Below, one piece after another: positions 1-38,144 of a stretch of 38,144 nucleotides of DNA. Each line of letters begins with the position of its first letter. The first letter of the stretch is position 1. Under the pieces are notes generated by a model. That model searched no databases. It was not told where the DNA came from and was given only the letters and a program-made list of their open reading frames with translations. The stretch is from the IMG/VR virus record IMGVR_UViG_3300050821_001316, positions 1 to 38,144 of that record. One strand, written 5' to 3'. A program made the position numbers and the translations under genes. This stretch comes from a virus.

Positions 1-189
1 GACCAAGCAACAGCCGACCAGGCCCGAGCCCACATCGCCAAGCTCGCCGCAAAGCTCAAAGCCAACGGCCAGAATGACCCAACATCCAAACCACCAGACC
101 AACCAACCGAGCCAACAACCAAAGCCACCACAGGCCGATCGCTCCGTGACCTGATGAACGCAACACCAAAATTACAACAACCAAAATGA
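1..189 (+). CDS. C-terminal end of an unidentified gene (5' truncated)
   Basis: Frame 1 is open from the first base to a TGA at 187-189 and gives the last 62 residues of a protein. The visible part begins with an Ala/Lys-rich probable helix and continues into a Pro/Thr/Gln-rich low-complexity tail that ends in QQPK. This looks like the flexible C-terminus of a longer phage protein. No domain is visible and I do not recognise it. It is the last confident gene before the gap that precedes the packaging and structural genes. Confidence 0.65.
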   Translation, partial: DQATADQARAHIAKLAAKLKANGQNDPTSKPPDQPTEPTTKATTGRSLRDLMNATPKLQQPK

Positions 190-341
190 GACAGTGTCGC
201 ATTCAAGCAACAATCGACAGCACGTCACCCGCAACGATCGCTCCGAGAGCCGCCAGGACTGTCAGCAGATTGTCAGGATCCAGCAAGGTTGGCGCAAGGT
301 TCGAGGCCGAAGCAGTGCAGCAATTGGCGGTTCCAAGCTGA
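186..341 (+). CDS. Doubtful 51-aa ORF coupled to the preceding stop
   Basis: An ATG at 186 overlaps the preceding TGA as ATGA, the junction type used throughout this genome, and opens a 51-residue frame ending at 341. The product is Ser/Ala/Arg-rich with no recognisable fold. A competing frame starts at a GTG at 194 and runs to 364 (56 aa, basic). At most one is likely to be real, and codon use does not separate them. The start-stop overlap is the only positive evidence. Confidence 0.2.
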   Translation: MRQCRIQATIDSTSPATIAPRAARTVSRLSGSSKVGARFEAEAVQQLAVPS

Positions 342-541
342 TCGACATACAGATCGGTTTGTAAGCCATTGATTACATGCTGCGTTGCTCATAATGTGTA
401 TTATGTAAAGTTTGTAGGACAAGGCTACTCGGGGACCACCTCGGGGCCGCCGGACGGGGTGGAAGTTTCAGCTGAGGCCCCGCCGGAACTACGAGCGAAA
501 TTTATGGTTTTTGTTTTTTCGATAGACTGAGGTTATGACCG
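190..541 (+). other. Leader region before the late genes
   Basis: This 350-base gap holds two doubtful small ORFs (186-341, 194-364), a promoter-like pair (369-397), two direct CTCGGGG copies (428-434 and 440-446, 12 bases apart), a possible hairpin of CGGGGCC (442-448) with GGCCCCG (476-482), and a T-rich stretch near 505-519. The T-rich stretch lies more than 20 bases from the hairpin, so it is not a standard intrinsic terminator. The region may be a structured 5' leader for the late transcript; that is inference. Confidence 0.35.
369..397 (+). promoter_or_regulatory. Possible sigma-70-type promoter
   Basis: TTGATT (369-374) is separated by 17 bases from TAATGT (392-397), with a second AT-rich block TATTAT at 399-404. 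The match is partial (4 of 6 and 3 of 6). It lies in the only long gap before the structural genes and points towards 542, which is the main reason to list it. Confidence 0.3.
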
Positions 542-1378
542 ATGACGACGCAGGCACAGATAGACGCATTGAAACAGACGGTTAGCGTTTTGACGTCACA
601 GGTGTCGGCGCTCACTGCTGACGTTCCGCCTGTCGGTGAGCTTTACAGTTCGTACAATTCGGCGTTTTTGGGGACGCGGACGTACTATCCGGTTGGGGTA
701 GACGGGAGTGGGGTGCCGGGGAATCCTCCGGTGGCTGCGAATCCGTTTTTGTCGCAGGCGGTGGATGCGACGCATGGGGTGGTGATCTGGGGGACGAGCA
801 CGGAGCATCATGCGTTGCTGGCTGACGCGCGCGGTGGGGGCGAAGTTTGGGGTGCGCTGCAACATTACGGATCGAGCGCGGACCCGACGATTGCGTATCC
901 GGAGGAGGTGGTGAAGTGCGACTGGACGAATCTGGGGACGGGTGTGGTGCGCGACATGGCCGGGTTCACGGTGGGCCCGGTTGGGGGGATCATGTGCCCG
1001 CAGGTGTTGCCGGCGAGCGGGACGTGGCGGATTCGGCAGTGGGGTTATGCCTGGAGCGCTCCGCCGCCGGTTGGCTCGCGGCAGCAGGCGTTTTACTGGC
1101 AGGCCGATTACACGTTCGGGCAGGTGATCCGTAATGCGGCGTGGGTGGGGGATGCGAACAACAACCGGCTGGCGATCCGCTACAGTGAAGCGTGGTGGGA
1201 CGCGGTTAACGGCTGGGCCCCCGATACCGGGACGGCTCCGTCGCTGCCATGGATCAACGGACAGCCGGCGATTGTGAACGTCACCTATGCCGGCTGGGGG
1301 GCGTTCGGGAAGGGGGCGGGGACGCTCTGGGCGCACCAGTACCCGGATTACAAGGTGGCGTTGGCGAGGACGACGTGA
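542..1378 (+). CDS. Unknown 278-aa protein just upstream of TerL
   Basis: This encodes 278 residues of unknown function. Residues 1-27 form a Gln/Leu/Val-rich probable coiled coil; the rest is Gly/Trp/Pro-rich and looks beta-rich, as in virion surface proteins. No enzyme motif is visible. The ATG at 542 has GAGG nine bases upstream; the nearby ATG at 535 is in another frame and stops after 16 codons. Its stop overlaps the GTG start of the terminase gene as GTGA, so the two are probably translationally coupled. The G-rich codon use differs slightly from later genes. A structural or accessory virion role is a guess from position. Confidence 0.75.
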   Translation: MTTQAQIDALKQTVSVLTSQVSALTADVPPVGELYSSYNSAFLGTRTYYPVGVDGSGVPGNPPVAANPFLSQAVDATHGVVIWGTSTEHHALLADARGGGEVWGALQHYGSSADPTIAYPEEVVKCDWTNLGTGVVRDMAGFTVGPVGGIMCPQVLPASGTWRIRQWGYAWSAPPPVGSRQQAFYWQADYTFGQVIRNAAWVGDANNNRLAIRYSEAWWDAVNGWAPDTGTAPSLPWINGQPAIVNVTYAGWGAFGKGAGTLWAHQYPDYKVALARTT

Positions 1379-3396
1379 ATTTCGATGTCGAGCTTCTGGA
1401 GCAGATTTCCGCCGATCGGGCGCTCGGTTCGTCGCTGCTGTTCTCGCACCGGCATTCGGAGGAATCGCCGCCGTTCCATGTCGAACTCCTCGACCTGTGG
1501 CGCTGCGCGGACCCCTACGTTCTGATCGAAGCGTTCCGTGGCGCTGCCAAGTCGACGCTCTCCGAGGAGCATCTGACGATGGAGGGCTGCTTCGGCAACG
1601 AGCCGTACTGGCTGCTTCTCGGGGAGACGTACTCGAAGGCGTGCCAGCGGCTCGCCGCGATCGACTACGAGTGCCGGACCAACCGGAAGCTCAACCACCT
1701 GTTCGGTGGGCGGGTGCTGGCGCGGAAGTCGATCGAGAACAAGGTGTGGTTTGCTTCGGGGACGCTGATCGAGGCGATGGGCTGGGAGCAGGAATTGCAG
1801 GGGCTGAAGGAGCAGGCGGACCGGCCCGGGGGTGCTTACTTCGACGACGTCGAGAATCAGGAGCGGGTGCGCGATACCGAAGCCGTAGATCGCGGAATGC
1901 AGAAGCTCTACCTGGAGCTCATGCCGGCGCTGGACCCGAAGCGGCGCAAGATCCGGTTTTTGCAGGCGCGGCGGGCGGAGGACTGCATGGTGACCCGGCT
2001 CGCCAAAGATCCGGAATGGCTGTACCGGGCGTTCCCGATCTGCAACGGCGACCCGGACGACCCGCGCACCGAGAGTCTGTGGCCGCAGCGCTACCCGATG
2101 GAGTGGATACGGCGGGAGCGATCGAAATACCAGAACGCAGGGATGCTGGGCGCATTTTTGCAGAGCTACATGCTGCAAGCGACCGATTATTCGGCCAAAC
2201 CATTCAAGGAGGAAATGTTCGGGCAGATGGACGTTTCGCCGTGGCACTGGATGCCGCGCTATGCGATCTACGATCCGTCGCGGACCTCGAACGAAAGGAG
2301 AACCAAGGATGCCTCGAAATCGGACCGCACCGGAAAAGTTGTCGTGTCGCGCCTCGGCTCGAAGATTCTGGTTCATGAATCATCCGGGAATTTTTGGCGC
2401 CCGGACGAGTTCATTGCCGACCTGTTCCTCACCCAGGAGCAGCACACCCCCGCCAGAATCGGGATCGAAAAAAACTCTTTGGACGACTGGTTGTTGCAGC
2501 CGATCCGGATCGAAATGATGCGGCGCGGCATTGCACTGCCGCTGAAGTCGCTGATCGCGCCCCAGGACCGTTCCAAGGACGAGTTCATCGGCGGCCTGCA
2601 ACCGTTCGCCCAGGCCCACGACATCGTGCTGGTCGGCGGGAAGGCGGCGCATCCGCAGCTCGTTGCCGAGTGGTCGAACTTCCCCAACGGGCCGCGCGAC
2701 GTGATGAACGCTTTGGCGTATTCTCTGCGCATGTTCGCGGGGGTGCCGATGTATGAGGATTTTAGTGGTGCCAACATTGCCGACGCGCCTGACCCGAGGC
2801 TGGGCGAGACGGTGTACGTCGCTTTTCACGCCAATCCGGCTGAAGCGGTGGCCGTCGCGCTGGTCCGGGAAGGCAGGCGCTTCTGCGTCGCTGCCGACTG
2901 GTCCGCGTCGGGAGCTACCTCCGATGCCGTCAAGACTCTCGCATTCGAGGTTCGCGTTGCTTACCCTAGAGCGTCCCTCCAGTCGTGGGTTCCAGCGGAA
3001 ACCTACGACCAGTGGCAGCGGGTTTCACTAGTCCCGGCACTGCGGGTGGAGAAGTTCACGCCCTACCGGGCCGAGCACGTGGCGGTGGCGCGAGGGTGCC
3101 TGTCGGAGCGGATCAGGAGCGTCTGGCACGGCTCGCGCCTGCTGACGGTCGACAAGGCGGCCAAGCTCACGCTCAACTCACTCGCCGCCGGCTACGCGCT
3201 GACCACCGAGAAGGGTGGGCGCTCGGGGCATGAGCCCGAACCAGGGATCTCGCGCCTGATCGCCGAGGCCATCGAGACGATGGTCGCCACGCTCGACAAG
3301 GTCGGCGATGTCGACGCTATCCCGAAGGGCGCGAACATCGGCTACACGCCGGGGGGCAAGCGCTACGTGACCGCCAACCCGCGCGTGCAAACTTGA
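1375..3396 (+). CDS. terL: Terminase large subunit (DNA-packaging ATPase/nuclease)
   Basis: The ATP-driven motor and headful/cos nuclease that packages phage DNA into the prohead. Using the GTG at 1375 (GAGGA upstream, GTGA overlap with the previous stop) gives 673 aa. A Walker A-like EAFRGAAKST lies at residues 52-61 and a Walker B-like GAYFDDVE at 153-160. The RNase H-type nuclease domain follows, with candidate acidic residues D300 (YAIYDPSR), E365 (GIEKN) and D442 (RDVMNALAY). About 220 residues beyond the normal nuclease end form an extra C-terminal region. The frame is open further upstream to 1249, but that part lies inside the previous gene and is not terminase-like. Confidence 0.93.
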   Translation: MNFDVELLEQISADRALGSSLLFSHRHSEESPPFHVELLDLWRCADPYVLIEAFRGAAKSTLSEEHLTMEGCFGNEPYWLLLGETYSKACQRLAAIDYECRTNRKLNHLFGGRVLARKSIENKVWFASGTLIEAMGWEQELQGLKEQADRPGGAYFDDVENQERVRDTEAVDRGMQKLYLELMPALDPKRRKIRFLQARRAEDCMVTRLAKDPEWLYRAFPICNGDPDDPRTESLWPQRYPMEWIRRERSKYQNAGMLGAFLQSYMLQATDYSAKPFKEEMFGQMDVSPWHWMPRYAIYDPSRTSNERRTKDASKSDRTGKVVVSRLGSKILVHESSGNFWRPDEFIADLFLTQEQHTPARIGIEKNSLDDWLLQPIRIEMMRRGIALPLKSLIAPQDRSKDEFIGGLQPFAQAHDIVLVGGKAAHPQLVAEWSNFPNGPRDVMNALAYSLRMFAGVPMYEDFSGANIADAPDPRLGETVYVAFHANPAEAVAVALVREGRRFCVAADWSASGATSDAVKTLAFEVRVAYPRASLQSWVPAETYDQWQRVSLVPALRVEKFTPYRAEHVAVARGCLSERIRSVWHGSRLLTVDKAAKLTLNSLAAGYALTTEKGGRSGHEPEPGISRLIAEAIETMVATLDKVGDVDAIPKGANIGYTPGGKRYVTANPRVQT

Positions 3397-3449
3397 CAGC
3401 CTGAACCGCCAGTCGCACACTCTTTTGCGCCAACCAACCGGAGTTCCCT

Positions 3450-3626
3450 ATGGCCGTCGCCCGTTCGATCCAGAAGAAATCGCCTTCGCAAGCGCCCGCT
3501 GACTTCTTTTCGTGCAAGCAGAGCGGCGGTACCCACGGCGGCACCGCGATCATGCCCGACAAGCAGAAAAGCGGCTCGCTGCGTGAAAAGATTTTTGGAC
3601 GCAAGACGCTCGGCAAGAAGTCGTGA
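3450..3626 (+). CDS. Small basic protein between TerL and portal
   Basis: A 58-residue Lys/Arg/Ser-rich protein starting at ATG 3450 after a weak GGAG, ending REKIFGRKTLGKKS. Its TGA overlaps the GTG of the next small ORF. No fold is recognisable; the high net charge suggests nucleic-acid or acidic-protein binding. Its place between terminase and portal fits an accessory role in packaging or head assembly, which is inference. Confidence 0.6.
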   Translation: MAVARSIQKKSPSQAPADFFSCKQSGGTHGGTAIMPDKQKSGSLREKIFGRKTLGKKS

Positions 3627-3796
3627 AACGCAAGGTCAAGAAGCTGTCGAAGCCGACAGCGGTTTTCCACCGGAACGAGAAGAAGCCGGGGCCGGATGAC
3701 ACCCCCGGCAAGATGCGCGGCGGCAAGCAACCGGGAGGATTGGCGAAGCACGCCTCGGCCAAGCGCCACAAGAATCTTCGCGGCATCATGATCTGA
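3623..3796 (+). CDS. Small, very basic 57-aa protein upstream of portal
   Basis: Starts at GTG 3623 in a GTGA overlap with the preceding stop and ends one base before the portal start. The 57 residues are very rich in Lys, Arg and His (it begins MKRKVKKLSK) with a central Gly/Pro/Asp stretch, so it is probably flexible. The start-stop coupling on both sides supports a real gene. Function unknown; a DNA- or terminase-binding role is possible. Confidence 0.6.
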   Translation: MKRKVKKLSKPTAVFHRNEKKPGPDDTPGKMRGGKQPGGLAKHASAKRHKNLRGIMI

Positions 3797-3797
3797 T

Positions 3798-5972
3798 GTG
3801 GCTCGCGCAAAAAAACGGATCGACGATGACGAGCCAGAATCGGCAACGACCGATTCCAAGGCCGAGCCGGTAGACAACTGGGCTGACAAGCCAGATTCCG
3901 ATCCGTACCAAGACGCGCTCAAGCTCTACACGCTTGTTCAGAAAAGCTACGACAACAAGGACGAGCAGGCCGACCGGATCGAGGAATACTGGAACATCCA
4001 TTCGGCGGTCCCCGACGACAATCAGCAGTACAACGGAAACTCCACCGGCTACATTCCAGCGGTCCGCGATGCCATCAACGCCCGCACCAAGCGCGCGCTG
4101 AAGCAGCTGTTTCCTCAAAATAATAAGCACGTCGAAGGTCTGTCGTCGGACGGACACACGCCGTTCACGCAACTGTCGCTGCTTGAGCACTACATCCGGA
4201 AGACGAAGCTCAAATCGACCGTGCGCAGCGACTTGATCGCGGGCGACGTGACCGGGCAGTGGAACCTGCGCGTCGACTGGACGACTTCCGAGCGCAGCGT
4301 GACGCGGCTCGTCAAGCGCAATCCGATCATGCAGCAGCTAGATGGCGAGAACATCGCCGATCTTGAAATAGAGGACACCTCGCAGGAGGACGAGGACACC
4401 GAGCAAGAGGACATCATTGAAGAAACTCCAGAGGTTGTCGACTTTGCTACGGAGGATCTGGCGGTGGTGCCGCCGACCTGCGTGAATTTGCAGAAAGCGA
4501 AAGCGGTAGCGACTCGCCTGCGGATGAGTGCCGATAAGGTGCGCGAGATGGTGGACGAAGGCGTGTTCATCCTACCCGCCGACACCGACATCGAGGATTT
4601 CTGCAAGGTCGATCAATCGCGCGACCGCAAGAGCCCGCCGAAGAAGCAGACCAGCGATGCGGGGGTCAAGACCTACGGCACCGACAAGTACGCGCTGATC
4701 TACGAGGTGTACACCAAGCTCGACTTCGGCGGCGAGCACAGGGAATCGGGGATCATCTACTACGCCGCCCCCACGGTCATCGTCGGCATCATCAAGAATC
4801 CGTTGTGGAGCGGGAAGATCCCGATCATCTCCGAGCCGGTGGAACGGATGCAGGGAAGTTTTTTCGGCAAGTCGAAGATCGAGCCGGTCAAATTCTTACA
4901 GTGGAACCTGAACGACTTTTTCAACATGGGCGTCGACTCGGCGCAGTATTCCCTGCTGCCGATCTGGGCCGTCGATCCGCTGAAGACGCCGCAGTGGGCT
5001 AATCTGACGATGGGCTTGGCGGCGATCTGGCCGGTGTCTCCCGCCGACGTGAAGCCGATCACCTCGCCGCAGTTGTGGAAGGATTCCGCTGCGTTCTGCG
5101 ACGTCATCAAAAAGCAAATCTGGGAATCGCTCGATGTCAATCCCGGGATGATGGGCCAGATGCCGCAGGGCCGGAAGAACGCGCAGATGATGGGCAAGAT
5201 GCAGCAGGAGCAGGAAATCAACATCACCGACCATGCCTCTCGCTACGAGGACGTGGTGCTGAATCCGCTGGTGGAGATGCTGTTCGAGTTCGACCAGCAG
5301 TTCCGCGACGGGGAGCTGATGATCGAATCGCGCGGCGAGATTGGCGTCAAGGCGAAGATGGAAACGATCCCGGTGCAACAGTGGGGAGAGCGCTACTTCT
5401 TTCGCTGGTCGGGGACGTCGTTCATGGTCGGCATGCAGCTCATGCAGCAGCAAACCGGCTGGGTGAACGTGCTGAAGGGCATCCCGCCGCAGATGCTAGG
5501 TGGCCTCACGCTCGACCTGACGCCGTTCCTGATGTCTGGCACAGAAAATATGTTCGGTCCGGAAATCGCGCCGCGCATCCTGATCGACAAGCGCAACCAG
5601 TACAAGATCGACCCCGAGGTGGAAAACGAAATCCTCGCCAACGGGATGCCGGTCGAGGTCCACGAAGCCGACGAAGATCCGGAGCACTTGCAGGCGCACA
5701 TGAAGGCCGCTTCGATGAACGGCGACATCCTCGGCCTCTACAAGGCGCACATGCAGATGCACATGATGCAGATGCAGAAGAAGCGCGAGATGCAGATGGC
5801 GCAGCAGAAGCCGCCCGGTGCGCCCGGCGGTCCCGGTGGTGGTGGGCCGGGTGTTGCCGGTGGCCCTAAACCCGGCGCGATGCCGGGACCGCCGCGACCG
5901 GGCGGGCAGCAGCCTCCAGGCGCTGTGCATTCGGATCAGATGGCCGACCCGATGGCCGTCCCCCGTGGATGA
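3798..5972 (+). CDS. Portal protein (head-tail connector)
   Basis: 724 residues in the position expected of a portal: after the terminase, before the head genes. The N-terminal 20 residues are charged and disordered. Then comes a helical part with a YNGNSTGYIPAVRDAINAR block (about residues 77-95), typical of large podovirus-type connectors, followed by an acidic insert (about 180-215) and an alpha/beta core. The C-terminus has a Met/Gln-rich helix (about 645-670) and a Gly/Pro-rich tail. The GTG start follows the previous stop by one base and no strong ribosome site is seen, so coupling is likely. The stop overlaps the next ATG. Portals are dodecameric rings through which DNA enters and leaves. 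Confidence 0.85.
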   Translation: MARAKKRIDDDEPESATTDSKAEPVDNWADKPDSDPYQDALKLYTLVQKSYDNKDEQADRIEEYWNIHSAVPDDNQQYNGNSTGYIPAVRDAINARTKRALKQLFPQNNKHVEGLSSDGHTPFTQLSLLEHYIRKTKLKSTVRSDLIAGDVTGQWNLRVDWTTSERSVTRLVKRNPIMQQLDGENIADLEIEDTSQEDEDTEQEDIIEETPEVVDFATEDLAVVPPTCVNLQKAKAVATRLRMSADKVREMVDEGVFILPADTDIEDFCKVDQSRDRKSPPKKQTSDAGVKTYGTDKYALIYEVYTKLDFGGEHRESGIIYYAAPTVIVGIIKNPLWSGKIPIISEPVERMQGSFFGKSKIEPVKFLQWNLNDFFNMGVDSAQYSLLPIWAVDPLKTPQWANLTMGLAAIWPVSPADVKPITSPQLWKDSAAFCDVIKKQIWESLDVNPGMMGQMPQGRKNAQMMGKMQQEQEINITDHASRYEDVVLNPLVEMLFEFDQQFRDGELMIESRGEIGVKAKMETIPVQQWGERYFFRWSGTSFMVGMQLMQQQTGWVNVLKGIPPQMLGGLTLDLTPFLMSGTENMFGPEIAPRILIDKRNQYKIDPEVENEILANGMPVEVHEADEDPEHLQAHMKAASMNGDILGLYKAHMQMHMMQMQKKREMQMAQQKPPGAPGGPGGGGPGVAGGPKPGAMPGPPRPGGQQPPGAVHSDQMADPMAVPRG

Positions 5973-6421
5973 AACGCGGAGCGAAGTGGCGATCTTTGGG
6001 CGAGGGTCTGGAGCCGCGTCCTCCGCAACGTGTCTTCGGTATCCCCATTTTCTACAATCCGCAAAGCAAGCAACTAGCAGAGGCAAAAGGAATCTGGCCG
6101 TGGAAGCGCATCATTGTCGGTCCGGCGTGGTTCTCGCTCAACAGCGGCTCGCGCATGGCGGTGCTCATGCACGAAGCTAAGCATTGCCTCGCGTTCCACT
6201 TGGAGAAGCGGTTGCTGATGCTGCCCCTTTTCTGGACGACTTGGGTGCTCAAGGTGACGCATCGTCAGGAGATGGACGCCGATGCGTTTGCGGTCGAGCA
6301 GGGATACGGAGTAGAGTTGTTGGGAGTTATTCAGCGATTCCGGGTCGAGGACGGAGACTTTTATCCGACCTACGCGGAGCGCGCGAAACACCTGCGGGAG
6401 AGGATTCATGCGACTGCTTAA
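5969..6421 (+). CDS. M48-like HExxH metallopeptidase
   Basis: A 150-residue protein with a zinc-protease signature: HEAKH at residues 68-72, and downstream the EMDAD block at 101-105, matching the ExxxD glutamate-ligand motif of M48 peptidases. A hydrophobic stretch at 82-95 (LLMLPLFWTTWVLK) lies between them, as in membrane-associated or minimal M48-like domains. It overlaps the portal stop (ATGA). Both ligand sets are intact, so activity is plausible. Candidate roles are head-protein maturation, cell-envelope digestion on entry, or a host target; the sequence does not say which. It is shorter than cellular M48 enzymes. Confidence 0.7.
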   Translation: MKRGAKWRSLGEGLEPRPPQRVFGIPIFYNPQSKQLAEAKGIWPWKRIIVGPAWFSLNSGSRMAVLMHEAKHCLAFHLEKRLLMLPLFWTTWVLKVTHRQEMDADAFAVEQGYGVELLGVIQRFRVEDGDFYPTYAERAKHLRERIHATA

Positions 6422-6767
6422 GTACCTGACGCTCGGCGCGACGCGCGACGGGTCCACTGTATCTGCTTACCGCCGTCCGCTCGGATACTTTCAACTGACG
6501 CTGACCAGTTCAGCGTTGAAACTTACGCTTCCGACGCCGATCGCCAATTCCGGACTGTATCCGGGATACGCAATCATTCAATGCGCAGGAGCGGCGGCTA
6601 CAGACTTCGGATTGTGGCGTGATGATGGAACCGCGCCCGTGCTATCCGGAAACGTAGGCATGCGCCTGTTTAGCGGTCAGGAACTCGATTACTCGGGGGA
6701 CCTAACGATGATTCAGTGGATCATCGGCGCAGGTTCTCCAGTCTTGAATGTCAGCTTCTATGCATAA
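6408..6767 (+). CDS. Small virion-type protein with shared YLTLG N-terminus
   Basis: 119 residues starting MRLLKYLTLGATRDG, a tag shared with six other late proteins of this window. The body is Thr/Gly/Ser-rich and probably beta-sandwich-like, as in head decoration or fibre components. It overlaps the metallopeptidase gene by 14 bases and the next gene by 8. No enzymatic motif is seen. A structural role is inferred from the tag and location. Confidence 0.6.
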   Translation: MRLLKYLTLGATRDGSTVSAYRRPLGYFQLTLTSSALKLTLPTPIANSGLYPGYAIIQCAGAAATDFGLWRDDGTAPVLSGNVGMRLFSGQELDYSGDLTMIQWIIGAGSPVLNVSFYA

Positions 6768-7266
6768 CCTTTTAGCGCGTTTGTGGAGATACCTTTCGCT
6801 CGGTGTGATGGGCACGTTCACCGCGTTCGACACCACTACGTTGTGGGAGGCAGACGGCACTGATTCACTCAAGGCGGCCAACGCTTTCCAGATGGTGCTG
6901 ATCCAGTCTGGAGCTTCGCTTACCTCGTCAGGATTCCAGGTGTACGGAGACTTGACCAACGAAGTCGCCAATGGGCAGGGATACACCACTGGGGGCATTG
7001 TTTTAACCGGAGTAACGCTTACGCGATCGGTTGGAACGACGACGTTTGCGTTTACTGGGCCGTCTCCCGGGTGGACCGCTACCGGAACTGGCATTCCAGC
7101 TTGGCGCTGGATGGTGGTGTATGTAAACGCGACGCTGAACGGGCATGTCAAGCCGCTGATTGGTTTCGAGCTTGGAGATGCGACACCCGCCGACGTGCCG
7201 CTCACTCCTTCTGGTTCGACGATCACGATCACTGGTAGCCTGCTCACCATCACGCACACGCCATAG
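6760..7266 (+). CDS. Virion-type beta-rich protein with YLSLG N-terminus
   Basis: Using ATG 6760 gives 168 residues starting MHNLLARLWRYLSLG, another copy of the shared N-terminal tag. An in-frame ATG at 6748 would add MSAS and cannot be excluded, but the tag is normally at the very N-terminus. The rest alternates Thr/Gly/Val and looks beta-rich. The gene overlaps the preceding stop by 8 bases. Function unknown; likely a structural component. Confidence 0.6.
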   Translation: MHNLLARLWRYLSLGVMGTFTAFDTTTLWEADGTDSLKAANAFQMVLIQSGASLTSSGFQVYGDLTNEVANGQGYTTGGIVLTGVTLTRSVGTTTFAFTGPSPGWTATGTGIPAWRWMVVYVNATLNGHVKPLIGFELGDATPADVPLTPSGSTITITGSLLTITHTP

Positions 7267-7274
7267 GATAAAAC

Positions 7275-7832
7275 ATGCTTGGTTATTCATGGGCACTGAT
7301 GACCGCGCAGGTCGACGGACCCGCACTATCTGCAAGCACTACTCCGACATCCATCCTTCCGACGCAGGCGAAGTACACGTTGCCGGCTAATTTTCTGTCG
7401 ATAGGAACGACGCTTCGTTTTCGCGTCGCAGGGCGCATCTCGACGCTGACGGCGGCTCCCGGAACGCTGACGCTTGACATTCGGTTCGGCGCGGTAATCG
7501 TGGCGACGACGCCAGCGTTCGCGCTAAACGTGACCGCACAGACGAACGATGTGTGGATTCTCAACTGGGATCTGACATGCCGCGCAGTCGGTGGAGGAAC
7601 GTCGGCAAACTTCATGCACACTGGCCTGTGGACGACCGCAGCGGCTATCGGCGGCATCGCAGCCGCAACCGGCGGCACCGGATCGTTGCTCATTCCGTCA
7701 ACGGCTCCAGCGGTCGGCACTGGCTTCGATTCGACGGCAGCGCAGCAGATCGACCACTTCGGCACATGGTCCGTCAACAATGCGGCCAACAGCATCACGG
7801 TTCACCAGTTCTCAATCGATTCGATTAACTAA
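7275..7832 (+). CDS. Virion-type beta-sandwich protein (hypothetical)
   Basis: 185 residues starting MLGYSWALM, after a clear AGGA at the right spacing. Long Thr/Ala/Gly/Val-rich alternating strands with almost no Lys suggest a jelly-roll-like capsid or tail surface protein. The ending VHQFSIDSIN looks like a closing strand. No catalytic residues stand out. It lies in a run of small structural-type genes. Product name unknown. Confidence 0.6.
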   Translation: MLGYSWALMTAQVDGPALSASTTPTSILPTQAKYTLPANFLSIGTTLRFRVAGRISTLTAAPGTLTLDIRFGAVIVATTPAFALNVTAQTNDVWILNWDLTCRAVGGGTSANFMHTGLWTTAAAIGGIAAATGGTGSLLIPSTAPAVGTGFDSTAAQQIDHFGTWSVNNAANSITVHQFSIDSIN

Positions 7833-7835
7833 ATT

Positions 7836-8177
7836 GTGCACTTTGAGATCGAGCCTAATCAGTACGTCGTCCGTGTTTATGGCGACGACAAGGACAACTA
7901 CATTGCTTCGGCTCAGATTCGCAAATATGGCGACCGTGGATGGATGAGTTCCATTGTCGGCAAGGAGTTTTTCTTTGTACTGCGCGATCACTTTAATGAG
8001 ATTCTCGAACAGGTCGGTGTCGAGACGTTGGAAGGCTATGTGATGGACTCTATGGCGCGGTTGATGCGGTTGTCCTGTCGTGGGCGGGCCAAGTTCGAGA
8101 TTACTCATTACGGCATGTGCGCGGGGCGCAGGATGCCGTGGGTTGTGTTTTCCAAATTGGAAGGAGTTTCAAAATGA
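7836..8177 (+). CDS. Small alpha/beta protein, possibly GNAT-like
   Basis: 113 residues from GTG 7836, three bases after the previous stop. The alternation of strands (YVVRVYGDD, ASAQIRKYGDRGWMSSIV) and helices resembles a reduced acetyltransferase fold of the kind seen in T7-type internal virion protein A, but no clear acetyl-CoA loop is visible. This is a weak comparison. Its stop overlaps the next ATG (ATGA), and its last codons contain the next gene's AAGGAG ribosome site. Confidence 0.5.
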   Translation: MHFEIEPNQYVVRVYGDDKDNYIASAQIRKYGDRGWMSSIVGKEFFFVLRDHFNEILEQVGVETLEGYVMDSMARLMRLSCRGRAKFEITHYGMCAGRRMPWVVFSKLEGVSK

Positions 8178-8605
8178 AGACGTTAGTCCTTGCATTTTTG
8201 TTTGTGGTTGCCGGCGCGGTTTATGCCCAGCCATTCGACGAGAAGCTGTGCACAACCATAACCTTCAACGGTGCGCCGCACGCTGAGGGATGCGTCACGT
8301 ACTACGGTCTACAACTGTCGCCTGACCTTCAAGGCATTCGTGCCGAAGGAATATCTCAGGTTGGCGCTATCGGGAAGATCAAGCAGACGCCTGCCGGTCC
8401 ATTCAAGGTTACGCTGACGGAGACGACGACCGACAATGGAAAGACACCGCCCAGCGTGACCAACGGAGACGGTGGGACGTACTCGGTCGACATGAAGGGC
8501 CTGACCAAGATCATGCGAGCGCAGCACAAGTCTGCGGATCGGTTGCTCAAGGTTGCCGAGGGTCTAGCGAGCGGCGGGAAGAAAAAGGCATGGGGCAAGG
8601 ACTAA
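8174..8605 (+). CDS. Secreted protein with Sec signal peptide
   Basis: 143 residues with a classic signal peptide: MKTLVLAFLFVVAGAVYA, then a probable cleavage before QPF. The start has a strong AAGGAG (8161-8166). The mature part holds two Cys, C27 and C41, that could form a disulphide, a Gly/Thr-rich middle and a basic C-terminus ending in a GKKKAWGKD tail. Export to the periplasm is well supported; the role is not. Possibilities are exclusion, envelope remodelling or a lysis accessory. It sits, unusually, among virion genes and before the papain-like protein. Confidence 0.65.
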   Translation: MKTLVLAFLFVVAGAVYAQPFDEKLCTTITFNGAPHAEGCVTYYGLQLSPDLQGIRAEGISQVGAIGKIKQTPAGPFKVTLTETTTDNGKTPPSVTNGDGGTYSVDMKGLTKIMRAQHKSADRLLKVAEGLASGGKKKAWGKD

Positions 8606-8608
8606 TTT

Positions 8609-9616
8609 GTGAGCCTTCCCGTCTCCGTCGACTGGACGCCGACCTACCTTGCGAAGCTGCCTCCGCGCCCTTGGGGCGATCCTTTCGGCGACTGCGTGGC
8701 GGCTTCCATGTGCTACGCGATGGAACTGCGGGGCATTTTGCAGGGCTATCCGGCGGTGCGCTTATCGGAGCGGTTCCTGTTCGTCGTCGGAGAGTATCCA
8801 GTTGTTGCGGCGACAACTGGCGTTTGCTCGGAAGCGCTTTGGCCGATGGTTGTGCCGTCTGACTTCGGGAATGACTACGCGGCGTTCATGGCTGCTGTCA
8901 ATGCCACCCCGAGTCTCGCTGCGTATACGGACGCTCAAAATTACAAGCTGGTCGATTACGAGTATCCGATGGATTTCGGCTATCCGACGACCAGAGCCGG
9001 AATGATCGAGAAGGTGCAAACCTACATTGCCGCCGGGATTCCGCTCTGCGTGTTCTACCCGCCGAATCACGAAGTCGTTGCGTGGGGATACGACCAGAAC
9101 GGAGTGCTGGGGCTGGACAGTCGCAGCGCCAACCCGGGAACGTACAGCCTGAGTTACGACACGATCTTTACCGATTCGATCATGGCGATCAAGAGCGTGC
9201 TGTTCAAGGGCACCGCTTCGTTACCGCCACCCACAGGGAATACGCAAATGCTCATCGACACTATCGTGGCTGATGCCGGGGCGCTGGTCCTCGGAAAAGT
9301 AACGCAGGCGCAGATCGACAAGCTCAAAGCCGATGTCGGCTTGCTTGTTGCGGATGGCACTGCGCCGCCTACCACCGGCACGTCGCCAGACGGGACCATC
9401 ATCCCCCCGGCGGCCTCGATCACCGATGCATCCGGCGGCGTGTGGACGCTGGGAACCGTGATGCAGCCGTATGGTTATCCGGTGCTGCTCAACGGAGTTC
9501 AGGCAACGCAAGGGGGGCAGGCGATAAAATTGGCGTGGCAAGCCGGCGTCATCCGGGAGACGATCAGCACCGGCTCGACCCGTTACTGGGATGGCAAGCA
9601 ATGGGTCGTTGGTTGA
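8609..9616 (+). CDS. Papain-like cysteine peptidase fused to tail-type domain
   Basis: 335 residues with two parts. Residues 1-200 look like a papain-fold peptidase: FGDCVAAS puts candidate nucleophile C29 at a helix start, NHEVVAWGYD supplies H154, and GLDSRSANPG holds the possible Asn/Asp (D170 or N175). Residues about 235-258 form a short coiled coil (TQAQIDKLKADVG). Residues 275-335 look like a beta-rich tail module ending RYWDGKQWVVG. The GTG start follows AAGGAC by a usable distance. Likely a virion-associated hydrolase acting on the cell surface or on virion proteins; the substrate is unknown. Confidence 0.65.
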   Translation: MSLPVSVDWTPTYLAKLPPRPWGDPFGDCVAASMCYAMELRGILQGYPAVRLSERFLFVVGEYPVVAATTGVCSEALWPMVVPSDFGNDYAAFMAAVNATPSLAAYTDAQNYKLVDYEYPMDFGYPTTRAGMIEKVQTYIAAGIPLCVFYPPNHEVVAWGYDQNGVLGLDSRSANPGTYSLSYDTIFTDSIMAIKSVLFKGTASLPPPTGNTQMLIDTIVADAGALVLGKVTQAQIDKLKADVGLLVADGTAPPTTGTSPDGTIIPPAASITDASGGVWTLGTVMQPYGYPVLLNGVQATQGGQAIKLAWQAGVIRETISTGSTRYWDGKQWVVG

Positions 9617-9617
9617 C

Positions 9618-10076
9618 ATGTCACTGACGACTGCTCAGAACACGACGCTGCAAACCGACATCAACGCGCAGGGTTCGCTTGTGATTGCGAGGGCTGCGCA
9701 TGATGCTCCTGCGGTGGCGAATTTCTACAACGCGTTGAGCGCAACCGCGATCTGGCGCTCGGACTTGACGAATTCGCAAGTGGTCGCGGCTTGTGTGATG
9801 ACCGAGGTGGTTGCGCTTAACACGACCGCCGGCGCGCAGCTCGCATTTCAGACGCTCATTCATCCGCCGATCGTCGATGCGACAAGTGCGAATGTGCGCG
9901 CCGCGTTCAGTACGCTTTTTTCCGGCAAGACGACACTTACCAATCTGACCGCAGTGGCGCAGCGGCTTGGCACTCGCCTCGAAGTGTTGCTCGGCGCCGG
10001 TGGTCCTCCGGCGGTGTCGCAGGTATTCGGTTACCTGCTCCAGCCTGCCGACGTAGCGATAGCGATGGGCTGGTGA
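9618..10076 (+). CDS. Conserved phage tail-region protein (LTTAQ family)
   Basis: 152 residues from ATG 9618, one base after the previous stop; an in-frame upstream start at 9591 would lie inside the preceding gene. The start SLTTAQNTTLQTDI, the central IWRSDLTNSQV and the repeated helices match my memory of a helical protein often found beside phage tail genes. Its role is unknown. No membrane segment or catalytic motif is seen. Confidence 0.6.
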   Translation: MSLTTAQNTTLQTDINAQGSLVIARAAHDAPAVANFYNALSATAIWRSDLTNSQVVAACVMTEVVALNTTAGAQLAFQTLIHPPIVDATSANVRAAFSTLFSGKTTLTNLTAVAQRLGTRLEVLLGAGGPPAVSQVFGYLLQPADVAIAMGW

Positions 10077-10077
10077 C

Positions 10078-10563
10078 ATGGGCACCCTTTCCCTAAAAGA
10101 ACTCGCCGCGACCGGCATTACGATCACCTCGACCGGCGCGTCTACGACCAACGGAAGCGCGACCAGCGCTGGCGCTGGATCGCTGGACATGCGCGCGGGT
10201 GGGACCGCTGGCGCGCTGGAGCCAATCGCCGGCTATTTCGAGCTGACGTGTCAGTGGGCGACGATCACCAACATTGTCTCGGGCACAATCGTTGCCGATC
10301 TTTATCTTGTTCCGTCCATCGACGGTACGAACTACGCGACGGTAGATACCACGGCGTCCGCTGGTTACATATCTAGCGCCAACCGATTCGGTTCTTTTAC
10401 GAATCCGCTTGCGTCGCCGTCCGCGACAACGAACTATCGGTTTTCAAGCCCTATCGGAGACTGCTGGCCGACGCTTTACACCCCGTACATCATCAATCGA
10501 AGTGGGCAAACCATCAGCGTGAACTGGGCACTGAAGTTCTTCCCGGTTGAGGGCCAATACTAG
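10078..10563 (+). CDS. Beta-rich virion-type protein
   Basis: 161 residues, ATG one base after the previous stop. The sequence is Thr/Ser/Gly/Ala-rich with alternating hydrophobics and ends SVNWALKFFPVEGQY, consistent with a beta-sandwich. It forms a tight pair with the preceding LTTAQ-type gene. No motif gives a specific function; structural decoration or a tail accessory are the plausible options. Confidence 0.6.
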   Translation: MGTLSLKELAATGITITSTGASTTNGSATSAGAGSLDMRAGGTAGALEPIAGYFELTCQWATITNIVSGTIVADLYLVPSIDGTNYATVDTTASAGYISSANRFGSFTNPLASPSATTNYRFSSPIGDCWPTLYTPYIINRSGQTISVNWALKFFPVEGQY

Positions 10564-10574
10564 GCTGGCACAAA

Positions 10575-12056
10575 TTGGCCAGCATTCTAATTCGTCGAAA
10601 TTGGCGCAAGCAACCGCCCGGTGCGGTCGAGCCAGACTGGAAGTCGCCGCTGCTGACGAACGTCAAGCAGCTGTACAACGGGTGCGATCCGACCTCGGGC
10701 AAGCCGCGCAACTACGCCAATTCACAGAGTGTGCCGGCGATCTCCGGCGCGGTAAGCCGGGCCGATACGGGCCTTGGCATCGGATGGCAGCCGGTGGGAG
10801 CAGCCGGCTACGTGTCGGAAGCATTGACAGCGGCGGAAATCAACGCGGCGAATCCGTGGACCTATGCCTGCGTGGTCAGTCCTGCTGTCCAGCAGTTGCA
10901 GGCAATTGCCGTCGTTGCCGAAGGCCCCGGAGGCGGCACTCGGGACCGGGCGCTCTACATCGGCACCGGGAGCACCTATAGCTTCATAGGCTATATATAT
11001 TCCGGCGGTGCCATCAACGTCGGCGTCAACGTTGGCCCCGTTGCGACCCCCGGTAATCAATACATTGTCGTGCTCACGGCTGGCGGCGGTGCGTTCACGA
11101 TTTACGTCAACGGTGTAATGATCCAGCAGACGACCGGCATCTCTGGCAACGGCTACACCGGATACAGCTCGCCGAGTCTGGTGCTCGGATACGGGGAGCA
11201 AGGCGCAGCCAATACGGGGTCGACGATTACGCTGCCGCTTTTCCTGCGCGCCGACAACTATGCATGGTCTGCGGCAGAGGCGGAAGGGTTTTGCGACAAC
11301 CCGTGGCAGGTTTGGCGACCTCGTTTGCGAAGGGTGTGGGTCGGGTCGTCGGCGGTTGCAACTGCCCCATATAGCGAAGTTTATCAGCCGTGGATCAAGC
11401 CGGGCGTCGGGCCTAACCCTGCGCGTATCGGCAGAGAGTTTGCGTTTCTTGGTTCGCAAACGCTGCCATTGGGCGGAAACTTCAGCGGTACGACGATTGC
11501 CGGCAACAAGCCACTCACGGGGCAAGTTGCCTCTCTCTCGCTCCAATACAATTTCACAAGCGTAGCTGGCAACAAACCGCTTTCTGGACAGGTCGCTACG
11601 CTGTCATTCCAGAGAAATTTATCCCCCATCGCTGGAGGTCTGGTCAAAACCGGGCAGGTGGGAGCGCTGTTTCAAGGCAATGTCTTCACCACCGTTGTCG
11701 GCAACAAGCCTCTGACCGGCCAAGTTGCGACGCTTTCATTCCAACGAAACTTCACCACCATTCCAGGCAACAAGCCGCTGACAGGAGGCGTGGGGTCAAT
11801 CGCCTTCGCGCGCAACTTTGGAACCATTGCCGGGACATTGACCAAGACCGGAGGCATCGCAACGCTTTCGATTCCATTCGCAGGGACCACCGTTCCTGGG
11901 GGATTGGTCAAGACCGGGAAAGTCGCAAGCCTAAGCATCAACAGCGGCCCCAGCACCACCCAGAATTTTCACTCCTGGTTCGTCAAGGCGATTGGCGTCA
12001 AAACAAAGATAAGCGTAAATTCGCAAGTGGACTCTGAAACCGGGGATACCCCATGA
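10575..12056 (+). CDS. LamG-like protein with seven 22-residue C-terminal repeats
   Basis: 493 residues from a TTG at 10575. The N-terminus RRNWRKQPPG resembles the RR-W-RQP start of phage LamG-type proteins, which supports this start. Residues about 50-245 look like a concanavalin/LamG-like jelly roll (TFAIYVNG-type strands, here AFTIYVNGVMI). Residues 301-456 are about seven copies of a repeat with core AGNKPLTGQVATLSF. A short unrelated tail follows. LamG-type domains bind sugars or proteins, so a virion surface or fibre role is likely. The stop overlaps the next ATG. Confidence 0.65.
   Translation: MASILIRRNWRKQPPGAVEPDWKSPLLTNVKQLYNGCDPTSGKPRNYANSQSVPAISGAVSRADTGLGIGWQPVGAAGYVSEALTAAEINAANPWTYACVVSPAVQQLQAIAVVAEGPGGGTRDRALYIGTGSTYSFIGYIYSGGAINVGVNVGPVATPGNQYIVVLTAGGGAFTIYVNGVMIQQTTGISGNGYTGYSSPSLVLGYGEQGAANTGSTITLPLFLRADNYAWSAAEAEGFCDNPWQVWRPRLRRVWVGSSAVATAPYSEVYQPWIKPGVGPNPARIGREFAFLGSQTLPLGGNFSGTTIAGNKPLTGQVASLSLQYNFTSVAGNKPLSGQVATLSFQRNLSPIAGGLVKTGQVGALFQGNVFTTVVGNKPLTGQVATLSFQRNFTTIPGNKPLTGGVGSIAFARNFGTIAGTLTKTGGIATLSIPFAGTTVPGGLVKTGKVASLSINSGPSTTQNFHSWFVKAIGVKTKISVNSQVDSETGDTP
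11475..11941 (+). repeat. Seven in-frame repeats of about 66 bp
   Basis: Inside the LamG-like gene, a unit of about 22 codons is repeated seven times. Each starts [IV]xGNKPLTGQV or the variant xGGLVKTGxV, followed by a strand and an N/F-containing turn. Two sub-types alternate irregularly (NKPL and LVKT/LTKT). The DNA copies have diverged, so this is an old protein repeat rather than a recent slippage tract. Confidence 0.75.
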
Positions 12057-12589
12057 TGACTAAAAGCGGTTCCACCATGAGCGCCAGCAACATCATCACT
12101 TTGCGAGACGAAGCGCTCGCCATGCCGATCATTCTATCGGGTGTCCTCGATGCCAAGATTGCCGAAACAAGGGCCGCGATCGACGCGCTAAACCAGCGCG
12201 AAGGAATCGTTCAAACGCTCGACCAAGCCCACCAGATCAAGCACGAAGCGGAGGCCCATGCCGCCGCCGCCTTCACCGCCGCCAAGGAGCAGGCCGAAGC
12301 AGCGCAAGCCACGGCTAAAAAGATGGCGGATGACGCCGCGCAGAAGGTGAAGGACGCCGATGTCCGCGAGAAGCAGACTATGGCCGGGATCGCCAAACTT
12401 TCCGTCGACCGCGCACAGTTTGACGCGACCAAGGCGACCGACATCAAGGTCATGGATCAACGCGCCAAGGCGCTCGATGCACGCGAGTCGGATGTTGCCG
12501 CCGCCGAGACAGCCTTACGCGATGCCCAGCAGAAGCTCCAGGCCGACCGCCAAGCCTTCAACAAGCGATTGGAAGCCCTTAAAGCCTGA
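12053..12589 (+). CDS. Long coiled-coil protein
   Basis: 178 residues starting in an ATGA overlap with the previous gene; a second in-frame ATG directly follows. From about residue 35 to the end it is an almost unbroken Ala/Gln/Glu/Lys-rich heptad coiled coil, with no Pro or Gly in the middle. It has no transmembrane segment. Possible roles are a fibre shaft, an internal scaffold or a fibre chaperone. It is the last gene before the short promoter-bearing gap at 12590-12649. Confidence 0.6.
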   Translation: MMTKSGSTMSASNIITLRDEALAMPIILSGVLDAKIAETRAAIDALNQREGIVQTLDQAHQIKHEAEAHAAAAFTAAKEQAEAAQATAKKMADDAAQKVKDADVREKQTMAGIAKLSVDRAQFDATKATDIKVMDQRAKALDARESDVAAAETALRDAQQKLQADRQAFNKRLEALKA

Positions 12590-12592
12590 TAT

Positions 12593-12621
12593 TTGACATA
12601 ACGTAAACGTAGGACTAAGTT
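12593..12621 (+). promoter_or_regulatory. Probable sigma-70 promoter inside the late region
   Basis: A perfect TTGACA at 12593-12598, a 17-base spacer and TAAGTT at 12616-12621 lie in the 60-base gap before the decoration-scaffold-capsid genes. The -10 box is weak (3 of 6). The position would boost transcription of the most abundant head proteins. No terminator is seen between it and the upstream gene. Confidence 0.45.
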
Positions 12622-12649
12622 ACCCACAGTTTGACCCAAGGAGCTGTTC

Positions 12650-13432
12650 ATGAAGCGACGCCTGCTCGCCCAGTACTTCGACCTCCCGGTAATCGGTTTC
12701 TCCCCCCTGCAAGTCGACGGCTCGGTGGTCGATGCGGGCAGCATGTTAGGCTTCGCGGCCCAGCTCGGGCAAAACGGCATGTCGTCGGTCGGAAGCACCA
12801 ACTTCGCCACTTCCGCCGCCACCACCATCACCCTCACCAGCCTCGGCAACCTGCTGCAACGCCTGACCGCCGGTAGCGCTTGCACGGTGACGATCGACTC
12901 GGCCTACAACATCGTCGCTACCATTCCGGGCGCGACCAATGGGCAATCGTTCCCGTTCATCATCGTCACCAACGCAAGCACCACGGTTGCAACGCCAACC
13001 CTGCTTGACACCAGCGTTACGCTCTCGGGAACGACCACGGTGCTTTCCGCCGCCGCCCGCTGGTATCGCGGACAAATCACCCAACTGACCAGTAGCACGG
13101 GGTCGGCGCTGACGGCGGGAACGACATTCACGTCGATCACCCAGGTCGGATCGAGCAACCTGTTCACGCTCGCTCTCGGCACCAACACCATCAGCCCGAC
13201 CGTGGGCAACCTGATTTATGTTGGCGTCACTGCTGGAACGCTGCCCCCTGGCTGGTATCCGATCACGACCGCCACCAGCGCGACCTCGATGGTCATTGCA
13301 ACGCCGTCCGGAACGACATGGACCGCGACCGCTGCGACGATGGTGCAGCCGGCGGTTGTCCCCGTGACCTATTCGCCGCTGCTCACAATCACCGGCCTGA
13401 TGGCGACCGTCACCGCGACGATGAGCGTGTAA
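12650..13432 (+). CDS. Beta-rich virion protein upstream of capsid genes
   Basis: 260 residues with an AAGGAG ribosome site and ATG at 12650. The start MKRRLLAQYFDLPVIG is a looser relative of the shared N-terminal tag. Most of the protein is Thr/Ser/Ala/Val-rich beta sequence with very few charged residues, typical of head decoration or fibre proteins. It is first after the internal promoter and two genes before the scaffold, so a head role is likely but unproven. Confidence 0.6.
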   Translation: MKRRLLAQYFDLPVIGFSPLQVDGSVVDAGSMLGFAAQLGQNGMSSVGSTNFATSAATTITLTSLGNLLQRLTAGSACTVTIDSAYNIVATIPGATNGQSFPFIIVTNASTTVATPTLLDTSVTLSGTTTVLSAAARWYRGQITQLTSSTGSALTAGTTFTSITQVGSSNLFTLALGTNTISPTVGNLIYVGVTAGTLPPGWYPITTATSATSMVIATPSGTTWTATAATMVQPAVVPVTYSPLLTITGLMATVTATMSV

Positions 13433-13435
13433 GCC

Positions 13436-13891
13436 ATGACCATCGCCAAAATTCCCGCCGGGGTGACAGCGGACCCCGCCGCGCTATTCGGACTTTTAGC
13501 GCTGATGTCGAACGTAAATGCCTACGCCGAGGGCTTGTCCACCATCGTTACCGCCGGAACGAACTCGACGCTGACGACCGCGCAATTGCTGTCCAAGAAC
13601 ATTGTCCTGACCTCGGGCGCGAGCGGCGGCTTCACCATCACGCTGCCGGCGACGTCGGCCATTATCTCCGCGCTCGGACCGACGATCCCGACTGACGGCA
13701 CGTTTTACTTCCCGCTATACATCAGCAATCAGGGCGTGGGACAGACGGGAACGCTGACGGCGGGCGACTCCAGCACGACGGTATCGGCGACCGAGGCCAC
13801 GCTGGCGACCAACGTAAGCGGGAAATGGATGGTTCAAGTAGCGACCGCGACCACGCTCGTCATCACCCGCGTATTCGCTGGAGACGCCTGA
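13436..13891 (+). CDS. Small decoration-like protein
   Basis: 151 residues, four bases after the previous gene. A helical first 30 residues is followed by Thr/Gly/Ala-rich beta sequence (TITLPATSA, FYFPLYISN, MVQVATATTLVITRVF), a pattern common in capsid decoration proteins. Its TGA overlaps the ATG of the scaffold gene. It contains no Cys or Trp cluster and no enzyme motif. The name is inferred from position and composition only. Confidence 0.55.
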   Translation: MTIAKIPAGVTADPAALFGLLALMSNVNAYAEGLSTIVTAGTNSTLTTAQLLSKNIVLTSGASGGFTITLPATSAIISALGPTIPTDGTFYFPLYISNQGVGQTGTLTAGDSSTTVSATEATLATNVSGKWMVQVATATTLVITRVFAGDA

Positions 13892-14643
13892 TGCTTGACC
13901 TCCTGCGGAAGTATCTGCATCTGGGGGCCGTCGAGGAAGACGATCCTCCGGAAGATCCGCCGGCAAACGAGAACGACGAGTCGCTTGAGGCTCTGCTGGG
14001 TGCTCCCGATCCGGAACCGCCGCCCGCCGACGACCCCGCCGCCGAACTGGCGCGCGAACGCAAGATCGCCAAAGAGGCGCGCGAGGAGCTGGAACGCGAG
14101 CGCGCATCCAGACGCCTTGAGGACGAAGCCAGGGCAAGGCTCCCGGCACGTCCGACCGTCGATTCCGAGTACGAGCGCGAGGAAGCGCAGCTCGCCGAGG
14201 CCCGCAAGGCCGGCCAAGACACCTCGATGCTGGAATGGACGATCAAGTCCAACCGCACCATCCGCGAGGTCAAGCGCGAGTCTCAGCAGGCCGTCCTAGA
14301 GGCAAGGGACACCAACGACCGCAACGATTTCGACCGGGTCAGGGACACCAACCCAAAGACCTACAAGGCATACAAGGATCGGGTCGAGGAATCGGTCAAC
14401 AAGTTTCGCAGCAACGGCCAGCAACCGCCGCCTCGGCGCGCGATCCTGGCCTTTTTCATAGGACAAGACGCCTTGGACGGGAAAATCAAGCCGAAGACGA
14501 GCAAGCCAGCGGAGCCGACGGCCACGCCGGGAACCAAGGTCGACCGTGGCAGAACGCCGGGGGCACGTAGCGACGTGTCGGCCAAAGGCACTTTGAACGA
14601 GAAGCAGAAACGCGCGGAACGCTTGCGCAATCAGTTTATTTAA
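13891..14643 (+). CDS. Capsid scaffolding protein
   Basis: 250 residues directly upstream of the major capsid gene, the usual place of a phage scaffold. The start MLDLLRKYLHLG is the shared N-terminal tag. Residues 13-60 are acidic and Pro-rich, about 55-165 are a charged helix/coiled coil (AREELERERASRRLEDEARA), and the C-terminus is basic and Pro/Lys-rich, ending KRAERLRNQFI, as expected for a capsid-binding tail. Scaffolds line the prohead and leave or are degraded before packaging. The ATG at 13891 overlaps the previous stop; upstream in-frame codons belong to the other gene. Confidence 0.8.
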   Translation: MLDLLRKYLHLGAVEEDDPPEDPPANENDESLEALLGAPDPEPPPADDPAAELARERKIAKEAREELERERASRRLEDEARARLPARPTVDSEYEREEAQLAEARKAGQDTSMLEWTIKSNRTIREVKRESQQAVLEARDTNDRNDFDRVRDTNPKTYKAYKDRVEESVNKFRSNGQQPPPRRAILAFFIGQDALDGKIKPKTSKPAEPTATPGTKVDRGRTPGARSDVSAKGTLNEKQKRAERLRNQFI

Positions 14644-14656
14644 GCGGAGTTCAACC

Positions 14657-16075
14657 ATGAACAAGCTGTTCCTCGCACTCTCATCGTTCTTGACCCTTGG
14701 GGCGGTGAACACTTCGACGTCGGATAACTTCCAGGCCGACATCGTCAACTACATTCAGGAGGAAGTGGAGCCGCTGGCTCGACGGCAACTCATCGCCTAC
14801 CAGTTCGGCAAGCCGCTTCACCTCGACGTCAATCGTGGCCTGACCTATACCGCGAGCCGTTTCCAGCGCCTGCCGCTGCCGTTCGCGCCGTTGCAGGAGG
14901 GTGTGGCCCCATCCGGCGAAGCAATGCAGGTGGTGCAGGTCTCGGCGACCGTGCAGCAGTGGGGCGATTCCGTCATCCTGACCGACGTTGCCAACATCAC
15001 CGTCTTTCACCCGCCGTTCCAGCAAGCCATCCAGCTCGTCAGTCTCCAGATGCCGGAAACGCTGGAGCGCAACACGCTCAATACGCTGGTCGCGGCGAAT
15101 CAGGTCAACTTCGCCAATGGACGCGCCAACCGCGCCGCGCTGGTCGCAACCGACGTCATGAGCCCGCACGAATCGAACAAGATATTTGCCTCGCTCGCGG
15201 CCTACGGTGCGCCAATGTTCAACGGCGACGAGCGCGAGGACATGATGATCGAAGCGGGTTCGTACCGCGATCCGTCGAAGTCACCCGCCGTGATGCAGCA
15301 CTATGTCGCCATGTGCAGCCCGTTCGTCGAGCAGGACATGCGGGAGAACTCGCAAGTCAATACCGCGTGGGCCTTCAGCGACATCAACCGCCTGTACAAC
15401 AACGAATTGGGCGCGTTCGGTGGGATGCGCTGGGTACGCACCAACATGATGCCGTATTGGGTGGGCGTAGCGCTCGTCAGCGGCACCGCGTCGACCAGCG
15501 GCGGCAATCTGGCGACCAGCGCGACCTACAACATCCAAGTGACCGGCTCGCCGTCGCAAACGTCGGTCGAGCAGCAAATCTATCAGGTGTCGGGCAGCAT
15601 TTCCGTCACCGGCCCGACCGGCTCGATCAGCGTAACCCTGCCGACCAAACCGGGGTACGTGTTCAACGTCTACATCGGCACGACCGCGAGCCCGACCAAC
15701 CTCGGCCTGACATCGAGCGGACCGCTGACCGGACCACTGGCCGGACAAGCAACGCAGCTTCCGTCGGGAGCCACGGTCATCATCACCGGCATCGGTGCGG
15801 CGCAGACTCCTCCTGCTGCCCCCGCAACCGGCGTTACAGTGTTCCCGACGATTTTTATCGGCAACCACTCCTACGGACAGGTCATTCTGGAGAACCCGGA
15901 GTTTTTCTACCTGACCGGGGCCGACAAGTCCGACCGCCTGAATCAGACGCGGGTAGTGTCGTGGAAGGTGTTTTACGGTTCGATCATCCTCAACCAAGCC
16001 TTCTTGGCTCGAACCGAATCGTCGAGCGCCTTTACCGTCGGCTACAGCGCCGGGACGATGGGCGACTTGACCTGA
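14657..16075 (+). CDS. Major capsid protein, N4-gp56 type, with Ig-like insertion
   Basis: 472 residues forming the head shell. The block LPLPFAPLQEGVAPSGE followed by VSATVQQWGDSVILTDVANI and a long helix (MPETLERNTLNTLVAANQV) matches the N4-gp56 capsid family. Residues about 271-395 are a Thr/Ser/Gly-rich insertion that reads as an Ig/FN3-like surface domain before the fold resumes at YGQVILENPEFFYLTG. The N-terminus MNKLFLALSSFLTLG carries a version of the shared tag, so the mature protein may be shorter. GGAG precedes the ATG. The scaffold lies immediately upstream. Confidence 0.85.
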   Translation: MNKLFLALSSFLTLGAVNTSTSDNFQADIVNYIQEEVEPLARRQLIAYQFGKPLHLDVNRGLTYTASRFQRLPLPFAPLQEGVAPSGEAMQVVQVSATVQQWGDSVILTDVANITVFHPPFQQAIQLVSLQMPETLERNTLNTLVAANQVNFANGRANRAALVATDVMSPHESNKIFASLAAYGAPMFNGDEREDMMIEAGSYRDPSKSPAVMQHYVAMCSPFVEQDMRENSQVNTAWAFSDINRLYNNELGAFGGMRWVRTNMMPYWVGVALVSGTASTSGGNLATSATYNIQVTGSPSQTSVEQQIYQVSGSISVTGPTGSISVTLPTKPGYVFNVYIGTTASPTNLGLTSSGPLTGPLAGQATQLPSGATVIITGIGAAQTPPAAPATGVTVFPTIFIGNHSYGQVILENPEFFYLTGADKSDRLNQTRVVSWKVFYGSIILNQAFLARTESSSAFTVGYSAGTMGDLT

Positions 16076-16076
16076 C

Positions 16077-16667
16077 ATGGCCTGGACTAAGGAACAGCGC
16101 GAGCAGGCGTCCCAGCGGGCGAAGGCTAGGCACGCCGCCAAGAAGGACGCCTACGTGGCGATTGCCTCAACTGCGGGCATGACCAACGAGCGCGAGAAGG
16201 ATCTGCTCGACAAGCTCAAGGCGGCTGAAGAACGTGCGGCGATCGCCGAAGCCAAATTGACCGACGCCGAGAAGATGGCGATCGAACTCGCGAGCGCCGC
16301 GCCCTTGATGCCGGGCGACAATCAGGAGCAGCCGACCGGAGAATACGTCACCGTCAAGCGGCTCAAGGAGTACAAGCTGGTCGGCCACAAGGACGATGGG
16401 CGCGACATCCTGCGCCCGGTGTTCAAGGACGTGAAGCTGCCGGTGTTCGCCTATCGGATCGACATGCCCCCCGTCGGCGGCACGGACTTGAAGATCAACG
16501 AAGTGCCGTTCTACCACGGCGCGACCTATAAGCTCGACATCGACACGCTGCGCACGGTCAAGGAAATGGTCTACCGCCTGTGGGACCATGACCGCAATAT
16601 CCACGGCACCGACGAGAACGCCTACCGCAATCAGGCCAAGCCACGGATCAGCGCGCGGGGATTCTGA
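16077..16667 (+). CDS. Conserved protein following the capsid gene
   Basis: 196 residues, ATG one base after the capsid stop. The first 85 residues are a Lys/Glu/Ala-rich helix or coiled coil. A compact C-terminal domain contains KINEVPFYHGATYKLDIDTLRTVKEMVYRLWDHD (residues about 144-177), with several His/Asp/Tyr residues, and ends in a basic RISARGF. I recall similar C-terminal blocks next to capsid genes in related phages. A head completion or capsid-associated role is likely; no enzymatic function is evident. Confidence 0.6.
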   Translation: MAWTKEQREQASQRAKARHAAKKDAYVAIASTAGMTNEREKDLLDKLKAAEERAAIAEAKLTDAEKMAIELASAAPLMPGDNQEQPTGEYVTVKRLKEYKLVGHKDDGRDILRPVFKDVKLPVFAYRIDMPPVGGTDLKINEVPFYHGATYKLDIDTLRTVKEMVYRLWDHDRNIHGTDENAYRNQAKPRISARGF

Positions 16668-17065
16668 TGGAGCGCACGCTTTCCGGTAACTTCCAGTTGA
16701 CGGCGGTGCTGACCGACAAGCGGCAGCTGGTCCTGACCGGATACGTCTACAGCGACGACACTCCGCACGACATCAACGCTCGGCTAGACGCCTATCAGGA
16801 CGCGCTCGACCGCCAAGCGATCCGCGTTGACGTGATGGTGACGAAGACGGCGGAACTCGCTCGGGCAGAGGCAGCCGTTGTCGAGCTGATGGCGCACAAC
16901 GAAGCGCTATCGAAGCGGCAGAGCGCGGGCAAGAAGCTGACCAGCCAACAGGTCCAGCAGATGAGCCACTTCGACGACCAGCTGCGTCACTGGATGCGCA
17001 CCAAAGAAAGCGTGGCGGCGGCCATCGAAGAAGGCAAGCGCAAGCTCAACGGCGCGGCAAAGTGA
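16667..17065 (+). CDS. Small coiled-coil protein in head-tail region
   Basis: 132 residues, starting in a TGATG overlap. The first 25 residues suggest two strands (NFQLTAVLTDKRQLVLTGYV); the rest is helical and rich in Ala/Gln/Glu/Lys, with heptads from about residue 60 on. There is no membrane segment. It lies between the capsid-associated gene and the adaptor candidate, so it could be a small head-tail or assembly factor. Not recognised beyond that. Confidence 0.55.
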   Translation: MERTLSGNFQLTAVLTDKRQLVLTGYVYSDDTPHDINARLDAYQDALDRQAIRVDVMVTKTAELARAEAAVVELMAHNEALSKRQSAGKKLTSQQVQQMSHFDDQLRHWMRTKESVAAAIEEGKRKLNGAAK

Positions 17066-17821
17066 ATGCAAGCGCAACAAATTGTCCTCTTGGCCTCCCA
17101 GATCGCGAAAGGCGGGGTCGGGATGGTGGGCATTGCCGGTCAGTTCCTCAATCTAGTTTTGCAAGACTTGGTTCTAAATAAAAATTTAAAGGTTAACCGA
17201 GTCACCAAGACCCTCGTAGTTCAAGCCGGAACATACGGTCCATTCCTCCTAGAATCGGACTACCTCCGGACTTACGACCTGTTCTATCCTATCCCGGCTT
17301 CTGGCGGCGGAACTTCGTCAGGCATCACAATATTTCTAACTCCAATAACCATGGAACAGTTTGATGCTGAATTCAAAAGCCCGTCCACGACGAACTACCC
17401 GTATGAATTCGCCACCGATCTATCTACGCAAGCGCAGATCACAGCATCGGCTGCCGCAGCGCTGATTATTCCGGGGGCGACATCGGCTGGCAATTTGTTT
17501 ATCTACCCACAGACCTCGGGGCAGATCGCGCTCACGCATCGATACATGGTCAACCAACCAGATATTCCGTCGCCTCACACTTCAACGGCGATACCGTGGT
17601 TCCCATACGATGACTATTTGATTACCGCAACCGCTGCTAGGATGTGTGAAGTTACTGGGGATGATCGATCAAAGTCACTGTACGATCGTTCTCAGGAAAT
17701 GCTGCGCCCGCACCTCATCATGGAGGGGGACGAGCAGCAGACCGTAAAGAATGTGCGACTAGATCCGCGTAGATTCCGTGCAGCGCGTGGCCTGAAGCCC
17801 GTAAAAGCGTATCCCTTCTGA
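17066..17821 (+). CDS. Head-tail adaptor / tail protein candidate
   Basis: 251 residues, ATG directly after the preceding stop. It lies between the capsid block and the nozzle gene, as adaptor (T7 gp11-like) genes do. A helical first 45 residues is followed by alpha/beta sequence and a C-terminal helix with a basic DPRRFRAARGLKP tail. Family assignment rests on position and size, with no diagnostic motif. The first third uses more AT-rich codons than its neighbours (for example 17150-17200). Confidence 0.5.
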   Translation: MQAQQIVLLASQIAKGGVGMVGIAGQFLNLVLQDLVLNKNLKVNRVTKTLVVQAGTYGPFLLESDYLRTYDLFYPIPASGGGTSSGITIFLTPITMEQFDAEFKSPSTTNYPYEFATDLSTQAQITASAAAALIIPGATSAGNLFIYPQTSGQIALTHRYMVNQPDIPSPHTSTAIPWFPYDDYLITATAARMCEVTGDDRSKSLYDRSQEMLRPHLIMEGDEQQTVKNVRLDPRRFRAARGLKPVKAYPF

Positions 17822-17822
17822 T

Positions 17823-19661
17823 GTGGCTATCTCCAACTCAAAGGCAATGCGTTTCACGCCGCGCGGTCTGGTGGACGCATTCGACGCATCCGACAAATTC
17901 CCCGGCGCATCGCAGAAGTTAAGCAATCTCATTTTCGACCAATCTAATCCTGAATTGGTCGTGTCGCGTCCTGGGGTCACGCTGCTGGTCGACCTCGCGG
18001 CAACTGGACGCTTTGCCAGCCCGACGTTCATCTCGATCCACATTGCGATTGGTACGCGGATCTATGGCATGGTGGCGACGCTACGCTTCCCGGGGCACGA
18101 TGAGCCATTCTGCTACGACACGGCGACGAGTACGTTCATTCCTATCTCGGGAGTGACGGCGCTGACGACGCCGCTGACACCGGCATTGTTCGGAGACTGG
18201 GTTCCGCCGACGATGACATCGGTGGGAACGCTGGTCATTGTGACGCACGCTGGCTTCAGCGGGTTAGGCAAGCACCTGTGGGGCGACGGAACGCTCTGGG
18301 GCAGTACCTCGCAGGGTGGCAGCAACGCGCTCTGGGGTGACGCCTACACGTTTGGCACCATCGACACCACGGTTCCGAACGCGCTGGTCTGGAACTCGAC
18401 CACGACGGCGGTGAATCCTCTAGATGGTGTCCCGACCGCCGTTGCCAACTTCAACAATCGCGCGTGGTTCGCGGTCAGGAATCAACTGGAGTACACCGAC
18501 GTCCTTACCAATCCCCTTACTCGGACTAACGCAACTCAAGCAATCACCATCGGAGATTCGGGCATCGTCAACGCGCTTTCAGGACTTCCTGTACAAACGG
18601 CTGGTTCTGGCATCGTTCAAACACTCACTGTGTTTAAATCAACGCAAGTCTGGCAGGTTGGAGGCGACCCTGCGACGTGGAATCTGGGTCTTGACCAAAT
18701 CTCCCTTACGGTCGGCACGAATGCGCCGCGCTCGATTGGCCTATCGCCCTACGGGACGTATTTCGGGTCGACTGGCGGCCCGTACTTCATCGACTTGCTC
18801 GGTGCGCTTCGTCCGCTGACCAACAGCCTGCAAACGCTGGAGCCGGACGTACAGACGCCGTTCGAGAATGCGTTTTTCCCTACGCGCTGGGCGGGAGCCT
18901 ACAACTCGACGATTTATCGCGTCTGCGGTGGGACCACTGTTCGCGGCATATCGAGCGTCAACGATTACTGGTTCGACGAGCACAAGCGGCGCTGGAACGG
19001 TCCGCATACCTTTCAGTACGACTGCGCGTCGGCGCTCGGCGGGTTCTTCGTCCTCTCGTCGGTCGGCAATCCAGGCCTGCTGATGCAGAGCAATACCCAG
19101 CAGAACATGAACTTCGTCAACACCGACCTCGGCACACTGATGACCTGCACCATGCTCAGTTCGACCTTTCCCAAGGTCGGCGATATGTTCGTGAAGCAGG
19201 TAGCAGAGTCGCAGATCGAGCTATCGGCATCGAGCGGCAATATTACTTACAACATCACGGCGCAGGACGAGCAGGGCAGGACGATCGGCTTTGCGCAGAT
19301 TTCGGTCATCAATCAAGGGGCCGCATGGGGGTCGTTCAACTGGGGCGACGGAACGCTTTGGTCGACGAGCAACCTTTGGGGCGGCGGCTCGCTCTGGGGC
19401 GCGCTCGGCTCGTACTGGGGCGACGGCACGCTCTGGCTGGGCAACCCTCCAGCCTACTGGACCGCCGCTGCCGGGTCTGGTGTATTGTGGGGCGCTGGAG
19501 TGCAGAATGTTCCGCATACCTACCCGGTTCCATGGGCTGCGCCGCTGGTGTTCGAGAAGATGCAGCTCTTGGTGACGGCGACGGCATCGGCTGAAGTTGG
19601 CATCGGGACGTTCTATGCTCGCTACCAGAAGACGGGATACATGACGACCGGGCAGCAATGA
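17823..19661 (+). CDS. Tail nozzle-like protein with LWGDGTLWG blocks
   Basis: 612 residues, GTG start one base after the previous stop. The size, the start MAISNSKAMRFTPRGLVDA, the strand-rich sequence and the position after the adaptor fit the beta-propeller nozzle (tail tubular protein B type) of short-tailed phages. Two Trp/Gly-rich clusters occur: GKHLWGDGTLWG near residues 150-178, and a denser run near 500-540 with repeated WGDGTLW, LWGGGSLWG and YWGDGTLWL. These may be ligand-binding or subunit-contact loops. The stop overlaps the next ATG. Confidence 0.65.
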   Translation: MAISNSKAMRFTPRGLVDAFDASDKFPGASQKLSNLIFDQSNPELVVSRPGVTLLVDLAATGRFASPTFISIHIAIGTRIYGMVATLRFPGHDEPFCYDTATSTFIPISGVTALTTPLTPALFGDWVPPTMTSVGTLVIVTHAGFSGLGKHLWGDGTLWGSTSQGGSNALWGDAYTFGTIDTTVPNALVWNSTTTAVNPLDGVPTAVANFNNRAWFAVRNQLEYTDVLTNPLTRTNATQAITIGDSGIVNALSGLPVQTAGSGIVQTLTVFKSTQVWQVGGDPATWNLGLDQISLTVGTNAPRSIGLSPYGTYFGSTGGPYFIDLLGALRPLTNSLQTLEPDVQTPFENAFFPTRWAGAYNSTIYRVCGGTTVRGISSVNDYWFDEHKRRWNGPHTFQYDCASALGGFFVLSSVGNPGLLMQSNTQQNMNFVNTDLGTLMTCTMLSSTFPKVGDMFVKQVAESQIELSASSGNITYNITAQDEQGRTIGFAQISVINQGAAWGSFNWGDGTLWSTSNLWGGGSLWGALGSYWGDGTLWLGNPPAYWTAAAGSGVLWGAGVQNVPHTYPVPWAAPLVFEKMQLLVTATASAEVGIGTFYARYQKTGYMTTGQQ

Positions 19662-19831
19662 TCGACAAGAAGACGCGTCGCGCGGAACTTGAGGCATCCT
19701 TGGCGAAGGCCGAGGACTTGGTACGCACCACCCAGCAGCAGATACTTGTGCTGCGCGGCGGGATCACGATGCTGAACGAATTGATTACGGACGAGGAACA
19801 GGAGACGCAAAATGTTCAAACGACTGAGTAG
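19658..19831 (+). CDS. 57-aa coiled-coil mini-protein
   Basis: ATG 19658 overlaps the nozzle stop (ATGA) and the frame ends at 19831, 20 bases inside the next gene. The 57 residues are highly charged with a Leu/Ile heptad pattern (ELEASLAKAEDLVRTTQQQI, then LRGGITMLNELI) and a short acidic tail. Coupling on the left and the clean heptads support a real gene. A small assembly chaperone or fibre adaptor would fit; function is otherwise unknown. Confidence 0.6.
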   Translation: MIDKKTRRAELEASLAKAEDLVRTTQQQILVLRGGITMLNELITDEEQETQNVQTTE

Positions 19832-20660
19832 GTACTTCCACCTCGGCGTGATAGTCGGACCGCTGCCGAACAACATCGTCGACGGCACGATCATCGACGC
19901 AGTCCCGGTCATGGCAAACTTCAATTGGATCGTCAGTCAGGTCAACGCCAATGCTGCGGCTGGATCAAGCGCGAACTCGTTGAGCATCCCGACCTTCGTT
20001 CCTTCCGGCTCGGTTGGAGGCTCGGCAAACGCGATCACCCTGACGCCTAGCCCAGTCATTACCAGCTATGCCGCCGGGCAGCGCTTCAGCTTCCCCGCCG
20101 CATCGTCGAACACTGGCGCGACCACCATCGCGACCAATGGCCTAGCGGCTCGGAATCTGGTCTATGCCGATGGCACGGCAATGAGTGGTAGCGAGCTGCT
20201 GTCGACTGGCGTGTACGACATCGAGGACAACGGATCGGCCTATGTGCTGATGAACTCGGCGCAAGGGTCCAACATCATCAACTGGACGCCGACCGTCTCT
20301 TTCGGTGGTGCCAGCGTCGGCGTGACATACAGCACTCAGTCCGGCATCGCGTTCAAGGTCGGACGCATGGTCTTCTTCGCGTTCGCTGTCGTGCTCTCAA
20401 GCAAAGGTTCTTCCACCGGCCAAATGGCCATCGGTGGCTTGCCATACACGGTCAATGCCAACTGGCTCGGCAACAATGGCGGCCCGCTGTTTGCGGCTAA
20501 CGTGACCTTTGCGTCCGGCTATCTCATGGTGAATTTCGTTCTGAATACGACCCGCATGGGCATATTGAACGTCATCAGCGCCACCGGAGTAACTGCGCTG
20601 ACCGACACCGCTTTCGCCAACAACTCGACGATAGCGTCGTCAATGTTCTACGCCGTGTGA
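19812..20660 (+). CDS. Tail fibre-type protein with shared anchor
   Basis: 282 residues. The tag MFKRLSRYFHLG is followed by IVGPLPNNIVDGTIIDAVP and VMANFNWIVSQVNANA (residues 13-50), the virion-anchor module common at the N-terminus of phage tail fibres. The rest is Ser/Thr/Gly/Ala-rich beta sequence, probably a fibre shaft or tip. It overlaps the upstream mini-protein by 20 bases. The same anchor occurs in two more genes here, so several fibres may compete for, or share, one attachment site. The host receptor is unknown. Confidence 0.75.
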   Translation: MFKRLSRYFHLGVIVGPLPNNIVDGTIIDAVPVMANFNWIVSQVNANAAAGSSANSLSIPTFVPSGSVGGSANAITLTPSPVITSYAAGQRFSFPAASSNTGATTIATNGLAARNLVYADGTAMSGSELLSTGVYDIEDNGSAYVLMNSAQGSNIINWTPTVSFGGASVGVTYSTQSGIAFKVGRMVFFAFAVVLSSKGSSTGQMAIGGLPYTVNANWLGNNGGPLFAANVTFASGYLMVNFVLNTTRMGILNVISATGVTALTDTAFANNSTIASSMFYAV

Positions 20661-20663
20661 TAC

Positions 20664-21860
20664 ATGCCGCTGAATCCGGCCTCTCCGAATCTAGGAACCG
20701 GACCCACTAATCAGCAGGGTCCGGCTCCCCAGACCGGGAGCACGACACCCACCGGGCAACTGATCGGCCCGCTGCCGGCGAGCACCATGCCGGGGCAGCT
20801 CGCGGAGACCATTCCGGTCATGGCGAATTTTCAGTTTCTGCTGAACGCCATCAACAACATCGTCGTCAATCCGCCTGGGGGCGGCGTCGGTCCGGCGGGT
20901 CCGCCCGGGCCACCGGGGCCGCAAGGTCCGCAGGGCACTCCCGGCACTGGCGGGGCGGTCAGCATAACGGCGGTGACGCCGATTGTCGTTACGCCGAGTC
21001 CAATCACCGGAACTGGCGTCGTCAGCCACGCCGCGAGCGGAGTCACCCCTGGTACTTACGGGGATGCCAGCCATTACCCGGTTGTGACGGTAGAGGCCGA
21101 TGGGCATACGACTGCCGTGTCGCTGCAAACTGTGTCGGCTGGTGGCGGACTGCTCAAGTCGCAGGAGTTCACATCGAGTGGAACGTGGACTCCGCCAGCT
21201 GGCGTGACCGGCGCGTGGATTACGATGGTCGGCGGCGGGGGCGGAGGGGCCACGCAAGCGTCGGCCTCCGGTGGTGGTGCTGGTGGGGCCGGCGAACTGG
21301 TAGAAAATATGCTGGTGCCGATCAGCGGCGCGGTCACGGTGACGATCGGTGCCGGCGGGGCGGGTGCGATTGCGGCGAGCGGTTCACTCCCCGGTGCGAA
21401 TGGCACCGATACGAGTTTTGGACCTTGGATCGCCAAGGCTGGCTTTGGTGGCGTCGTTTCGTCTCCGCGATCGTCTGGGGCCGGTGGTGGCGCACATGGC
21501 GCTCAAAGCACGGTCGGCAACGGACAGTTAGGCAATGCCGAGTCGCCCACCTATTTCGGTGGAAGTTCCGGCGGTGGTGGTGGCGACACGGCAAACGCTG
21601 GATTCATCGGCGGCGGCTCGGGGGGCTTTGTGATTGGCGGGGCTGGCGGTGCGCTGGTGACGGCTCAAGGTGGCGGCGGTGGTGGCGCAGGCACGCTCTG
21701 GGGCCCCGGCGGCGCTGGTGGCGATGGCGGGACCAGTGGACACAATGCGCCAGCAGGAAGCTACGGGGCCGGCGGCGGTGGCTCGGGCGGCATCACCGGA
21801 ACGACAGGCTCGGGCGGCAATGGGCTGTCCGGCTATGTCTTGGTCGGCTGGATCAGCTGA
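20664..21860 (+). CDS. Collagen-like, glycine-rich tail fibre / adhesin
   Basis: 398 residues, in order: a Pro/Gly/Thr-rich start; the anchor module QLIGPLPASTMPGQLAETIP then VMANFQFLLNAINN (about residues 33-66) without the YLTLG tag; a short collagen-like run with GPPGPPGPQGPQG (about 77-92); a beta segment; and from about residue 167 a glycine-rich adhesin domain beginning QEFTSSGTWTPPAGVTG with many GGGGG runs. Glycine-rich sandwich domains of this type are host-receptor adhesins in other phages. It starts three bases after the previous gene, and its stop overlaps the next ATG. Confidence 0.75.
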   Translation: MPLNPASPNLGTGPTNQQGPAPQTGSTTPTGQLIGPLPASTMPGQLAETIPVMANFQFLLNAINNIVVNPPGGGVGPAGPPGPPGPQGPQGTPGTGGAVSITAVTPIVVTPSPITGTGVVSHAASGVTPGTYGDASHYPVVTVEADGHTTAVSLQTVSAGGGLLKSQEFTSSGTWTPPAGVTGAWITMVGGGGGGATQASASGGGAGGAGELVENMLVPISGAVTVTIGAGGAGAIAASGSLPGANGTDTSFGPWIAKAGFGGVVSSPRSSGAGGGAHGAQSTVGNGQLGNAESPTYFGGSSGGGGGDTANAGFIGGGSGGFVIGGAGGALVTAQGGGGGGAGTLWGPGGAGGDGGTSGHNAPAGSYGAGGGGSGGITGTTGSGGNGLSGYVLVGWIS

Positions 21861-22678
21861 TGGGTTCGACATTGAAATGTCAGGAGTTCACGTCGAGTGG
21901 AACGTTCACTGTGCCGGCGGGGGTGTCTGGGGTCTGGGTGACCATGATCGGAGGCGGCGGCGGCGGCGGGTCTTATCTGCCGACCGGGACGCCTCCGACT
22001 CCCAACGGCGCTGGTGGCGGTGGGGCCGCCGAGTTTGTGCGCAACCGTCTTTTTCATGTGTCCGGTGGCATGACGGTGACCATCGGTGCGGGTGGCACGG
22101 TGACGCTTGGGGCAGCGACCGGCGGTCATGGAGGGATAACCTCGTTTGGCACCGCGCAGGCCGATGGCGGTTGGGGCGGGGTGGAATCGTCGCAGAATCC
22201 AACACACGTGCCGTATCACCCGGAGCTTCAGCCGGCGGTATCCGGCTCGAACCGTGGTGGTGATGGAGGCGGCTGTTACGATATTACTGGTGGTGGACTG
22301 CCGCAATTATTGGGGTCCGGCTACATGCCTGGAGTGATTAGTCCGTACACTGAAACGAACGGTTATCAAGGCGGCAGCAGCGGCGGTGCCGGTGGCGTCA
22401 ACTTCGCAGGTGGTCCGGGGGGAACGGCGGAATCGGTCCCCGGTGGCCCACATGGGCTAGGCGATCCGGGGAGCTTTGACGGCGGCGGCGGTGGCGGTGG
22501 CGCATCGCCGTGGGGCACTGGTGGCGCTGGCGGGGCGGGAGACTTCAACGGCCACGCTGCGGCTGGAACCGCCTATGGAGCAGGCGGCGGCGGTGCCGGG
22601 GGCAACCGGACGCTGTTGAACACAGTGGGTGGCGTCGGCATTGGCGGCTATTGCGTGGTATTTTGGTGCGGACCATAG
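21860..22678 (+). CDS. Glycine-rich adhesin, paralog of the previous domain
   Basis: 272 residues from ATG 21860, in a TGATG overlap. The frame is open far upstream, but that part is an Arg/Trp-rich shadow of the previous gene. The start QEFTSSGTFTVPAGVSGVWV matches the adhesin domain of the preceding protein almost residue for residue, and GGGGG runs follow throughout. It lacks the anchor and collagen parts. It probably arose by tandem duplication and may be a detachable tip, an alternative receptor-binding protein, or an adhesin loaded onto another fibre. Confidence 0.7.
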   Translation: MGSTLKCQEFTSSGTFTVPAGVSGVWVTMIGGGGGGGSYLPTGTPPTPNGAGGGGAAEFVRNRLFHVSGGMTVTIGAGGTVTLGAATGGHGGITSFGTAQADGGWGGVESSQNPTHVPYHPELQPAVSGSNRGGDGGGCYDITGGGLPQLLGSGYMPGVISPYTETNGYQGGSSGGAGGVNFAGGPGGTAESVPGGPHGLGDPGSFDGGGGGGGASPWGTGGAGGAGDFNGHAAAGTAYGAGGGGAGGNRTLLNTVGGVGIGGYCVVFWCGP

Positions 22679-22685
22679 GAAGATC

Positions 22686-23255
22686 ATGAGACGACTTCGA
22701 CAGTACCTCACGCTCGGCGCAATCATCGGCCCGCTGCCGGTTCAACTGCTGGACGGGCAGATCGCGGATGCAGTGCCCGTGATGGCGAATTTCAACTGGA
22801 TCGTTTCGCAAGTGAACGCGAACGCATCCGGTACGCCGGCATCCTTAACGGATATTCAGGTAACGAATACTGCTTCGCCAAGCCTTACCAACAACGTGAA
22901 CTATCCGATCGGTCAGGGCGGAACGGTGGTTAAGGACACGCTGGGCGAGTTTTCTACCGTGACGGGGATTTTCACGGCGACGGCGGCGGGCGTCTATCTG
23001 GTCAGCGCGATGGTCAACATCAATCAGAACGGGTGCACGTTCAGCTCGGCGCTTGCCCTGTCGCGCGTCGGCTCGTCGGTCAACTGTGCGCTCGGCGCGG
23101 TCATTTCGCCGGTCACCGTCACTCAGGCCGGAACGTGGGTCGAGTCGGTCACGCTGGCGGCGCTGGGAACGATCAATATGTACGTCAACGTGCCGTTTTC
23201 TGGCGGACCGGCTAAGATCGCGTTCGCACAACTGACGATTACTCGACTTCGATAG
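22686..23255 (+). CDS. Short tail fibre with shared anchor and C1q-like head
   Basis: 189 residues from ATG 22686, preceded by AGGAA; in-frame codons further upstream belong to the previous gene. The tag MRRLRQYLTLG is followed by the anchor module IIGPLPVQLLDGQIADAVP and VMANFNWIVSQVNANA. The C-terminal 120 residues (GIFTATAAGVYLVSAMVNI onwards) read like a C1q/TNF-type jelly roll, a trimerising receptor-binding fold. The anchor is very close to that of the gene at 19812. Confidence 0.7.
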   Translation: MRRLRQYLTLGAIIGPLPVQLLDGQIADAVPVMANFNWIVSQVNANASGTPASLTDIQVTNTASPSLTNNVNYPIGQGGTVVKDTLGEFSTVTGIFTATAAGVYLVSAMVNINQNGCTFSSALALSRVGSSVNCALGAVISPVTVTQAGTWVESVTLAALGTINMYVNVPFSGGPAKIAFAQLTITRLR

Positions 23256-23273
23256 TGGCGGTTTCGTGACGAC

Positions 23274-23618
23274 ATGCAGCAACAACCAAAAGCAGACGGT
23301 GGCTTTGCAAAGCTGGCCGGGTCGGTGGGAGGCGCGCTGCTCGTTGCCATCATCGGGTTCTTTGTTTGGCTCGCGAATGTATCAAGCCGCCTGTCCGTGA
23401 TTGAACAAACCAACATTGTTGAACGCCAAGCCTCTGATCGTGTCGATAAGGAAAGGCTCGAAGCGGCGCGGAGAGTCGAGGATGCGACCAAGGAATCCCT
23501 AACTCGTATCGAGCATGAGCGGGAAGCCAACGATGCGCGTGTTCGAGATGACCTGAGAGAGTTGCGCACCCGCGTATTCCCGCCAGCCGTTCAATCGCCG
23601 TTGCCCTATCAAAAATGA
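23274..23618 (+). CDS. Membrane protein: holin or i-spanin candidate
   Basis: 114 residues with one transmembrane helix at about residues 16-36 (GSVGGALLVAIIGFFVWLAN), followed by a charged coiled coil of about 65 residues and a Pro-rich tail. One N-terminal anchor plus a coiled coil is the layout of an inner-membrane spanin, but small holins can look similar. It is directly upstream of the endolysin candidate, overlapping it by 4 bases, which places it in the lysis cassette. Confidence 0.6.
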   Translation: MQQQPKADGGFAKLAGSVGGALLVAIIGFFVWLANVSSRLSVIEQTNIVERQASDRVDKERLEAARRVEDATKESLTRIEHEREANDARVRDDLRELRTRVFPPAVQSPLPYQK

Positions 23619-24004
23619 TCGGTCGCAACAATCCGTTCGACCTTCGGTTTGTCGCCAGCATTCGCTGGGTCGGGCAGACTGGGCAGACGCGCGGATTCTG
23701 TGATTTTGCTACGCTCAACGATGGCGCTCGGGCAGGATGCATAGACCTCAAGAATGCGTGGCTCATCCACGGACTCAACACTGTCGCAACGATCATTCCC
23801 CACTACGCACCGCCGACCGAGAACGACACCGAGGCGTACATCGTCGACGTGTGCAAGGACATGGGAATTGCGCGGGACTATCCGTTACGCCTCGACGAAC
23901 AGTGGCCATTATTGGCCCTATCTGCTGCGGTCTGGCACCACGAACAGGGCCAAAGGGCGCTCGCCGCCCCTCTCTACTATGGCGTTGCAGCAGCCCTCGC
24001 TTAG
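23615..24004 (+). CDS. Putative endolysin (P5-like lytic enzyme family)
   Basis: 129 residues starting in an overlap with the membrane protein. NPFDLRF, then SIRWVGQTGQTRGFCDF, NDGARAG, then IIPHYAPPTENDTEAYI resembles a family of small phage proteins annotated as P5-like or lysozyme-like muralytic enzymes. The conserved elements are the WxGQ...GFCxF block and the YAPPxENDT block. I cannot assign the catalytic residue with certainty (E69 and D71 in ENDT are candidates). It has no signal sequence, so the holin candidate would be needed for export. Confidence 0.6.
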   Translation: MIGRNNPFDLRFVASIRWVGQTGQTRGFCDFATLNDGARAGCIDLKNAWLIHGLNTVATIIPHYAPPTENDTEAYIVDVCKDMGIARDYPLRLDEQWPLLALSAAVWHHEQGQRALAAPLYYGVAAALA

Positions 24005-24006
24005 GT

Positions 24007-24036
24007 ATAGTCTGTGCCGTGTCATGAGCAGACTAT
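24007..24036 (+). other. Hairpin after the endolysin gene
   Basis: ATAGTCTG (24007-24014) and CAGACTAT (24029-24036) form a perfect 8-bp inverted repeat with a 14-base loop containing an ATG (24024). No U-tract follows, so it is not a typical terminator. It could stabilise the lysis mRNA or hide the in-loop ATG. The rest of 24005-24125 shows no supported gene. Confidence 0.4.
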
Positions 24037-24125
24037 TGATTCGGATTGAGAAAATCATCATCAGGCTGATTGCCTGCTTCGAAAACTCTGCCGACACCCT
24101 TAATCTGACCATTGAAGGAAACAAC

Positions 24126-24428
24126 ATGGCACTTAGCATCGGCCTCACCGCAACTGCGAAAATCGCGCCCACCGCCGCCGGGGCACCGGCCACCGTAACC
24201 AACGTCGTCTACGCCTGCGTGCCTGCCGGCGCATACACCATCGTCCCTGCAGCCGACAATATGTCGGCGGTCTACACCGCTGCCGTCGTAGGAACCGGCA
24301 ATGAGGCGACCGTGCAGGCGGTCAATTCGGCAGGCACCGTGCTGACCGATGCGGCGGCGCTTCCCGACGTCACCGCTGCCGCCGGCCCGCCGGCTGACGC
24401 GCTGAATTTGAGCGTGAGCATTCCTTAA
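24126..24428 (+). CDS. Small Ig-like protein
   Basis: 100 residues from ATG 24126, with a strong GAAGGA ribosome site. The sequence is Ala/Thr/Val-rich with alternating strands and NEATVQAVNSAGTVL, typical of a single Ig-like phage domain. An in-frame ATG at 24024 would add 34 residues beginning MSRLLIRIEKIIIRLIACFE, a possible membrane or tag-like helix. It lacks a good ribosome site and lies in the loop of the hairpin, so the shorter form is preferred. A head or tail decoration role is plausible. Confidence 0.55.
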   Translation: MALSIGLTATAKIAPTAAGAPATVTNVVYACVPAGAYTIVPAADNMSAVYTAAVVGTGNEATVQAVNSAGTVLTDAAALPDVTAAAGPPADALNLSVSIP

Positions 24429-24433
24429 AAGCC

Positions 24434-25006
24434 ATGAAGATTCTGACCCTCGGAATCTTAGTTCTAACCCTCGCCGCCTGCGCGACCACACCAACGGTCA
24501 CGCCTACGGCGAGGGGATACCTGTACAAGCCGCGCCCACTAGCGGCAATGTCGACGTCTACCATCGACACGGACTTTTACACCACGCTCGCCGGATGCCA
24601 GTCGGTGCTGACTGGGTTCGAGCAACAGTCGACGCAGGCTAAATACTGGGGGGTGGCTCTCCAGACGGCGGGTGGCCTTCTCGGCTCCGTCTTTCTGCCC
24701 ATCGCCGTCGTGCGCCACGCAGCGGCATCCGTCATTGCAGGACTCGGCGCGGCTGCCGGCTTTACCAACACGGAGATTAGCGTCATCAAGAACGAAGCGC
24801 TGGACGCAGCGTCCATCCTCATGTCTCGGGCGAGCGTACTTGCCGGAATGCAGGCTGGACTGGCAGATTATTACGCGGCGCGTGCGGCCACTCCGCTCGA
24901 TCTGAACAAGTTGCAGGCGTCGGTCGACAAGCTAAAGGTAGCGTGTCTCAGTTACGACTTGGCTTCTCCAAATTCCGGTCCTATTCCGATTCCGGCGGCA
25001 CCATGA
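24434..25006 (+). CDS. Lipoprotein (possible outer-membrane lysis factor)
   Basis: 190 residues with a lipoprotein signal: MKILTLGILVLTLAAC, lipobox LAAC, lipidated Cys at 16. The mature part contains a long Ala/Gly/Val hydrophobic stretch (about residues 73-107) and a helical C-terminus. Its place two genes after the endolysin suggests an outer-membrane spanin, but it is longer than most o-spanins and not Pro-rich, so a superinfection-exclusion lipoprotein is an alternative. The stop overlaps the next small gene (ATGA). Confidence 0.6.
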   Translation: MKILTLGILVLTLAACATTPTVTPTARGYLYKPRPLAAMSTSTIDTDFYTTLAGCQSVLTGFEQQSTQAKYWGVALQTAGGLLGSVFLPIAVVRHAAASVIAGLGAAAGFTNTEISVIKNEALDAASILMSRASVLAGMQAGLADYYAARAATPLDLNKLQASVDKLKVACLSYDLASPNSGPIPIPAAP

Positions 25007-25125
25007 AGCAAAAACTCCTGTGGACGCTGCTTCTCGTCAGCACGACCGTCGCCGCGCTGCCGCTGCTGCCGTGGATCACCAACGAAGGCCCGATCGGATT
25101 GGGACTTACATACTTAACTCCCTGA
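25003..25125 (+). CDS. 40-aa membrane / signal-anchor peptide
   Basis: ATG 25003 overlaps the lipoprotein stop (ATGA). The 40 residues start MKQKLLWTLLLVSTTVAALP, a hydrophobic helix after a basic N-terminus, which could be a signal anchor or a secreted peptide. The small C-terminal part is Gly/Pro-rich. Coupling and hydrophobic design support a real gene, perhaps a lysis regulator; this is inference. Confidence 0.55.
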   Translation: MKQKLLWTLLLVSTTVAALPLLPWITNEGPIGLGLTYLTP

Positions 25126-25141
25126 CAACAAGGAGTAGACA

Positions 25142-25486
25142 ATGAGCCGATATGATTTTTGCTGGAACGAGCGCGAGCATGAAGATCAGGCTCGCCGCGA
25201 TGCTCGCTGGGGCCATCGCGACTACGATATGTACGACAGATGGGCCGACGATCCGTGCAAGGCAGTCTATACGGAGGAATACGACCGCGAACGCCGAGCC
25301 ATCGAGCGTCGGCAAGAGGAACGTGAAGAGGAACAGCGCGCTCAAGAGCGACAGGCGCTGGCACGATCTGAGCGAGAGGCCGAAGAGGCGGACTACAACG
25401 CCCAATATCTCGCGCAGATGGAACGCCACTATTACGAACAGCAACAGCAGCAATACCCGGAACCACAAGAGCCGGAGTCACGGTGA
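25142..25486 (+). CDS. Glu/Arg-rich helical protein
   Basis: 114 residues with AAGGAG just upstream. The N-terminal 40 residues are aromatic and acidic (MSRYDFCWNEREHEDQARR) and include two Cys. From about residue 45 to 95 Glu and Arg dominate with no Gly or Pro, the signature of a single stable alpha helix. The tail is Gln/Tyr/Pro-rich. Similar small proteins starting SRYDFCWNER seem common in phage genomes, with no known function. Its TGA overlaps a GTG that starts a 23-residue ORF. Confidence 0.65.
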   Translation: MSRYDFCWNEREHEDQARRDARWGHRDYDMYDRWADDPCKAVYTEEYDRERRAIERRQEEREEEQRAQERQALARSEREAEEADYNAQYLAQMERHYYEQQQQQYPEPQEPESR

Positions 25487-25554
25487 CCGAGGTAGTCATA
25501 TATATAAATCCCATTGGATTCATGTGCCAGTACCTGCTGTGGCTGTGCGTATGA
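25483..25554 (+). CDS. 23-aa hydrophobic micro-ORF
   Basis: GTG 25483 lies in a GTGA overlap with the preceding stop, and its own TGA overlaps the next ATG. The 23 residues (VVIYINPIGF then CQYLLWLCV) are almost entirely hydrophobic and could span a membrane. It is too short for normal gene callers. Support comes only from the coupling on both sides and the membrane-like composition. Confidence 0.4.
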   Translation: MTEVVIYINPIGFMCQYLLWLCV

Positions 25555-25613
25555 CCGCCGACGAGCTGCTCGATCTGATGTGGCTGGGCTACGAGGTCGT
25601 CTGGAACAAATGA
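25551..25613 (+). CDS. 20-aa micro-ORF
   Basis: ATG 25551 overlaps the stop of the 23-residue ORF (ATGA), and its own stop overlaps the next ATG at 25610. The product starts MTADELLDLM and has amphipathic character with four aromatic residues. It may be a leader whose main job is to couple translation to the next gene, or a micropeptide. No sequence test of function is possible here. Confidence 0.4.
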   Translation: MTADELLDLMWLGYEVVWNK

Positions 25614-26362
25614 ACGTCCTGATCGCTGACGTCCACGTCGCGCTGATGAACGAGAGTACGGTTGTCTCGGACGCCGACGTCATCGCCGCGATCAACGGGC
25701 TGGAGACGCAGGTGCATCGAGACTTCGCGCCCGTGTGGGGAATCAATGCGAACCTTGGGTTCGTACCCAAGGGGACTGCACCGGAGCCTGGATGGTGGTG
25801 GCTGACGATCCTCGACGATTCGGATCAGGCTGGGGCGCTCGGATACCATGATTTAACAGATACCGGTCTGCCTCTCGGCAAGGTGTTCGCCAAGACGGCG
25901 CAGCAGAACGGCATCTCATGGACCAGCACCGCGAGTCACGAACTGCTCGAAATGCTGGCCGACCCTGAAATCAATCTGTCGGTGTTCGTGCAGTCGAGCA
26001 ATACGGTTGGCGTGCTGTACGCCTACGAGACGTGCGACGCCTGCGAGAACGACAGCTACATCATCGACACGATAGACGTTTCAGATTTTGTCTATCCGGC
26101 GTGGTTTCAGCCATCGCTTCCGACCGGGACGCAATTGGACTACATGAAACTTATCACGCAGCCGTTGCAATTGCTCGCGGGCGGCTACATCGGCATATAC
26201 AACGTTACCAGCGGTTCCGGGTGGCAGCAGATCACCGCCGACAAGTCTCCCGCCGCGATGTACAAGGCCCGCGCCCCGGTGGGCAGTCGGCGCGAGCGAA
26301 GGAAAATTCCACGCGACCAGTGGATGCGCAGCAAAATACAAAGGACCGGCCATGCAATTTGA
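25610..26362 (+). CDS. Putative metalloprotease-like protein (SHELLEML motif)
   Basis: 250 residues from ATG 25610 (ATGA overlap); upstream codons in the same frame belong to the micro-ORF region. The centre reads TASHELLEMLADPE (residues 107-120), where H110 and E111 resemble an HExxH start, but the second His is Glu (HELLE). Downstream AYETCDACENDSY offers acidic and Cys ligands. I recall a phage/bacterial family with the same (A)SHExLExLADP signature, function unknown. A zinc-dependent hydrolase is a fair hypothesis. The C-terminus is basic (RRERRKIPRDQW). Confidence 0.5.
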   Translation: MNVLIADVHVALMNESTVVSDADVIAAINGLETQVHRDFAPVWGINANLGFVPKGTAPEPGWWWLTILDDSDQAGALGYHDLTDTGLPLGKVFAKTAQQNGISWTSTASHELLEMLADPEINLSVFVQSSNTVGVLYAYETCDACENDSYIIDTIDVSDFVYPAWFQPSLPTGTQLDYMKLITQPLQLLAGGYIGIYNVTSGSGWQQITADKSPAAMYKARAPVGSRRERRKIPRDQWMRSKIQRTGHAI

Positions 26363-26537
26363 AATTGTCGTAACGCTGGAGGCACCCGGTCTCATCGAGG
26401 TGTTGACAGCGATCAATGGAAACATCGCCGCACTCGTCGCGCAGGGTAGTCAGGATGCGATCGAGGAATCTGCGGCAAAAAGTATCAGTCAAGCAACTGC
26501 TTCACTGACATCTGCAATTCCGGCAAAAGCCGGCTAA
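26352..26537 (+). CDS. 61-aa Ala/Ser-rich small protein
   Basis: 61 residues with AAAGGA upstream, overlapping the previous gene by 11 bases. A short strand (FEIVVTLEAPG) is followed by helical Ala/Ile/Ser sequence ending ATASLTSAIPAKAG. The C-terminal half resembles that of the next gene (ATASLTAALPTPA), suggesting a small paralogous pair. No function is recognised. Confidence 0.55.
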   Translation: MQFEIVVTLEAPGLIEVLTAINGNIAALVAQGSQDAIEESAAKSISQATASLTSAIPAKAG

Positions 26538-26552
26538 CACAAGGAGAAACAC

Positions 26553-26834
26553 ATGGGACAAGGTTCACAGGATCTGCAAACCGCAGTCACCGCACTGCAA
26601 GCGGCTGTAGCGCTGGCCGTGACGTTCATCCAGGCAGTACCGGCGTCCACCGCTGCGGCAGTCGCAGCGCAGGCTTCGGGCGACGACGCGGCGGCTGAAG
26701 CCGTATCGAAGACCGTTGCGGCGGCGACCGCTTCTCTGACGGCAGCGTTGCCGACCCCGGCGGTTCCGGTTCCTCCGCCTGCGGCTGTTGCTGCGGCGAA
26801 GGCTGCCATCGCCAAGATGGCTGCATTGCGGTAA
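26553..26834 (+). CDS. 93-aa Ala-rich helical protein
   Basis: 93 residues with AAGGAG and a good spacer. Nearly all Ala/Val/Thr/Gln in amphipathic helices, broken by PTPAVPVPPPAA near the C-terminus. Small Ala-rich proteins like this are frequent beside phage tail genes, with unknown roles. It shares the QGSQD and ATASLT segments with the previous gene. It has no clear transmembrane helix. Confidence 0.6.
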   Translation: MGQGSQDLQTAVTALQAAVALAVTFIQAVPASTAAAVAAQASGDDAAAEAVSKTVAAATASLTAALPTPAVPVPPPAAVAAAKAAIAKMAALR

Positions 26835-26845
26835 GAAACACCAGC

Positions 26846-27394
26846 ATGGCCTCTCGGGTGTCCGTCGAAAGGAAGTTTTTTGACTCGCACCCGGGAGTTC
26901 CTTTCGATGAGGCGTGGCACAAGCCGACCGTCGTAACGGTGCCCAAGTTTGCGGTCGAGCAATACATGGACGTGCTGCCCGAACTGCGCTTGCTCCTACC
27001 CGAGCACTGGGCAGAAATCGCGCTGGACAAGGGAACGATCGCGCTGTCGCCGGACTATGCGACCTATGAGGCGATGGCGAAGGCTGGCATCCTGCACCTC
27101 GTCACCGCGCGCATCGTGGACGAGCTGGTCGGATACCACCTCTCGATGATCCGCGCGCACCTTCACTACAAGGCGAGCCTGACGTGCTTCACCGATGTCT
27201 TCTACCTCAAGCCAGAGCATCGCAAGGGCATGACCGGCTATCGAATGCTCAAGTTCTTCCGCGACAGCGTGAAGGAACGCGGGGTGCAAAAGGTCTACAT
27301 GGGCACCAAGCTCGCGCACGACATCGGGCCGGTGCTCGAACGACTCGGGTTCAAGCCGATCGAGCGCCTATATACTCAGGTGTTCGATGAATAG
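26846..27394 (+). CDS. GNAT-family acyltransferase-like internal virion protein
   Basis: 182 residues reading as a GNAT fold: strand-rich centre (ILHLVTARIVDELVGYHLSM), then LTCFTDVFYLKPEHRKGMTGYRMLKFF, where EHRKGMTGYRML sits where the acetyl-CoA loop (Q/RxxGxG/A) normally lies, and a C-terminal PVLERLGFKPIERLY, a typical GNAT ending. Such domains occur in short-tailed phages as internal virion proteins, and the next three genes look like ejection proteins, which supports that role. Acyl transfer to a host or phage target is the alternative. Catalysis cannot be judged. Confidence 0.65.
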   Translation: MASRVSVERKFFDSHPGVPFDEAWHKPTVVTVPKFAVEQYMDVLPELRLLLPEHWAEIALDKGTIALSPDYATYEAMAKAGILHLVTARIVDELVGYHLSMIRAHLHYKASLTCFTDVFYLKPEHRKGMTGYRMLKFFRDSVKERGVQKVYMGTKLAHDIGPVLERLGFKPIERLYTQVFDE

Positions 27395-28448
27395 GCTTCG
27401 CTTATACCTCACGCTTGGACTGGGCACCGTAGGCTCGATCATCGGCATCGCCTCGGGGGCAAACAGCCTGCTAGGTGGCGGCGGGGGCGCTCCGGGGACC
27501 GGCGGGGGCGCGAGCAGCACCTATCAGCCGGGAGGGCAGCCGCAAGCCGACCAAGGATGGCAGGGGCTCCTCCAGCAGTTCCTTGGCGGCCAGGGCGGCG
27601 AGTCGGGAGCGATCCAGCCGCAGATCGCGCAGGCGTTCCAGCAGTTGCTCGGAATCCCTACATCTGGCGTCTCTCAGGCTGGGCAGCAGGCCGGTCAGCA
27701 ATACGGCGGATTGTCGCAGCTCGCCCAACAGTACCAGCAGCAGATGCAGGGTCAGGCCGGCGTCAACCAGGGTGCGCAGCAAAACCTGATGAACGCCGGC
27801 AACCAGCTCTGGCAAACCGCGCAAGACCCGCAGCAGCAGCTCCAGCAGCAGCTCCAGCAACAGGTCACGGATTCATCGCGCGCGAACGCTTCGGCGGCTG
27901 GTTTAGGCACCAGCGCGCAAGGTGTCGGAACCGAGAATCAGGCGATGCAAAACTTTCTCCTAAATTGGCAGAACCAACAGCTCGGCAGACAAGCGACCGG
28001 CTTGCAGGGCATGGCCGGCGCGTACCAAGGAGCCGGCCAGCAGGGGCAGCAGGCGGGGCAGAACCTCGCCGGCTCGATGGCCTTCGGGGCTATGCAGCCG
28101 CAATACACGCTCCAGCAGGGCAACGTACCGTTCCAGCAGGCCCAGATGGCGGCGGGCGCTCCATTTGGGTACGCGAACCAGTACAGCGGGGCGGAGGGCG
28201 CGCTGTTGCAGCAGATGATGGGCGGCATGGGCGCGATCGACCCCTATCTCGGACTCGGCCAGAGCGCGAGCCAAGCTGGATTCGGCCAGCAGCAGACCGG
28301 ACTCAACAACCTGACGACCGGCTTGGGGCAGTTCGGCAATCAGATGAACAATCCCGGATCGTGGTTGAGCCAGCTTTTCAGCGGCGGCGGCCAACAAGCT
28401 AGCCAACAGCCGGGTGACGTTTTCGGCGGGAATTGGGGGCCGGTGTAA
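27387..28448 (+). CDS. Gln/Gly-rich internal (ejection) protein with YLTLG tag
   Basis: 353 residues overlapping the previous gene by 8 bases. The tag MNRLRLYLTLG is followed by a Gly/Ala/Ile membrane-active stretch (LGTVGSIIGIASGANSLLGG). The rest is exceptionally Gln/Gly/Ala-rich with long helical repeats (QQLQQQLQQQV). These are features of pore- or tube-forming ejection proteins that are packed in the head and injected with the DNA. No enzyme domain is visible. The stop TAA overlaps the next ATG. Confidence 0.65.
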   Translation: MNRLRLYLTLGLGTVGSIIGIASGANSLLGGGGGAPGTGGGASSTYQPGGQPQADQGWQGLLQQFLGGQGGESGAIQPQIAQAFQQLLGIPTSGVSQAGQQAGQQYGGLSQLAQQYQQQMQGQAGVNQGAQQNLMNAGNQLWQTAQDPQQQLQQQLQQQVTDSSRANASAAGLGTSAQGVGTENQAMQNFLLNWQNQQLGRQATGLQGMAGAYQGAGQQGQQAGQNLAGSMAFGAMQPQYTLQQGNVPFQQAQMAAGAPFGYANQYSGAEGALLQQMMGGMGAIDPYLGLGQSASQAGFGQQQTGLNNLTTGLGQFGNQMNNPGSWLSQLFSGGGQQASQQPGDVFGGNWGPV

Positions 28449-30013
28449 TGGCCTATGAGGGCGGGTATACCAGCGCGGTAAACTCGGCGTCGCGTCGCAG
28501 CCAGGAGGACGCGCAGACGCAGCAGATCCTTCAGCAGATCGCTCAAGCCGGCTGGAAACAGCAGCAACTCGAAGAAGAAAAACAGAAGCAGCAAACGCTC
28601 GACGCGGCCAAGTTCCAAGCCGCGCGGGACACCCAGCTCGGCCCACCGCCGCAACAGATGGCCCCCGGCCAGCCTTCCCAGCCGATGCAGCAGCCACCGC
28701 CGCAACAGGGACAGACGCCGGGGCCGATGCCGCCGCCGATCGGCGCGCAACCGCCCCAAGGTGCCATGCAAACGCCGCCACAACCGGGCGCTGGCGCTGC
28801 GCCACCGACACCCATGCAGCCACCGCCGCAAGGCTGGAGGCCGAGCGCTGCCGCACCGCCGTCGCTGGGCGGTCAACCGCCGCCCGGGCCCGACGGTAAG
28901 CCGCAGCAGATTGGTCCGCCTCCGATGGGCGGTCAGCCAGAAACCATCCTACCGCCACAGCTTCAGACGATGGATCAGGCGATCAAGGTCGTCGAGAAGA
29001 TGAAGCTGCCGGATGACCAGAAGTGGCCGGTGCTTCAGGCGATGGGCGAGATGATGTCCAAGCAGAACAAGGAAAAACTCGAAAAGTACGCGATCGACGA
29101 GAAGGTCAAGGCGGCTGGCGTTGCTGCAATGCGGGAGGAACGGCTGCGACTGGAGGGTGGGGAAAAGCTACGTCAGGGTCAGGAAAAGATCGACATCGCC
29201 GACAAAAAGAGTGCCGGGGGTGCGGGCTTCTTGACCGAGGAAGCGATCGACTTGGCGGCGGAGCGGTTCCGGCGCACCGGGGTCATGCCGGCGATGTACC
29301 GCGATCAGAAGGGTCGCGAGATGATAATGAATCGCGCGGCAGAGCAAGCCAAGGAAAGCGGGCAGACGTCGGGCGACGTCGTATCAGGACAATTCGACCT
29401 CAAAGCCGTCCAAGGCGCCTACAACCAAGTGACGAAGGATCTGACCGCGATCCGCCCGTACAAGGTCATGCTGGACAAGAACGCCGACATCGCGAAAACC
29501 TTGGCCGAGAAGGCGATCGCCACCGATGCCAAGTTCGCGAACAAGCCGCTCAATTGGCTGCGCCAGAACGCGAGCGACAACCCGGACGTGGCCGAATACC
29601 TCGCCCAGATGGTCATTGTCTCGACTGAGGCCGCGCGCGTGCTGAACAATCCCCGGCTGGTCGGGCAGCTTACCGACTCGGCGCGGCATGAGATGGAAGG
29701 CGTTATCAGCGGCGACATGCCTCTGGAAGCGACGAAGCGCGTGCTCGATCGGATGAAGTCGGACGGCACGAACCGCGTTGCGGCGATGGAAAGTGAAGCC
29801 GGCGACCTCAAAAAGAGGATGGCGGGGAAGGGCGCGTCTGGCGGTGCTGGATCCGGCACGGTCGACGAAACGGTCCTCAAGGGCGGCGTCAAGGTAAAGG
29901 GGCGCGGGACCGAGCAGGCACCCTACATGATTACCGGCGATGAGCAGTACGGCGCGATCGACTCGGGCAAGTTCTTTGTCGGCCCCGACCAGCAGCTCCG
30001 GAAGAAGCCGTGA
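28448..30013 (+). CDS. Pro/Gln-rich internal virion protein
   Basis: 521 residues from ATG 28448; upstream in-frame codons overlap the previous gene. Order: a Gln/Glu coiled coil (to about residue 60), a very Pro/Gln/Gly-rich linker (about 65-170), then a charged helical domain of about 300 residues and a small C-terminal beta segment. A long flexible linker plus helical domain fits an ejection protein threaded through the portal. The flanking genes are of the same class. No catalytic motif was found. Confidence 0.6.
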   Translation: MAYEGGYTSAVNSASRRSQEDAQTQQILQQIAQAGWKQQQLEEEKQKQQTLDAAKFQAARDTQLGPPPQQMAPGQPSQPMQQPPPQQGQTPGPMPPPIGAQPPQGAMQTPPQPGAGAAPPTPMQPPPQGWRPSAAAPPSLGGQPPPGPDGKPQQIGPPPMGGQPETILPPQLQTMDQAIKVVEKMKLPDDQKWPVLQAMGEMMSKQNKEKLEKYAIDEKVKAAGVAAMREERLRLEGGEKLRQGQEKIDIADKKSAGGAGFLTEEAIDLAAERFRRTGVMPAMYRDQKGREMIMNRAAEQAKESGQTSGDVVSGQFDLKAVQGAYNQVTKDLTAIRPYKVMLDKNADIAKTLAEKAIATDAKFANKPLNWLRQNASDNPDVAEYLAQMVIVSTEAARVLNNPRLVGQLTDSARHEMEGVISGDMPLEATKRVLDRMKSDGTNRVAAMESEAGDLKKRMAGKGASGGAGSGTVDETVLKGGVKVKGRGTEQAPYMITGDEQYGAIDSGKFFVGPDQQLRKKP

Positions 30014-31644
30014 ACGAGTGGGAGTCAGCGCCGATCGTCGGGGCTGAGGCTAAACCTGCTTGGGCGAGCGCTCCGGTCGTCAAACCAGCGGCCACGCCAA
30101 GCCCGCAGAAGCCTCCAGCAGACGAAGGCATGCTCGGCATGCTCAAGAAGGGTCCAGGGCTCATGCGCGAGGCTGTAGGGTCCGTTGCCGAGCCGGTTAT
30201 GGCGATGGGCTCGGGGATGGTCGCCAAGCCGGTTTCCGACGTCGCAGGGCTTGCGGCGACCGGCAAGGAAATGATTTCCCCGACTCCAGGCGGCGGCGAT
30301 CCGTCCGGATTCAAACGCGAGGTGCAGGAGTCGATGACCTATCAGCCGCGCACGAAGGCTGGTCAAGCGACGACCCAATACAACCCGCTGGCATTGATCG
30401 GGAAGCTCATCTCGTCGATGGCCGGCAAAGCAGGACAACTTGCTGCGCCGCCGCAAACGTCTGGCCCAGTGCAATCAGCGCTCGGATCTGGGCTCACAGA
30501 GGCGATTGAGCAAGCACCTGGTCTGCTCGGTGCCAAAGCTGGCGGCAAGCTCGCGGAAGGACTCCCGGCCAAGCAGGCGGCGCTCGACGTCGCCAAGGGC
30601 GAGAACGTAATGAAGGACACCGTGCGCGACACGGCGCAGGCGTCCGGCTACATCACCCCGCCAGAGCACGGCATCAAGTCAGGCGCGGCAGGGCTGGCCG
30701 GCAAATCCAAGGTCGAGAAGATCATCTCGGAAAAGAACGTCGACAACGCAACCGTGAAGCTCGGGGCCGAGGTCGGCACGCCCGAAGGCGGCAGCCTTAG
30801 CAAAGAGGAATTCGCGCGCCTCAAGGATGAGGCCGGCAAGGACTACGAGGCGATGACTGCCGCTGCCGGCCCGAAGCTGGAACCGACGCCAGCATTCCGG
30901 TCCGCGATCCAGGCGACGCTTAAAGGGATCGACGAAGCGCTGGAGCGTAACCCGGAAGCCAATGCGCCGCTGAAGACATCGCAACGCCTCTTGCGCGCAT
31001 TCGAGAAGCAGACCGACTTTCCGACCGAAGCAACCTTAAAGGATATTCAGAATCAGCGGAAATGGGCCAAGGCTGACTTTCAGAAGGGCAACAACGAGAC
31101 GGCCACCGCGCGGCTAGGCATCGCCAACAAGCTCGAAGATATGTTTCAGGAGAACCTTGCCAAAACCGGCGATCAGGCTTTGGTCGACAACTTCAAGAAG
31201 GCGCGCGAGCGATTCGCCAAGATCTACCTGCTCGAACGGATCACCAACGACGCCACCGGCAAGGTCGACCTGACCAAGCTCGCGTCGCTGTCGGACTCGA
31301 AAGCCTACAAGGGCGTCCTGACGGGGGCGTTCAAGGATGCCGCCGACTTTGCCAAGACCTATCGCAAGGCCGCGCAAAAGTCGACCGGCGAGGCAGCGCC
31401 ACGGCTGACCGTATTCGATGGCATGTTTGCAGCCGGCGCGCTCGGGAGTATGCACCCCGGGATGATCGGCGCGTCACTGGGCGAGATTGGCGGTCGGCTC
31501 GCGGTCCCGGCGATGGCTGGACGCGGAATGCTCCAGAACAAGACACCGTCCTACCAAGCGAGCAAACTACCGCCGCAGCTTGTCCGCGCGCTCGGCATTG
31601 GCACCGGAGCCGAAGCACAACAACTTCAGCCGCCACCGCAATGA
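30010..31644 (+). CDS. Large helical internal virion protein
   Basis: 544 residues from GTG 30010 (GTGA overlap). The start WESAPIV...WASAPVV is a short doubled motif. A Gly/Ala/Met-rich part with weak hydrophobic segments (about residues 35-85) is followed by long charged helices, a Gly/Ala-rich hydrophobic part (MFAAGALGSMHPGMIGAS, about 466-483) and a Pro/Gln tail. Together with the two previous genes it forms a set of three large helical proteins typical of ejection complexes. No enzymatic motif is visible. Confidence 0.6.
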   Translation: MNEWESAPIVGAEAKPAWASAPVVKPAATPSPQKPPADEGMLGMLKKGPGLMREAVGSVAEPVMAMGSGMVAKPVSDVAGLAATGKEMISPTPGGGDPSGFKREVQESMTYQPRTKAGQATTQYNPLALIGKLISSMAGKAGQLAAPPQTSGPVQSALGSGLTEAIEQAPGLLGAKAGGKLAEGLPAKQAALDVAKGENVMKDTVRDTAQASGYITPPEHGIKSGAAGLAGKSKVEKIISEKNVDNATVKLGAEVGTPEGGSLSKEEFARLKDEAGKDYEAMTAAAGPKLEPTPAFRSAIQATLKGIDEALERNPEANAPLKTSQRLLRAFEKQTDFPTEATLKDIQNQRKWAKADFQKGNNETATARLGIANKLEDMFQENLAKTGDQALVDNFKKARERFAKIYLLERITNDATGKVDLTKLASLSDSKAYKGVLTGAFKDAADFAKTYRKAAQKSTGEAAPRLTVFDGMFAAGALGSMHPGMIGASLGEIGGRLAVPAMAGRGMLQNKTPSYQASKLPPQLVRALGIGTGAEAQQLQPPPQ

Positions 31645-31712
31645 TTGCTTTTATACTTTGGTGCCTGTTCGGGATTCTCGTCGCCATCGTCGCCAATCAA
31701 TTCAGTGAATGA
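31641..31712 (+). CDS. 23-aa transmembrane micropeptide
   Basis: ATG 31641 overlaps the preceding TGA, and its own TGA overlaps the ATG of the PurD-like gene; both junctions are ATGA. The peptide (IAFILWCLFGILVAIVANQ core) is one transmembrane helix with a short polar end. The double coupling and clean membrane helix make a real gene likely despite its size. Its function is unknown. Confidence 0.5.
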   Translation: MIAFILWCLFGILVAIVANQFSE

Positions 31713-33055
31713 AGATTCTGGCAATAGACTCCGGTTCGGAGGCTCTTGATTGGTTAATGCGCTGTCAGGAGTGGGGCCACGAAGTAATGTGGTTCTGCAA
31801 AAAAAAGAAGCCTGACGAGATTCAGCTTGCCGGCAAGGGGATCGTTCCGAAGCTGATCGACTACGAGCTGTTACGCAAGCGATACATCGGCTGGGCGGAT
31901 CTGATTTTCCTCACCGATAACGCGCATTACACCGATCTGGTCGAGCCTTACCGCAAACTCGGCTATCCGATCTTCGGCCCCTCACCCGAAGCCGGCGACC
32001 TGGAGCTAAACCGCCGCATCGGTCAAGAGGCGATGAAAAGGGCGGGGCTGAAGACGATTCCCGGCGTCGCCTTCGACAATTACGACGAAGCGATCAAGTA
32101 CGTCGCCAAGCATCCCACTTATCTTGTGAGCAAGCCGAGCGGAGAGGCGGACAAAGCGCTTTCCTACGTGGCCGAGGACGCAGCGAGCCTGACGTATATG
32201 TTCGAGCGCTGGAAGGGGAACGAGAAGTACGTCAGCGATGCCAAGAAGCACGGGTTCATTCTGCAAGAGAAGGTTACCGGCGTTGAGTTCGCGGTCGGCG
32301 GATGGTTCGGTCCCGGTGGCTGGTCTAAATGGTGGTATGAGAACTTTGAAAACAAGAAGCTGATGAACGGCGACCTCGGCCAGAACACGGGGGAGATGGG
32401 CACCTTGTCGATGTACGTGTCGAGGTCAAAATTAGCGGACCTTGCGCTCAAGCCAATGACGAAACAACTTGAGCGTCTGGAGTACGTAGGCTTCATCGAC
32501 ATCAGCGGCATGATCGACGACGGCGGAGAGTTCTGGCCCTTCGAGTTTACGACCCGCCCGGGGTGGCCTACGTTCTACAATCAGACCGCGACGCACGAAG
32601 GCGATCCGGCGCAATGGATGCTTGATCTTTTGCTTGGGCGCGACACGCTGAAGGTGAAGGAGAATGTGGTCTGTATCTCGGTCGTTATTGCAATCCCAGA
32701 TTTCCCTTACTCGAAGTACACCGCCAAGCTGGTGAACGGCATCCCGATCTACAACGCGACCGATCGTGAGCATGTCCACTTGTGCGAGGTCATGATGGGC
32801 GAGGATGTTCCAGTGCAGGTAGGCGATAGCATTGTCCGGATGCCGCATTACGTGTCGTGCGGCGATTACATCGCAGTCGTTACCGGGTGCGGAGACACGA
32901 TCACCGGGGCGCGTCGCAGCGCGTATTCGGCGGTCAAGAAGATCAAGATGCCAGCCGATCCGTTCTATCGAACCGACATCGGTGCGGGTAGAATAACGGC
33001 CGGCCTCCCTGCGATCCAGAAGCACGGATTCGCGACCAACTTCAGGGTGATGTGA
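31709..33055 (+). CDS. purD: PurD-like ATP-grasp ligase
   Basis: 448 residues resembling phosphoribosylamine-glycine ligase, the ATP-grasp enzyme joining glycine to phosphoribosylamine in purine synthesis. Matching blocks: IFGPSPEAGDLELN (88-101, as in IFGPS-AA-LE-SK), NTGEMGT (226-232, as in PNTGGMG), FTTRPGWP (280-287, the Arg-containing site) and VVTGCGDTITGARRSAY near the C-terminus (the GARS C domain). The N-terminus is altered (MKILAIDSGSEALDWLM), lacking the usual GSGGREHA block, so the substrate may differ. Phage forms are familiar from environmental genomes. It is late in the structural operon, which is odd for nucleotide metabolism. Confidence 0.75.
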   Translation: MKILAIDSGSEALDWLMRCQEWGHEVMWFCKKKKPDEIQLAGKGIVPKLIDYELLRKRYIGWADLIFLTDNAHYTDLVEPYRKLGYPIFGPSPEAGDLELNRRIGQEAMKRAGLKTIPGVAFDNYDEAIKYVAKHPTYLVSKPSGEADKALSYVAEDAASLTYMFERWKGNEKYVSDAKKHGFILQEKVTGVEFAVGGWFGPGGWSKWWYENFENKKLMNGDLGQNTGEMGTLSMYVSRSKLADLALKPMTKQLERLEYVGFIDISGMIDDGGEFWPFEFTTRPGWPTFYNQTATHEGDPAQWMLDLLLGRDTLKVKENVVCISVVIAIPDFPYSKYTAKLVNGIPIYNATDREHVHLCEVMMGEDVPVQVGDSIVRMPHYVSCGDYIAVVTGCGDTITGARRSAYSAVKKIKMPADPFYRTDIGAGRITAGLPAIQKHGFATNFRVM

Positions 33056-33558
33056 TGACCGAACCGATCCCCGGCACGGAGCGCGAGCAGATCGACGAGG
33101 AAGACGTCGGGATGCCTGGGCTTGACGAAGGCACTGAGATTGACTCGGACATTTCCGACGAGCAGCGTACCGCAAAGCCAAAGAAGAAGTATCCTCGCAA
33201 AGCGTCGCCGATCGCTGGCGGATTTATGACCAAGCAAGCGTTGGCTCGCACGGTAGGTAGCAAGTTATTCGAGCGCACTGTATTGCAGCGGATGAAGCTG
33301 TACCGGCGTGATGCGCTCGACGTATTGCACGATCTGGCGATGATGCCGCGTAGCGACAACTCCGCGAACAATCATCTCAAATACCTAGCCGCGTGCAAGC
33401 TGGTTGGAAACTTGGAGGCACCCGAGGCTACCAATAACGCGCTGCCAGATTTTCTCAAGAAGCTGAACGACGACTATCGAAAGAACGCGCCTAGGATCAA
33501 GGAAGTGCGCGAGCGCACAGTTACTTTCGAGGATGCACCGCCGAAGCTGGTGAACTGA
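33055..33558 (+). CDS. Last late gene: small charged protein, role uncertain
   Basis: 167 residues from ATG 33055, with AGGG seven bases upstream; a GTG at 33052 would add one residue. The first 60 residues are acidic, then Lys-rich and probably disordered. The rest is helical (KLYRRDALDVLHDLAMM, HLKYLAACKLVG). The layout of a disordered N-terminus plus small helical domain loosely recalls terminase small subunits, and no other candidate is seen, but this is weak. It converges on the minus-strand operon with only 8 bases between stops. Confidence 0.5.
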   Translation: MTEPIPGTEREQIDEEDVGMPGLDEGTEIDSDISDEQRTAKPKKKYPRKASPIAGGFMTKQALARTVGSKLFERTVLQRMKLYRRDALDVLHDLAMMPRSDNSANNHLKYLAACKLVGNLEAPEATNNALPDFLKKLNDDYRKNAPRIKEVRERTVTFEDAPPKLVN

Positions 33559-33582
33559 GGCTCATGCTACTTTTTCACCAGC
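33546..33582. other. Inverted repeat across the convergent junction
   Basis: GCTGGTGAA (33546-33554) and TTCACCAGC (33574-33582) are a perfect 9-bp inverted repeat with a 19-base loop that holds both convergent stop codons. RNA from either strand could fold into the hairpin. No long U-tract follows on the plus side. It may act as a shared, weak bidirectional terminator, or simply reflect similar C-terminal codons (LVN and LVK) in both genes. Confidence 0.4.
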
Positions 33583-33878
33583 GCGAGGAGATTCCTACCG
33601 AACGTAGCTGTGTCGTACCCGATTGATTGAATCGCCGCATCGAACATGACTTCACGCAGCACGTTTTTAGACCTGTAAGTCTGAATATCAATGGCGCGCA
33701 TGTCGTTAGCCAGATTCGGAGACTTTACAAGCAGCACATCGCGCTCGCGCATGAACTTCACGTCGTCTTCGGTAAACTGCACCGGGTCGCGGAACAACAA
33801 AAGCGTCAAGCGACCGCACGACATGACATCGACGCCCAATTCTTTATTCGGCTCTGGCTCAGGCTTCTTCGTGCTCAT
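33567..33878 (-). CDS. 103-aa hypothetical protein, end of minus operon
   Basis: 103 residues from ATG at 33878, with AAGGAAGGGG upstream. The N-terminus is Lys/Glu/Pro-rich. The rest is a small alpha/beta-like domain (GRLTLLLFRDPVQFTEDD, MRERDVLLVKSPNL). The start follows directly after the stop of the second frame over the methyltransferase (TAG then ATG, no gap), whereas the methyltransferase itself stops 13 bases earlier. Not recognised. Confidence 0.6.
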   Translation of the reverse strand: MSTKKPEPEPNKELGVDVMSCGRLTLLLFRDPVQFTEDDVKFMRERDVLLVKSPNLANDMRAIDIQTYRSKNVLREVMFDAAIQSIGYDTATFGRNLLALVKK

Positions 33879-34727
33879 CTATTCCCCTTCCTTATCGGCT
33901 GGGCGGCAAAGGCTTACTGTTGGCGCTAATGATGGCTCTGCCGATGATTTCCGCGATTTGCGGGACGATGGCATTGCCGAGGCATCGCAAACGGTCCACT
34001 CGGCGGGGTATCCCATGAGCCACTCGACCCACGTCGGGTTCAGACTCCCACCTATTACCGAAATAAGCGGCGGCGCCTGGCCCCCAGACGGATTGAATCG
34101 GCGTGGTGGCATCGGCTTCTCTGCCGCGTCCATGCAAGTCGGCGTAGGCCACGATCCAGACTCGATCCCGTCGGTGAGGCGCACCAACGGAGGAAGCTGG
34201 TATGCAATGCCATTCCGCGTCATACCCGAGCGCGGCCAGGTCTCCGAGAACTCGCTCCATTCCCCGTCCAAGCAGAGCTGCGACGTTCTCCATGATCGCG
34301 TAGCGCGGTCGTAATTCGCCAATAAGACGGGCGAACTCGCTCCATAATCCGCTGCGCTCGCCATCGATCCCTGCCCGCTTGCCCGCGTTGCTGATGTCCT
34401 GGCAGGGGAAGCCGCCGCAAAGAACGTCCGGAAGTGGCCGCTCGGACTCGGATTGCCACGTATCACTTGCAACAGATCGCCGCGCCCCCCACGTTCTGCC
34501 ATGCTCGCGCTCGGGGTCGGCAATATTCCAATCCCGCCATGACCGTAATCCTTCTCCTGTGATTCCTCTAATATCTCCAAGGTTGGGAACAGTTGGCCAG
34601 TGACGCCGCAGGACCGCGCTTGCGTAGGGGTCGATTTCACTTTGCCAGATGACGCGCATCCCTGCTCGTTCGAGGCCGAGGTCGAATCCGCCGATTCCGG
34701 AGAACAGACTGCCGACCGTGAGTTCAC
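33879..34727 (-). CDS. Second frame fully overlapping the methyltransferase
   Basis: 282 codons without a stop on the same strand, in another frame from the methyltransferase. Its GTG (34727) sits in a GTGA overlap with the stop of the 44-residue upstream gene, with AGGAG four bases away, and its TAG touches the next gene's ATG. Internal sequences include LPTPSASM, GGRGDLL, SETWPRSGMTRNGIAYQ, SWPTPT and LNPTWVEWLMGYPAEWT. These are peptide styles I recall from separate phage proteins found near methyltransferases, though such records could be annotated shadows. No enzymatic motif is assigned. It may be a true overprinted gene. Confidence 0.45.
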   Translation of the reverse strand: MNSRSAVCSPESADSTSASNEQGCASSGKVKSTPTQARSCGVTGQLFPTLEILEESQEKDYGHGGIGILPTPSASMAERGGRGDLLQVIRGNPSPSGHFRTFFAAASPARTSATRASGQGSMASAADYGASSPVLLANYDRATRSWRTSQLCLDGEWSEFSETWPRSGMTRNGIAYQLPPLVRLTDGIESGSWPTPTCMDAAEKPMPPRRFNPSGGQAPPLISVIGGSLNPTWVEWLMGYPAEWTVCDASAMPSSRKSRKSSAEPSLAPTVSLCRPADKEGE

Positions 34728-34731
34728 TCAT
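33892..34731 (-). CDS. C5-cytosine DNA methyltransferase
   Basis: 279 residues with the full motif order: SAM-binding LFSGIGGFDLGLERAGM (9-25, motif I), GGFPCQDIS with catalytic C110 (106-114, motif IV), ENV (148-150, motif VI), PHRRDRVWIVA (185-195, motif VIII) and LGNAIVPQIAEIIG (251-264, motif X). It transfers methyl from SAM to cytosine C5, probably to protect phage DNA from host restriction. The target-recognition part between motifs VIII and X is very short (about 55 residues), and residues 60-98 are an extra insert. ATG 34731 has AGGAG directly abutting it, which is poor spacing. No cognate endonuclease is seen, so it is an orphan enzyme. Confidence 0.88.
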   Translation of the reverse strand: MSELTVGSLFSGIGGFDLGLERAGMRVIWQSEIDPYASAVLRRHWPTVPNLGDIRGITGEGLRSWRDWNIADPEREHGRTWGARRSVASDTWQSESERPLPDVLCGGFPCQDISNAGKRAGIDGERSGLWSEFARLIGELRPRYAIMENVAALLGRGMERVLGDLAALGYDAEWHCIPASSVGAPHRRDRVWIVAYADLHGRGREADATTPIQSVWGPGAAAYFGNRWESEPDVGRVAHGIPRRVDRLRCLGNAIVPQIAEIIGRAIISANSKPLPPSR

Positions 34732-34858
34732 CTCCTGTAGTCTTATCGGCTGGACTGAGGGCGGCGCGGGCGGCGATCACATCGCGCACATCGCGTTCCA
34801 GTTCCGCAATCTTCGCAGAGTAGGATAGACAACAGGGACAGGTTCCGCAGGGGATCAT
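34724..34858 (-). CDS. 44-aa Cys-rich small protein
   Basis: ATG at 34858-34856 is coupled to the stop of the upstream gene (ATGA). The 44 residues start MIPCGTCPCC, a CxxCxC-type cluster that could bind metal, followed by a charged helix (KIAELERDVRDVIAARAAL). Its last codons contain the AGGAG used by the methyltransferase region, and its TGA overlaps the second-frame GTG and follows the methyltransferase ATG. Coupling on both sides supports a real gene; function unknown. Confidence 0.6.
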   Translation of the reverse strand: MIPCGTCPCCLSYSAKIAELERDVRDVIAARAALSPADKTTGDE

Positions 34859-35013
34859 GAGCCGCCCTGTTGGGTTGGACGATCCAGCCAAGGGCTTAAA
34901 CTTTGCGGGTCGACGGATCTCCTCGGCTCTCCAGCCATCACGCAGAGCGCCATGACGAGCATCCCGAGCATTCCGCCAGCGATGAACGCGATTAGGTATG
35001 AAAGGAGCTTCAT
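34855..35013 (-). CDS. 52-aa small membrane protein
   Basis: ATG at 35013-35011 overlaps the stop of the Sak4-like gene (ATGA), and its own stop overlaps the next ATG. Residues 4-27 (LSYLIAFIAGGMLGMLVMAL core) are a Gly/Met-rich transmembrane helix, followed by a basic, Pro-rich cytoplasmic or periplasmic tail. No function is recognised. Membrane micropeptides in early phage operons may be host-takeover factors; that is a guess. Confidence 0.6.
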   Translation of the reverse strand: MKLLSYLIAFIAGGMLGMLVMALCVMAGEPRRSVDPQSLSPWLDRPTQQGGS

Positions 35014-35918
35014 GCGTGGGCCTCGATCCAGGTCTTTGCCCGCTCGAAATCCTTGGCGAGCATCATGGAGAGCAATGGTACGCCAGCCTTCTTTTTTAGT
35101 CGTTCGAGTGGAATACCTTTAGTCTGGCAGAGCGTTTCCAACATCACTACGTCGTCGGGCAGTATGTACGGCTCTTGCGCACCGTTAGGCTTTGGTTGTA
35201 CTTCAGAGTGACCGCCAGCCCACTCCGCGAGCCGAGCGCCGGTTCCAACAGTAATCGGCTCTCCGTCAACGAACACCTTGCGCAGAACGTCGAGAGTGTA
35301 CTTCGTTCCGTGAAAGCGATGCTCCTGGTCGATCCATCCATGGACGAACATTTCAAACAGGATGTCCTCAGACTGCTTGGGCGAAAGATTCGGCGAGCGC
35401 ACCCATTCCTTCTTACCGTCTTTCGTAACCTCCATCATCGGATATTTTGCTCTCATGCACACGATGACCAACGGAATCGGCGTCTGCGTCAGACGAAGCA
35501 TGAACTCGCGGGCATGAGAAACCTTGGGCACCTGCCACACCAGCGGACCCTTCTTGCCGGCCTCCTGATTCGCTGCGGCCATCGCCAGGACGCCTCCGAC
35601 GCCTTCCCATTCGTGCGAAGCACTGTCCACGATGAGGCATTGCAGCTTCGCATCCTCAGCCGCTTTAATCGCCGCACCGTATGTCTTTGGCGAGAACTCC
35701 TCGCGGATTGGCAGCACGTTGTATCCGCCTACCTCAGCATCGGATGCGTAGGTTTCTCCGCGCCCTGATTCCGTCTCGATCATCCCCACCTTCGACATAT
35801 CGCCCGCAAACCCTTTGGCGATGAGCAACGAACTCCGCGTCTTGCCGCAACCGGATTCTGAATACAACCCGATGAGAGGCTTCGCCTCGGAAGTTATCGC
35901 CTTGCGAAAGTGGTTCAT
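35010..35918 (-). CDS. Sak4-like recombination ATPase (RecA-type)
   Basis: 302 residues from ATG at 35918 (ATGA overlap with the exonuclease stop); an upstream in-frame extension lies inside that gene. Walker A is GLYSESGCGKTRSS (17-30, with GCGKT) and Walker B is LQCLIVDSAS (92-101, D98). The compact RecA core with a C-terminal helical part fits phage Sak4-type single-strand annealing/recombinase ATPases, which assist homologous recombination. Pairing with the adjacent RecE-like exonuclease supports this. A generic phage AAA ATPase is the alternative. Confidence 0.75.
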   Translation of the reverse strand: MNHFRKAITSEAKPLIGLYSESGCGKTRSSLLIAKGFAGDMSKVGMIETESGRGETYASDAEVGGYNVLPIREEFSPKTYGAAIKAAEDAKLQCLIVDSASHEWEGVGGVLAMAAANQEAGKKGPLVWQVPKVSHAREFMLRLTQTPIPLVIVCMRAKYPMMEVTKDGKKEWVRSPNLSPKQSEDILFEMFVHGWIDQEHRFHGTKYTLDVLRKVFVDGEPITVGTGARLAEWAGGHSEVQPKPNGAQEPYILPDDVVMLETLCQTKGIPLERLKKKAGVPLLSMMLAKDFERAKTWIEAHA

Positions 35919-36808
35919 TTGTCGCGTCTCCACGGATCGTCCATTTGCCGTACTTCGATCTGCGCCTCCATCCAAGCGGGTGCCTCAGCCCAATGGACTA
36001 CTCTGGGGTACGAGGGCCAACTGTCGGCCTTGGCACACGACTTCCATTCCATCAAACCGAGCGAAACCTTCTGCGCGGCAAGGTCCATCGACCTCGGGTC
36101 CAGCCCGACGAGATACGGGAGGCACGGCAATTTTGTTGGAACGACAAGGAAAATGTACGTCGGGACAACACCGTAAATTTGCTCGATCCCTCGCGAGTAA
36201 AAGGCGGCTGACGTGTCATAGCCCATTGAGAATAGTTGTGTGCGAATCCATGCGCGAGGACCGCCTTCGATACTCGTGAACTTCGCGTCCACAACTAGTT
36301 TGTGATCGGTGCTAATCCGGTCAGGTCTGATGCGGCACGGAGTCGGCCCGTCATCCCATGTGAACGTCAGCTCACTCTCGCCGCCGTCCGTTTGAAACGC
36401 AGCGTAGATCGCCGGCTCCGTTTCCTTGAGCGAGTCGATGAACTCAAGCGCCGACGCGACCATTGCGGAAATCTCCGCGATGTCCTGCTTGAGAATAGGG
36501 ATCTTGCCGGACTCGCGCGCTGCGTCACGGGCCGCGCGGATTGACTTGTTCGTCCAGCCCACGGGGATCGCGCCAGTCTTCTCTGCTGGATGATCTTCCG
36601 GGTCAATGACAGCGCAACAGTCCGCGTTGCCTTCAAGTAGCACGGCGTGCGCAATCGTTCCCGCGTCCATCTCTGGCGAAGTCTCGCGCACGCGGTTAGG
36701 ATTGAGCCAGCTATTCCACCAAGCTCTAGCTGGGCAATCGAGCACGTCCGTTATCAGCCCTGCGCTGACCGCCGGAAGGTCGAGGTATTCCTGCATCGAC
36801 ATTTTCAC
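35915..36808 (-). CDS. RecE-like PD-(D/E)xK exonuclease
   Basis: 297 residues with the features of phage exonucleases of the RecE/exodeoxyribonuclease VIII type: MDAGTIAHAVLLEG (47-60) with H54, CRIRPDRIS (158-166) with D163, KLVVDAKF (170-177) giving the D-x-K pair D174/K176, and then a Q...Y helix (QLFSMGYDTSAAFY). It would resect double-stranded ends to give the single strand used by the neighbouring Sak4-like protein. GTG 36808 is one base into the previous stop; ATG 36802 is an alternative. GGAGAAGG lies upstream. Confidence 0.78.
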   Translation of the reverse strand: MKMSMQEYLDLPAVSAGLITDVLDCPARAWWNSWLNPNRVRETSPEMDAGTIAHAVLLEGNADCCAVIDPEDHPAEKTGAIPVGWTNKSIRAARDAARESGKIPILKQDIAEISAMVASALEFIDSLKETEPAIYAAFQTDGGESELTFTWDDGPTPCRIRPDRISTDHKLVVDAKFTSIEGGPRAWIRTQLFSMGYDTSAAFYSRGIEQIYGVVPTYIFLVVPTKLPCLPYLVGLDPRSMDLAAQKVSLGLMEWKSCAKADSWPSYPRVVHWAEAPAWMEAQIEVRQMDDPWRRDK

Positions 36809-36993
36809 TATGCCTTCTCCACGCGAATCCCGCTGGCCACCAGTTCAGCGATGCGGATACCGTTAGGCACAGTGGCCCGATACTTCGCGGCCACCATCCG
36901 GATAGCCGCCGCAGCGTTCGGCGCTTGGATCAGGCGCGGGGGATGCGTTTCGAGCAGCGTGGTGTCTTCGACGCAATAGATGCGCTGGTTCAT
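36808..36993 (-). CDS. 61-aa small protein upstream of the exonuclease
   Basis: ATG at 36993 has AAGGA upstream and overlaps the stop of the preceding gene; a longer form from 37020 lacks these features. 61 residues: strand (RIYCVEDTTLL), then HPPRLIQAPNAAAAIRMVAA, a helix containing AKYRAT, and a final GIRIAELVASGIRVEKA. The pattern resembles small alpha/beta phage proteins without a known role. Confidence 0.6.
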   Translation of the reverse strand: MNQRIYCVEDTTLLETHPPRLIQAPNAAAAIRMVAAKYRATVPNGIRIAELVASGIRVEKA

Positions 36994-37199
36994 TGTTTTT
37001 CCTTCGGAGTGAAAGCCCAATTCAAAGGATCACGTCGCCCGTTGAGCCTGTCGAGCGATTGCTTGAGGCGCGAAAGTTCGACGAGGTAGACCGCCTTCGT
37101 TTGCGGCCACATTTCCACCGCTCGTTCGTCCTCATATACACGCGCCTCAAGGTGCGCTATCTCCATCCGCAGGAAGAAACGGCGTATCGCGCGAATCAT
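36990..37199 (-). CDS. 69-aa helical, charged protein
   Basis: 69 residues from ATG at 37199, coupled on both sides by ATGA overlaps. It starts MIRAIRRFFLRMEIAHLEARV, a basic amphipathic helix, and continues with a Leu-rich helix (LVELSRLKQSLDRLNG) and a Lys-rich tail. Small helical proteins like this are common in early phage operons. Function unknown. Confidence 0.6.
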   Translation of the reverse strand: MIRAIRRFFLRMEIAHLEARVYEDERAVEMWPQTKAVYLVELSRLKQSLDRLNGRRDPLNWAFTPKEKQ

Positions 37200-38144
37200 G
37201 ATTCAAATCCTGGCGCGTACTCTTTCCAATCCTTGTATACCAGTTCCTTCCCTCCAGGATGCGTGCGCCACGTCGAAGCAACAGCTGCCTGTGAAATACG
37301 GCCAGCGTTGCCATCGTACAAGTCAGGATTTATCGGCAACCAGTACGCACGAAAAGACCCGTCCGGTTCCGGCGAACGATTGATGACGCGAATTTTTGCA
37401 ATCGGCCGTCCAGCGTCCAAACGCTCGACGTACAAGGTTCCGAAAACTTCATCGTGTGCAACAGGCTTCATCCCCGATTCTTGAATGTAACGATCTTCGC
37501 CAAAACGCTCGATCATCACTCTACGAACTTCGGCGTTAGTTTCGTTAGTAATATGCGTGATCGTTATCCATTCCGGTTTCACAACAACAAATGCCGGCAC
37601 AAGCACCCCGTGCCAGAAGTAAAGATTCTCCACATCAGAGAGGATCGCGGCGTGTGTGTCGTGATGCAAGCGCCGCGTATTTTCTGTTTTTTCGACGGAA
37701 ATGCATGGCTTCGCTACCCAATACAAAGTGTCCTCCGTCCAATGCAGCAGCCAGCAGCCAGCAAGGTAGGCTTCAAACAAAGGTGCTGACCATTTCTGAA
37801 CGTTAGATGATTTGAGTTGCAACGCTCCAATGTGTGTAAGCGAAACCCAAGAAATTTCCCACCGCCAGTACCACCAGCCGCCGGCTTGAATGCACCAAGC
37901 GAGAAAGCGCTTTAGAGCTTTCGAGCCATCGAGGGCGTCGAGGGCGTCGAGGGCGTCGCGGGCGGCGCGGGCGTCGCGGGCGTCGAGGGCGGCGCGGGCG
38001 TCGAGGGCGGCGCGGGCGTCGCGGGCGGCGCGGGCGGCGCGGGCGTCGCGGGCGGCGCGGGCGTCGAGGGCGTCGCGGGCGTCGAGGGCGGCGCGGGCGG
38101 CGCGGGCGTCGAGGGCGGCGCGGGCGGCGCGGGCGTCGAGGGCG
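37196..38144 (-). CDS. DUF6745-like protein with tripeptide-repeat N-terminus (5' truncated)
   Basis: 315 residues are visible; the frame is open to the window edge, so the true start lies outside. At least 71 N-terminal residues are a repeated tripeptide (D/A)-A-(L/R) encoded by the 9-bp minisatellite. A Trp-rich linker (GGWWYWRW) follows, then a C-terminal domain with VENLYFWHGVLVP, EVRRVMIERFGEDRYI, FGTLYVERLD and INRSPEPDGSFRAYW, which resembles the DUF6745 family of bacteria and phages. The family's biochemical role is unknown; bacterial members also carry low-complexity repeats upstream of this domain. It is the first visible gene of the minus operon, and its stop overlaps the next ATG. 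Confidence 0.7.
   Translation of the reverse strand, partial: ALDARAARAALDARAARAALDARDALDARAARDARAARAARDARAALDARAALDARDARAARDALDALDALDGSKALKRFLAWCIQAGGWWYWRWEISWVSLTHIGALQLKSSNVQKWSAPLFEAYLAGCWLLHWTEDTLYWVAKPCISVEKTENTRRLHHDTHAAILSDVENLYFWHGVLVPAFVVVKPEWITITHITNETNAEVRRVMIERFGEDRYIQESGMKPVAHDEVFGTLYVERLDAGRPIAKIRVINRSPEPDGSFRAYWLPINPDLYDGNAGRISQAAVASTWRTHPGGKELVYKDWKEYAPGFES
37931..38144. repeat. 9-bp minisatellite, 23 full units plus a partial
   Basis: A perfect 9-base period on the plus strand: GAG or GCG, then GGC, then GTC or GGC. Only these two sites vary among 23 complete units, and the window ends inside unit 24. Units 18-20 and 21-23 form an identical 27-base higher-order repeat. In the minus-strand gene the unit codes (D/A)-A-(L/R), so the frame is kept for any unit number. 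Confidence 0.95.

Follow-up and report, generated by a model that had tools for sequence, protein, structure and literature searches.

The window analysed here, a single virus record of 38,144 bases with 52 called genes whose starts were set by a simple caller written for this analysis rather than by an established one, contains seven plus-strand genes whose products open with the same short peptide. An eighth, looser copy of this tag and the gene of a small putative metalloprotease complete the set of features considered below (Table 1). Among the tagged products, the major capsid protein was identified by its match to PHROG 1357 ('major head protein', 1.6e-33); its AlphaFold model is of low confidence (57), and no inference was drawn from it.

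Table 1. Tag-bearing genes of the window and the candidate leader peptidase.
Feature	Position	Strand	Remarks
Minimal M48-type zinc metalloprotease, 150 aa, candidate leader peptidase	5969..6421	+	Directly 3' of the portal gene; assigned from motifs, profiles, fold and co-occurrence
Leader MRLLKYLTLG of the 6408-6767 protein (119 aa family, function not assigned)	6408..6437	+	Orthologues tagged: L003 MKWLLLKFLRLG, L006 MKRLRDFLHLG
Leader MHNLLARLWRYLSLG of the 6760-7266 protein	6760..6804	+	Other in-frame start at 6748; no orthologue among the relatives
Leader MKRRLLAQYFDLP of the 12650-13432 protein, clade-specific family	12650..12688	+	Clean tags on orthologues; 26 of 28 leader-bearing genomes have the family, against 0 of 7 leaderless ones
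Leader MLDLLRKYLHLG of the scaffold-like protein 13891-14643	13891..13926	+	Scaffold leader tracks the protease in relatives
Leader MNKLFLALSSFLTLG of the major capsid protein 14657-16075	14657..14701	+	Leaderless relatives start M-A-T-N opposite A-V-N here
Leader MFKRLSRYFHLG of the fibre-like protein 19812-20660	19812..19847	+	Leaderless homologues start M-[A/S/P/T]-IIGxLP
Leader MRRLRQYLTLG of the fibre-like protein 22686-23255	22686..22718	+	N-terminus read in the window
Leader MNRLRLYLTLG of the 27387-28448 protein (ejection-type by position)	27387..27419	+	Orthologues: L004 MRFLRGYLRLG, L029 MNIVQRLRAFLTLP, L173 ...LLAYFCPG

The original prediction placed a common N-terminal tag on seven late genes, and all seven copies are present where it put them. 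In a six-frame translation of the window, [YF][LFIMV][TSHKRDNQEA]LG matches at the seven tagged gene starts and nowhere else, and the looser pattern [YF][LFIMV]xLG is found within the first 22 residues of the called genes seven times and internally once. Shuffling of the N-terminal 30 residues (2000 runs) yielded a mean of 0.19 tags and a maximum of 2, compared with the seven observed, so the pattern is not a product of chance. The looser copy at 12650, in which the tag is followed by V, is likewise genuine, since its orthologues bear clean tags (MKLNKIAASVRNYLSLG-V in L003 and MKQKKLAALLSSFFSLG-V in L016). It had also been proposed that the tagged proteins are mostly unrelated beyond the tag. 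This holds in general but not for the fibres at 19812 and 22686, which have about 35 post-tag residues in common and are thus paralogues in that part.

Relatives of the virus were collected as 80 viral loci by means of the capsid protein, and an alignment-based search brought in further ones, some of them Paraburkholderia prophages in named genomes; many of these loci are fragments, and the key counts rest on those that hold portal sequence. Looked for on orthologues in these related phages, the motif is present in many, and it recurs on the same families, namely the major capsid protein, the scaffold, the fibres and the proteins at 6408, 12650, 13436 and 27387. The 13436 protein of the window is itself without a tag, and several of its orthologues are tagged. 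Across the 56 de-replicated loci of the leader clade, the tag stands on 131 of 1147 genes of the structural strand versus 2 of 355 on the opposite strand, whose genes are mostly non-virion; the corresponding counts in the leaderless group (13 loci) are 3/220 and 0/76. Neither of the two outcomes that the original prediction named as refuting it was thus observed. The peptide is therefore shared by several unrelated proteins that gene identity and position assign to the virion or prohead. Seen across the whole family, the motif is wider than LG, with L or P at P2, G, A, P, R or Q at P1, and V, I or A thereafter. This family consists of phages of soil bacteria in which shell, scaffold, fibre and other particle proteins open with one genome-specific leader.

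As originally predicted, it is the peptide rather than the DNA that is under selection. Within genomes, the shared tag residues are encoded by identical codons at a frequency of 0.419, close to the 0.399 expected from the codon usage of the same genome, so that neither a conserved DNA signal nor recent gene conversion can be the main cause. An element beneath the tag at the DNA level, such as a T7-like promoter, was considered as well and is ruled out by the randomised synonymous codons.

The end of the leader varies between genomes and agrees among unrelated proteins of one genome. It is LG in the window, LP in L029, xP[RQA] in L023, RPA in L039, TRG or CRG in L063 and FPG in the Paraburkholderia prophages. 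Six unrelated families of L023 carry AFLFPR, SYLFPQ, DFLSPR, RFLYPA, AFVWPR and DYLFPA, while the tags of L029 end in AFLTLP (twice), NFLQLP, RFLQLP and EFLTLP along with RFLALS and AFLALC, six families being LP-like. Tag similarity across families within genomes averages 10.5, against 4.8 when genomes are permuted (0/1000 reach the observed value) and 7.1 when they are permuted only within the two major leader types (maximum 8.07, 0/1000 reach 10.5); the non-capsid motif ends entering these comparisons were chosen by a scoring rule favouring L/P and G, a bias common to the observed and the permuted sets. Part of the agreement within genomes is common descent. Nevertheless, the capsid tree places L023 within the LG-type genomes, so its six tagged proteins changed together, and concerted change of this kind points to one trans-acting recogniser, as expected from a shared reader.

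A candidate for such a reader is encoded at 5969-6421. The motif series HExxH...ExxxD...YP/HPxxxxR is invariant across 26 diverged orthologues of this protein, including residues H68, E69, H72, E101 and D105, and the third zinc ligand is the E of ExxxD, a combination with HExxH that marks M48 enzymes. Pfam Peptidase_M48 (PF01435) matches 25 of the 26 orthologues (best 1.8e-9), the window protein alone scoring 15.3 bits against a cut-off of 20.3. A profile search of the PDB retrieved Ste24p (4e-8), and the structure model of the protease (pLDDT 93) has ZMPSTE24/Ste24p as its best Foldseek match (probability 1.00, E ~0.002). By sequence and predicted fold, the product is a member of the M48 (Ste24/ZMPSTE24-like) family and a putative protease. 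Several orthologues (e.g., L004, L024 and L075) contain a long hydrophobic insert between HExxH and the third ligand, which suggests that they touch the membrane. Searches for close relatives of the protease confirmed none in viral_contigs using single-sequence patterns and gave zero matches among annotated phage genomes. A comparison of strand residues of the enzyme (KR before the edge strand) with leader type (FP or other) found up to two of three independent pairs in agreement and none opposed, a post hoc result on too few pairs to be significant. A papain-like protein at 8609 was also considered as the leader protease and was dropped because it occurs only in the window.

The distribution of the M48 gene follows that of the leaders. 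Among 88 loci with portal and capsid sequence, the protease is present in 72 and absent from 16; the major capsid proteins of the former bear leaders, and those of the latter start with M-A-T-N or similar. The exception is L071, which has neither the protease nor a scaffold leader, yet shows a 35-residue extension of the major capsid protein. Likewise, where the start of the scaffold is readable, protease-bearing genomes have the scaffold leader (the motifs of L040, L050 and L128 being weaker), and the scaffolds of protease-less genomes start without it. Against a leader–protease model, fibres would be unusual substrates for an enzyme of head assembly, and they are untagged in many protease-bearing relatives. 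When the 52 genes of the window were compared with near-complete loci, 28 with leaders and 7 without, the M48 gene alone scored 28/28 and 0/7, the second-best gene being that at 12650 (Table 1). The only protease that tracks the leaders is thus of the M48 type and not of the herpes/gp21 serine type. Leaderless G021 has zero protease-sized genes between portal and scaffold, and a Pfam M48 search of ten leaderless viral records gave zero matches with a model of limited sensitivity here, the known G008 copy also being missed. In annotated N4-gp56-like outgroups (the Page, Y3 and Manatee Spring phages), the major capsid proteins read leaderless and the M48 search gave no match, as would be expected if the leaderless state came first.

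In a tree of the capsid body, from which the leader columns had been removed, the protease-bearing rows form one side of a single branch (SH-aLRT 98). The co-occurrence is therefore one evolutionary event, which could reflect hitchhiking, and the association statistics are weaker than the raw counts suggest. The original prediction that a peptidase of the same operon cuts after LG gains strong circumstantial support from the M48 gene 3' of the portal, which tracks the leaders exactly, though cleavage itself we infer.

Two alignments indicate where such a cut would fall. Among the capsid proteins, leader-LG/PG-[V/A]-[T/V]-N is aligned with leaderless M-[A]-T-N, and among the fibres, leader-LG-[V/A]-IIGPLP is aligned with leaderless M-[A/S/P/T]-IIGTLP. 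Given these leaderless starts in two unrelated families, removal of the leader through G would give an equivalent N-terminus. The cut is probably placed after LG (PG, PA or LP in relatives) and before V/I/A, although it could lie elsewhere. Prelamin A is cut after an aromatic residue (TRSY/LLGN), and by analogy a cut after the aromatic residue is possible for the LG-type tags and unattractive for the FPG types. ZMPSTE24 is reported to favour a hydrophobic P1' residue (PMC7948416), a preference that resembles the V/I/A following the proposed cut here.

Our preferred reading, to which we assign a probability of roughly 60%, is that the tag is a cleavable assembly leader, recognised as a peptide by a single partner that the phage encodes, most likely the M48 metalloprotease beside the portal gene. 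The precursors of the capsid, scaffold and other particle proteins would carry a short, basic, amphipathic-to-hydrophobic leader that gathers them at one site, plausibly at the inner membrane, with the protease located there as well. The M48 enzyme would then cut after LG/PG/PA/LP and before V/I/A to generate the mature N-terminus, and removal of the leader would free the structure for maturation. In T4 and SPN3US, proheads are assembled on the inner membrane, from which those of SPN3US come free only after proteolysis (PMC9026906).

Alternatively, the leaders may be uncleaved docking or membrane-binding helices that bind a common partner (portal, scaffold lattice or membrane), with the M48 enzyme in an unrelated role. 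The tags of scaffold and fibre type are indeed amphipathic, with a mean moment of ~0.57 versus 0.30 for random N-termini (the scaffold set was extracted with a rough pattern, and the means for leader properties are approximate), their net charge is about +2, and a common partner would suffice for concerted evolution. We nevertheless regard such a helix as unlikely, as it does not account for the M48 gene being the sole gene that tracks the leaders exactly, nor for leaderless homologues in two unrelated families that start exactly at the proposed cut point. A host-recognised signal (SRP/YidC/Sec-like) could also take the structural proteins to the inner membrane, the phage M48 enzyme then being a dedicated peptidase or a quality-control factor. 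The leaders of the major capsid proteins are more hydrophobic (mean 0.43) with a basic start, the hydrophobic insert of several M48 orthologues would fit this route, and the fibre of protease-less L071 bears a classical signal-peptide-like leader; the membrane-bound assembly of T4 and SPN3US heads described above would fit it too. However, the fibre and scaffold tags are charged and, at 10-13 residues, do not reach the length of a Sec signal, the leaders have LG/PG/LP/PA ahead of V/I/A in place of the n-h-c layout and A-x-A site of Sec signal peptides, and the genome-specific end motif favours a phage-encoded over a shared host reader, which renders a host signal improbable. Finally, a DNA-level element (promoter, translation signal or recombination site) or gene-conversion copies, in keeping with the ~70% DNA identity between some tag copies over 29-32 nt, is highly improbable and already contradicted by synonymous codons that differ as much as random codon-usage draws and by a motif that is in frame and at gene starts only.

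The reading of the tag as a cleavable leader can be extended to a single-protease assembly code, whose chances we put a little short of even. Here, a minimal Ste24-like enzyme and a genome-specific leader would decide which proteins among shell, scaffold, internal and fibre join particle assembly at the membrane, and a single cut would mature them, enzyme and leaders co-evolving. If this is true, we know of no earlier prohead or assembly protease of the M48 type; a search of open-access literature found neither a published example nor a paper in which M48 and a prohead protease occur together. The results suggest a particle-building system of leader and protease without earlier description. 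The change of the leader end from genome to genome provides a natural experiment on protease specificity, and the system is testable by means of the cultured Paraburkholderia prophages. The leader, should it prove portable, could serve as a tag to load or mature proteins in phage particles.

The removal of leaders by a prohead protease is textbook knowledge and has so far been tied to serine-type enzymes inside the head. The same logic has seemingly been reinvented here, an M48 metalloprotease being paired with a portable leader of very few residues that occurs alike on shell, scaffold and fibre proteins. In T4, the capsid-targeting sequence (CTS) lies at the N-terminus of internal proteins, its first 10 residues suffice in IPIII, and the prohead protease gp21 cleaves it off (PMC9026906). 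The analogy with this system, drawn in the original prediction, fits in its logic, as in both cases a short N-terminal sequence is common to otherwise different head proteins; that of T4 directs them to the prohead and is cut off by a protease of the phage, and targeting and cleavage would have their counterparts here. The analogy does not extend to the components. The putative protease belongs to the M48 zinc metalloproteases and is no relative of the herpes-type gp21, and in place of a gp21-type acidic site the leader has hydrophobic-x-[LP]-G at its end, ahead of V/I/A. In addition, the tags are also found on the major capsid protein, the scaffold and the fibres, the last of these without a T4 parallel, and their end motif shifts genome by genome in concert. 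The leader system resembles the T4 CTS in logic and is no member of the CTS/gp21 system.

In SPN3US and phiKZ, the protease gp245 cuts N-terminal propeptides off many head proteins (PMC10052503; PMC9026906). A single phage protease would similarly act on many N-terminal propeptides here, but those of SPN3US are mostly 111-254 residues long and unlike between proteins, whereas the present leaders are alike and comprise 10-25 residues, and gp245 belongs to a protease class other than M48. With Ste24p and ZMPSTE24, the phage enzyme shares the fold, HExxH and ExxxD, and the HP-R type motifs. It differs from them in its size of 108-184 aa, without their seven-helix membrane chamber, and in its proposed substrates, the structural proteins of the phage.

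Individual tags can be lost, because the product of the window gene at 13436-13891 (+) carries no leader and several of its orthologues have one, for example MLKRLVKFLSLG in the related phage locus L003 and MLKRLLRFLQLP in L029. In three related loci (L004, L024 and L075), the orthologues of the M48 gene's product, the candidate leader peptidase, have a long hydrophobic stretch of some 30 residues inserted after HExxH and before the third zinc ligand, which looks like a membrane hairpin.

The late operon of the window also includes a PurD-like ATP-grasp gene, with homologues in 15 of the 28 leader-bearing relatives and two of the seven leaderless ones. Among the relatives compared with the window, no orthologue of the papain-like protein was found, and its sole Pfam match lies below the cut-off.

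Further features of the window
Feature	Position	Strand	Basis
ATP-grasp protein, PurD-like	31709-33055	+	domain search: GARS_A (4.7e-7), GARS_C (2.9e-6)
Protein with papain-like stretch	8609-9616	+	GDCVAAS
C5 cytosine DNA methyltransferase	33892-34731	-	PF00145 (1.7e-44)
Tandem 9-base repeat, GAGGGCGTC/GCGGGCGGC type	37876-38144 (record end)		

In a minus-strand ORF, the terminal tandem repeat reads as LDARAARAA repeats. Within 21162-21966, the glycine-rich fibre-like genes at 20664 and 21860 have in common an 86-base repeat with 77% identity, which suggests a recent duplication.

L071 (G024), a phage of the same group, has no M48 gene. Its major capsid protein (at 9399) bears a 35-residue extension, and the same junction on its fibre (at 23839) has a leader that resembles a signal peptide, MTKLLTVFAALLMSFAASAA-T. 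This may be a different way of reaching the same result.
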